Part shown: positions 1-64,000 of the stretch, piece by piece
Position numbering within the stretch: position 1 is the stretch's first letter
Layout: each line of letters begins with the position of its first letter
Source: Nymphaea colorata
Lineage: Eukaryota > Streptophyta > Magnoliopsida > Nymphaeales > Nymphaeaceae
DNA length: 64,000 bases
NCBI RefSeq assembly: GCF_008831285.2
Contig: NC_045141.1
Location: 22,908,742 to 22,972,741 of the forward strand
Direction of reading: 5' to 3'
Program-made: the position numbers and the translations under genes
The notes under the pieces: generated by a model
Seen by the model: the letters and a program-made list of their open reading frames with translations, nothing else
Told to the model about the DNA's origin: nothing
Databases searched by the model: none

Positions 1-125
1 CAACTAGCTCAAATTATTCATCTCCTTTTTTGAACTAAGTCTGTGTGAGTTTCAACTAGCTCAACTTATTCATCTGCTTTTTTGAACCGCCTCAAGCTGT
101 ATGTCTGATAATATTTTTGTCACAG

Positions 126-3100
126 GTTTATGTGAGCCTTGTCCAACTAATGCGGTGTGTTCTGAAGGCAAGTGGCAGTGTGTGCACGGATATATGAAGC
201 ATGGGAGATTATGTATAGAAGATGGAGAGATTAATCAAGCAGCTAGGAAACTTGTGTGTGAGAGGCAATCTTTCTTTGCAAGCTGTTAAGAAATTGGAAT
301 TCTCTGGGTATTTGGAAGTAATTCATTTTTTTTAATTACATATCATCTGAATGCAGTCAGACTGGATTCTACTTCATATCTGCAGATCTAGTGCACGGTT
401 TATGTGCACAGGAGCTGGGAAAGTCTGGGTATGTTTTCACATTGATTTGATTTCATGAATTTGCACATTTGCCTCCTAGGACACTTGTGTGGATGCATGT
501 ATATATGCTTATCTGCTTGTGTTTGCATTTCATTTTACATGCATAACTGTTTGTACGCTTTTGAGGCGATTGTGCATTTATATGTTCTCGGTTTCAGTTT
601 AAGGAAGAAGAAATATTAAACATCATGGATGGATACAAGTTGCCTGAATTTAGTTCAGACAGCAATTCTCACGTGCTTGTAAAGACAAAGGCAATGGAAT
701 CACTGCTTGTTGTACTGGAGACGAGGAAAGGCTATGATGGGTGGGGTGAATTCTTTGTTGCTTATAACTTTTATCTTGCCTGTTTGTGCAGTTTTTTCCT
801 CAACTTGAATACTTTTGTTGGGATTTTTGAGTAGGACTAAGGAGGTTAAGTGCCCAGATGCACTTGCGGAGAAGCACAAATCTGTTACTTGCCTTGTCCA
901 TGAGTGGGTCCTCAAGCATGTTTTGTTTTTGGTGGCCACAATCCCCATGGTGTGCTTTGCCCTGATTTTTTTCCCCCAAATTTACCTTGATTTTTTCAAT
1001 TATTAACGCTTCCTGCAACTGACAAATTACAGACAATTGCTTTGATAAGGATCTGCTGGAGAATTCATCAAAGCAGAAAACTCTCCACAAGGGCTGAACA
1101 ACTTTATACACAGGTAGGTGTTAGTTGGGTATGGAATTGTTTTTGATAGGTGAGTACAAAGTACATAATTATCCACTATGCTTATGATGTGTTATTCTGT
1201 TTACTATAAATTATTCAGTTTGATATTGTTTCACAAAGCTGGAGCAAATATAGGGCAAATGTACTTTATGTTGTTATTACCAAGTTCCATCCAACTTGAG
1301 GTATCATTTATCAATTTGATCATGCCTATTGAGTATTGGCATATAGCTAGGGCTTGGTTGCTAAAGAGTCGAGTTCACTATGACTTTGTCTTAGAACCCT
1401 CTTGTTTTTTTTTTCTCTGTTCAAGTCCAACCTGATTCTTTTGGTACCAGAAAGGTTGACATATACCCCATCCCATCATATCCTTCAACTGTATTCTCCT
1501 GGTTTTTTGTTTGGCATGGTCTAGATTACTGCAATGTAAGTAGCCTTACTTATTTCATTAACGATCTCTCCATAGCTTCCATACATTTAGGATACTCATG
1601 AAGCTCTTGGAATTACCAGTTCTCCATGGGAGATCTGGGGTAGGAGGGGTGTGCAGATGAAAATATGCAGAAGTATAAAAATTTTTAAGAAGGTAGACGC
1701 AAAATCAATGGAAGAATGGTGCTTTTCTTAGTTTAGGTGTGAAGATAGTGAAAGTGAACTCTTTTAACATAGAAAAGCTAAGCAAAAAGTATACTCATTA
1801 GTGGTTACTCAAATATTGAAAAAACTTAAAAACCTGAAATTATTGGTATTTTATATCAGCTGAAAGGATCAGCAGAATATTTTGGAAAAATCTCAATCCT
1901 TTTGTGAGTTTCCAAGGAAAAGGAAATTGTCATATTTTGTAAGCATATCTTTTCTATTTTTTCATGTTTCTCTTATAATTTAAAAACATTTACGTTTTTT
2001 TCTTGAAACTTTTTATGGAAACATTCTGAAAACCATATAATTTAATAATGTTTGTCTTATTCTTTTTATTCTTCAATTCTAAAACATCCAATATTTTCCC
2101 ATTAACTAAAAAAAATTGCCACAAATATTGTTCTCGGGTTTTTAACAGCGAGATTTTTCTTGGGTTTTTAATTGCAAAGTTGTATTTTTCAGGTAAATCT
2201 TGGGAAAAACTCGGAAAATTTTTAAAAATAAAAAAATTAGGTATAAATGAAATAAATGAGAAACTAACAGTAACAGGAAAACATAAATAAAACTATACAA
2301 CAGTGATAAAAGGAACGTTTTAATGATGTAATTTTGTTTAAGTTTATATTTGAATCCATTATAATATCAATGCTAAAAAATAGAAAATTGAAAAAATCAC
2401 AAAAACGCGATAAAAAAATTTCCCTGATTTTTTCAAAATACAGCAATTTTTTCCTGTTTTTTTCGGGTTTCTTATTTTTGGCATTAATGTCATGATATTT
2501 TCGATATCAGTGACACTGAAAAAAACAACTGCTGAAAAGAAGCCTCATAGGAAACCCTTGATAACAGTTTTCCTAGAACAATAGTAATTCTTATGCCAAA
2601 AGGTTCAAGGTTATCCATTTTGGCAATTGAAGATTTGCCTCAACAGCAACTGATTTGTATATAGAGTCTATTGTGTAATTCACTTAAATGCAGCTTGTGT
2701 CATGATATACAACGTGGTAAGTGTAATTTGTCACTACATGATTGTGTTTTTCGTACTTTGGAGGCCCAGATTGTACCGTCACATTATTATACTATATCTT
2801 GCATGTCTGAATTTATGGCATTTCTATTTTCTACATGTTCTTTGTGGTGTTACATCAGAAAAACGAAGGGAAGATCTTTATGTGTTTTTAACTCGGCTAG
2901 GGAAACCTGCTTTATCAGAAATATAAGGTTCTGTAGTAATTTATCAGGTGTGTGAAGTGCTCGAGGAAGCTGCCCTGATGGCGAAGGATACGGGTACAGA
3001 AGGTGATTCTTGGGTGGTAGCATCTCGATTACGAGATCATCTGCTCTCTCCAAAAGAAAGGACAAACAGTGCTTTGTGGAAAAAGGTATTTCATTTCTTA

Positions 3101-4627
3101 AATAACAAATATTCTTGCATCTCCTCTTCAAGAGTACAATGTTGTAAATTTTCTGCAATTAGTGTGTATATATGAATTCCCAGTGGAGGGAGGTCAGTCA
3201 GGGTTTGTTGGGATTAGTGATGCGTATTAGTTGATTGTTCTTTATGGGCGCAAACTGTCGTTACTTGCTATGCCTTCGCTCTGAGAAACAAGTGCGTGCT
3301 CAAATTTTGCCTTAAAAATTTCAGACTTCTGGTCATTTTCCTGGTTGAATGCATGTTACATGTGAACACTTGGATTCATGTAATCAAAGTTCAATGCACA
3401 TTATAATTCTTTATAAGGCCCATTTAGTACCATGAGGCCTCTTATGGCCTTGCTATCACATTGTACATTTCTGAGATCAAGTATGTCATGGGGTAAAAAA
3501 GTGTATTTTCCATGTAGGTTGAAGCATTGGTTCAAGAAGATTCTCGTTTAGACCAGTACCAAAAGTTGATAAAGGGTGAACCAAAAATTGTCTGGGAATG
3601 GCAAGGTATGATCCAGTCTCAATGCCAGGTTGTTTGTATTACTGTGAATGAGCATGATTAGTCTCAAAAAAATTTGTGAACAACTGTTTCTATCGGAACT
3701 TGCTGAACTCATGCCCTAAAACCTTGCAAACATAATATATATTACAAAACTTCCTTAAATTTCTTTTTCTGTGGTTCAATCCCCATTTTGTTGGAATTTC
3801 AAATTATTACGATGATCACAAAGCAACTGTTTTCTCATCAACTATTTGGATATGACAGTCAATTGGCATTGAACCTTCTCTCTGAAGATAAAGTTTCTAT
3901 ACATCTGTGGCTTCTTTCCTTGTTACTTGGTTGGTAGCAATCATAATTCATAACCACTCAAGGAGACCCAGAAAGTTTGTCTTGTAATAGATTCATTGTG
4001 TTTACATTAGAAATAATACCCTTGGTGGAGGAAGAAAAAGAAAAAAAGAAAAAAATTTGTCTGTTATGATTTCTATTCTGAAAATTTATTGAACTGCATT
4101 TTTAATTCTTTTTTTCCCTCATGAGAAATTGTTGAAGTACAGTCATGCTTCTTAAACTGAAAATCGCAGTGTTCCCACAAAACTTGTACTTGAATGTATT
4201 ACCACGGTTTAGAATTTCTTCTAAGTTGCTTTACAGGTTACTATAATGTTCTGTTAATTGTTGGTTTCAGTTTCAGTCTCTATTGTGAATTGGCTATCCT
4301 GGAAAATTGGCTAGGTGTTAAATGAAGGGAGAAAGATCACCTTATGGCATATGTAGATACATAGAGGCTTTTTGGAAATTGACTAATAATCTGTTTACGG
4401 CCAACTTAGGAAAATTAGGCACTTTATTTCCCAGATTCTTGGTGCTGATTTTTCTTGATTTATTGAAAAATGTATAAAATACTTCTTCTTCCGTGCTTGT
4501 AGTTGAGGGTTCCCTCCGTTCGAATAAAGTGAAGGGCAAATCGAGCAAGATGAAGGCCGATGAGCACATAGTTGAGTCTTCTCAACATGTCCGAAGGAAA
4601 CTACAGCTATGTGAACCAGATTGCTGA
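126..4627 (+). CDS. MAN1/Src1 C-terminal (MSC) domain protein, 5' end missing
   Basis: This is the 3' part of a spliced gene for a plant inner-nuclear-membrane protein of the MAN1/Src1 (Heh/LEM relative) type, which in other eukaryotes tethers chromatin to the envelope. Exons read by frame and GT-AG sites are 126-255, 386-428, 598-740, 835-949, 1033-1113, 2948-3085, 3518-3605 and 4503-4627. All phases agree and give 286 residues to a TGA. In order, the visible part shows a Cys-rich start (CEPCPTNAVC, then CVHGY), a linker, a hydrophobic segment around HVLFLVATIPM continuing into the next exon, and the typical MSC ending with WVVASRLRDHLLSP, ALWKKVEALVQEDSR and a KGEP..VWEWQ motif. A short basic tail follows. 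The family assignment rests on recalled motif resemblance. The ATG at 101 is intronic and is not the start; earlier exons lie left of the window. Confidence 0.78.
1114..2947 (+). other. Long intron of the MSC gene with an AT-rich, repeat-like core
   Basis: This intron is by far the longest of the gene in view. Its middle, about 1980-2510, is extremely A+T-rich, with repeated runs such as TTTTTCTTG, GGGTTTTTAA and AAAAATTTCCC on both strands. The texture suggests a decayed transposon insertion. No coding sequence or clear terminal repeats were recognised. Confidence 0.35.
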
Positions 4628-6510
4628 TATATTAATTGCACTTTTCTTTTCCCTTTCTTTGTAAAGGTCATTCCTCACAGTATCTGTAATATTTGTTCTT
4701 TACGTTGAGGAGAGAAGCCATCAAGTTCTTTTCGATGTGTTGGACAGGGTAACTCAGGAACTGTGTATTTACTTATCCTCCCTTGTTTTGGTTCTCTCAA
4801 TGTAAAACTCTACCTCTTTCTTACCAGGAAAACTTTTTCTTATTCAACAAACGCCCCATTATCGAAAAAGGACAGTTTCAATATATATACATATATTCTT
4901 CGTTCTTTTCTGCTCTTTTTTTTTTTTAATTTTCTTCTCAACTTTTGTCTTCCTATTTTCCATTTTTTTTTTGTTTCTCTATGTTCTTTTTCAAACTCTA
5001 CTTCCTTCTCCAGCTTCTCTTCCTTGCCTCGTGACGGTAACTAAAACTGCCTTCACTCGACTGGCTCATACAGCTCGTAATGTTCAGTTAATTCGAAAGG
5101 AATGAGTACATAAAATGCACAGTTTGGAACATAAAAGCTTAAGAAAAGCTTCTTTATAACCGAGAAAATGAAGCAACCTAATGCGTTGAAGCTTCCAAAA
5201 GGCCCTTTCCATCAGCTTTATCGGATCCCAACTAAAAAGTACGTGCTATGTTTCGAAACTGGTCGACCTTGTCCGACGTCCATCACTTTTTGGCTTCCAT
5301 TTTCCGGAAAAGTTTTTGGCTTTCATTTTCGATTTCTTCATAGTTGAAACATCACATTTATCTATTACCTTGAGGGGTACTCCAAATCGAGTTCTTATTG
5401 TTGCAGCCACATATGTTCCTATGCTAAACAGAGCTAGGATTGTTTTTTACAAGGTGTGCTTAGGCTTTTGGCTGTTTTCGTTCTGATGGAGGAAATAGGA
5501 GTTTGATAACAGGACTGATGCTGAGAGATTAGACAAAAGCTTCAACAGGAAAGTTAAATCATAAAGGAGAAAGTGGGATATTACTTTGCCAAGAAAGTGG
5601 AGTTGCAGAGAGAATTATGAATGCTGGACCCCATAAAAAATGGTGCTTTTGATGTATGTTTCACTCAGCAATGAAAATCATTGTCCTTTGGCAAAACAAA
5701 TTTTTTTTTTTGGCAAAATGAAGCAAAAAAGGCTCCAAGCTCTACCTTATAGATTTAAGGTGTGAGATGGGCTAGTGATTGAGAGAGCCCATTAATCCCA
5801 CTGAAATTTGGTCACCAAATTCTGATCCAACTCTGAGGTAGGCGTGCATCTGATCGTAGAAGGATGCTGAAACTGATTATATTAAATACAAATCTAACTG
5901 TGTATGGCTTTTATTGCTATAAGTTTCAGAATTTCTCGGCTTCTGTCTGCCACCAAATCCAAATCCAGGTCCAAAAACAAAACAACCTGTTTGGATGCAA
6001 GGGAAAAGAAATGAAATGAAGAGAAAGGAAATAAAAAGTCGATGTAAATCCAATCGGTTCAAAATTCGAGAGATTGGGATGAAAAAAAATGCTGTATGAC
6101 TCACATTCCCTTGCATTTCCTTTCCATCCATTTCTTATCCTTCCTTTCCTTTCGTCCAAACAAGACGCTAGTTATTGATATGCCAGTGAGTCTTTTATTA
6201 ATTTAAAACATATCGGATTCAGGTATAGGTTAAAACTCATATTTAAATTACTTGAAACCAAACCCAAGTTCAAGCAAGTCAAATATAAAAACCTGACATT
6301 TGAGAAGAGCAAGTGTAATGATCAGATCCTTCTCCCCAGAAAATGAGTTTGCTCATTGATGATTATTTGATAAGGGAAACAATTGGTGGAAATTAGACTG
6401 GTTTAAAGTTTAAACTGCCACTCGGTCACCGTCTGATGCCTTGTAACATGACGAGGCAGGCGACGTGACATATTGTGATACATGACATTTTCTGTTTTAC
6501 ATTTGAGTGC
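4628..6510. other. Intergenic region and 3' flank of the MSC gene
   Basis: No gene was recognised. The open frame at 4763-5044 is T-rich low-complexity sequence without a homologue that I recognise. The only structured item is the inverted repeat at about 5985-6168, listed separately. No AATAAA was found immediately after the MSC stop codon. Confidence 0.5.
5985..6168. mobile_element. Small MITE-like element with imperfect terminal inverted repeats
   Basis: The left end reads CTGTTTGGATGCAAGGGAAA and the right end, reverse complemented, begins CTTGTTTGGACGAAAGGAAA. The arms continue with matching purine-rich sequence (AAGAAATG). The size of about 185 bp and the TGTTTGGA-type termini resemble Tourist or hAT MITEs of plants. 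A target-site duplication could not be fixed by eye, so the exact ends are approximate. Confidence 0.5.
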
Positions 6511-7410
6511 TAGCTTTTTCCCCGTGCCTTTGGAACATAGCCTTGAAAAGATATAGCATAGACTAAACTAGAAGCACCTTCGAATAAGTATAATCAGAAT
6601 AATATGATGACTATGCGCAGAAACTTGAGGGAGAAGGAAAGAGCAAAATATTTGTTTAAGACGACCCCAAGTTGTTTCAATTCAATGCTCATATTGCCTT
6701 CGATATATGCAAACCGAATTCTTCTTAACAAATATAATATGACTTTGACAAACCTTGAATTACCCAATAAAGAATACACATTTTAAAGCAATATTCGAGA
6801 AGGACATCTTCTCCAGAGAAGATGACAGCATCCATTTGGAAGAAGGTCCACATTTGGGTGGAAACTTTTTTAATCTAAAGAGGTTTGGGCACAGTCAAGT
6901 TTCGTCAACCTTGTGAATGAGACAAGTCCTCTCCGGCCAGCTAGCTTTATCCCCGTGCCTTTGGAACATAGCCTTGAAAAGATATAATATAGACTAAACT
7001 AGAAGCACCATCCAATAAATATAATCAGAATAATATGATAACTATGGCGCAGAAACTTGAGGGAGAAGGAAAGAGCAAAATATTTATTTAAGACGACCTC
7101 TAGTTGTTTCAATTCAATCCTCATATTGCCTTTGATATATGCAAACCGAATTCTTCTTAACAAATATAATATGATGAGAAATCGGCCATCGAAGATCACC
7201 AATTTTGGTTTTTATGACAAACTTTGAACTACCCAATAAAGAAATGCACATTTTAAAGCAATATTTGAGAAAGACATCGCTTCCAGCAAAAATGGCAGCA
7301 TCTATTTGGAAGAAGGTCCACATTTGGGTGGAAACTTTTTAATCTAAAGAGGTTTGGGCACGGTCAGGTTTCGTCAACCTCATCAATCAGACAAGTCCTC
7401 TCCGGCCAGC
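6511..7410. repeat. Direct tandem duplication, two units of about 431 and 469 bp
   Basis: Unit 1 is about 6511-6941 and unit 2 about 6942-7410. Both start at TAGCTTT(T/A)TCCCCGTGCC, run through the same GGAACATAGCCTTGAAAAG block, and end at CCTCTCCGGCCAGC. Unit 2 carries roughly 35-40 extra bases near 7173-7213. The unit contains no convincing gene. The 60-70 codon frames on both strands of each unit differ between units and look incidental. Confidence 0.85.
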
Positions 7411-7770
7411 CGTCGGTGGGCAGTGGGCGCCGCTTTCTTTTTCATTGTGGCCATCGAAGAAACCAAGAAAAAATGGCGGTCCCTCTGAGGTGGAGTTCCA
7501 CTTCCACTGGGTGAAGTGATTCTACGTCGCTGGCACACGTTTTATGGAGGCGCATATTGATAACGTAAAAAGTAGCTTGTTGCCACACCACGTGACTTCC
7601 TTTCAGAAGCTCGAGGAACTTAAACGATAATTGAAAATTTTGCTTCCCAATCTTTCTCAATCGCCTTTCTTTCAGCTTGTACGAGTTATTTTTCCACCAT
7701 GGACCGGCTGCTTCATGGCAGGCCTGTAAAGCTCTGCCACTTACAGCTTTCTAGACATTTCTGTGACTTG

Positions 7771-7801
<31 letters not shown>

Positions 7802-10800
7802 CAAATTATTCTTGTCTAGTAAATTACATAGTTCATCACAGTTCCTACCAGGAAAACAACAGCAAGAAGATCCTGAAAAGTTTTAGTAAGTGAGGAAAAC
7901 TTCAAGAGTAAAAGAACAAGAAAACAACAAAGAGTTCAATAACTTCAAGGGTCAAGTGACAGCCTTGAATTATTTCAAGATTCAGTAGATAGAATCTGCT
8001 GATTCAACCTAATATTGGTCTATTCTTGAGACTCCCTCCAGTTTTTTTTTTTTGTTTTTTTGCTAATCCTGACACGGACCAAATTGAATTGCTTCGTTTT
8101 TATTGAAATCGATCGATTCAAGCTGATTTTTTACGATGTTTTATTAGAGTGGGTTCTACATGTACCTGTCCACCCTCGAGTGGTTTGGGTCAATCATAGT
8201 TGGTAAACTCACAGATCTAAGTTGCGAGTCATCCGAATCGGTTAGGATCATCTAGTTACTGAGTCACGAGTCAGGAACCGTTTAATCAGTTAGGATCGTC
8301 AATTAATTACATGTTATTTCTTGTCATGCATTGCTGAATACTGCAGTTTATTTGTTTTTTGAATTATTAAATGTAAAAAACTTTACTAAATATACAAAAA
8401 TGCTTATTATTACATGTTAAAAAAATCAAATATAAGATCTCCACAGACTAACCTTCTTCACCTAATTATAAAAAAAATGCAGTATAAAAATTCACTTTCA
8501 CTTGGCTCCAAATGTTGCCCAAAAAAGATCATGTTAGATTATAATATATAACTTCTTGTGTGCATATAGCCTTAAAAAATTGGACGCTACAAATGAGAGT
8601 TGTTGGGATGTTAAAGTCCTTCGAAAGATCCCACTAACTTAAAATTAAAAGGAAAACGTTTAAAAAATCGTACCACGAAAAAGATGATTGCTAATGTCAT
8701 AAGCAAATTCAAGTATTACATTTTCAGTCAAGAACTTGGGCAGCAAGGCGCTATTAGTTTATAGGCCGCATTGGTTATATATATGTCGACATTTATTTTG
8801 TAATAATTAAATATTGATAGATGACATGATTATGATCTCCATGACAAAACCATTAGCCAAAAGGTGACAACATGCCAAGAATGGCAGCACATAAAGTATG
8901 CAGAAGCAAAATAATTTGCATTGTCCTCTTCGGTTTATTTGCTTCCATGAAATTTCTCGTCTAAATGCAGGACGACTTTATGGGGAGGAAAATCTTGGAA
9001 TATATTGTCCTTGCAATGGTAATGAACATAGGACAAAGAAAACCTTACTGCTCTTTCATATTGACCATTTGGAGAAAAAGGAGAGTAAATCCATGGCTCA
9101 AAAGAAGAACACCTGTCGACTGTTTCTTTCTATATGACACTATCTGTTCACCTCCATTTCTCTAATCAATCGACCTCATGCATCTTTTCTTAAACCACGG
9201 TTAGCATTCCTCTTGTGCCAGATCTGTTTGTTGCATATAAAGCTGGAATTTTCCTTTTTTAATGAGATCAATCACTTTTTCTTCGAAAGATGACAACCTC
9301 TCCCCACTTCAGCTTGTTGGTTAATAAATGAGACACGTACCACTTTCCCCTTGGCTTTCTTGGATTCGGGATAAAAGTTTTGCTTCTTTAACCAAACACT
9401 GTCTTATAGTTTTATGTTTCTGTAATCTCTCAATAATGAAAAGTTCCATGCCTCTTGAGAATGGCCTGACCTACAACTACCAAGGCCACCATCTTGGCCA
9501 TTCTCTCTCTCTCTCTCAAACAGAAAAGAGAAACGAAGAGAAAGTAGCCACTACCCGCTGCATTTGACACGTTTCCAAGTCTACAAAGTTGATATAATCT
9601 GACAGACCTCATTCTTCAAAGAAGATAATATCTGTTTCACAATTCTTAAATTAAGGTATGGAATGGCGTAGTGTAGTTGGTCCGAGTTGGTAAGCCAGTA
9701 AAAACTCGTTCTTCAATTTGATTTTTATGAACGCTATTCTTTTAAACAGCAAATAATAGCAAACGCTACCCTTATATTAAATTAAAAGGAGTAACAGTAA
9801 ATTCACTTAGATTCCAAAGCAATACTAAACCCTGAAAGTAGGGGAAGGGAGACGAGTTTCAGCCTCTTCATGGAGGTTCCTTCCATGACTCTCAAATCAA
9901 ATTAAGAACACTTTCAATAGTACGAACAAGGAAAGGAAAAGAAAGCTTCAACTGGTTCGGATAATCACTTAGGGCTGTGTCCAAGAGGCTTATTTCGAGC
10001 TCGAAGCGAATTGTGTTCATGTCAAAATCTGATTTTGCAACGACTTTTTAAATGATAAAACATAGAAAGCTGAAGATTCCGACTACCCTAAATATGACAC
10101 TCCGTTCATCACAAAACATGAATCTTTCCATCCAAAGTGAAAAACTTTCAAAGTACATCCGGTAAATGGTTCTAGACGGGATGTTTATCACCAAATGGGT
10201 AAATGAACGGCCAGTAATGTGAAAAACACCGGCTTGCGGTGGGTGAGGTTGCCGTACTTTTCACCCTAGAGAGTTACTGACTGTCATGGGATCTTTCATC
10301 CAAATTGTGAGTGTGGTTTTGTCTATAATATTGCCAAATAAGATACGTGGCCCATGTTATTGGAAATTTGGACGGCTACAACGGGTGGCAACCTGAGCCT
10401 AGTTCAAGTACAGCCGAAATATAACCGGTCCAATGAATGCATTATAAAAGAACTTGGTCATTTCTTGGCCATCAACTGGACAAGGAAAAAGACGAAGCTA
10501 TCATCTGTCAAGCCCGAAAAGAGCCGACGGTACAAGTTTGAAACTAATCCAATTTGCAATTGGGAGAAAGGTAGCCATATTGTCCGTCACTGGTATGGCC
10601 GGTTAGATCGAACTACTGCAACCGTGGCTCACCGCCGGCGAGCTCCTAAAGCCCACCTTGAGACAACACAAGGTATCTCGTTTCTACGTATTGCTATCCT
10701 GAATCTCAGCACCATTGCTTACGGAAGGTTTTCCTTTATTTCTGCTCATTCTTTTAATTGGGTTAACTTAGGTTGTCTGAGTTTAGCTGCTCAGTAAATA

Positions 10801-11666
10801 GTCTAAAAATTCCCCACCCATTCTGAGTTTTAAGATATACGGGCAATTAATAACTTTAGCTCCATTTATTCCATTCATTTCATATTCTGCAAAGTTTGAA
10901 TGAGATAAGCCTTAAAATTTAGAATAAAATAATGCATCTCATGCACCCCACTAACGAGGTTGGACACAAAATAAAGAGGGGAAAGCAGAAAGGAAACAGA
11001 GTCGACACGAGAAGGACAAAAATGCAGTGAGAGACCACTAAGCACGCATGCGCCTGACAATCTTTCTCTTTTCTCTCTGTCAGCAACTTGCCACAAGTGA
11101 AAGGAAGAAGCTCGGTTCACGTCCAAATAAGCAGCCAAGAACTACGGCATCATTTCTGTGTCCTATCCACCATCTTCTCCAAGCTTTTCTCTCCTCTATC
11201 AAAACCAGTAAGGCTCAGAGCCAACGTTGAGGAGTCATACTTTTAAGTTTAACTTTCAGAAGCGCTTCAGTTTCATCATTGGAGATGCCACTTTCTGTCT
11301 CTTGATATAGAAATCCATTTCAAGTACACCGTGAAACTTTTACGTTTATGCTTCTGTTTTAACTCTTTTTTAGGCTAATCCATTTGAAAGTGAAGCTTCT
11401 TTTTTCCAACTTTCAGTTGCATAAAGTTCGTTTCCTGATATCTGGTTTTCTTGTTTTTAAGGATTTTCAGGTTCTGCTTCTTGAATGTTGTCTCAAGCCT
11501 TAGAATTACCGTTTCTAGTACAATGCAGAAGGAACCTCTCTGGCGCCGGTGAATGATACAAGAGCGAACTGAGGCGAGCTCAGCACCTGATAAGATTGCC
11601 TTGTTCAAGCTTCTGCGTTGATTGGTTTTCCATTATATCGTGCGCACATGTTTCTGAATGTCAGTC
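7411..11666. other. Intergenic region upstream of the ABCC gene
   Basis: No gene was supported. Short frames at 8898-9165 and the 147-codon frame at 10354-10797 show no recognisable domain and no neighbouring exons. Microsatellites occur at 7774-7801 and about 9501-9517. The last few hundred bases probably hold the promoter and 5' leader of the ABCC gene, but no TATA box could be assigned confidently. Confidence 0.45.
7774..7801. repeat. (TA)n microsatellite
   Basis: A perfect run of alternating T and A of about 14 repeats in intergenic DNA. Confidence 0.9.
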
Positions 11667-14600
11667 ATGGACCAAATAAGTTCTGGTAAGCTTGATGGCC
11701 TCCCCTTCCTCGCTTTTGTGAATTGAGCTGCCTGTGAAGTGTGAATTGTTTCCTGCTCTTCACTCTTCAACGTGAAGGAACCGTGTGGATACATAGTATG
11801 GGTCGGAATTTTAGCAGTGGCCTGAGACCACTAGTTTCACCAAGGCGTGTACGGTACAAAAAAGGCAACCTACTAAGTTCCGTCCGTCCGAACAGTTCTA
11901 TACACTTGTTAATCTGTTCTTTCGCGTACTTCGAAGCGCAAAAGAGAGATGAAAATGGAATTTAGTACCAAAAAACCTCAGTTTCTAATATCATGTGCAG
12001 TACAGGCGTATTTATTAGGTGATAGCTCTCTCTTTCTCTCTCCGTAAGCCCCCCATTGTGTGTGTGTGTGTGCATGTCATGTTTTCGATGTTGTGGTGCC
12101 GAATCAACAGCTTAGATCTAACTTCTAATAGCAAAATAGAACCCTTTTTATTATGCTGGAAATGTTTTACATGGCTTTTTAAACCTATTCCTATGAATGA
12201 ATGACATGTACAAATGTACATGCTGCTTTGAAGGAAGACAAATTTAACAGAATATTAAGCTGCACATGAATGATCAATCTCCTAATTGCTTGTTGGAAAC
12301 ACAGTGATCCAGTTTGGCATTGAATACCTCCCTTTCCATGCTCATTATGCAAATATTGAATAGGTCATTGCTGTGCGGCATGTGTAATCACAAAGGAAAA
12401 TCTCCGTCGTGCTTTTTTTTTTTTTTTACTTTGTGGATAACTGTTTCATAGGCATTGTATGCTACAATTGTATGACATGAACCCAGTGAAGGATAACTTT
12501 TTAAGCCTAACAACAACTGACAGCTCTTAAGCACCAGGCTAGGTGGATTGGCTTAAGACCTCTAAGTTGAGTGAGAGGAAAGATGAGTACCTGGGGCATG
12601 GTAGGAAACACAATCAGAAGTATGCATGGTAGACGTGCACCTGCCAAATCAGCACAATCGATTCCCTTACCAAAAGAATTTGGTGGATTTCCTTGCCATT
12701 GGAAAATAAAATCTACAACTAATAACTTGCTTATAATATTAGAACATCCCTTTGAGGAATTGCCAAGTTATCAATGGTATTTGGCGATTGACTGTTCATA
12801 TTCAGGAAAACTGTAATCATAAGAATCTCAGAGTAAACATCCATCATGGATTTTTTTTTCAAGAGTTTATTAAACGTAAATGTCATAGATCTGATTCACT
12901 ATAACTGTAGTTTTGGTTCTACTGCACAACTGAACTTTTCTTCCTGGCAGTATCACAGATTCTTTACAGTTGGCAAATAAATTTACAATCAAGTGCACCT
13001 TGTGTCGGGGAGCTAATTGTGGTACTTCTCCATGCTTTCTTCCTTGGCATCTTGCTTCTTCAGTTGCTCCATCAAGGGATCAGAAAAGCGTGCCAAAGAT
13101 GGTCCACAGAAGAAGGGAAAGATCTGCAGAAGCATCTTAGGGAAACATCTTCACTCTTAGACATAAATTTGGGTATCACATATAAAGGAACTATAGCTTG
13201 CTGTTCTTTGTTATTAATTCTCAATCTTTTGACGCCAATATGGCTACTCTTTGTTGGGCAAAGTGCCAATCGCTACTGCAAATCTCAAGCATCGGTTATT
13301 TCAGCGCAAGTGACACAGGGACTTTCTTCATTCATAGCACTGGTGGTTGTCTTCAATTTTCAAAGGGCAAGGTCGATAGTAATTCCATGGATACTGCGGG
13401 CCTGGTGGATTTGCAGCCTCCCCCAGTCAGTTATATGCATGCTTCTTGATGTCAACTCTGTTACCGCACATCATGACCCCCTGGGAATAAAAGAATATGC
13501 AAGTTTCCTCAATTCAATCATCTACTTGTATCTATTTTTGTTTGCAATTAGAGGAAAAACGGGCATTAATATTTCCTCAAGCGGCATAACAGATCCACTA
13601 TTGCAAAAGGAACAAGGAAATGATGCACTAGGAGAAAGGCAGCCATCTCCATATGGGAGAGCCAATATCATTCAGCTCGTCACGTTCTCTTGGATCAACC
13701 CACTGATTTCTCTTGGTGTCAGGAAATCTCTAGACCAAGAAGATGTGCCTGATATTGACATTCATGATTCTGCAGAATTTGTCTCTCATGTCTTTGATGA
13801 TTGTCTAGGCTCACAGAAAGCTGTTTCACGCGATCATTCTCTCTATAAGGCAATTTACCTATTTATCAGGAAGAAAGCTGCCATAAATGCATTATTTGCA
13901 ATAACAACTGCCAGTGTCTCGTATGTTGGTCCTTATTTAATTAATGACTTTGTGAAATTTTTGAGCGGGAGAAAGGAGAGTGATACAAAAAGTGGATATA
14001 TTCTTGCTTTGGCATTTTTTAGTGCAAAACTGATGGAGACAGTATGTCAGAGGCAATGGATTTTTGGAGCAAGACAGCTTGGCTTGCGCCTAAGAGCAGC
14101 TCTAATTTCTCGTATCTACAAGAAAGGTCTGCACTTATCAAGCCAAGCAAGACAAAGCCATACAAGTGGTGAAATTATTAATTATATGAGTGTGGATATC
14201 CAAAGGATCACAGATTTTGTTTGGTATCTGAATGTTATATTCATGTTCCCCATTCAGATCTCACTTTCCATATACATTCTTAGCACAACATTGGGCCTCG
14301 GATCAATGGCAGCACTTGCAGCAACCGCAATTGTGATGGCATGCAACATACCGATCACTAGAGCTCACAAATATTTTCAGTCGAAAATCATGGAAGCGAA
14401 AGACAATCGCATGAAATCAACAGCTGAGGTCCTAAGAAATATCAAGACCATAAAGCTTCAAGCTTGGGACATCCATTACTCCTGCAAACTTGAACAATTA
14501 CGTAAAATAGAGTATGAATGGCTATCCAAATCACTGCGCCTAGCAGCTGTCTCTGCATTCATCTTCTGGGGTTCCCCAACCTTCGTATCAATAATTACTT

Positions 14601-17600
14601 TTGGTTCATGCATATTGATGGGAATTCCACTGACAGCTGGCAGAGTATTATCAGCATTGGCAACAATCAGAATGCTACAAGAACCCATATACACTCTGCC
14701 AGACTTACTGTCAGTACTTGCACAGGCCAAAGTATCAATTGATAGAGTGAACATGTACTTTCAGGAAGATGAACTGAAACCTGATGCAGTTGAGATCATA
14801 CCAAGAGATGTAGCAGTGGAGTTTGCTATAGAAATAAAAAATGGTGATTTCAGTTGGGACCCCAGCTCTAAGACTCCAACTCTAAGTGGGATAAACTTGC
14901 AGGTGAAAAAAGGAATGAGAGTAGCTATTTGTGGCACAGTAGGATCAGGAAAGTCAAGCCTCCTGTCATCTGTTCTTGGTGAGATACCAAAACTGTCGGG
15001 CATGGTGAAGTTGAGTGGCACTAAAGCTTATGTTCCTCAATCCCCATGGATACTGACAGGAAATATTCGAGATAACATTCTCTTTGGAAATGAATATGAA
15101 CATTTGAAATATGATCAAACAATAAGAGCATGTGACTTGACCAAAGATTTAGAGCTCTTCTCTGAGGGAGATTTGACAGAGATTGGAGAAAGAGGGATCA
15201 CCATGAGTGGAGGACAAAAGCAAAGGATACAACTTGCACGCGCAGTTTACCAGGATGCTGATATTTATCTTCTAGATGACCCCTTCAGTGCAGTGGATGC
15301 TCACACAGGCACCCACCTGTTTCAGGTAAGCTTAGAAATTTTCTATCTGGTCTTCGAATACTTCCTGTGCATTTACCTTTCTTATACTTAAATTTTCTTT
15401 GACATCTGAACTGAAGAGTTGGAAAGCAAAGTATAGGAAAAAAAGAAAGTGCTCTACCTATTAATCATCTGGTTACCATGTAGGACTGCCTGATGAGACT
15501 TCTGAAAGAAAAGACTGTACTTTACGTTACACACCAAGTGGAGTTTCTTCCAGCTGCGGACCTCATTGTAGTGAGTTCATTTTAGTTTTTTGTCCTTTTT
15601 CTTGCAATTCATAATATTCTGCAAGCCTGAAAGACCAATTTTGAGCGTTCATAGCTGGTATTCTCTAGAACAATTTAGATCTGGAGTTCTCTGACAAAAT
15701 TTTATCTTCTCAGTTGAAGCATGATTTAGAGAAGACTTTGCTTCTGCTGGCTGCAGGTTATGCAAAACGGAAAGATCACACATGCTGGAAAATTTGAGGA
15801 GCTTTTGCAACAAAGTGTAGGATTTGAACTGTTAGTAGGTGCTCACAACCAAGCCCTTGAGACAGTTTTGACTGTAGAAAATTCAAGCAGACTGGTTGAC
15901 ACACAAAGGCAGGGCAGTACTGAAAGCACTGAGAATGAACTTGAACCAACGTCCAGATCAGTGACTGGTCTGCCAAATGGAACCAAGCACAATTTGAAGC
16001 AGGACATATGCCAAGAATCAACCAACAAAGGTAAATTACTGCAGGATGAAGAAAGAGAGAAAGGAAGCATTGGCAGAGAAGTTTATTTGTCATACTTGAG
16101 AGCAGTGTGGCACGGTGGTCTGATCCCCTTCATACTCATAGCGCAGAGTATTTTTCAGGCTCTTCAAGTAGGAAGTAACTATTGGATAGCATGGGCTTCT
16201 CCTCCAACAGATGAATCAGAGAAAATTGTCAGCACAGCCACCCTTTTCCAGGTGTACATATTTCTCTCTGTCGGAAGTGCATTATGTGTACTGGTTCGAG
16301 CAATTTTAGTTTCTGTTTTTGGTCTCCTGACAGCACAAAAGCTCTTCACGGATATGCTTAGGAGTGTCCTTCATGCTCCAATGTCCTTCTTTGATTCCAC
16401 GCCAACCGGAAGAATCCTAAACAGGGTTAGTATTTAAACCTACTTTGAGTTGTGTGTGTACAACAAAGCGCTACTCAAGACAATTCAACCCAACTAAAGC
16501 CTAGCTAAGACTCAATCTACAAAGGTTGAAGCAACTTCATGGCTGTAAGGTGGGATGTTTGTCTGAGTCACTTAGGATTCAGAGTGGAACCCTAACACTT
16601 CCAAGCCTAGATGGCCACCATTTCCTGATTCCATATCCTGATTGTGACTTGTGAGTTTAATTTGGTAGAAGTACATGCAAGAGGTCCTTTCTGTTGCAAT
16701 TTTTAACATTATTAGGACTACAGGCTTCCACAGACCAAAGTGTTCTGGACTTGGAAATTGCAGGCAGACTGGCATGGTCTGCATTTTCAGTAATACAGAT
16801 CTTGGGCACCATCGTGGTAATGTCACAGGTAGCATGGCAAGTGTTTGCTATATTTATTCCAGTAACAGCGATCTGCATTTGGTACCAGGTAAGTCTCAAT
16901 TTGCCTTCACTCGTTTGACTACTAGGGTGAGAGTTTTTACTTATATGAGAAATTATATTTCTCGCAATATTCAGTATTTATAGGAGATGCAGAAAAATGG
17001 AATCCAACCATGTGCCTGCAGTAGGAAGACGAATAAGACCAGAAGCTTGGACCAGCTTTTTATCCTCCCCTTTCTGAATAGATATTTGTCCACTGAAAAT
17101 TGGTTTGAAGTATCAGATTCCCGATATACCATCTAGAGCTTGGTGGTGTAGGCTGCAGAGTCTTCTTTACTTGACCAAGGAGATGATTGTGCAGAATAAA
17201 TGAAAAACATATGGCATATACTTTCCTGTGCCACGTTGAGGACACGTATCCTGAGTCATTGTACCCAGGAATGAACCTGGCTTAAATATTGTGCAGATAA
17301 CAAGTATGTTAGAAGCTTGTACTAGTTCTTCTTTGCATTGCATGGAATAGTAGTTCATTACGAAGAGAAAAATTTTGCTGAAGAAGTCCTTTTGTTGTAG
17401 TAAAAAGTTTCGTATTTTGCAGCGGTATTACACACCAACAGCAAGAGAACTTGCTCGTTTGGCAGGCACTCAAAGATCTCCGATTCTTCATCACTTTGCA
17501 GAATCAATCTCAGGTGCTGCAACAATCAGAGCTTTTAACCAAGAAGATCGTTTTATCGTTGGAAATCTAAATTTAACTGATGCCCATTCAAGACCATGGT

Positions 17601-18147
17601 TCCATAATATGTCGGCCACGGAATGGCTTTGTTTCAGGCTTAACATTCTATCAAATCTTGTGTTCGTTTTTGCCCTGATGTTCTTAGTCAGCCTCCCTGA
17701 TGGTGCAATAAATCCCAGTAAAGAACTCTCTTATCAAGAATTTAGTACCTTAAAAATTTTCCACAGGTTATATCTTCTAAAGTTCCAATAAATTTTGCAT
17801 CTGCAGGCATTGCAGGACTGGCAGTAACTTATGCCCTGAATCTTAATATACAGCAAGCCAGCATTATATGGAACATGTGTAATGCAGAAAATAAGATGAT
17901 ATCTGTAGAAAGGATCCTTCAGTACTCAAAAATCACCAGTGAAGCTCCTTTCGTCATTGAAGAATGCAGACCACCGAAGGATTGGCCGTCTGATGGAAGC
18001 ATTAGCCTGAAAAATTTGGAGGTACTTTACTCATAGAGATAACATACTGGAGCCTGTTCAAGCTGAACACTGGAGTACTTGGCATTTCTTATTTCAGTAG
18101 CAGTTCAAACTTGAAATGCACTCACACGCACACATATATATAATACG

Positions 18148-18181
<34 letters not shown>

Positions 18182-20404
18182 CAACGTACTACACTTGTTC
18201 CCCCACTACACCTATGCCCTTTATCATCACAAGATCTCATGAGAATGCTTAATGCACTGAGATTCATCAGTACCAGTGAAAAAGACGCAAGAATAATACT
18301 TTGTTCCCTCACTTTCCAATTCTAAAACAAACTGCAGATACGTTACGCCGAGCATCTTCCATCTGTTCTGAGAAACATCACATGCACATTCCCGGGGAAA
18401 AGGAAGATCGGCATCGTGGGGCGGACGGGCAGCGGGAAATCGACCCTGATCCAGGCGCTCTTCCGCATCGTGGAGCCGAGAAGTGGGAGCATCGTGATCG
18501 ACGGGGTGGACGTCGGGAAGCTGGGACTCCACGACCTCCGGTCGAGGCTCAGCATCATCCCGCAGGATCCGACCATGTTCGAGGGGACCATAAGAGGAAA
18601 TCTCGACCCCCTCCAGCAGCACACCGATATGCAGATTTGGGAGGCACATTCGGAAACCCTAACCCCTAATACCTTGTTCACCCCAATCTATTGATCTGAC
18701 GAGCTGGTTTTCTGTTTTTCCCCCGCAGGCGCTCGAGAAATGTCAGCTGGGAGAGACGGTGAGGGAAAAGAAAGAGAAGCTGGAATCACCAGGTATTTAT
18801 AGGTTTCTGTTTAGGCGGTTGAAAAAAAACAGTGAAAAATAAAGCATGTTTTTGTAATTCCATTAGAAATTGAGCGAGTTCTCGTAAAATATTCAAACAA
18901 GTTAAGCCGTTATAAGCCCGCCATTACTGCTGAGACACGATTCTGCGGATTGCTAAACGCATCACTAACGGTCTTAATTAATGCAACTCCCACATGCAGT
19001 TGTTGAGAATGGAGAGAATTGGAGCGTGGGGCAGCGTCAGCTGGTGTGCCTGGGGCGGACGCTGCTGAAGAGGAGCAGCGTCCTTGTTCTGGACGAAGCT
19101 ACGGCTTCCGTGGACACGGCGACGGACGGCGTGATTCAGCAGATTATCCGGCGAGAATTCAGGGACTGCACCGTCATCACCATCGCTCATAGGATACACA
19201 CCGTCATAGACAGCGACCTCGTCCTCGTCCTCAGCCAAGGCATGTCATTCTTCACCAGTAATCCACTCCATTTTCTGCTTAATCACGGAGCTTCAACTTA
19301 TGAGGTTTATTTTAACTCAAAAATCATATGCCTGACTACCCTTCTTTCAAATCTGAATCTCTCCATTGTCATAGATGACTTCTCTAGCTAGTATTGAACT
19401 CTAGACCATTTCCAACATAAACCTACAAATATAGAGCCTTTGTGGGCTACTCACATGTGTTCATAAACTTTTTGGTGTGCCAATATGAGATATTCAAGAG
19501 TACTTAAAAAGAAAGGATTGCTAACAAAAGCTTAATTATAACTCATTTGTAGACTTGTAAATGAACTAATAATCTTCTCCCATGAAGTTTGAAAGCTAGG
19601 TGTTATGCATCCTTTTGCAGTAGAATTGAACTTGTATACAGTTTTCTCAAGGCTGAGGATTGAATGCTCGGCGCCCGAGCATTGAAGTCAATTGCTTCTG
19701 TGCCAAATGACCAACATACCTTTGAACAACAAAAGAAAACCCAAGTTAAAAAATTGTTAAAAGCACCATTTTAGAAGGACAAAAATGCCTCTAAAGGTAA
19801 GAAGAGATGCCCTCTGTCACAAAAATGATGGGCCTGAGAATCTATGGTTCTCTTTCTTTTTAGGGGCGGAGATATGCGGGGTCTTTGTAGGGCTATGAAG
19901 CTCTTTATGAAACCATAATTCAATGGCTGGACCTTGGTAGACCTGGATTCAACTATATGGGGCAGCTCTATGTGACTCGGGTCAATGTCCTATGGCTCAC
20001 CACTTTTCGAAACAAAAACTGAATGAGTTTTATATATTTAGTGCCTGCTAAAAAAAAAAAATAGTTGCTCTGCTCCTGCCTCTTTTGCTTGATTATCCAT
20101 AACAAACAAAACAGGCAGATGCCAACAAGAGTTCCATCTACTAAAATTAAAAATTAAGTTCAAGTTGAAGGAGAAGAAGAGTTCTATTATACCATGGCAT
20201 GGTTTTAATGTATGACTAAGTGCAGCTTGCCTAGCAAAGAAGGATTCGATCCTTACCTGTGACAAATTTGGACTGTGAGCAGGTAGCATTGTGGAATATG
20301 ATTCTCCTGCAAGGCTCCTAGAAAGAAGGGATTCTTCATTTTCCAAGCTGATAGCAGAGTACTCCCTGAGATCTAAGGGCTTCAACAATTTAGTTGGCTT
20401 ATAG
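11667..20404 (+). CDS. ABCC-subfamily (MRP-type) ATP-binding cassette transporter
   Basis: This is a full-length ABCC pump. Relatives move glutathione conjugates and other organic anions across the tonoplast or plasma membrane; the substrate here is unknown. Exons are 11667-11685, 12951-15325, 15484-15570, 15757-16425, 16724-16888, 17423-17717, 17807-18021, 18338-18643, 18729-18792, 19000-19239 and 20283-20404. All phases fit, giving 1518 residues, a usual ABCC length. The order is N-terminal TMD0 helices, TMD1 (about 310-590), NBD1 with Walker [10 protein letters not shown] (about 668), signature MSGGQKQR (about 758) and Walker [13 protein letters not shown], then TMD2 (about 935-1240) and NBD2 with GRTGSGKST (about 1303), signature WSVGQRQL and Walker [13 protein letters not shown]. 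The start uses a short first exon, MDQISS, which is the least certain part. Exon 8 ends at a GC donor; exon 10 may do so too. The family is certain, the clade is not. Confidence 0.88.
11686..12950 (+). other. First intron of the ABCC gene
   Basis: The proposed intron runs from GTAAGC after the short first coding exon to a TTCCTGGCAG acceptor. It holds a (GT)n run at about 12056-12072 and a poly-T tract at about 12412-12428. The 81-codon frame at 12571-12816 has no recognisable domain and is treated as non-coding. If the true start lies elsewhere, part of this stretch would be 5' flank. Confidence 0.5.
18139..18181. repeat. (AC)n/(AT)n compound microsatellite in an ABCC intron
   Basis: CA repeats pass directly into TA repeats within the intron between exons 7 and 8. 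The small frames read across it on both strands are products of the repeat. Confidence 0.9.
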
Positions 20405-20462
20405 ATGGCTTTGAGCAGCAAGCAAGGAGAGGGGATTGAAGTGATTGTTGAATAGAATCTTC

Positions 20463-20468
20463 AATAAA
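20463..20468 (+). terminator. Polyadenylation signal AATAAA of the ABCC gene
   Basis: A canonical AATAAA lies 59 bases after the TAG stop of the last ABCC exon, a normal distance for a plant gene. Confidence 0.55.
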
Positions 20469-21762
20469 TGTATGCCTCTAGAGGAGGCTCATGTACTTTA
20501 TACGATGCTCTGTATCAGATACGTGGCAGTAGAGGAATACATCGATTAGTATTAACTCCCTCTTTATTATAAACTTCTCGGTTTTTCTTCATTGTTTCCA
20601 ATAAAAACTATCATTCTCCTCTTTAAAACCTCAAGAAACATGTTTCACTGATCGCATGATATACATCAGTTTTTTCTCTAAGTCGATCGAATTCATATTG
20701 TCTGAATCAGAGCAATTTCTCCTTAAGCGGTTCAATCAATATAAACGCATCATCGTGTTTGCATTAAGAGAAGAAAAAAGTCTCAAGTTCAGGATTACGA
20801 CCTGCTCTGTCCCACCATAATAATTTAGCCGTAGGCAGAACATGGGCCGTTTCTGAATCAAACACGTGAATTCAACCGCTAGCGGTCTGTCCGGTTTGAA
20901 TGTCAGGTGCACCGACCTTTCAACGTCCCCGAGAAATTGTTTTCTCTCGCATTATTGCTTCGGAATTGGGAAAGCAGACTTGACGTACCTGCATGATTCT
21001 TCCGGCCACCGCACAAAGCTCGCTCGCCACCACAAGCAAGACGACAACCACCAGAGCAGCTGAGCTCGTTATAAACTTGAAATATTCATTGAAAATGGAC
21101 ACAAGCTCAAGATTCTTTTCCAGTTTTACAGGCAGTTAAAAAAAACCATTTTTATGTTAAAGTATTAACCATACATAAAATAAAAAATAAAATAAAATCT
21201 GAGCCTTCTTATTCAAGACCTTCTTGCTTATCTTCTTGTGTCACGACAGACATCCGCATTGGTGTGGTAGCTGTGAGACAGTCTGCAAACTATTTTATAT
21301 TTCGATATACAGCTGTTAAGATCCTGCTAGAATATACCTTTTCAAAAAAATAAAGCATATTGAATACACTTTTTAAAGTAAGAGAGGATGCGCGTATTCT
21401 TATGAACTGCCCCGGTGCAAAATCATGGAACTAATTTTTTGTCATTGGTAATTTATGACAAAAAAAATAGCATTTTAAATTGAAAAAAACTTTGAAGGGA
21501 GCCAACTTTGACATTCTATAATCATGGCTAAGAGGTCTTCATTGTCAGTTTAATTCTTGTGGGCACTAACATTAAAAATGCATAACAAGAGGGGATGAGG
21601 GAGACTTTGGTTCCCATCTAAAGAATGAAAAAAAATATTTCCGTCACTCGCCTGACAAAAGGGACTACTCAACGATGATGATCGAATATTTGTTTGCTTG
21701 ACATAAAAACATAAACATAGCCATATAGCAGCACCTTTTGTGTCAAGTAATTGTATTGGCTC

Positions 21763-21764
<2 letters not shown>

Positions 21765-21812
<48 letters not shown>
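21765..21812. repeat. (ATA)n microsatellite
   Basis: About 16 perfect trinucleotide repeats. Read on the minus strand, they produce spurious poly-Leu and poly-Ile frames. Confidence 0.95.
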
Positions 21813-21813
<1 letters not shown>

Positions 21814-23347
21814 ACAATTTCCAAAACTGGATTTTTTTAACGGGCCCATGCATGTTGACTAAAATCTTAAATCCCGCGTGGGGATGCTTGAAAGGTTTCT
21901 TATGATAGAAAAAGATGACGACATTTTTGGGTGGCCTTTGACGACTGTGTTTTGGGAAAAACAGAAACACTGCCATGGGATGGGACGACTCGGGCGACAA
22001 AATCTGAGGGCTGAAACTTGATCCAACGTCTTCAGCTTCAGTTGCTTCAACGAAACGACACCATTGTAGATCTGAGTTGTTTCAGAATAACACGAAAGTT
22101 GGAGGCACGAACGCGAATATCCCATGGTAAGAAGCCGCTCCTCGCATTAAACGCATCTCATGCAACATGTTGGTGTAAAGAGCACGATGGGTCCCACGGT
22201 GCTTTGATTAGTGATGCGGGGCCCATCGTATCAGGAAAGCCCACGGTCTGTGCCAGCTCAAACCAACACCCTTTTTCTCCTTCTTTTTTCTTTTTTCTTT
22301 TTTTGGGACCTCGAGCATAGCTGCATCTGTTCCGAGAAACAAGCGACTCGGCTCACGACTCACTCGAGATCGACCGAGCCGGAGTGAATGCATATAAATG
22401 TAAGTAAATGCACAATATGTTCATTTTCGTATGAAATATTTACGTGATGTATTAAATTAAGCAATTGCTTTCATACCTACACTCGCAGGCCATGGCTATT
22501 CTATTATTAAGATCGTGAACATGTTCGTATTGTATACATGAACAACAGTAAATAACAGCATCTTTGTAACAATTTTAAGTTTATATGTTTTTTACAAACA
22601 TTTTCATTAGGGTTTTAATTTTTACGACAAGTTTTTTTGTATTAGTAGCCAGATCGAAGTTGTATTGGTTATTCTGTATGTATGATATGATTAGCGCATC
22701 GGGGTTGCATAAGCTGCTTCGTTTCCCGTGAGGATCGGGACGATACGTATCGGACATTAGCATGACCGGCTAAAGCCAAGCCGTCTCAGCCGACCGGCGT
22801 GTGTTTTCTGCGTTTGGGGACTTGCCAACTCTGCAACACGTGGTGGGCCATGATTGGTCCGAAGGCCAACTAATAATGCGGTAAAGGAGCACCAAAAAAT
22901 GACATTCTTATCCCTCGCTTCGCGCTCCCACCATCATCCTCCTCGTCATCGCCATCACCATCTCTGTCTAAGACCCTTCTGCACCATTCAGAGGTAGAAC
23001 TCTCTCCCTCCAATACGCGGCAGTTTCTACGAGGATTGGATCGCAGTGCGTTTACCAATTTCAATTATCCAGGGATCCGTAGGCCAGAGATTGTCGTTTC
23101 TTTTATTTCTTAAACGAGATTTTCTCTTTGTTTGTCGGATAGCGCGCCTTTTCTCGAAATTTCGAGCAAAGATCAAATCGAGCTTTTTCTTTCTTTTTAG
23201 TGGATTTAAGCCTATTGTGTTTCTTATGTTGTTTCGGTACTTGTTTCGATCGGTGGGTTAGGGTTTTCTGTGATCCCGTGGAGCTCTTGGAGTCATGAAC
23301 TAGGATTTGAGTTCTGCATTTCCAGGGAATTAGGATCATCCGAGAGA

Positions 23348-26300
23348 ATGGCGTGCCGCGGGTTCTGGGAATGCTTGCTGAAGCTTCTGAATTTCTTGCT
23401 CACCCTGGCTGGGTTGGCCATGGTGGGTTACGGAATCTATTTATTCGTAGAGTGGAAGAGGAGCACCACCGACTTGAATGCTGCAATAAGCGATGGGGTG
23501 CAGACGGCAGTACTTGGTCGACCGTTGCTGATGAGCGTCCCGGTCTCGGCTAGCATCCTTGATGATCTTCCCAAAGCTTGGTATGCGGTTTTTCTCTTCT
23601 ACCCTGATCTAGCGAGTTGGCTTCCACCCTTAGTTTGCTGTTTATCTTGTTGTTCTGTTATGGTTTGGAGAGTTGTTGGTTGTAATGGTTGGTACTGCTT
23701 TTCACTTATGATATTGCGATTCCGCGTGTTATGTCCGGGTGAATTCTCGGAGTTTGGGTTTCCGCGCGATGAGTTTCTATGCAATTTGGCATCTGCGAGA
23801 CGTGGGTTGTGAAGTAATGAATGCGATTCAACAAGTTTAGTGTGTTACTTGGCCTATTTAAGGGTGATTAGTACTGTAGGTGAATCAGATTCTCACTGCG
23901 TTGGCATGCTTTGGAAGGTTTGGCTGCAATTCTTGCTTATTTAGCTGATTGGGCAATCGCCAAATTCCTTTCTTTTCTCATTGTGGGAAGGTGGTCTGAC
24001 TTGAGCTTGATCGAATCACCAACCTTGGCGTTGTTTCATCTGGATATGATCGGCCAATTATAGTTTGAAGTTCAAAAGGGACCTGTTCTTTTCTCCTAGT
24101 TCAGCGCATGTATCATGCTGGTCTTGTTGATTTTCTCACTGTTGTTTGAGGGGCTACAACTTCATAAAATGCAAGCTGCATTACTAATTGTTGGGACATG
24201 GTTGCATTGCAGTTCCACCGCTACTTGGGTGCAACTTAGCAGATTTCCTGGTTATAGTCAGTTATTGTTGTTTCCTATGTCAATCTGGGAGCCACACAGT
24301 AGACTTATGGTTTTTTAATGGGTGGTATGTATTATGGGACATGGTTTTTTATTACAAAAGAAGTTTCGTAAACTTTTTTTTTTCATTATATTTCCAATTT
24401 GGAATTCAGTTTGCAGTTTATAATTAAACAAACATCTTCTAAGGCATAGTACTTCGGGGATGATGCAGCTGCTGGGTGACACATTTTGCCATGTGAATAC
24501 TTGGAATGACTGGTAGAAAAATAACTTATCAGAAACAAATCATTGAAAGGATATGTCTTCAAATAGGAAAATATATTTTTCTTGTCAATGGTGGCTTTAT
24601 TGATTTTTTGGCATACAGAAAGGCATTCCAAAGTGGAAGGCGGTCTGTAAGATACCTTAGAGGTTATAGGGAACAAATTTGTCCTTGGGAAGGGACGTGT
24701 TTCTGTGCCCTAACACATTAATGGCTGTAGTATGTTGCAACCTTAAAACTAAAAGTAATGCAGTTTCATGTGAAAGAACTGCTTCATGGATTAGTTATAC
24801 TTGGTCTTTTCAGAATGTAATTTCCCACTAAGGTTCTATTTTTTCTTCTTTTCAAAGTAATGATTTTATCTTTGACTTTATGCAGAGTCCCAATTTGTCA
24901 TGGTCCATTTTAAATTGATTGTGCATTTGAATACTTTTGGAGAAAAAATATGAACCTATTTTTGTGTCCACTAGATCTGTTGGTCGAGAATTGATATGGT
25001 GAAATTATAGGTTCTTCGTACTTAGCTATATAGGAATATGCCGGACATGTAGGATTCTCCAAAAATATACAAGTGCTTCTTATCTTGGTCCCAATAACCT
25101 GGTTAGTCTTTTGCAATTTGCTACCCAATTTAATACATGTGTGGAGCACCCTAGGTCAGATAACTAGGTTGAGAGTCATGAACCAAAGCTGGCTTTTCCA
25201 ACAAAATCTCTAAAGGTTCTAGTCTGGCCAGTAATCCAGATTTTTTCATGCTTCATTCAAATTCGATTATGCAGGTCAACTTTGGAAAAGTTGCTCCTCC
25301 TTCTGTCAGTTCAGAAGACATATTTGAGCTGGAATTGTGTGTTCGGTGGAGAATCTAGAAATATATCGCTTCTGATGTGGATGAGTTGATCAATGTTGTG
25401 TGCTAATTTGCTTCATTCTAGCACCTAAATCCTTTTCCATTGTGTCCTCAATTTATTGCTTCCATTGTCAGCATAAGTATGTGCAAAAATGGATCAATAA
25501 GCATTGTCATTATCACTTGATTTCATTTAGCAGTTGTCTAGATATATCAATTGTCTTTTGTTCTTTACAGGCAAAGTTTCAGCAAAGTCTTGGTCTGCTT
25601 GGTGCATTGTGGAGGCTGATGTCACACTGTTTATGTTTCTTGCAGGTTTATTCTTTTATTTATTGGCATTGGAGTCATCCTCTTTGTTGTTTCTTGCTTT
25701 GGCTGTATTGGATTAGCGACCAGGCGTGGCTGTTGCCTTTCTTGCGTATCCTTTCTCCTAGCTTAGCCCCTTTGTTTTCTGTCTGGAAAACATAAAAAAA
25801 AATGAGGTTACCTGTTTTTTCTTTGGCTATCATATTTCCTTTCCAGCTTCAGGTCCTTTACAAGTGATTATTGCATGATAAATATCAACCTTGCGGTGTT
25901 ATCTTTGTGTTGATCCTATTACTTTTCTGAAAAAGAAAGAAACAAGTTACAGTATACATGCTCGGAAGGAAAAGCCAAAGGGGTGGAATCCTCTGTTTGT
26001 CATGAGAAGCTGACAGAGAACTAATTTCGTTGTGTTTTAGTTGCACTTCTCTACTTTTTGGATCCATGTTATCAGTTTGAGACTTTGAGTCTTTGAGACC
26101 CTTTTATGTCTTTCTGTTATGGTTGGACTCCTTGTATCCAATATCCAATTTGTTTAGGCAACCATATTCAAAGGCACATCCTCTATTGCTGAAGATTTAT
26201 TAATTGAGTTTAGCCCTGAATCCTAATCTTTGTTTGTTTACACTGCTTCACTTTGGTGAGAATTAGAACGAGGAACTCTGATCACTGCATCAGAAGCCAA

Positions 26301-29300
26301 TTTAAATTTCCATTCAAGTTGCATACCCTGGGCATTGAGAACTACTCATGGATTGAAGAAAAGGTGGGGTGTGGGTGGTGTGGGTGAAGGAGTGGGTGGA
26401 CGAGAGCATGAGGTTGTGGGGCTTAAAGGTAAAGCACATCCAAGTTTCTGTTAGGAATTCAAGTAAATGCCAGCTCAAAAGAAGTCAAAGCCTTTCAATT
26501 TTCAGATTGGTAGAACTTGATATGTTGTACTTCCTCCGGGACTTTGAGGTACCATGGTCTTCACTAGTGACACAGCTTATGTCTGAGCATTTTAGGTGTT
26601 TATTTGATCTTAGATTACACAGTTTCGGAAAAGACAGAAGGTTTTTTTTTTCCCGTCTTGTGCTGGGACTCACTAAGCTCTAACCGTTGCCATTTTATAT
26701 GGATGGCACATTCTTTACATCACTTGAAGAATGTCCCTCCCTTACATGAAGCCATCAAACATTAAAGCTACTGCAGACAAATCGTCCTCAATCCTTGTTT
26801 TTGCATGAAAAAGGGAGGAAGAAAGTCAACACCCTTAGGTGTCTGACTCTTCTTTCTTTTTTTTTTAAACCCTGATGAGGTCATCCAGGTTGAGCGCCAC
26901 CTGGGGCATTCTCTCATAATGATGAGGCCCAGGAGAGCAGAGTTGGCTGTATGTTGCTAGTTTAAACTTGTTGCATGTTTGATTCCAGAGGGAATCAAAC
27001 TCTTGGGGTATAAATATCAAAAACATCTCCAACAAGTTGCGCGATGCTCCTGGTGCTAAAAAGGCATGTGCTAAGTTTCTTATGATGCTTGGCAACTTCA
27101 TCAGTCACAAGTATAATAATTTTATATCCATGGGTGTTTTCTAGCTAGTACTCTTCTTTGGCTTCTTAAAGTGAATGTACTTAACACAAACAGTACTCCA
27201 TACTGGTGCTTCTATTGATCTTGGTGGAGCTTGCATTTGCTGCTTTCATATATTTTGACCACAGTTGGCAAGATGTAAGTGCGATCTATATATTTTTTTT
27301 CTGTTGATACGTTAGTTTTCTCATACATACTAATGTAATAAACTATATGTATAGGTCATTCCAACTGACAGCACTGGAGATTTTGACATGATATATGATT
27401 TTATAGAAGAACACTGGAACATTGCCAAGTGGGTTGCTCTTGGAGTTGTTATCTTGGAGGTATTTTACCCCCTTTTCAAATGAATCTACAAGTGCCTCAG
27501 TTTTGCCTTTGTGAGCTGCATCAGATTCTTTTTCAATTTTTTAAACTCGATAAAAAAGCGTAGGTATCTTTTTGTTAAGAACTGCACTGGCTCGATATCC
27601 AAATTGCATTCTTTATAGCTTTAGAATGTAATCTTCAAAATTCTCATCTGCATTTTTGAAGGAGTAGACAACGGAGGCTTCTTTCAACACCTGTGTGTTT
27701 TCTTTGTTTTTCTTCTAGAAACTTCAAACCATTTGTATGAGCAGATGTGTACACGTGCATGTGTAGGTTTCCCATGTTTATCCTAATGAGTCTTCGTGGT
27801 TAGGGCTCATCCAGTGATGCGAACCCAGCTATGGACCCAAAAATTGAGCTCAATTCCTAGCTAAGAGCCACACTTGGTGGAGTTCTTGTTCTGCTATGCT
27901 GCAGGATGAATTAGTATATCCTCTTCAAAGCCAAAAAAATTAGGCTAAACAATTCAAGTAAGCCAAGACTCTTAGGATGCCAATGGGATGGAGAGAGCTC
28001 TGCCTATAATCCCATGCCCTAATTCATTACCCACAGAAGTTGGGCAAGGAAATATGATAAAATAAACCTCACCCTATAATTGCTTACCGTTTTTGATTGA
28101 CCACCAATTTGCAAGGGTTTTAACTCTCTTTTGGTTGTATTTGTCTCGGCCATTGAAGTGGCTGCTAGCAAACCTTGATGTTATAAAAAAGTTTTCCAAT
28201 TTTCACCGGAACTGCATTAGTAGTTTGGGAGTTATGGACTGATCATGAACAGGAACTAGTAGTGACTGGAAGGCTGTTATGAAGAAATCCTCCAATTTTC
28301 ACCAGAATTGCATGAGGGGTTTGGGAATTAAGGATTAGCTATGAACACACTGACTGGTGACTGGTTTTCACTCATCTGCACTTTTCAGCCCTCATTGCTC
28401 TTAAACAATGGAACTTTTCTCCAGCCTTTTATTGCAGAGAAAGAGAGAGAGAGAGAGAGAGCTGATTTCATTCCATAATGATCTCAGTACAAGCCTTGGC
28501 TGTTTTGTATAGGCTAGTCTCTAACTCTTTACCTAACACACTGACAATCTAACTCACTATTGTCACAACTAAGCAACCATATTGTATAAGACTCCTAGAA
28601 TTCTCCCCTTGACATCCCTAACAAGCAATTAACCACCCAATGACCTTTGACCTTCTTGCTAACTGACCCTTGGCCACCAGTGGGCAAGGCATCTAGCGAG
28701 CTTACTTGGGTAATTGGTCAATGTCACGTCTCATTGGTTGGATCATTGAGATAACTACCATGCTTTCCTATCGTGGTCGGTTGTTCAGTCTTGATAATGC
28801 TCTGTTTTTGGTATCCTCTTCCATGGATTAGTCACCTTGTCCAAGAACTTTAGTTGCCTGGCATGGACTTTGGTAATGCTTGCTATTTCATCCTTGTCTT
28901 TACTCCTCTCAGCCTCTGTTTAGTAGCCACACTTGGCTGTGAACCTCAGCAGCCACATGCCTCAGCTGACAATCAGCTGAGTCATGCTCATAGTGCTGCC
29001 CATGAATGAAGGCCAATCGCTTGCCCATGCCTTTGTTTCTAAGGGTCATAGTCAGTGGGCCTATAAGTGGGGTTCAGTCAGCACACCGTGCTCCACACTA
29101 CTTGTCCGCAAGTGGTCAAGTGTTGCCACAAAAATCAATTTGTTGTAAGGATCTCGAATTGTTCATTTTGGCCTGCACATTGGCTATGTGGGGCACAAAT
29201 TACATCCATTGCTCAACCTAAGGAGCTGCTGTGGGCCTGGGTTTTCCTTCTTGATCGTTTCTGTTATCCAAATGGAAAATATGATAACTTGAAATAGATT

Positions 29301-30727
29301 AGCTTGATAACATTAAATAGATTGGCTGCTGTTTGTTCGTTCAAAAGGTTTTGCTATGATGCCATGCAAACTGTTGTTTATCTTATTCAAAAAGTTGGAT
29401 ATATAAATATATAAATATAAATATAAATATAAATATAAATATAAATATAAATATAAATATACAGACAGACAGACAGACAAATAGATAAATAGATAGATAG
29501 ATAGATAGATAGATAGAGAGGTCATTTGGACCATTATTCCATTCTTTTCTGGCCTCAAATGACCAGGGAATTAGCTAGCTGAACATTGCTGATGCTGAAA
29601 TGAAATATTTAATATTTGATCAAATTGTGTGGGCTGGGGATGGGTGTGAGATCCCATAATACATGGCTATATGAACTGTTCAACCAACAGGAAGAGAGGA
29701 CATCTAGACTGACCTTACATCCATTGTGTTGAATATTTCCCTTGTCACCTTAGATGGCCCCTCCCTCCCCTTCCTCCTACCTCCTCACTCTCTTCTTTTC
29801 CCCCACCTTCTCTCTCTCTGTATTACACAACACACATACACAGGGGCTATAAAATTCCATATGGCCTTCACATTTTATGTGTTCCCATGCAGACGAAGAC
29901 TGATAGTGGAACATATGTGACACTGTGTTACGGGCGTACTACTATTGATATTTTCTCACTCAGCGCACATGGAACGGGCATTTCCCGCCCCTTTGTTATA
30001 CAGTTTAAGGATGAAAATTTAAAACCAGATTCAGTTGCTGAATCTGTTTAGTTCAAGCTTGATATGGACTGGTTCAGTCTGCCTTTAATTTGTGTTGCCT
30101 TTTCCCTATCTGCTTTGTGAATTATCTTAGCTTCAAGTCATTCGTCGCTTCTGTTCCTTGATATTTTGAATGCACAAATTACAGTGCGTGTTCCATCTAA
30201 TAGTTTCCTATGATGCAGGTCCTAACATTTTTATTAGCCCTTGTGGTACGAGCAGTGAACAGTCCACCTGGAGAATATGACAGTGATGACGAGTATATTG
30301 CTCCACGGCCTTGGATGCAGCAACCATTGCTTGGTGGTAGGCCAGGTGTCCCAGCAACTGGAGTTCCTACGCCTGCTGCTCCTGATCAGCGCATTGTGAG
30401 AAATGATGCTTGGAGCGCGAGAATGAGAGAAAAGGTATTGAATTAATGTTTAATTTCTTATTATAGTTGAATTTCATTTTTTTTACTGCTTTGTGAGTCC
30501 TCTGTAATGTAAGCCACACTAAGAGCCTTTTTGATTGGGAGACAATTGTTGACTCAGCAGCAGGTTATTTTAGTTTTTTGAGTTAATGTCTTGACAAGCT
30601 TCTCCTTAATCGATTGTAGTATGGCCTAGACACGGCAGAATTCACATATAACCCCTCGGAATCAAACCGATTGCACCAACAGGCAGCACCACCGACTGAG
30701 GAAAGGAGTCGTTGCATTATAATGTGA
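23348..30727 (+). CDS. TOM2A: TOM2A-like tetraspanin, complete
   Basis: This is the plant orthologue of TOBAMOVIRUS MULTIPLICATION 2A, a four-helix tonoplast tetraspanin that binds TOM1 and is a host factor used by tobamoviruses. Its normal cell role is poorly known. Exons are 23348-23580, 25646-25745, 27194-27274, 27355-27459, 30219-30434 and 30620-30727. All sites are GT-AG with consistent phases, giving 280 residues, the length known for the family. Visible marks are the N-terminal MACRGFWECLLKLLNF, the first helix ending in YGIYLFVEWKR, helix 2 followed by the Cys-rich CFGCIGLATRRGCCLSC turn, helix 3 (YSILVLLLILVELAFAAF), a short extracytosolic loop, helix 4, and a cytosolic tail with EYDSDDEY and DAWSARMREKYGLD. 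The protein ends in C-I-I-M, a farnesylation-type CaaX box. The start is the ATG at MACRGF; the longer in-frame upstream frame is leader sequence. Confidence 0.93.
23581..25645 (+). other. Intron 1 of the TOM2A-like gene
   Basis: A 2.07-kb intron between the first and second tetraspanin exons. No internal gene or clear mobile element was seen. Several 60-130 codon frames are T-rich intron sequence. Confidence 0.75.
25746..27193 (+). other. Intron 2 of the TOM2A-like gene
   Basis: A 1.45-kb intron between the helix-2 and helix-3 exons. Nothing beyond ordinary T-rich intron sequence was recognised. Confidence 0.75.
28436..28461. repeat. (GA)n microsatellite
   Basis: A perfect GA run inside intron 4 of the TOM2A-like gene. 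Confidence 0.85.
29398..29520. repeat. Compound microsatellite (ATAAAT)n-(ACAG)n-(ATAG)n
   Basis: Three simple repeats adjoin. About ten hexamers of ATAAAT are followed by ACAG tetramers and then by ATAG tetramers. The minus-strand frame over it reads as Tyr-Leu and Ser-Ile-Tyr-Leu repeats and is not a gene. Confidence 0.95.
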
Positions 30728-33700
30728 TTACTTGAAGGTTATCTGATTTCTAAATGCCTTCCTGGGCAATCGAAGGTCATGAAGACAGATTTCTGTAGCA
30801 ACTTGTGGGAACACTTTTCGTGTGTAAGATTACATGGAATTGGAGATGTGTACATTCCATTTCGGCCCTTCCTTTTGTACGTCTGCTGTTATCCTTGCCA
30901 GTCATACTTTTTTGAGTAAACTTGGTGATGTTTACTGGAGCGAGATGGTTCTTGATGTGAGTTTTCCATAGCTGAGCTTTCCCATGTGGGACGGCCAGAA
31001 ACAATTAGCCTTGGGCGAAAAGGATAGAAGGAAACTTCTTTCCTTGTAAAACAAACCATTATCACCTTTGACCATCAATCAGGGTGAGAAAATCTTGTAT
31101 TACTGAGAATGTCCCCGCTGCGTCAATGGTTGAGAATGCATTCTTCTTGCTCTCGTTCTTGGATGATAACTCCGTTTAGCTTTTTACTCGGTATGTGTTG
31201 CATTTTCTTTGGTAAAAGGTTGTTGGTAAAAATGTCGTCGTTGTGGTGTTTATCATCTAATGGACATCAGACTCCGCAAGGTACTACTTGTAGATTCGAG
31301 CTTTAGTAAAGATGCAAGGGCAATATTATTCGAAAGTTGGCATCTATTTGGCAATGATTATTTTATTCGTTGTGTTACTGGCGCTTTTTCTTGTGAACTT
31401 TGAGATGTCACGAATACCGAAGGGATCCTTCATAGGTAAATGACCGTTTCTCATGCTCATTACTCAAAAGTTTATTTCACGGGCACCAGTGAAGTTTATA
31501 TGTTTCAATATGATGGAAGGTGAATACACTTTTCTGGATATCTCCTGGTGTAACCTCGCTATGTTTCCCAACTCACAAGTTACTACAGTCTTCCATCACA
31601 TGCGTCACAAAAAGTTCCATTCTTCTCTTGCCAGACTTATCATACCTGGAGGGGGGATAAGAATTTGTAACCTGTGTCATAGCAAGGTCAATGATTCTTA
31701 ATCCATGATTGATGATTTTCAGTCTGCAATTTGGTAATTTTTTTCAAATAAATGTTTTGTAAAAGATTAGGGTCCTCAAGAAACCCGTGGGTCTTCGAGG
31801 GGAGCTTTATTCTACATATATTGATTAATGAAACACATGAGCCACTGTATGAGTGAGGATATTTTCATACATTCTGCCTAAAACTGCTAGTTTCTCAATT
31901 GACATATGCAAGTATGGCTCATAAAGTGCAATATCAGGCGCAACCGTGATGCGTATTATTTCTATCGAATGGAGAACTAGAGAACTTGTTTCTTTGTGAA
32001 ATTATGGCTTCCAAAGATAGCCCGTGAACGGAAATTTAAATTTCTATTGATATAAAATCTTGTGAACCATATTTAATTTTGTTTCGGATGGATTGAGCAC
32101 TGGATGGATTGCTTTGGCTTTGTCAAACTTGACCCATTAATTTTGCTACTTTTCGCAAACAAACGTCAAGTGTTAGTCAGCTATATAGGCCACGGAACTG
32201 TGACAGGAAAACTAATCTTTGTAACATATACATTTGGGTTCCCCAAACCAGTAATGTGGGGAAGAGGAGGGTTTATTTTTCTACTTTACTCAGACCGAAT
32301 CAGATGTGGAAGTCATCAAACACCCGCTAAAGAAAATGTTTTCCCATCAAACAGGAGCAAGCTTTACCCTTTACCAAAAACTGCAATCGAACCATCTGAA
32401 GTGAAGTCAGACGTCTCGATGATAGGCGGAGCAACAAGTCGTCTTGGGCCACTTTCACTTTAAGATTCCGGGATTTGATACATCCTGGATTCACATTAGA
32501 GATTGAAAGTGGATCAGATACCAGATAAGAGGTCTCTCATGTTGCCATCTTCTGTATCAGATTCGGGTCCGATTTCAATATGTACTTAGCTTATCCCGCT
32601 ATTCTGATGACCCCTTCGATCTTCGCAAACCAAACCGAAATTTAATCATGTTCGTGGTCAAAGTATCTGTCTTCTCCTTCAAACAAGACAGACGGGGACC
32701 GTTTCAAACTTCTACTAGTTTACTAAAAGGGCTTTCGAATACAACGTGCCTCATCGGTTATTAAGGAGGAACACACCTACAGGAGAAGGCCCTGTTTGAA
32801 CTTCAAAATCGAAGCCAATTATGAACTAATATAAGGTAGTCGAATTACTCGGTTTCACATATGCAAACTTCAAATAGTTAGCGTGACATGTAGGAGTAAT
32901 TTTCCGATAGTTGCTTCTGCTTTAGTCACACCATCTAGTAAACTTAGGGTCATTTAGACTAAGTTACTGAGAGAAATTGATAATACTATTGAGTTTTGGC
33001 GAGGTTTTTGATCTTCTAGTTAGGTTAATTATTTTTCTTTTTGAAGGGTAATAAAAAAGGGTTCATGTCGATGATTTCATTGTTATTCTATTCCTTTGTT
33101 TTAAGATGCACTTAATTTAACGGAGAGAGTCTATTTAGCTTTATCTGAATCGGTCGAGCTGTGGACATCTCTGATGAAAGGAACGCAGGAACTCAAATGT
33201 GTTCCATATTAATTTGGGGTCGGAACAAGAAGTCTGTTTTTGAAACTTTTCATGAATAATATTGCTATGGGGAAACTTTGGTTATTAACTCTCTCTAACG
33301 ATGGTGGAGCTATGATTTTTTGGTTCAGGAGCACTCGAGTCATCAGAATCTAGTGCAGGCATATGTAATTTTTGGATTATCGTAGTGTAATTTCATGTCG
33401 TTGTAATGGAAACTTTTTATGAACTGGTATGGGCAGTCACCAACACCAGCACCCATTTATCTCCTCCACTCATTACCAGCTCGTTTCTATCAACTTTATT
33501 TTTACCTCTAGGAGTCCAACACGACCAACTTTAGTTTTTTTCTTCACTTGTATATTGTCTGTTTCTTATGTCAAATTTAAAGTAGCTAAATGAAAAAATG
33601 TAAATATATGCGTGTTTTTGCTACTCCAACATTGTATTAAACACATTTATCCCTCACAAGTGGTGCCTTTCCTTTTTCATATTTTTGATTTGTCAGAGAT

Positions 33701-34374
33701 ATGTACAAAATATCCTCGATTTTCTTTTATTCCCTTAAACTAATAAACCTTTTGTTCTTTGCTGTTTTCTGAAGACCCGTCTGCAATTGAGTCTTGATCT
33801 CTTGAAGGCTTGCAGCCGCTATGCAGGGGTAGAGCCATTTGGTTTAAGCAGCATTAGTTATAGATTTAAATTTTTTAAGCACATCAATATGGAAATAAAA
33901 GAAATTACTTTCAGAGTTAATAATAAAAATAATTATTTTTGTGTTTTGACAATTACCCACACGTTCTCCACGAATGCCTCCACCTCTGCCTCCTTGATTC
34001 CCGTCCACTTACCTACCTCTCGAAACCATTCGGTGCAACTATCTGCAAATTTTGAATATACTTTTTTTTTTCTATGTTAAAATCTACATACAATAAACTA
34101 TAAAAAATAATCGAAGCAATTTGTTATGTCATCCTTCATAAATTCTATATACGGGCAGAATCTAATCCTCGTTTCTTAAATCCTTATTATCAAGTTCAGT
34201 AGATAGCGATATTTGTTTAGATCATATGTAACCATATGATTCTTCCACGCATCTTTTATGTTTTTGGATGAGTTATTTGTCGCTCTTTCCCCATCTCCCT
34301 CTCATGTTAGCGTTGAAAAGCACAAAATTTCCTTTGAAACAGAAGAAAGTTCAGAAGCATGTAAGCTTCCGCAT
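30728..34374. other. Convergent intergenic region between the TOM2A-like gene and the GH18 array
   Basis: No gene was supported. The 119-codon frame at 32104-32463 has no recognisable domain. From about 33400 the sequence matches the 3' flanks of the A-type GH18 genes at about 45540 and 56170 (shared CTTGTATATTGTCTGTTTCT), so the repeat array begins around there. Confidence 0.5.
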
Positions 34375-34380
34375 TTTATT
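34375..34380 (-). terminator. Polyadenylation signal of GH18 copy A1
   Basis: TTTATT on the plus strand is AATAAA on the minus strand, about 50 bases after the stop. It sits in a conserved 3' block (CTAAATAAAATGC) shared by all six genes. Confidence 0.7.
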
Positions 34381-34431
34381 TAGATAGTAGGCAGTAGGAG
34401 CAGTGCAGAGGCAGAGCAAAGCTTTTCTGCC

Positions 34432-35397
34432 TTAGAAACCAGCACGGGTCCTCATATTGCTACTGGGGTTGACGATGCCATATATGAGGTCACTGTAGGG
34501 TGCACGGTTGCCGTCTTCAAGGAACTTCACGTCCAAGTACCTGTTCCACAGCATTACCCCCTGGAAGTTCTCATGCTGACGCGCGATCTTCAGTGCACCT
34601 GGAAGCTCCCTAGGCGAGATAAAGCCTTTCTCCTTGTGGTCAGGGTTGGCAAGGATCCCCAAGTAGAAGTCCATGTCGCTGAACTCCGTGGCCCAGCTCT
34701 GCACAGACGCCTCAAAGGCTGCGGTGTCCCTTCGATTGTAAGAGCAGGTTTGGTCATAGAAGCGCGGCCACACCTTGCTGAACAGCCCCGTCTTCAGCGC
34801 GTTGTAGAGCGGTATGTCTGCTTGGCCGGCGGAGTGACTGCACCCCTGGGATGCTGTCAGGATCATGTTCTCGTCCAGCTGCTTTAGGTCCTGTGCAAGC
34901 ACGTCCCAATAGGCGCTTGTCGAGGCGTCGTTGACGTAGAAGTCGACGCCATCTAGCTTTACCCTGCCGAGGGGACCGTCGATGCCATTGCCGCTCATGT
35001 AGACGTCGAAGATGTGGGCGGCCAGCTGGTTGGCCTCCTGCGCCGACGCCAGCGTGTACTTGTTCTCGTCCAGCCCTCCAATAGAAAGCAGCACTTTCAC
35101 ACCGAGTTGTTGGCAGGCGTTGATATCCTCCTGAAGGCTCTTACAGCCATCGGTCTCAACGTCGCAGACGGTACCGAAGTCGGGCCTCGGCGTTCGGCCG
35201 TTGCCGAAGTTGGTGAGGAAGGCCAAGCTCACGTGGCTGAAGTGTTTGGTTTCGCATGTGGCCCTGAGATCAGCATTATTCAGGTTTTCCATGTGCGATC
35301 CCCAATAGATGGCCATTTGGTCAGCACGGACATTGATGGTGAGGGTAGTGACCACACAAAGGAGGAGAAGGAAGCAAGGCCAAGAGGAGGAAGCCAT
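34432..35397 (-). CDS. Secreted GH18 class III chitinase-like protein, catalytically disarmed (copy A1)
   Basis: This is an intronless gene of 321 residues. A signal peptide of about 25 residues ends before DQMAIYWG, leaving a mature domain of the class III (hevamine-type) TIM barrel of normal length. The sheet markers YWG, LLSIGG (about 103-108), GVMLWNRY (Trp284) and PRFY (Tyr214) are present. Six cysteines at 48, 78, 85, 95, 186 and 218 match the three hevamine disulphides. The catalytic DxxDxDxE reads D149-G-V-D152-F-Y154-V-N156, so the acid/base Glu is Asn and the middle Asp is Tyr. Chitin hydrolysis is therefore not expected; carbohydrate binding, enzyme inhibition or storage is more likely, as in other disarmed GH18 proteins. 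There is no N-glycosylation sequon. Copy A1 is the most diverged A member (DQTCSYNRRD, ANPDHKEKGF, and C-terminal RTRAGF). Confidence 0.92.
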   Translation of the reverse strand: MASSSWPCFLLLLCVVTTLTINVRADQMAIYWGSHMENLNNADLRATCETKHFSHVSLAFLTNFGNGRTPRPDFGTVCDVETDGCKSLQEDINACQQLGVKVLLSIGGLDENKYTLASAQEANQLAAHIFDVYMSGNGIDGPLGRVKLDGVDFYVNDASTSAYWDVLAQDLKQLDENMILTASQGCSHSAGQADIPLYNALKTGLFSKVWPRFYDQTCSYNRRDTAAFEASVQSWATEFSDMDFYLGILANPDHKEKGFISPRELPGALKIARQHENFQGVMLWNRYLDVKFLEDGNRAPYSDLIYGIVNPSSNMRTRAGF

Positions 35398-35466
35398 TTT
35401 TTCTCTCTTTCCTCTTCTGTTGGCTCGAGTGGTGGTGATGGTTGAGCAAAGGGAGAATCGGAAGGT

Positions 35467-35476
35467 CCTTATATAG
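35467..35476 (-). promoter_or_regulatory. TATA box of GH18 copy A1
   Basis: The minus strand reads CTATATAAGG, preceded by GGTTCAA, about 70 bases upstream of the ATG. This predicts a leader of roughly 40 nt. Confidence 0.75.
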
Positions 35477-38261
35477 TTGAACCATGTACTGTTAACTTAC
35501 ACTTTTGAAACTACGAGAAGTAAAAATAGGTGATGGAAAATACTTAGCAGAAATGAAAAGGAAGCGGAAAGAGTTTTCACTTTTCTTGTTTATATTGTCT
35601 CGTGTCTTATCAAACCACAATATCTCGAATTCAACAAATTTCAAATTACTTTTCGAAGGTTGCCTTTCTTTTTCGAACATCGTCGTTCTTTTTCAAGGTA
35701 ACTCAAAGTTAGACAGCAACTTAATAATTTAGCATTATAAGTTAACTTGAGTTAGTATAGAAAAAAAGATGTTTGTTTAAGGAAGAAGAGATTTTTTTCC
35801 CTTATGTTCTTACGAGAGTCACAAAAAATTGTCACCTGATAAAAAGGTTTAAAACAATGAAAATAATGAACCCATTTTTTTTATTTTTTTGAAAATACTT
35901 CAAAACCAATTTTTTGTATTTCTTTTCTCATTATTTTTTGCTTTAAAGTTAAAAAGTAAGTTAAATTATTTCCCTTCATTTAAAAAAAATTGTTGAAATT
36001 TTTGCAAGAATTTCCTCTTTGTTGAAAAAAATGCATGAAAAAACGTTTTTGTTTAAAATCCGTTGGCTGTTTGTAACTATAGTTTTTACCTCAAGGTGCT
36101 GTTGTGTTTGCATGAAACCCAGCACACGCATGTGAGCTTCATGATCTACAGAATGATATAATTTTTACTCTGCAGACTAGATTTCATATGCCCGTTTTGA
36201 TTAATTTTAAAGTTCTTAAAATAAGATCAGTTATGTTTGGTGAAACAACTTTTTTTCTTCAGCTTTCAAGATGATTCTCGCTTCTTAGCAATCCATGCTT
36301 TCATTTTTCTCTCGACAATGATGTAATTTCTAAGTAAAAAGTAAGTAAAAACTAAGTATCTAAGATAAGGATGGATTTCTTTTACAAAACTAAAGAGTCT
36401 CCGTTAAATAATTAGTATGCAGCCTAATGGATGGATTCCTCTCGATCCGTTAAAAAAAAAAACAGAAGGCCGGAAAGAGAAAACGAAGGAGGACGAGGGA
36501 TAAGAACATCATATCATTCTTCAAAGTTTGGTGTGGGGACGAGACGGCCACGGTGGCCCATCTCCGATAATGAGGAAAGGCCACCAACAAAAACAATTCA
36601 TATACGTCCGAAAGCCCGACAATGTGACGCTGCAAAACAAAAACGAGAGAAGAACGGTTCTCTTTCTTTCCGCAAAAAGAAGGAAATTAGTGGAAATGTT
36701 ACAGAATTGCTTATTTATCTTTCATAAGGAAGACGACACAGAATTGAAAGCAGAGGCTTCGTGGACGATGGATCACGCAGGTTGGGGGCACATCATGGCT
36801 GTCTTTGTTAGCGTAATTTGCAAGACGACGAGAGAGCCATGGGAGTCCACGCTTAGCTAATGGACAGTAGGTCTCCTTCATCTGCCTCAGAAAACAAAAA
36901 GAAAAAGAAAAAGAAGCAGAAGACCGGAAACAAATTTAGAAAAATTAAGTGGGAAGAGGACACAGAGACGACGAAGGACGAGAGATAAGAAGAACATCAT
37001 ATCGTGCTTCAACGGCCAGTCTCAGATAATGAGAAAAGGCCACCAACAAAAAGAATTCATATCCGTCCAAAAGCCCGACAATGTGACGCTGCAAACCAAA
37101 AACGAGAGAAGAACGGTTCTCTTTATTCTGTGAAATTCATACCTTTTTGGTTTGTTTCTTCTTCCGCAAAAAAACGAAAAATTAGTGGAAATGTTAGGAC
37201 AGCTTATTCATCTTTGATAAGGAAGACGACACAGAATTGAAAGCAATCTGGAGTCTTCGTGAACGATGGATCAGACGGGTTCCTGCACATCATGGCTGTC
37301 ATTGTTAGCGTAATTTGCAAGACGACGAGAGAGCCATGGGAGTCCTAGCTATAGCTGGCCACTCCTCATTTTAATGGACGTCAAGTTAAGAGATTGAATA
37401 GGAAGGCCGTTTGGAGGCTACCTAATCTGAAGGAGCCTTCCTGATGCAACGTGTTATGATGGCCAGTTCATCGATTACCGACGATCGGGCCCTCTCACAG
37501 ACGAAACCCGATTGAAGATCACCTGACCTTGGACTGGGTGGTCTGCCATGGCCCTACGCCTTGTCAAGATTTCTAGAAGGAAACAAGACAAGACGAAGCA
37601 ATGGCTATGGAACCTGTCCAAGATTTTGTCTATAGGTAGAGGAGAGGATCGACTAGGTCATGCTCCGACCTCGTCCGGCGGCCAAACTCTATCTCCGGCG
37701 TGATCCCCACATCCTCTGCTCCACGTTTTTGGGTCCGGCTAAATCCATGTCACTCATCTCTGCCGTAGTTGCTGGAAATTGATGGATTTCTTTTATCAAA
37801 ATGAGCACCCTTCGTTTTGCTTCATGCTAGCTAATGTTGTGAGCAAACACCAATCCTTAATCAGAAGCTCTAGGACAAATGATAATAAAAAACGTTATGT
37901 TTTTGTTCGACAAACATAATATGATTATGTTCAGTATTTGACTATTAAATTTAATTACATCCATATATATTGGCAAACTAAAAGTTAGCATTTTTGGAAT
38001 AGCATTCTAAAAATGTGTAATACAATGTTCTTCTTATCAAACATATAAAACATGTATTTTATTAAGTTTTCCCTTCAACTTATGTGCATCGACTGGACAC
38101 GTACAGTTTACTAGGTTTTCCATTTTTGCCACGCATTTCAGCCTCACTCATTTCCTTTCCATTCATTGTTAACATTGGTCTCGTTTCTTTTAAGTTTCTC
38201 TACTTCTCGGCACTCATGCGTCCCTTCATTTTTTTTGGCTGTAAAAAATGGTTATCTTTTA
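35477..38261. other. 5' flank and spacer of GH18 copy A1
   Basis: The first 250 bases are a promoter block conserved in all six genes (for example GTGTCTTATCAAACCACAAT on the plus strand). It is followed by AT-rich sequence, by the tandem block listed separately, and by a GC-richer patch at about 37430-37750 (ATCTCCGGCGTGATCCCCAC) that recurs near 43800. No gene was recognised. Confidence 0.55.
36425..37350. repeat. Tandem duplication of a spacer block (about 0.45 kb x 2)
   Basis: Two imperfect copies, about 36455-36875 and 36910-37350, both contain CATCATATC, GAAAAGGCCACCAACAAAAA-like text, AATGTGACGCTGCAAA, GAGAGAAGAACGGTTCTCTT and CGAGAGAGCCATGGGAGTCC. Single copies recur in the other spacers at about 43130-43640, 48300-48660, 53270-53780 and 59030-59590. 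The 80-110 codon frames here differ between copies and are not treated as genes. Confidence 0.8.
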
Positions 38262-38678
38262 AAGGGTGTTTAATGAGAATGGAATTATGGTATTCTAGAA
38301 TTAAAAAATTCATATTTTTGATGAGATACAAATTGCGTTATCAAAGGAATAATTTTGATTCCAGAATTATAAGCTCATCCTTAAATCAAAATTATGGACT
38401 TGTGATTCTATCTTAAGGGGAGGAATTATGTATTCAAATTTTAGAATTTTTTCACATCTTTTTAGGATACATGCCATGATGGTTTTCATTCATCAATTCT
38501 ATAATTGTAATTCTTGTTTTATCAAGCACGTCATTATCAATTATGGAATCAAAATTCCAGACTATCAAACACAAAGGAAAACTAGAACTATAATTTTCAT
38601 TCCAATTCCACTTTGAAGTGGAAATTTAATCAAAGAATTTTAATTCTAGAATCAAAATTCAAGTTCTTCAAACAACCC
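38262..38678. mobile_element. Tourist/Harbinger-like MITE, copy 1 (about 417 bp)
   Basis: The element starts AAGGGTGTTTAATGAGAA and ends TTCAAACAACCC, which reverse-complements to GGGTTGTTTGAA. It is flanked by TTA on both sides (38259-38261 and 38679-38681). It is AT-rich with internal dyad sequence (CCAGAATTATAAG, ATTCTAGAATC) and is non-coding. It aligns end to end with the copy at 60207-60622. Confidence 0.82.
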
Positions 38679-39568
38679 TTAGAAACCCAAGTTTTCTTGG
38701 TAATTGGTGTGTTGATTCTTGTATGAGTGACTCCTATAGGAATTTAGATATACATAAGACAGATTGGATCAGAACTTGTCCCTGCTCTGTGATCTAAATG
38801 AATGATGCTTTTTACAAGCTCGCATATAAACTTGGTGCCTATTTCCTGTGATTGCCGAGATAGGAAAATTTAGGCTTCACTAAAATAAGACAGACTTTTG
38901 TTGCATTTGCCTTTTAGCAAAAACGATCTTACTTCACATTCATTTCAATATGGTTCATTTCAAAAGGCGGAATGCTACATTTTGGTGTCCTAGTGAATGC
39001 AACTACCATTGCCCGACACGATTAGTGGTATTGCAGTATAGCAAAATCCGTTCATGGAGTCGATGAAGGATATCAAATCAACATATTAAAAACTAAACGC
39101 ATGTTTGCTGACACATTAAAACAGGGGTTATACAACCTATTTTTAACAGTTCAATGCTCAAAATGTGATGACCCATGAAGCATAGTATAGCTGGTTGATA
39201 CGGAATTCACATACAAGGCACATCATCAGTTCAATTTCTATGGGCGTTATTCTTCTAGATAGTAAATGGCGAGATTACGACAATCTACGTTGATGGGTGT
39301 AATTCACCTCACCTAAGTCCTTATGCAGCATAGGACTATGGGGGTAAGGGGATTGGGAGAGGGGTGGCATTTAGGCTTCTTTTTTACAGGGTGGGTTTTC
39401 AACCTCTTCCTCACATGTTCAGTATTTGCTAAACAGACAAACATTAAGCAGTCCTTTAGTAACCTTCTTTATACAGCCTATTTAAAACTGTTCAATATTC
39501 AAACTTTGATGGCCATGAAGCATGATACAGTTGGTCAGGAATTCAGTTGCATACAAGGCGAATCGTCA

Positions 39569-40030
39569 GTTCGATTTTCATAGATGTTATTGTCCTGGAT
39601 AGTAAACAATAAGATCACGACAATCTAAGTTGATGGGTGTACCTTACCTCACCTAAGTCTTGACGCTGCCCAGGGACAAGGAAAATGGGAGAGGAAACAT
39701 TCAGACGTATTTTTTAGATGCTGGGTGGATCGTAAGTTCGATTTTCATAAATGCTATTCTCCTGATAGTAAGCAATAAGATCACGGCAATCTAAGTTGAT
39801 GGGTGTACCTTACCTCACCTAAGTCTTGACGCTGCCCAGGGACAAGGAAAATGGGAGAGGAAGCATTCAGATGTATTTTTTAGATGCTGGGTGGATCTTA
39901 AGTTCGATTTTCATAAATGCTATTCTCCTGATAGTAAACAATAAGATCACGACAATCTAAGTTGATGGGTGTACCTTACCTCACGATGCAGCCTAGGGAC
40001 AAGGAAAATGAGAGAGGAAGCATTCAGATC
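39569..40030. repeat. Tandem repeat, about 2.8 units of 166-167 bp
   Basis: Units start at GTTCGATTTTCATA: 39569-39735, 39736-39901, and a partial third from 39902. They share GATAGTAA(A/G)CAATAAGATC, GTTGATGGGTGTACCTTACC and GACAAGGAAAATG. Diverged relatives lie just upstream (about 39230-39400) and in other spacers (about 49400-49560, 49745-49900 and 61155-61320). Confidence 0.85.
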
Positions 40031-41379
40031 TCTTATTTATATGGTGGGTTGTCAACCTCTTTCTCACGTGTTGAATATTTGATAGGTTATTTGTCAATGA
40101 GACAAAAATTAGGTAGTCCCTTTAGTAACTTTCTTCATTGATGCACTTAACTTAAAGGAGTCTGATCACCTGCTACATATGTATCTTATCTTACCTAACT
40201 TAAGGGCGTCCGACTTCACTTGCAGTCTATGTATCTTATCTGAATTCAAACCGTTTTGCGTCTCTAATTGCTTGTCTTGCATTTGAGGTCAGAATATGAA
40301 GAAAACATTTTCCAACTTTTCACGAACATTTAACAATACTACTATGAGAAAAATTTGGGAAGTAACTCCTTTGAATGGACAGTACAGCCAGCAGATTTGG
40401 TGCATGATTCATGACGTCTTTCTTATGGATATCTTGGTATAAACAAAATACACTAAATTTGAAATTCTTTCATTTAATTGTACGTTTCTTATGTAATTTA
40501 AGTAAATGAAAAAAAATTAAGCGTGTTTTTGTTATCCCAACAAAATCTGCTATTATATCTGCAATTTTCAAATTAATTTTTTATAAGATGAATCCTTTTG
40601 CCTAATTGAAAAACAAAGGCAATCCTTTTGCTCCTGACAGTAACTCGATAGAAGACAAAAGTCGTGGCAAATATTTCTTTTTTTCGACACATATAATGTT
40701 TAGAGGGCGAAGTCTTCTTGCCTTAATGAATCCCTCAAAGTCCACCATATCTGTGTGTAAGAGGCATTTTTGTCTCCATGAAAAGCCTACATTTCACTTT
40801 GATATTTTGTCTTTATAGTTGGAGTTTTTTTGTCATTTTTTTAATTTTAATTATTTGTCGGAACTATGGTGGACATTTTCGTTCTGTCCATTTTTGGAAA
40901 GTATCATCGCTTTTCTTTTTCATCAAACTAATAAGCCTTTTGTCTCGTCTTACGAACTTGAAGTAGCAATGATTAATTCGTCCACTTTTACTTACTTATC
41001 TCGAACAGTTCCCATCATCTGCATCCCAACATGAGACTCTACCTCTCTTCTTTCCCCAAAAACAAGAAAAATTAATCGACGTAATTTGTTAAAATTTTTC
41101 ATAAATTCTATATATAGACAGAATCTAATGTACATTCCCAAATTGCTAATTATTATATGTTCATTAGATAGATTTTTCAATACTAGTTTTAAACTTATAT
41201 AATTATAAATGTTTCATCATATGCAACCCCATTATTTCATATATATTTAACTCTTTTTTTTTTGTTGAATTAATTCTCACTCTCTCCCTCCCTCTCCTTT
41301 TGATGCAGGTGCTGGCAACAGGCAATTTTTTTGAGACATGAAAAGAGAAGAAAGTTCAGAAGCAGGTAAGCTTCTGCAT
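40031..41379. other. 3' flank and spacer of GH18 copy B1
   Basis: AT-rich non-coding DNA, conserved as the 3' flank of the B-type genes and repeated at about 50100-51176 and 61500-62650. It carries a pyrimidine-rich stretch (TCTCACTCTCTCCCTC) near 41275. No gene was seen. Confidence 0.6.
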
Positions 41380-41385
41380 TTTATT
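41380..41385 (-). terminator. Polyadenylation signal of GH18 copy B1
   Basis: AATAAA on the minus strand about 55 bases past the stop, within the shared 3' block. Confidence 0.7.
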
Positions 41386-41437
41386 TAGATAGCCAGGCAG
41401 TAGGAGCCTTACACAGGCTAGGCAAAGCTTTTCAGTT

Positions 41438-42403
41438 TCAGAAACCAGCAGGCATTCTGATATTGTTACTAGGGTTGACGATGCGATATATAAGGTCGCT
41501 GTAGGGTGCGCGGTTGCCATCCTCATGGAACTTCACGTCCAAGTACCTGTTCCACAGCATCACTCCTTTGAAGTTCTCGTGCTGGCGTGCTATCTTCAGT
41601 GCACCTGGAAGCTCCTTAGGCGAGATAAAGCGTTGCTCCTCGGTGTCGGGGTTGGCAATGATCCCCAAGTACAAATCCATGTTGCTGAAGTCCGTGGCCC
41701 AGTTCTGCAACGACGCCTCAAAGGCTGCTGTATGCTTTGGGTGGTAGGTGCAGGGTTGGCCGTAGAAGCGTGGCCACATCTTGCTGAAGAGCCCCGTCTT
41801 GAGTGCGTTGTAGAGCGGTATGTCTGCTTGGCCGGCAGTGTGGTCACAACCTTGGGATGCCGTTAGGGTCATGTCCTCGTCTAGTTGCTTCAGGTCCTGT
41901 GCCAGCACATCCCAGTAGTTGTGCGTCGAGGCGTCGTTGACGTAGAAGTCGACGCCATCGAGCTTCACCTTGCCGAGGGGGCCATCGATGCCGTTGCCGC
42001 TAAGGTAGACGTCGTAGATGTGGGCGGCCAGCTGGTTGGCCTCCTGCGCTGATGCCAACGTGTATTCTTGCTCGTTGAGCCCTCCAATGGAGAGAAGCAC
42101 CTTCACTCCGAGCTGTTGGCAGGCGGCGATGTCCTCCTGAAGGCTCTTGCAGCCGCCGGACTCAGCATCACAAGCGGTACCGAAGTCGAGTCTCGGCGTT
42201 CGGCCGTTGCCGAAGTTGGTGAGGAAGGCCAAGCTCACGTGGCTGAAGTGTTTAGTTTCGCATGTGGCCCTGAGATCAGCGTTGTTCAAGTTTTTCATGT
42301 GCGATCCCCAATAGATGGCCATTTGATCGGCATGGACATTGATGGTGAAGGCAGTGGCCATGCAAAGGAGGAAGAGGAAGGGCAGTGAACAGGAGGACGC
42401 CAT
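41438..42403 (-). CDS. Secreted GH18 class III chitinase-like protein, catalytically disarmed (copy B1)
   Basis: An intronless gene of 321 residues and the first B-type copy. B marks are the signal peptide MASSCSLPFLFLLCMATAF, RTPRLDFGTACDAESGGC, GGLNEQEYTL, LDEDMTL, GCDHTAGQ, GIIANPDTEEQ and the tail NIRMPAGF. The six cysteines, LLSIGG, RFY and MLWNRY are kept. The active-site motif is D-G-V-D-F-Y-V-N, so Asn replaces the catalytic Glu. The cleft lacks the catalytic pair but looks otherwise intact. The codons are GC-rich at third positions within AT-rich flanks. It lies 6.0 kb beyond A1 on the same strand, with its own promoter and poly(A) signal, so it is a separate transcription unit. Confidence 0.92.
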   Translation of the reverse strand: MASSCSLPFLFLLCMATAFTINVHADQMAIYWGSHMKNLNNADLRATCETKHFSHVSLAFLTNFGNGRTPRLDFGTACDAESGGCKSLQEDIAACQQLGVKVLLSIGGLNEQEYTLASAQEANQLAAHIYDVYLSGNGIDGPLGKVKLDGVDFYVNDASTHNYWDVLAQDLKQLDEDMTLTASQGCDHTAGQADIPLYNALKTGLFSKMWPRFYGQPCTYHPKHTAAFEASLQNWATDFSNMDLYLGIIANPDTEEQRFISPKELPGALKIARQHENFKGVMLWNRYLDVKFHEDGNRAPYSDLIYRIVNPSNNIRMPAGF

Positions 42404-42470
42404 TTTTCCTCTCTTTTCTCTTCCGTTCGCTCAGAGTGGTGGTGATGGTTGGCAAAGGGGATGGGGAGGT

Positions 42471-42480
42471 CCTTATATAG
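42471..42480 (-). promoter_or_regulatory. TATA box of GH18 copy B1
   Basis: The minus strand reads CTATATAAGG preceded by GGTTCAA, about 67 bases before the ATG, as in the A copies. Confidence 0.75.
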
Positions 42481-45400
42481 TTGAACCTTGTACTGATAAA
42501 GTATACTTCTATAGAAGTTGTAAGAATAGCAGATGGAAAATATTTAAGTGGAAAGAGTTTCCACTTGTTCTTGTTTATGTCGTGTCGTGTCTTGTCAAAC
42601 CACAATTTCTCGAATTCAACAAATTTCAAAATACTAGGTTGCCTTTCTTTTTGGAACACCAGCATTCTTTTCCAGGATAACTCAATGTAAGACAGCAGCT
42701 TAACACTTAGCTTTAGAAGTTAATTTGAGTTAATATGAAAAAAAGGTGCTTGTTTCAAGAATAAGAGATTTTTTTCAAAGGTGATTTGGGATTGAGAATA
42801 GGGGGTTTATGGATTGGTTAATTCGGGATAAGTGTGACCATTTTAATTTAATTTTAATTAAAGAAAGTTACAAATAAACTGTCCTTGAGGCATACGCCTC
42901 AAGCATTGAGCTTGAGGCGTACGCCTCTACCATAGAGGCGTATGCAACAGGGATGCATGCGCCTCAAACCCCTGCCTCAAGGTGAGTTTTGAAAAAAATA
43001 CATTGAGCCGCTTTTATTTTGTAAAAAGCGTCATTGGTAATTTCTATTTGAAAAGTTAGTATCTATGAAGATAAGGATGCACTTCTGTTACAAAATTAAA
43101 GAGTCTCCGTCGAATAATTAGCAGGATGGATTCCTCTCGATCCGTTAAAAAAGAAGAACGGGAAACAAATTCAGAATGATTAATTAAGTGGGAAGAGACT
43201 GCAGAGAAGACGAAGACGAAGACGAAGACGAAGGAGGAGAGATAAGAAGGACATGACATCATGCTTGGCTAACGTGGGAAGTTCTGCATTGAGCAAAGTT
43301 TGGTGTGGGGACCACACGGCTGCGGTGGCCCATCTCATATCCGTCCAAATCCAAAAGCCCGACCATGTGACGCAGCAAACCGAAAACGAGAGAAGAAGGG
43401 TTCTCTTTATTCTGTGAAATTCATACCTTTCTGGTTCGTTTCTTCTTCCGCAAAAAAGGAAAAATTAGTCGAAATTTTAGGACAGCTTATTTATGTTTGA
43501 TAAGGAAGATGAGACAGAATCGAAGCAGTCTGGAGGCTTCGTGGACGATGGAGCACACCGGTTGGGGCAAATCATGGCTGTCTTTCTGAGAGTAATTTGC
43601 AACACGACGAGAGAGCCATGGGAGTCCTACCATTAGCTAATGGATGGTAGGCCCCCTTCAATGACGAAAAGACAGATTGAATAGGCAGTTGTTCTTTTGG
43701 AGACTACCTAAAATCCGAAGGATTCTTCATTTTCAGAACCAAACAAGACAGAGCAATGGACATGAAACGTGAAGAAAGATTTTTTTTCTATGGTGAGTGG
43801 ACTGGCGACGCTCCGACTTTGTTCGGCAGCTTAACACGATCTCCGCCATGATCCCCATGTCCTGTGCAATGCGTTTTTGGGTCCGGCTAAGAGCTAAAAT
43901 CCATGTCACTCATCCCTTATGCTTCATGCTAGCTAGTGTTGTGATCGAAATAGCATTAATCCTTAATCAGAAGCTCTGTGCCATACATATTTTTAGAACA
44001 TATGTTAACTACAACGTTATGTTTTTCTTTGACAAACATAATACTATTATGTTCAGGGATTGATATTAAATTAAAAAAATTACATCCATATATATATTTT
44101 AAACCAAAACTCAGCAATTTTGGAATGGTATTCTAAAAATGTGTAATTCAGTGTTCTTCTTATCCAACACCTTGTAAATAGCTTATTTGAAACTGATGTG
44201 CACCGACTGATACACGAACAATGCCAATATTAGTAGCACTTCCTGATATTAGTCTTCGACATTTAATTGTTGATGTTAATGTACTACCTCTTAAAATGTT
44301 TATTGAGCTTTCCATTTTTGCTACTCATTTCAGCATCACCAATTTCCTTTCCATTCATTGATCTGTTTCTTATGAGTTTCCCAACTTCTTGATGCTCATG
44401 CATCCCTTCATTTTTTCTGCTGTAACAACTGGTTTTCTTTTAGAAACTCAACTACTTCCCAAGAGTTGGATAAATCTTCCTTGTAACTAATGTTTTGATT
44501 TTTGTATGAATTACGCCCACAAGTATTCGATAGACAGTTTGGATCAGAACTTCCTGCTGCTGTGAGATCTATGAAAGATGCTTTCTACAAGCTCTCAGAC
44601 AAACTTGAGTCCTATTTTCTGAAATAGCGGAGACAGTACCGCCAGCCAGTAGATTTGGTTTACGGTTCATGACGTCACTGATATATATGGATATACGCGA
44701 AACTTTTGTTTGTATAACAAAAAATACACTAAATTTGAAGTTCTTTCATTTAATAGTATGTTTCTCATGTAATTTAAGTAGTTAAATGAAGGAAAACAAA
44801 TTAAGTGTGTCATTGTTATTTCAACAAAATACGATGTTATATATATCAGCAAATTTTCAAATTAATTTTTCATTTATAAGGCGAATACTTTCATCTAATT
44901 GGAAAAGAAAGGCAACGGTTTGCTCCTCACAGTTCGTGGCTGGCGCATGAAAGGAAATATGTCTGTTGCTCGACATTATCTTTAGAGGACGAAGTATTCG
45001 TGTCCATGTGCAAGAGTCATTATTGTCTTCACGAAATGCGTCCCTTTCAGTTTATTATTTTTGTCTTTATATGAGGATTTTTTTTTTTGTCCTCATCTTC
45101 TTTAATTGTCCATTAGAGCTATGGTGGACACTTTCGTTCTGTCCATGTCTACAAAATATCATCGCTTTTCTTTTCACCAAACTCATAAGCCCCTTGTCTT
45201 TTACAGGAATTGGGTAGCTCCTGGACTGGCACGTCTGCCATTGAATCTTGTCTGATAGACTTGCAGTCGCCATTGATTAACTCGTCCACTTAATTAAGTA
45301 CCACGAAAGCTTCCCATCATCATGTGCCTCCCAATGTGAGACTTTATCTCTCTTGTTTCCTCGTTAAAATCTAGGTAACAAGAACTAGAAAATTATACAT

Positions 45401-46369
45401 ATATAGACAGAATCCAACGTTCATTCCAACATTCCGAACTATTATATGTTCAGTAGACACAGCAGCACATTTGGTTTACTGATATCGATGTGAATGTTCA
45501 AGTTTTCGTGCACACAGAAATACACTTGAGTTCGACATTTTTTTTTCCCCACTTGTATATTGTCTGTTTCTTATGTAATATTTTAAGTAGCTATGAAAAA
45601 AATCTGAGCATATGTATGCTATTTTTACTCCAACATGGTGTTAAACGCGTTTGTCCCTCACAGGCCACCATTTTAATTAATTTTTATAGGTGGTGCTTTT
45701 CCTTTATTTATTTCTTTTTGCCCGAGCTCCATACAAAATAACCTGGCTTTTCTCTTATTACCCGAACTAATAGACCTTTTGTCCTTTGAAGTTTCCTCAG
45801 AACTCTTAGACGTGTCTGCAATTGAACAGGCAGCCGCCATGAATTGGCAAAGCCATTTAGTTAAGGGCCACTAATCATAAATTTTAATTTATTATAGAAA
45901 AAATTGCTCTAAAGTGTCAACATACAGATAATTATTTTTTATTTTCCACACGGGCAATTCACTCAGGCCTTTGCCCCTACTCGATCATTCCCGTCGACTT
46001 GTCCACCTTTCAAAACCATTCCCTGCATCTGTCTGCATAGTTTAGATGTCACTTATCTTTCCTTGTTCAAAATCTACATACGATAAACTAAAAAAATTAA
46101 TGGAAGCAATTTGTTACATTAATCCATCCTAAATCCTATCTATGGACAGAATCTAAACTTCATATCTTAAATCCTTAATATTATGTTCAGTAGATAGCTA
46201 GTTAATACTAGCCTTAAACTTATATAGCGATATTTGTTTTGATGCATATTTTAGGTTTTTCGATTAATTAATTCTCTCTCTTTCAATCTCTCCCTCTCAT
46301 GTTGGCGTTGGCAACCACAAATGTTATTTTGAAACAGAAGAAAGTTCAGAAGCCTGTAAGCTTCTGCAT
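42481..46369. other. Spacer between GH18 copies B1 and A2
   Basis: It contains the conserved promoter block, a segment at about 42776-43010 not seen in the other spacers (palindrome cluster, listed separately), one copy of the spacer block (43130-43640), and the A-type 3' flank from about 45540. At 44437-44450 it carries the empty target site of the MITE. No gene was recognised. Confidence 0.6.
42884..42980. repeat. Cluster of GAGGCGTACGCCTC palindromes
   Basis: 42914-42927 is a perfect 14-bp palindrome, GAGGCGTACGCCTC. It is preceded by a near-palindrome CTTGAGGCATACGCCTCAAG (42884-42903) and followed by GAGGCGTATGC and ATGCGCCTC half-sites. The G+C content contrasts with the AT-rich surroundings. 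Confidence 0.8.
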
Positions 46370-46375
46370 TTTATT
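46370..46375 (-). terminator. Polyadenylation signal of GH18 copy A2
   Basis: AATAAA on the minus strand about 55 bases beyond the stop codon, in the shared 3' block. Confidence 0.7.
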
Positions 46376-46427
46376 TAGATAGCTAGGCAGTAGGAGCCTT
46401 GCACATGCAGAGCAAAACTTTTCTGCC

Positions 46428-47393
46428 TTAGAAACCAGCACGCATCCTCATATTGCTACTGGGGTTGACGATGCCATATATGAGGTCACTGTAGGGTGCA
46501 CGGTTGCCGTCTTCAAGGAACTTCACGTCCAAGTACCTGTTCCACAGCATTACCCCCTGGAAGTTCTCATGCTGACGCGCGATCTTCAGTGCACCTGGAA
46601 GCTCCCTAGGTGAGATAAAGCGTTGCTCCTCGTAGTCAGGGTTGGCGAGGATCCCCAAGTAGACGTCCATGTCGCTGAACTCCGTGGCCCAGCTCTGCAC
46701 AGCCGCCTCAAAGGCTGCGGTGTCCCTTGGATGGTAAGTGCAGGGTTGGCCATAGAAGCGCGGCCAGATCTTGCTGAACAGCCCCGTCTTGAGCGCGTTG
46801 TAGAGCGGTATGTCCGCTTGGCCGGCGACGTGGTTGCACCCCTGAGATGCTGTCAGGATCATGTTCTCGTCCAGCTGCTTCAGGTCTTGTGCAAGAACGT
46901 CCCAATAGGCGCTTGACGAGGCGTCGTTGACGTAGAAGTCGACGCCATCTAGCTTTACCCTGCCGAGGGGACCGTCGATGCCATTGCCGCTCATGTAGAC
47001 ATCGTAGATGTGGGCGGCCAGCTGGTTGGCCTCCTGCGCCGACGCCAGCGTGTACTTGTTCTCGTCCAGCCCTCCAATAGAAAGCAGCACTTTCACACCG
47101 AGTTGTTGGCAGGCGTTGATATCCTCCTGAAGGCTCTTGCAGCTGTCGGTCTCAGCATCACATGCGGTACCGAAGTCAGGCCTTGGTGTTCGGCCATTGC
47201 CGAAGTTGGTGAGGAATGCCAAGCTCACGTGGCTGAAGTGTTTAGTTTCGCATGTGGCCCTGAGATCAGCGTTATTCAGGTTTTTCATGTGCGATCCCCA
47301 ATAGATGGCCATTTGATCAGCGTGGACATTGATGGCGAAGGTAGTGACCATGCAAAGGAGGAGAAGGAAGCAAGGCCAGGAGGAGGAAGCCAT
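46428..47393 (-). CDS. Secreted GH18 class III chitinase-like protein, catalytically disarmed (copy A2)
   Basis: An intronless gene of 321 residues, A subtype: signal peptide MASSSWPCFLLLLCMVTTF, GGLDENKYTL, VYMSGNGIDGPLGRVKLDG, LDENMIL, GCNHVAGQ, SDMDVYLGILANPDYEEQ and the tail NMRMRAGF. It keeps the six cysteines, SIGG, RFY and MLWNRY. The motif D-G-V-D-F-Y-V-N lacks the catalytic Glu and the neighbouring Asp. Unlike the others it reads AETDSC before the third cysteine. Its C-terminal half is identical in protein to copy A3, whereas its N-terminal half differs from it, which points to recent exchange. Function is inferred as binding or inhibition rather than hydrolysis. Confidence 0.92.
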   Translation of the reverse strand: MASSSWPCFLLLLCMVTTFAINVHADQMAIYWGSHMKNLNNADLRATCETKHFSHVSLAFLTNFGNGRTPRPDFGTACDAETDSCKSLQEDINACQQLGVKVLLSIGGLDENKYTLASAQEANQLAAHIYDVYMSGNGIDGPLGRVKLDGVDFYVNDASSSAYWDVLAQDLKQLDENMILTASQGCNHVAGQADIPLYNALKTGLFSKIWPRFYGQPCTYHPRDTAAFEAAVQSWATEFSDMDVYLGILANPDYEEQRFISPRELPGALKIARQHENFQGVMLWNRYLDVKFLEDGNRAPYSDLIYGIVNPSSNMRMRAGF

Positions 47394-47462
47394 TTTTTCT
47401 CTCTTTTCTCTTCTGTTGGCGTGAGCGGTGGCTATGGTTGGCCAAAGGGAGAATGGGGAGGT

Positions 47463-47472
47463 CCTTATATAG
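47463..47472 (-). promoter_or_regulatory. TATA box of GH18 copy A2
   Basis: The minus strand reads CTATATAAGG preceded by GGTTCAA, about 70 bases before the ATG. Confidence 0.75.
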
Positions 47473-50400
47473 TTGAACCATTTACTGTTAACTTACATTT
47501 CTGAAACTACTAGAAGTAAGAATGTGAGAGGAAAATACTTGGCAGAAATGAAAAGGATGTGGAAAGAGTTATCAATTTTCTTGTTGATATTGTCTCGTGT
47601 CTTATCAAACCACAATATCTTGAATTCAACAAATTTCAAATTACTTTTTCAATGTTTAAGCCTTTCTTTTTCGAAACGCCATCATCCTATCTACTGCCGT
47701 GAAGGCTCATAGCTAGACCGCAGCTTAATAATTTAGCATTAGAAGTTAACTTGAGTTAGTACTGAAAAAAAAGATGGTTGTTTGAGGAAGCAGAAGTTTT
47801 TTCCCTTACGTTTTTACCATGGTTACAAACAACTGATAAAAATGTTAAAAACAATGAAAATAAAAAACCCATTTTTTCCTTTTTATTGTTTAAAACCCGA
47901 AAAAAGCCTTGTTGTTTAAAACCCATTAACGATATTTGGAACTATAGTTTTTACCTCTGCATGGTGGTGTGTTTTCATGAAACCTAGCACACGCATGTGA
48001 GCTTGATCATGTTCCAAAGAATGGTATATTTTTCACTCTACAGATTAGATCTTATGTGCCCATTATAATTAACTTTAAAATTCTTAAAACAAGATCAGTT
48101 CTGTTTGGTGAAACAATTTTTTTTTCATCAGCTTTCAAGATGAATTTCACTTCTTAGAAATTCATGCTTTGATTTTTCTCTCGAAATTGATGTAATTTCT
48201 ATTTCCATTGAACGGTCTGCGGGAAAGGTAGCTTGAGATGTAATTTCTATTCAAAAAGTTAGTATGGATTTCAAAATTAAAGAGTCACAGTTAAGTAGTT
48301 GAGTATGCAGCCAAATGTAATGGATGGATTCCTCTCCCTCAAAGAAAACAGACGGCCGGAAACAAATTTAGAAAAATTAAGTGGGAAGAGGACGCAGAGA
48401 CGACGAAGGATGAGAGGTAAGAAGGGCATCATATCATGCTTGGCTAACGGGAGAGGAACGGTCCTCTTTTTTCTCTACATTTCTTTTTTTCGTTTTTCCC
48501 TTTTACGTTTTTGTATTCGTCTCTATTCCCAGAAAAGAATTGATTTTTTTAGTGGAAATGTTAGGACAGCCTATTTATCTTGATAAGGAAGACGACACAG
48601 AATTGAGGGTTCGTGGACGAGAGAAGATGCATGGGAGCCCTAGCTTAGATAGCTAGTCCTCATTTTAATGGATGGTAGGTCCCCTTCATGGGCGAAAAGA
48701 AGAGATTGAATAGGAAGTTATTTTTGAGACTACCTAATCCGATGGGCCTTCCTGATAACACCTGTTATTCCATCAGATACCGACAATGGTGCCCTCTCCC
48801 ATCTGGCCTTGGACTGGGTGGTGCCTTGTCAAGATTTTTAGAAGGTGTTTGCAAAAAATGGTTTTCTTTGAGCGGGTGTTTGATGAGATTAGAATTGTGG
48901 TATTTGAGAATAAAAAAATTCTTATTTTTGATGAAATAGGAATTGCTTATGAAACGAAAAATTTTGATTCCAGAATTATAAGCTCATCCTTGGACCAAAA
49001 TTCTGGATTTGTGATTCCATCCTAAAGGGGTGGAATTATGTTTCCAGAATTTTAGATTTTTATATATCTTTTTAGGACACATGTCATTATATTTTTAATT
49101 CATCAATTCTACAATTGTAAGTCTTGTTTTATCAAGCATGCCATTTTCATTTCAGGAATGAAAATTTCAAACTATCAGATGTGAAGGAAATCTAAAATTA
49201 GAAGCTAAACGCATAGATAAATCCATTCATGGAGACGACGAAGGACGACCAAATCTAAATGTTAGAAACTAAAGGCATTCTAGGCTGACACCCTAAAACA
49301 GGCGTTCTACGCTCCTATTTGTAACTGTTCAAACTTCAAAATGTGATGCCCCTTGAGGCATGGACTGGTAGGTAAGGCGGTCACGTACAAGTCACATAGT
49401 CAGTTCAATTTCTATGAGTGTTATTCTTCTACATAGTAAATGGAGGGATCATGACAGTGTTGGTGTACCCTACCTCACCTAAATTCCGATGCAGCACAGG
49501 ATCCTTAAGATAAGGGGAATGAAAGAGGGGGCATTCAAGCCTCTTTTCTAGATGGTGGGTTGTCAACCTCTTCTTCAGCTGTTCAATATTTGATAGGTTA
49601 TTTGTCAATAAGACAAACATTAGGCAGTCCGTTTAGTAACCTTCTTTATACAGCCTATTTGTAACTATTCAATGTTCAAAATTTGATTGCCCATGAGACA
49701 TAGTATATCTGGTCGAGAAGGCGGCCACATACAAGGTGCATCATAAGTTTGATTCCGATAGGTGCTGTTCTCCTGTATAGTAAATGGTGGAATTGTGACA
49801 GTTTAAATTGACGAGTGCACCCTACCTCACCTAAGTCCCAATGCAGTCCAGGATTCTGGAGACAAGGAGCGGAGAGGGGACATTCACGCCACTTTTTCAG
49901 ATGGTGGATTGTCAACCTCTTCCTCACCTGTTCAATATTGAATAGGTTATTTGTCAATAAGATAAACAATAGGCAGTTCCTTTAGTAACCTTCTTCATTG
50001 GTGCACTTAACTGAAAGGAGTCTGATCACCTGCAACCTCTGCACCTTTTCTGAATCCCAACCTTATTCAACTAGAGGGTAAAAACTCAAACTCGTCTTGT
50101 ATTCGAAGTAAGAATAAAAAGAAAACATTTTCCAACTTTTTCATGAACGTTGAACAATACTACTATGAGAAAAATTCAAGAAGTAAATCCTTTGGATAGA
50201 CGGCACAGCCAACAGATTTGGTGCATGATTCATCACGTCACTCATATGGATCGTCTCCCATATGAATATCTTGGTATAAACAAAGTGCACTAAGTTTGAA
50301 GTTCTTTCATTTAATTGTACGTTTCTTAAGTAATTTAAGTAAATGAAAAAAAATTGTCTTTGTTATCCCAACAAAATCTGATATTACATCTGCAATTTTC

Positions 50401-51176
50401 AAATTATTTTTTTTATAATGAATCCTTTTGTCTAATTGGGAAACAAAGGAATCCTTTTGCTCCTGATAGTTACTCGATAGAAGCCAAAAGTCGTGGAAAA
50501 TATTTCTTTTGCTCCTGACAGTTAATTAGAGGACAAAGTCGTGTAAGAGGCATTCTTGTCTCTATGAAAAGCCTTCCTTTCAGTTTAACATTTTGTCTTG
50601 ATAGGATGAGTTGTTTTGTCCTTAATTTTTTATTTTAATTATTTGTCGGAACTATGTTGGACATTTTCGTTCTGTCTATTTCTGCAAAATATCATCGCTT
50701 TTCTTTTCACCAAACTAACAAGCCTTTTGTCTTGTCTTACATACTTAAAGTCGCCATGATTAATTCGTCCACTTTCACTTACTTACCTCGAACAGTTCCC
50801 ATCATCTGCATCCCAACATGAGACTCTATCTCTCTTCTTTCCCGTTAAAATCTATGTACCCAAAACTTGAAAAATTAATCGAAGTAATCTGTTATAATTT
50901 TTCGTAAATTCTATATATAGATAGAATCTAATGTACATTCCCAAATTACTAACTATTATATGTTCATTAAATAGATTAAATACTAGTTTTAAACTTATAT
51001 AATTACAAATGTTTCATCATATACGACCTCATTATTCCATAAATCTTTTACTTTTTTTTTGTTGAATTAATTCTCACTCTCTCCCTCCCTCTCCTTTTGA
51101 TGCAGGTGCTGGCAACAGGCAATTTTTTTGAGACATGAAGACTGAAGAAAGTTCAGAAGCATGTAAGCTTCTGCAT
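47473..51176. other. Spacer between GH18 copies A2 and B2
   Basis: The promoter block is followed by AT-rich sequence, one spacer block (48300-48660), a truncated MITE, diverged 166-bp-type repeats (49400-49900), and the B-type 3' flank. No gene was recognised. Confidence 0.6.
48872..49203. mobile_element. Tourist/Harbinger-like MITE, copy 2, truncated
   Basis: It starts GCGGGTGTTTGATGAGAT and follows the copy at 60207 for about 330 bp (TTCTTATTTTTGATGAAATA, CCAGAATTATAAGCTCATCC). It stops abruptly near CTAAAATTAGA. The last 80-95 bp and the right terminal repeat are missing, and sequence that lies about 390 bp beyond the element in the 60-kb unit follows directly, so a deletion removed the end. 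Confidence 0.75.
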
Positions 51177-51182
51177 TTTATT
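51177..51182 (-). terminator. Polyadenylation signal of GH18 copy B2
   Basis: AATAAA on the minus strand, in the conserved 3' block after copy B2. Confidence 0.7.
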
Positions 51183-51262
51183 TAGATAGCTAGGCAGTAG
51201 GAGCTTTACACAGGCTAGGCAAAGCTTTTCAGTCTCAGAAACCAGTAGGCATTTTGATATTG

Positions 51263-52201
51263 TTACTGGGGGTTGACGATGCGATATATGAGGTCGCTGT
51301 AGGGTGCGCGGTTGCCATCCTCAAGGAACTTCACGTCCAAGTACCTGTTCCACAGCATGACTCCTTTGAAGTTCTCGTGCTGGCGTGCTATCTTCAGTGC
51401 ACCTGGAAGCTCCCTAGGCGAGATAAAGCGTTGCTCCTCGGTGTCGGGGTTGGCAATGATCCCCAAGTACAAGTCCATGTTGCTGAAGTCCGTGGCCCAG
51501 TTCTGCAACGACGCCTCAAAGGCTGCTGTATGCCTTGGGTGGTAGGTGCAGGGTTGGCCGTAGAAGCGTGGCCACATCTTGCTGAACAGCTCCGTCTTGA
51601 GTGCGTTGTAGAGCGGTATGTCTGCTTGGCCGGCGGTGTGGTCACAACCTTGGGATGCCGTTAGGGTCATGTCCTCGTCCAGTTGCTTCAGGTCCTGTGC
51701 CAGCACATCCCAGTAGCCGTGCGTCGAGGCGTCGTTGACGTAGAAGTCGACGCCATCGAGCTTCACCTTGCCGAGGGGGCCATCGATGCCGTTGCCGCTA
51801 AGGTAGACGTCGTAGATGTGGGCGGCCAGCTGGTTGGCTTCCTGCGCCGATGCCAAGGTGTACTGTTGCTCGTCGAGCCCTCCAATAGAGAGAAGCACCT
51901 TCACTCCGAGTTGTTGGCAGGCGGCAATGTCCTCCTGAAGGCTCTTGCAGCCGCCGGACTCAGCATCACAAGCGGTACCGAAGTCGAGTCTCGGCGTTCG
52001 GCCGTTGCCGAAGTTGGTGAGGAAGGCCAAGCTCACGTGGCTGAAGTGTTTAGTTTCGCATGTGGCCCTGAGATCAGCGTTGTTCAAGTTTTTCATGTGC
52101 GATCCCCAATAGATAGCCATTTGATCAGCATGGACGTTGATGGTTAAAGCAGTCGCCATGCAAAGGAGGAGAAGGAAGGGCAGGGAAGAGGAGGACACCA
52201 T
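51263..52201 (-). CDS. Secreted GH18 class III chitinase-like protein, C-terminal tail lost by frameshift (copy B2)
   Basis: A B-type gene of 312 residues, nine shorter than its sisters. A run of five G (plus strand, near 51267-51271) replaces four, so translation ends RIVNPQ-stop instead of continuing into the S-x-N-x-R-M-P-A-G-F tail. The rest is intact: signal peptide MVSSSSLPFLLLLCMATAL, six cysteines, GGLDEQQYTL, LLSIGG, RFYGQPC, MLWNRY and the disarmed D-G-V-D-F-Y-V-N motif. The barrel itself should be complete, because the loss affects only the end. Whether this copy is functional depends on the role of the tail, which could be a vacuolar sorting propeptide or merely an extension. Confidence 0.88.
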   Translation of the reverse strand: MVSSSSLPFLLLLCMATALTINVHADQMAIYWGSHMKNLNNADLRATCETKHFSHVSLAFLTNFGNGRTPRLDFGTACDAESGGCKSLQEDIAACQQLGVKVLLSIGGLDEQQYTLASAQEANQLAAHIYDVYLSGNGIDGPLGKVKLDGVDFYVNDASTHGYWDVLAQDLKQLDEDMTLTASQGCDHTAGQADIPLYNALKTELFSKMWPRFYGQPCTYHPRHTAAFEASLQNWATDFSNMDLYLGIIANPDTEEQRFISPRELPGALKIARQHENFKGVMLWNRYLDVKFLEDGNRAPYSDLIYRIVNPQ

Positions 52202-52272
52202 TTTTTCTCTCTTTTCTTCTCTTCTGTTGGCTCAGAGTGGTGGCGATGGTTGCCAAAGAGGGATGGAAAGAT

Positions 52273-52282
52273 CCTTATATAG
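52273..52282 (-). promoter_or_regulatory. TATA box of GH18 copy B2
   Basis: CTATATAAGG on the minus strand, about 72 bases before the ATG. The preceding context is GTTTCAA rather than GGTTCAA. Confidence 0.72.
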
Positions 52283-55200
52283 TTGAAACATGTACTGGTA
52301 ACATATACTTCTATTGAAGTAGTAAGGATACCAGATGGAAAATATTTAAGTGGAAAGAGTTTGCACTTTTTCTTGTTTTTGTCTTGTCGTGTCCTATCAA
52401 ACCACAATCTCGAATTCAACATATTTCAAATTACTGTTGGAAGGTTGCGTTTCATTTTCGAACGCCATCACTCTTTTTCAAGGTAATTCAATGTTAGGTA
52501 GCAGCTTAATAATTTAGCTTTAGAAGTTAATTTGAGTTAGTATAGAAAAAAAGGTGCTTGTTTAAGGAAGAAGAGATTTTTTTTCCCCTTATGTTTTTAC
52601 GATACTCATAGAAAACTGTCACCTGATAAAAATGTTAAAAACAATCAAATAATAAACCTACCTTTTTCTTTTTTTGAACATACTTCCAAATCACAATTTC
52701 ATATTTTTTTTCTCATTATTTTTTTCTTTAAAGTTAAAATGTAAGTTAAATGACTTATCTTCATTTTTAACATTTACTAAAACATCTTTTTGGAACATTT
52801 CATCAAGTTACCTGTTGTGTTTCTTGTTAGCTTTCATTCATTTTAGTTTTTACCAATTTTCATTGTTATGTTTTTTTTTAAAAAAAATTGTTGATTTTTT
52901 GCAAGAATTTGGCTTTGTTGAAAAAATACACGAAAAAACCTTGTTTAAAACCCATTAACGATATTTGTAACTATAGTTTTTACCGCAGCATGTTGATATG
53001 TTTTCAGGAAACCTAGCACACGCATGTGAGCTTCATGCTAAAGAATGATATAATTTATACTCTGCAGATTAGATTTTATGTGCCAGTTTTGTTTGGTGAA
53101 TCAATTTTTTTTTCTTCGGTTTTCAAGACGATTCTCACTTCTTAACAATGGATGCTTTCATTTTTCTCTCGAAAATGACGCAATTTCTACTTGAAAAGTT
53201 AGTATCTAAGATAAGGATGCATTTCTTTTACACAATTAAAGAGTTTTCGTTTAAATAGTTGAGTATGCAGCCTGATGGTGGATTCCTCTCCCTCCAAAAA
53301 AAGAAAAAAAAAAGAACAGAAGGCCGGAAACAAATTTAGAAAAATTAAGTGGGAAGAGGACACAGAGACGAAGAAGGACGATAGATAAGAAGAACATCAT
53401 ATCATGCTTCAACGGCCCGTCTCAGATAATGAGAAAAGGCCACCAACAAAAACAATTCATATCCGTCCAAAATCCCGACAATGTGACGCTGCAAACCAAA
53501 AACGAGAGAAGAACGGTTCTCTTTACTCTGTGAAATTCATACCTTTTTGGTTCGTTTCTTCTTCCCCAAAGAAAAAGAAAAAAAGAAAAATTAGTGGAAA
53601 TGTTAGGACAGCTTATTCATCTTTGATAAGGAAGACGACAGAGAATTGAAAGCAGTCTAGAGGCTTCGTGGACGATGGATCAGACGGGTTCGGGCACATC
53701 ATGGCTGTCTTTGTTAGCGTAATTTGCAAAACGACGAAAGAGCCATGGGAGTCCTAGCTATAGCTAATGGACAGTAGGTCTCCTTCAATGGCGAAAACAC
53801 AGATTGAATAGGAAGTTCTTTTGGATACCGACGATCGTGCCATCAAAAAGCGGGAGAAGAACGGTCCTCATTTTCTCTCTTTTCCTTTTTTTTTTTTTGG
53901 ATTCGTCTCTTTTGCCACAAAAGGATGGAATTTTTCAGTGGAAATATTTACACAGCAGCAGCGTAATATTTTAGCATTGGAAGTTAACTTGATTTAGTAC
54001 AAACAATAACGATGCTTCTTTGAGGAAGGAGAGATTTTTGCCCTTACGTTTTTAGTATAGTCACAAAAAACTTTTAGCTAATAAAAAAGTTTTATACAAT
54101 AAAAAACTAAAAAAAGCTAGTCTTTTTCTTGTTGCTTGAGAAAACCTCAAAATCAATTTTTCCATTTTTTTCATTAATTCTACATGATTTTACTTTAAAG
54201 TTAAAACATAAGTTAAATTATAATTTATTTCCATTTCTATCATTACTAAAACATCATTTGTGTTTAACAAGTTACCAAATTATCTTTTATGTTTTTTGTC
54301 ACTTTTTCAACTATTTTATTTTTTTTCTATTTTTCTAACTTTTTTTTTCTAAAAAACTACTGAATACTTAATTATTTCGAAGAATTTTGGCTTTACTGAA
54401 CGGGTGCGGTGTGCTGCTCCAGATAATCAGAAAAGATCACGAACATTTCGTACATGTTCAAAAGTCCAACAATGTGGAGAGAAAGTTATGTGCACCGTGT
54501 TCAACAAAGGAGGGAAGAATATTTAGGTAATTTAATAAAAAAATCTTCTATAGTCTTTTTACCTTTTTTTTTTTAAATTTTATCTTTACAAAAGGTTTTC
54601 TTTTTCAATGTAAAATAAAAGTATACAAAAAATCATGCAGCGGGTTAAGAAAATGTGACATTGTATCAAAAACGGAGAAGAACGGTCCTCCTTTTTTTTT
54701 TTCAAGTGGACCTTTTTGTTTTGCTTGTTTTGCCACAAAAGAATAGAACTTTTTTAATAGAAATGTTAGAACAGCTTATTTATCTGGATAACATGGTAAA
54801 CGTAGTGCGATGGATGAGAAGGACGACACATAATTGAAAGCGTTCTGGAGCCTTCGTTGACGATGACAGGGGCACGTGAAGGCTGTACTGCTTACAATAG
54901 ATAGATTGGTAACAAAGACTGGAGATCGATCGATGGGAGTGCTGGACCTCGTTTCCATGGACGGCAGGTCCCCTTCAATGGTGAACTCAAGGAATATATA
55001 CCTCACACATGGACGGGTGTCACCCACCATGGCCTTATGCCTCTTCAACATTTAATTGTTGATGTTAATGTACTATCTCTTAAAATGATTTCTAAGTTTT
55101 CCATTTTTGCTACGCATTTCAGCATCACTACTTTGCTTTCCATTCACTGATCTGTTTCTTATGAGTTTCCCAACTTCTTGATGCTCATGCATCCCTTCAT

Positions 55201-56987
55201 TTTTTCTGCTGTAAAAACTGGTTTCTTTTAGAAACTCAACTACTTTCCAAGAGTTGGATATAATTTTTTTGCAACTGACGTTTTGATTCTTGTATGAGTT
55301 ACGCCCACAAGTATTCGATACAGTATGGATCAGAACTCCCTGCCACTGTGAGATCTATGAAAGATGCTTTCTACAAGCTCGCAGACAAACTTGGTCCTAT
55401 TTCCTGGAATTGCAGAGACAGTACTTTCAGCCAGTAGATCTGGTTTACGGTTCACGACGTCTCTGATGTATATGGATACACACGTTCAACTTTTGTTTGT
55501 ATAACAAAAAATACACCAAATTTGAAGTTCTTTCATTTAATTGTATGTTTCTTGTGTAATTGAAGTAGTTAAATGAAGAAAAACAAATTAAGTGTGTCTT
55601 TGTTATTTCAACAAAATATGATATTATATATATCCGCAAATTTTCAAATTAATTTTTCATTTATAAGACGAACGCTTTCATGTCTTAATAAATGCCTCGC
55701 AAGCCACCATGTCCTTGTGTAAGAGGCATTTTTGCGTCCCTTTCAGTTTAGTATATTTGTCTTTATATGAGGATTTTTTTTGTCCTTATTTTCTTTAGGA
55801 CTAGTTATTTGTCCTTTAGAGCTATGGTGGGGACTTTCGTTCTGTCCATTTCTACAAAATATCATCGCATTTCTTTTCACCAAACTAATAAGCCATTTGT
55901 CTTGGAATCTTCTATGATAGACTTGCAGTCTCCATTGATTAATTCGTCCACTTAATTAAGTAACCACGAAAGCTTCCCATCATCATGTGCCTCCCAGTGT
56001 GAGACTTTGTCTCTCTCTCTCTCTATATATATATAGAGAGAGACAGAATCTAATGTTGATTCCAACATTTCTAACTATTATATGTTCAGTTGACACAGCC
56101 AGCATATTTGGTTTACTGACATCGATGTGCTTGTTCAGGTTTTGGTGCACAGAGGAATACACTTTGAGTTTGATTTTTTTTTTTACTTGTATATTGTCTG
56201 TTTCTTATGTAACCTTTTGAATAGATAAATGAAAAAATCTGAATATATGTATGCTTTTGTTACACCAACATGGTGTTAAACACGTTTGTTCCTCACAAGC
56301 CACCATTTTTAGAAGAGGTGCTTTTCCTTTATTTTATTTCTATTTGCCTGAGCTATATACAAAATAACCTGGCTTTTCTCTTATTCCCCGAACGAATAAA
56401 CCTTTTGTCCCTTGCCGATTTCTGAGAACTCTTAGACGAGCCTGCAATTGAACTGGCAGCCGCCATATATGGGCAAAGCCATTTAGTTAAGGGGCACTAA
56501 TAATAAATTTTAAACTTTTGTCGAAAAAAATTGCTCTAAAGTATCAATATAAAGATAATTATTTTTTATTTTCCACACCACAAGCCTTTGCCCCTACTCG
56601 ATGATTCCCGTCTACTTATCCCCCTCTCCAAACCGTTCTCTGCATCTGTCTTCAAAATTTGGATGTCACTTATCTTTCCTTGTTCAAAATCTACATACGA
56701 TAAACTAAGAAAACTAATCGGTGCAATTTGTTTATATTAATCCATCTTAAATCCTATGCATGCACAGAATCAAATCTGCATATCTTAAATCATTATTATG
56801 ATGTTCAGTAGATAACTTGTTAATATTAGCCTTAAACTTATATAGCGATATTTGTTTTGATGCATATTTTAAGTTTTTCGATTAATTAATTCTCTCTCTT
56901 TCAATCTCTCCCTCCCATGTTGGCGTTGGCAACCACAAATGTTATTTTGAAACAGAAGAAAGTTGAGAAGCCTGTAAGCTTCTGCAT
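52283..56987. other. Spacer between GH18 copies B2 and A3
   Basis: It holds the promoter block, the spacer block (53270-53780), very T-rich sequence at 54000-54720, a second empty MITE target site (55221-55235), and the A-type 3' flank. No gene was recognised. Confidence 0.6.
56011..56042. repeat. (CT)n(AT)n(AG)n palindromic microsatellite
   Basis: A CT run, a TA run and a GAGAGAG run form a simple-sequence inverted repeat able to fold into a hairpin. Confidence 0.85.
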
Positions 56988-56993
56988 TTTATT
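56988..56993 (-). terminator. Polyadenylation signal of GH18 copy A3
   Basis: AATAAA on the minus strand, in the conserved 3' block after copy A3. Confidence 0.7.
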
Positions 56994-57045
56994 TAGATAG
57001 CTAGGCAGTAGGAGCCTTGCACATGCAGAGCAAAACTTTTCTGCC

Positions 57046-58011
57046 TTAGAAACCAGCACGCATCCTCATATTGCTACTGGGGTTGACGATGCCATATATG
57101 AGGTCACTGTAGGGTGCACGGTTGCCGTCTTCAAGGAACTTCACGTCCAAGTACCTGTTCCACAGCATTACCCCTTGGAAGTTCTCATGCTGACGCGCGA
57201 TCTTCAGTGCACCTGGAAGCTCCCTAGGTGAGATAAAGCGTTGCTCCTCGTAGTCAGGGTTGGCGAGGATCCCCAAGTAGACGTCCATGTCGCTGAACTC
57301 CGTGGCCCAGCTCTGCACAGCCGCCTCAAAGGCTGCGGTGTCCCTTGGATGGTAAGTGCAGGGTTGGCCATAGAAGCGCGGCCAGATCTTGCTGAACAGC
57401 CCCGTCTTCAGCGCGTTGTAGAGCGGTATGTCCGCTTGGCCGGCGACGTGGTTGCACCCCTGAGATGCTGTCAGGATCATGTTCTCGTCTAGCTGCTTCA
57501 GGTCCTGTGCAAGCACGTCCCAGTAGGCATGTGTCGAGGCGTCGTTGACGTAGAAGTCCACGCCATCTAGCTTTACCTTGCCGAGGGGGCCGTCGACGCC
57601 ATTGCCGCTCATGTAGACATCGTAGATGTGGGCGGCCAGCTGGTTGGCCTCCTGCGCCGATGCCAACGTGTATTGTTGCTCGTTGAGCCCTCCAATAGAG
57701 AGAAGCACCTTCACTCCGAGCTGTTGGCAGGCGGCGATGTCCTCCTGAAGGCTCTTGCAGCCGCCGGTCTCAGCATCACAAGCGGTACCGAAGTCTGGCC
57801 TCGGGGTTCGGCCATTGCCGAAGTTGGTGAGGAAGGCCAAGCTCACGTGGCTGAAGTGTTTAGTTTCGCATGTGGCCCTGAGATCAGCGTTATTCAAGTT
57901 TTTCATGTGCGATCCCCAATAGATGGCCATTTGATCAGCGTGGACATTGATGGTGAAGGTAGTGACCATGCAAAGGAGGAAAAGGAAGGAAGGCCAGGAG
58001 GAGGAAGCCAT
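57046..58011 (-). CDS. Secreted GH18 class III chitinase-like protein, A/B mosaic (copy A3)
   Basis: An intronless gene of 321 residues from the ATG at 58011 (MASSSWPSF). An upstream in-frame ATG at 58062 would add MANHHHHSSQQKRKEKK, which would bury the signal peptide. That ATG lies only about 17 bases after the TATA box, so it is probably not transcribed. The two ends are A-type (MASSSWP, RTPRPDFGT, LDENMIL, tail NMRMRAGF), but the middle is B-like (AETGGC, DIAACQQ, GGLNEQQYTL, PLGKVKLDG). The DNA at about 57655-57785 follows the B genes base by base. The six cysteines and the disarmed D-G-V-D-F-Y-V-N motif are kept. It has one private change, GNGVDGP. Confidence 0.92.
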   Translation of the reverse strand: MASSSWPSFLFLLCMVTTFTINVHADQMAIYWGSHMKNLNNADLRATCETKHFSHVSLAFLTNFGNGRTPRPDFGTACDAETGGCKSLQEDIAACQQLGVKVLLSIGGLNEQQYTLASAQEANQLAAHIYDVYMSGNGVDGPLGKVKLDGVDFYVNDASTHAYWDVLAQDLKQLDENMILTASQGCNHVAGQADIPLYNALKTGLFSKIWPRFYGQPCTYHPRDTAAFEAAVQSWATEFSDMDVYLGILANPDYEEQRFISPRELPGALKIARQHENFQGVMLWNRYLDVKFLEDGNRAPYSDLIYGIVNPSSNMRMRAGF

Positions 58012-58078
58012 TTTTTTCTCTTTTCTCTTCTGTTGGCTCGAGTGGTGGTGATGGTTGGCCAAAGGGGAATGGGAAGAT

Positions 58079-58088
58079 CCTTATATAG
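58079..58088 (-). promoter_or_regulatory. TATA box of GH18 copy A3
   Basis: CTATATAAGG preceded by GGTTCAA on the minus strand, about 68 bases before the chosen ATG. Its position argues against the upstream ATG at 58062. Confidence 0.75.
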
Positions 58089-61000
58089 TTGAACCATGTA
58101 CTGTTAACTTACACTTCTGAAATTACGAGAAGCAAAAATATCAGATGGAAAATACTTGGTAGAAATGAAAGGGGTGTTTTCTTGATTATATTGTCTCGTG
58201 TCTTATCAAACCACAGTATCTTGAATTCGACAAATTTCAAATTACTTTTTCAAGGCTGCCTTTCTTTTTCGAACGCCATCATCCTATCTACTGCCGTCAG
58301 GACTCAAAATTAGACCGCAGCTTAATAATTTAGCATTAGAAGTTAACTTGAGTTAGTTCAGAAAAAAAAGATGGTTGTTTAAGGAAGAAGAGATTTTTGC
58401 TCTTATGTTTTTACCATAGTCGCAAAAAAGTGTCACCTGATAAAAAAAATGTTAAAAAAATGAAAATAAAAAACCTATATTTTTCCTTATTTTGAAAATA
58501 CTTACAGATCAAATTTCTGTATTTTTTCTCATTGTTTTTGCCTAAGAAATAAAACTTAAGTTAAATGATTAATCTTTGTTTATATTTTTTAAAAATTGTT
58601 GTTTATTTTATAGATTTTGGCTTTGTCATAAAAAAAACCCAAAAAAACCTTGTTGTTTAAAACCCATTAACGATATTCGGTACTGTAGTTTTTACCTCTG
58701 CACGCTTGTGTGCGTTCATGAAACCTAGCACACGCATGTGAGCATGATCATGATCCAAAGAACGGTATATTTTTTGCACTACAGATTATATTTTATGTGC
58801 CCGTTATGGTAAAATTCTTAAAATAAGATCAGTTCTGTTTGGTGAAACAACTTTTTTTTTCATCAGTTTTCAAGATGAATTTCACTTCTTGGAATGTCAT
58901 GCTCACATTTTTCTCTCGAAGTGATGTAATTTCTATTTCCAATGAAACGTCTGCGGGAAAGGTAGCCTCAGGTGTAATTTCCTATTTACAAAGTCAGTGT
59001 GGATTTCAAAATTAAGGAGTCTCCGTTAAATAGTTGAGTATGCAGCCAAACGTAATGGATGGATTCCTTTCCCTCGAAGAAAACAGGCGGCCGGAAACAA
59101 ATTTAGAAAAATTAAGCAGAGCCGACGGAGGAGGAGAGATAAGAAGGACATCATATCATGCTTGGCTAACGTGGGAAGTTGTGAATTGAGCAAAGTTTGG
59201 TGCGGGGCTGGCCCATCTGAGATAATGAGAAAAGGCCACCAGCAATTCTCACACGTCCAAAAGCCGGATAATGTGACGCTGGAACAGAAAACGGGAAAGG
59301 AACGGTCCTCTTGTTTCTCTACTCTTTTTTTTTTTTGGGTTTTTCTTTTTTAACTTTTTGGATTCGCTTATTTTCCCACAAAAGAATTGAACTTTTCAGT
59401 TGAAATGTTAGGACAGCTTATTTATCTTGATAAGGAAGACGACGAAGAATTTAAAGCAGTCTGTTGCCTTCGTGGATGATGGATCACATAGGTACGTAGG
59501 AGCACGTGAAGTCTGTCTTGCTTGTGACAGTTTGCAATACGACGGGAGATGCATGGGAGTCCTAGCTTAGGTAGCCAGTTCTTATTATAATGGATGGTAG
59601 GTCCCCTTCAATGGCGAAAACAGATTGAACGGGAAGTTCTTTTGGAGACTACCTACTCCAAAGGGCCTTCTTGATAACACGTGTTATTCCATCGGATACC
59701 GACGATGGTGCGCTCTCACAGAAAAAACCCGCTTATTGAAGATCATCTGACCTTGGATCGGGTGGTCTGCCATGGCCTTATGCTTTGTCAAGATTTCTAA
59801 GAGGAAAGGAAGCAAGACAAGAGAAAGCAATGGATATGGAACCTGTCCAAGATTTTGTCTAATGGGCGGTGGACAGGATCGAGTAGGTGATACATCCATA
59901 TATATTTTTAAACAAAAAGTTAGCATTTTTGAAATAGCATTCTGTGTAATGCAATGTTCTTCTTATCAAACACCTTGTAAATAACCTTTTGCTGTTAAGT
60001 TTTCCGTTCAACTTATGTGCAATTGTGGGTCGATTGATACACCCACAGTTCACTAAGTTTTCCATTTTTGCCAGGCATTTCTGCCTTAAAATTTCCTTTC
60101 CATTCATTGGCAACAATGGTCGTGTTTGTTTTGAGTTTCTTTACTTCTCGGTACTCGTGCATCCCATGATCATTTTTTTTTGTTGTAAAAAATTGGTTTT
60201 CTTTTAGGGGGTGTTTGATGAGATCAGAATTATCGTATTAGAGAATAAAAAAATTCTTATTTTTGATGAAATAGGAATTCTGCTATCAAACGAAGAATTT
60301 TGATTCTAGAATTATAAACTCAACCTTGGATAAAAATTCTTGATTAGTGATTATATCCTAAATGGGTGGAATTATGTTTCCAAAATTTCAGATTTTTATA
60401 TATCTTTTTAAGACACATGTCATCACGTTTTTAATTCATCAATTCTACACTTGTAATTTTTGTTTTATTAAGCATTCATTTTCAATTCTGGAAAGAAAGT
60501 TCCAGACTATCAAATGCGAAGGAAAACTAAAATTAGAATTTTCATTCTAATTCCAGTTTAACGTGGAAATTTGTTCCTATACTTTTAATTCTAGAATCAA
60601 AATTGAAGGTCAACAAACGCCCTTAGAAACTCAGGTTTCCTAGAGTTGGATAAAAGTTCTTGGTGACTGATGTGTTCATTCTTCAATGAGTTACTCCTGT
60701 AAGTATTAGATACACGTACGACATATTGGATCAGAACTTCTCGCTGCTTTGTGATCTAAATGGATGATGCTTTTTACTAGCTCGCGGATAAACTTGGTCC
60801 CTATTTCCTGCGTTTGCAAGGATAGGAAAATTTAGGCTTCACTAAAATAAGACAGACTTATGTCGCATTTCCGTTTTATCAAAGTTGTCTTCCTTCACAT
60901 TCATTTCATTTCATTTCATAAAGAGGAACGCTACATTTTGGTGTCGTAGTGAATACAACTATCACAGCCCTAAACGGTTAGTGGTATTAAGCTATAAATC

Positions 61001-62650
61001 CATTCATGGAGACGACGAAGGAGGACCAAATCTACATGTTAAAAACTAAACGCAGCATCCTACAGCTTATTTGTGTCTGTTCAATGTCCAAAATGTCGTG
61101 CTCATGAGTCATAGTATAGCTAGTCGAGAAGGTGGTAATGTACAAGTCACATAGTCAGTTCAATTTCTATGGGTGTTATTCTCTTAAACAGTAAACGGTG
61201 GGATCATGACAATCTAGATAGACAACGTAACCTACCTCATCTATGTCCCGATGCAGCACAAGACCCTCAAGGCAAAGGGAATGGGGGAAGGGGCATTCAT
61301 TCTAGATGGTGAATTGTCAACCTCTCCGTCATCACCTGTTCATGTCAATAGGAAAAACATTAGGCAGTCCCTTTAGTAACCTTCCTTCATTGGTGCACCT
61401 AAGTCTGATCACCTGCAACATATGTATCCTTTTCTGAATCCCAACCGATTTCATCTCTAATTGTTTGACAAAATAAAGGTGGGTAAGAACTCAAACTCAT
61501 CATGTATTTGAGGTAAGAATAAGAAGCAAACATTTTCCAACTTTTTCATGAACATTGAACAATACTACTTTGAGAAAAATTCGGGAGGTAAATCCTTTGG
61601 ATAGACAGCACAGACAGCAGATCTGGTGCATGATTCATGACGTCTCTCATATGGATATCTTGGTATAAACAAAATACACTAAATTTGAAGTTCTTTCATT
61701 TAATTGTACGTTTCTTATGTAATTTAAGTAAATGAAAAAAAAAAAATTAAGCGTGTTTTTGTTATCCCAACAAAATCTGATATTATATCTGCAATTTTCA
61801 AATTAATGTTTTATAAGATGAATCCTTTTATCTAATTGGAAAACAAAAGCAATCCTTTTGCTCCTGACAGTTACTCGAAAGAAGCCAAAAGTCGTGGCAA
61901 ATGTTTCTTTTGCTCGACATATATCATTGTTTAGAGGACGAAGTATTAGTGTCTCAATGTATGCCTCACAGTCCACCATGACCGACCGTGTGTAAGAGGC
62001 ATTTTTGTGTCCATGAAAAGCCTTCTTTTCACTTTAATATTTTGACTTTATAGGAGGAATTTTTTTGTCCTATTTTTTTAGTTTTAATTATTTGTCGGAA
62101 CTATGGTGGACATTTTCGTTCTGTCCATTTCTGCAAATTATCATCGCTTTTCTTTTCATCAAACTAATAAGCTTTTTGTCTTGTCCTATAGACCCGCAGT
62201 CGCCAAGATTAATTCCTCCGCTTTCACTTACGTGCCTCGAACAGTTCCCATCATCTCCTTCCCACATGAGACTCTATCGCTCTTGTTTCCCTGTTAAAAT
62301 CTATGTACCAAAAACTAGAAAAATTAATCGAAGTAATTTTTTATAATTTTTCGTAAATTCTAAATATATACAGAATCTACTGTGCATACCCAAATTTCTA
62401 ACTATTATATGTTCATTAGATATTTCAATACTAGTTTTAAACTTATATAATTACAAATGTTTCGTCATGTGCGACCTCATTAGTCCATATATCTTTTACC
62501 TTTTCTTCTGTTGAATTAATTCTCACTCTCTCCCTCTCCTGATTATGCAGGTGCTGGTAACAGGCAATTCTTTTGTTTTTGAGACATGAAGACTGAAGAA
62601 AGTGAGACATGAAGACTGAAGAAAGTTCAGAAGCATGTAAGCTTCTGCAT
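58089..62650. other. Spacer between GH18 copies A3 and B3
   Basis: It contains the promoter block, the spacer block (59030-59590), a full MITE, diverged 166-bp-type repeat sequence (about 61155-61320), and the B-type 3' flank. No gene was recognised. Confidence 0.6.
60207..60622. mobile_element. Tourist/Harbinger-like MITE, copy 3 (416 bp, intact ends)
   Basis: The termini GGGGGTGTTTGATGA and TCAACAAACGCCC form an imperfect inverted repeat. The flanking TTA is duplicated (60204-60206 and 60623-60625). The empty counterparts at 44437-44450 and 55221-55235 read TTCTTTTAGAAACTCAAC with a single TTA, confirming insertion and a 3-bp duplication. The element has no coding capacity. Confidence 0.87.
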
Positions 62651-62720
62651 TTTATTTAGATAGCGAGGCTGTAGGAGCTTTGCATTTTATTTAGATAGCG
62701 AGGCAGTAGGAGCTTTACAC
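62580..62720. repeat. Two short tandem duplications in the 3' region of GH18 copy B3
   Basis: GAGACATGAAGACTGAAGAA occurs twice (about 62580 and 62602). GCATTTTATTTAGATAGCGA also occurs twice (about 62648 and 62682), followed by GGC(T/A)GTAGGAGCTTT. The second duplication doubles the AATAAA signal. Confidence 0.88.
62686..62691 (-). terminator. Polyadenylation signal of GH18 copy B3 (proximal of two)
   Basis: AATAAA on the minus strand about 53 bases after the stop. A duplicate lies at 62651-62656. Confidence 0.7.
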
Positions 62721-62743
62721 AGGCTAGGCAAAGCTTTTCAGTC

Positions 62744-63709
62744 TCAGAAACCAGCGGGCATTCTGATATTACTACTGGGATTGACGATGCGTTCGATGAG
62801 GTCGCTGTAGGGTGCGCTGTTGCCATCCTCAAGGAACTTCACATCCAAGTACCTGTTCCACAGCATCACCCCTTTGTAGTTGTCATTCTGACGCGCGATC
62901 TTCAATGCACCTGGAAGTTCCTTAGGCCTGATAAAGCCTCGCTCCTCATAGTCAGGGTTGGCAAGGATTCCCAAGTAGAAGTCGATCCTGCTGAACTCCG
63001 TGGCCCAGTTCTGCACCGACGCCTCAAAGGCTGCTGTGTGCCTTGGGTGGTAGGTGCAGGGTTGGCCGTAGAAGCGTGGCCACATCTTGCTGAAGAGCCC
63101 CGTCTTGAGCGCGTTGTAGAGCGGTATGTCCGCTTGGCCGACAGTGTGGTCACAACCTTGGGATGCCGTTAGGATCATGTCCTCGTCAAGTTGCTTTAGG
63201 TCCTGTGCCAGCACATCCCAGTAGCCTTGCGTCGAGGCGTCGTTGACGTAGAAGTCGACGCCATCGAGCTTCACCTTGCCGAGGGGGCCATCGATGCCGT
63301 TGCCGCTAAGGTAGACGTCGTAGATGTGGGCGGCCAGCTGGTTGGCCTCCTGCGCTGATGCCAACGTGTATTGTTGCTCGTTGAGCCCTCCAATGGAGAG
63401 AAGCACCTTCACTCCGAGCTGTTGGCAGGTGGCGATGTCCTCCTGAAGGCTCTTGCAGCCGCCGGACTCAGCATCACAAGCGGTACCGAAGTCGAGTCTC
63501 GGCGTTCGGCCGTTGCCGAAGTTGGTGAGGAAGGCCAAGCTCACGTGGCTGAAGTGTTTAGTTTCGCATGTGGCCCTGAGATCAGCGTTGTTCAAGTTTT
63601 TCATGTGTGATCCCCAATAGATGGCCATTTGATCGGCATGGACATTGATGGTGAAGGCAGTGGCCATGCAAAGGAGGAAGAGGAAGGGCAGTGAACAGGA
63701 GGACGCCAT
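62744..63709 (-). CDS. Secreted GH18 class III chitinase-like protein, catalytically disarmed (copy B3)
   Basis: An intronless gene of 321 residues. Its N-terminal two thirds are nearly the same as copy B1 (MASSCSLPFLF, RLDFGTACDAESGGC, GGLNEQQYTL). The C-terminal third departs: ATEFSRIDFYLGILANPDYEE is A-like, and ERGFIRPKEL, ARQNDNYKG, DGNSAPYSDLIERIV are private changes. The tail is NIRMPAGF. The six cysteines, LLSIGG, RFY and MLWNRY are kept, and the motif is D-G-V-D-F-Y-V-N as in all the others. The changes lie towards the C-terminal strands of the barrel and may alter its surface. It is the last complete copy before the right edge; the array may continue. Confidence 0.92.
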   Translation of the reverse strand: MASSCSLPFLFLLCMATAFTINVHADQMAIYWGSHMKNLNNADLRATCETKHFSHVSLAFLTNFGNGRTPRLDFGTACDAESGGCKSLQEDIATCQQLGVKVLLSIGGLNEQQYTLASAQEANQLAAHIYDVYLSGNGIDGPLGKVKLDGVDFYVNDASTQGYWDVLAQDLKQLDEDMILTASQGCDHTVGQADIPLYNALKTGLFSKMWPRFYGQPCTYHPRHTAAFEASVQNWATEFSRIDFYLGILANPDYEERGFIRPKELPGALKIARQNDNYKGVMLWNRYLDVKFLEDGNSAPYSDLIERIVNPSSNIRMPAGF

Positions 63710-63778
63710 TTTTTCTCTCTTTTCTCTTCCGTTCGCTCAGAGTGGTGGTGATGGTTGGCAAAAAGGGGATGGGGAGGT

Positions 63779-63788
63779 CCTTATATAA
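63779..63788 (-). promoter_or_regulatory. TATA box of GH18 copy B3
   Basis: The minus strand reads TTATATAAGG preceded by GGTTCAC, a slight variant of the box in the other copies, about 70 bases before the ATG. The conserved promoter block continues towards the window edge. Confidence 0.72.
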
Positions 63789-64000
63789 GTGAACCATGTA
63801 CTGATAAAGTATACTTCTATAGAAGTTGTAAGAATATCAGAGGGAAAATAAGTGGAAAGAATTTTCACTTCTTCTTGTTTATGTCATGTCGTGTCTTATC
63901 AAACCACAATTTCTCCAATTCAACAAATTTCAACCTTTCTCTTTCGAACTACAGCATTCTTTTCCAAGATAACTCATTGTTAGACAGCAGTTTAACACTT

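Follow-up and report, generated by a model that had tools for sequence, protein, structure and literature searches.

Tandem genes for chitinase-fold proteins without catalytic acids in the water lily Nymphaea colorata

The stretch of DNA considered here (the window) covers 64,000 nucleotides of contig NC_045141.1 of Nymphaea colorata and carries six genes for chitinase-fold proteins (table 1). All of them are frames without introns that run from ATG to stop, 321 amino acids long in five copies and 312 in copy 4, and the six proteins matched the Pfam GH18 domain (PF00704) at 36.5–40.3 bits (cut-off 29.6). Considering that the frames are about 300 residues long and have a GH18 match, a chance origin is of no concern. 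By this match and a hevamine-like barrel, predicted to be intact, the proteins fall in the GH18 superfamily with the class III chitinase fold. The solved structures closest to them in sequence were PPL-2 and hevamine, followed by the class III chitinases 4toq and 6idn, haementhin/XAIP, concanavalin B, XIP, and the tamarind lectin. A sequence-only reading had held that the promoters were kept, and in the aligned flanks TATATAAGG and a large part of the 5′ leader were indeed common to all six copies; a TATA element and a long open frame were present in each, copy 4 without its tail.

Table 1. Genes, motif codons, and flank in the window (window positions), and two array genes outside it (positions on contig C4)
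Feature	Position	Strand	Details
Copy 1, class A chitinase-fold gene	34432..35397	-	DGVDFYVN; tail ...RAGF
Copy 2, class B chitinase-fold gene	41438..42403	-	DGVDFYVN; tail ...PAGF
Copy 3, class A chitinase-fold gene	46428..47393	-	DGVDFYVN; tail ...RAGF
Copy 4, class B chitinase-fold gene	51263..52201	-	312 aa; DGVDFYVN; frame end ...IVNPQ
Copy 5, class A with class B patch	57046..58011	-	DGVDFYVN; patch at codon-alignment nt 248-351
Copy 6, class B with class A patch	62744..63709	-	DGVDFYVN; patch at codon-alignment nt 732-825
DGVDFYVN codons, copy 1	34930..34953	-	motif search
DGVDFYVN codons, copy 2	41936..41959	-	motif search
DGVDFYVN codons, copy 3	46926..46949	-	motif search
DGVDFYVN codons, copy 4	51734..51757	-	motif search
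DGVDFYVN codons, copy 5	57544..57567	-	motif search
DGVDFYVN codons, copy 6	63242..63265	-	motif search
5′ flank of copy 1	35398..35650	-	TATATAAGG about 70-78 bases upstream of ATG; flank alignment
L019	C4 23033638-23034618		A/V; separate loss of catalytic Glu
L020	C4 23039773-23040747		D/L; separate loss of catalytic Glu

The array is flanked by an ABC transporter gene (window 12911–19391, forward strand), perhaps of the ABCC-like type, with ABC_membrane and ABC_tran in successive frames and apparently with introns. One spacer holds a 166-base unit in 2.5 copies with 95% matches (window 39562–39984). Another stretch, in the spacer downstream of copy 2 (window 37661–37772, reverse strand), matches the unusual C-terminus of the N. 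thermarum protein P0001 over 25 residues at 100%; this points to an erroneous join in the N. thermarum gene model. The first homologue search returned three other N. colorata array proteins and none of the six window proteins. A non-plant origin was rejected, the nine best of its 28 matches being all from Nymphaeaceae and the three array proteins matching N. colorata entries, identically over their last 200 residues.

Residues were mapped onto hevamine through a sequence alignment of the window proteins to the solved structures, with the residue roles as described in the accessible part of PMC3662789. Active class III chitinases carry DxxDxDxE, with Asp125 and Glu127; all six window frames read DGVDFYVN, as had been claimed, so that D125 corresponds to Y154 and E127 to N156 in every copy. 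The equivalents of Y6, D120, D123, Y183, and W255 and all six hevamine cysteines were retained in 6/6 copies, in agreement with the earlier statement on cysteines and on Tyr and Trp cleft residues. That statement had also named the Glu and its helper Asp as replaced, which is true of each copy but tells only part of the change. The chitin-contact positions Q9, N45, G48, G81, N184, and A224 were altered as well, and Q181 of the −1 subsite was Arg in all six. For the wider comparison, 10 of 48 homologue rows were excluded: P0028, P0043–P0048, the truncated P0008, and P0014 and P0030, which are long or fused. P0001 and P0031 appear to derive from gene models that are wrong in part. Arg replaced Q181 in 16/16 family rows compared with Gln in 28/28 outside rows, the latter including some with altered motifs (P0012, P0021, P0022, P0041). 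The N45 column was Asp in 15/16 family rows, the E127 column was Asn, Asp, or Arg in 16/16, and the D125 column was Tyr or Trp throughout the aromatic family. As far as aligned residues tell, the pocket is refilled, beyond the mere loss of two acids. Since most of the chitin contacts of hevamine are changed, also when 12 of 20 aromatic rows (near-identical ones omitted) were compared with 18 canonical rows, no known ligand can be named. In the wider aromatic family, the top-shell excess weakened to p 0.10 after positions invariant in both sets were removed, and the canonical rows followed the same trend; the excess may therefore reflect the fold.

The genome search found 28 matches in the 407.8-Mb genome, of which 24 lie on contig C4, on one strand; 20 stretches were read in detail, and the matches give a lower bound for the number of class III genes. 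The array spans C4 22.943 to 23.077 Mb (134 kb). In the following order, paired letters give the residues in the D125 and E127 columns. From the outer end inwards there are window copies 1–6, L009, and L010 (all Y/N), the broken L011, L012 (Y/N), L013 (W/N), L014 and L015 (Y/N), L016 (W/N), L017 and L018 (Y/R), L019 (A/V), L020 (D/L), L021 (D/E, DFDME), the fragment L022, L023 (EVIVD), and finally L024 and L025, two canonical DFDIE genes; two further DFDIE genes lie on C12. Thus, the six copies of the supposed six-gene family are real and are not the whole of it, for the array holds 15 intact aromatic-pocket genes (11 Y/N, two W/N, and two Y/R). L011 (C4 22991829–22993207) consists of two matches with several in-frame stops. 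On C1 (36991180–36994447), family fragments lie near a seemingly retroelement-like frame and are possibly a carried or dispersed piece.

The two classes alternate along the window, and in the 46-protein tree L009 (class A) and L010 (class B) continue the alternation, which indicates that a two-gene unit was repeated. The class B run of copy 5 covers 13 sites and the class A run of copy 6 covers eight; neither was reached in 10000 shuffles, and judged by their sequences both mosaics look conversion-like. Among the 11 intact Y/N genes, ten have a [GA]F end, which is AGF in seven. The tail of copy 4 was lost because a C run there differs in length by one base, which may be an assembly error; against copy 6, the genome search counted one in-frame stop. 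The vacuolar signal of Brazil-nut 2S albumin is given as IAGF in the part of PMC8084162 available to us, and the [GA]F tails resemble it closely enough to offer a lead, and only a lead, to vacuolar sorting. For C-terminal vacuolar determinants, hydrophobic final residues are the only consensus, and structural work on VSR found a preference for such residues at −1 and −2 (both from the accessible text of PMC12796998), to which the Gly at −2 of the family tails is a weak fit.

In the 46-protein tree, 22 rows of the Y/N, Y/D, W/N, and Y/R types formed one side of a branch supported at 100/100. They come from N. colorata, N. thermarum, and Victoria cruziana, with a Victoria protein in each of the three aromatic sub-types, so the loss is older than the split of Nymphaea and Victoria; the earlier proposal that the loss predates the duplication is thereby upheld. 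In the fungal-outgroup tree, the aromatic clade and L019–L021 formed a clade (97/91) inside the plant class III chitinases, adjoining the C12 pair with a support of only 86/85. This tree had 42 rows, two of them fungal, and was built without L023 (long branch), P0001, P0031, P0015, P0033, and P0039; a warning printed with it notes that the long branches of Riccia and of the fungi join. When L023 was included, in the 46-protein tree, the aromatic rows, L019–L021, and L023 split from the rest at 97/99. The whole array as one clade was not in the best tree and was not rejected (p-AU 0.29, L023 outside the test). Because the aromatic stem is long (1.1–1.4 changes per column), its exact attachment is less sure than the unity of the clade and could be misplaced. 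The canonical consensus WVQFY is replaced by WPQFY in L019–L021 and L023; of the rows compared, all seven of the Y/N (or Y/D) type and all three of the Y/R type have WPR, and both W/N rows have WAR. The Pro common to L019–L021, L023, and the Y/N and Y/R rows fits the tree.

Selection was measured among the six window copies, as the sequence-only reading had proposed, and dN/dS proved to be well below 1: 0.139–0.315 over the whole coding sequence and 0.114–0.329 over the mature part in 15/15 pairs, with bootstrap upper limits all ≤0.575. The copies have been preserved, and simple drift is rejected for them. Among 16 further pairs, seven Y/N pairs gave 0.12–0.22, the W/N pair 0.20, W/N against Y/N 0.30, and the Y/R pair 0.40; the canonical pairs gave 0.21 (array) and 0.36 (C12). 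The Y/N family is constrained as tightly as the canonical genes. For L021–L023 the ratio was 0.32 at a dS of 1.48, near saturation. L019–L020 gave 0.85 (0.48–1.73) at a dS of 0.08 with few changes, and against L021 the two gave 0.50 and 0.37. This pair is a suggestive, imprecise control for drift inside the array, with a lower limit (0.48) that falls below the upper limit of certain window pairs, 0.575 at most. The β-α loops were more variable among the six copies than the remaining positions (28/99 vs. 27/184, Fisher p 0.007) and than other non-strand positions (p 0.035). Despite the 28 variable sites, positive selection at the barrel mouth is not claimed, the loop dN/dS being 0.19.

Based on these results, we propose that the family encodes a binding protein without catalysis that is stored for defence, its pocket having been rebuilt and its dose increased through duplication, a proposal that we consider evenly balanced. 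The products would be class III (GH18) chitinase-fold proteins of the secretory pathway, probably vacuolar. Because E127 became Asn, Asp, or Arg, D125 became Tyr or Trp, and Gln181 became Arg, no retaining-chitinase action would be expected from them. The family probably arose by tandem duplication from a class III chitinase with the D/E pair, before Nymphaea and Victoria separated; large and basic residues would then have come to fill its pocket. The barrel mouth would be preserved because the proteins bind something, perhaps a glycan or an enzyme of foreign origin, as part of a stored defence. The dose would have grown by recent tandem repetition of the two-gene unit and by gene conversion. 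Of these steps, the loss of the residues, the single origin of the aromatic clade, the purifying selection, the predicted fold, and the structure of the array come from computation, and inactivity, vacuolar location, ligand binding, defence, and dosage are inferred.

The strongest of the other explanations, though an unlikely one, is storage: in protein storage vacuoles the barrel would be kept only as a stable, digestible store of amino acids, the copies and their conversion would serve yield, and the pocket would be irrelevant. The dose of the array, with its 11 intact Y/N genes, and the [GA]F tails suit this explanation. So does the precedent of the inactive class III homologues of banana fruit and Robinia bark, which are abundant and have been described as storage proteins or lectin. 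Nitrogen per residue, also counted in its favour, was 1.35 in the six window copies and 1.21–1.36 in the 28 outside rows. Against it, the composition is only mildly nitrogen-rich, and other family rows (P0003–P0007, P0009, and P0029) had 1.30–1.34, within the outside range. The Arg at Q181 in every family row and the dN/dS values of 0.11–0.33, as low as that of the canonical pair of the array, speak against it as well.

It is less probable still that the proteins are glycosidase inhibitors of the XIP or XAIP kind, whose surface loops plug a microbial xylanase or amylase. The α4-β5 loop of XIP-I is described, in the portion of PMC3662789 consulted, as elongated, bearing the GH11-contacting Arg149 and entering the GH11 cleft. 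The corresponding stretch of the family is three residues shorter than that of hevamine, the comparison with XIP-I resting on this description. All six cysteines of hevamine's three pairs are kept in 6/6 copies, against two disulphides reported for XIP-I and XAIP. The binding or inhibitor role first suggested for these genes is thus unsupported in the form of a plain chitin lectin or a copy of XIP-I, since the chitin contacts are changed and the α4-β5 stretch is short. It is very improbable that catalysis persists, unchanged or altered, by way of other residues, such as the Asp of the Victoria Y/D copy, or acts on another glycan: D120 and D123 equivalents persist in 16/16 family rows and that of Y183 in 14/16, but the donor and helper carboxylates are both absent from 15/16, the last having Asp in the Glu column, and mutation of E127 impairs hevamine (PMC3662789, as far as its accessible text goes). 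That the genes are drifting remnants, inactive copies sustained by frequent tandem duplication and homogenized by conversion, would accord with the mosaics, the broken L011, and the one truncated tail but is already contradicted by the bootstrap limits of all 15 pairs, by the Victoria protein in each sub-type, and by the TATA elements and long open frames, and is scarcely credible.

Returning to the stored binding protein, a wider version of it is tentative and somewhat doubtful. According to this version, one array keeps, roughly by tree depth, the stages from enzyme to non-enzyme: DFDIE genes, then DFDME with WPQFY, then other losses (L019/L020 and L023, with no clear sign of selection on L019–L020), and lastly a branch under selection in which Tyr/Trp, Asn/Arg, and Arg212 make up a pocket rebuilt for a new ligand. 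This branch would be the counterpart, in an early-diverging angiosperm, of XIP or concanavalin B with a chemistry of its own. Pseudoenzymes usually come to light after the intermediate steps have gone. This 134-kb row unites canonical enzymes with possible intermediates, a dead pair that resembles drift, and a dead family under selection, so that Val211 to Pro, Gln181 to Arg, the loss of both acids, and the gained ligand become directly testable. Water lilies, which diverged early among the flowering plants, also have a lineage-specific chitinase-fold family without catalytic acids.

GH18 proteins without catalysis are a well-known kind, and it is the Y/N, W/N, and Y/R pockets that appear to be new. 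We found no description of a Nymphaeaceae family of acid-less chitinase-fold proteins in the open literature (subscription journals and supplements lay outside the scope), and a word search of the article describing the N. colorata genome (PMC7015852) returned "chitinase" 0 times in its main text. The Y/N pair, unfamiliar at first reading, was then sought in other plants. The motif census outside Nymphaeaceae took the best 120 of 3369 matches plus earlier ones, a sample biased to canonical enzymes, and gave 152 proteins, 151 with a motif match, and 164 matches, 153 of them D/E; a few seem spurious (the second in P0026 and those of the fungal P0045 and P0048). None of the 164 was Y/N, and W/N and Y/R were likewise absent from this canonical-biased set. 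The closest pocket among them was the Y/K of a Rhododendron fusion, and Arg at Gln181 occurred, among the matches listed, only in both domains of a Colocasia protein. Other altered class III motifs (P0030, P0051, P0056, P0021, P0022) were the Rhododendron Y/K, beside an intact domain, Ipomoea A/V, Colocasia A/V and S/A, Diospyros F/E, and Salix A/D. From these motifs, catalytic loss in plant class III proteins seems to have happened repeatedly.

Among the known systems, the banana-fruit and Robinia-bark proteins share with the family the lack of activity expected of it. From hevamine and the PR-8 class III enzymes the family differs by D125 to Y/W, E127 to N/D/R, Q181 to R, and N45 to D (15/16) and by longer β1 and β5 loops and a C-terminal tail. 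In concanavalin B and coffee CaclXIP the Glu has become Gln (coffee DFHIQ; PMC3045311, in part), whereas it is Asn, Asp, or Arg in 16/16 family rows; concanavalin B also has an extra disulphide, Cys41–Cys93 (PMC3662789, same portion). XIP-I keeps its Glu, in salt bridges to Arg158 and Arg181 (PMC3045311, same part), whereas the family has no Glu there, and the pocket of XAIP-II consists of His124, Glu126, and Tyr182 (PMC2998507, in part). Chi-lectins of the TCLL and PPL-2 type are defined by binding of GlcNAc or chitin; most of the hevamine chitin-contact positions differ in the family. The tamarind chitinase-like lectin (TCLL) has lost both pocket acids, as the family has, and its pocket is formed by Ala, Val, and Phe (PMC3045311, PMC2998507, and PMC3662789, each in part).
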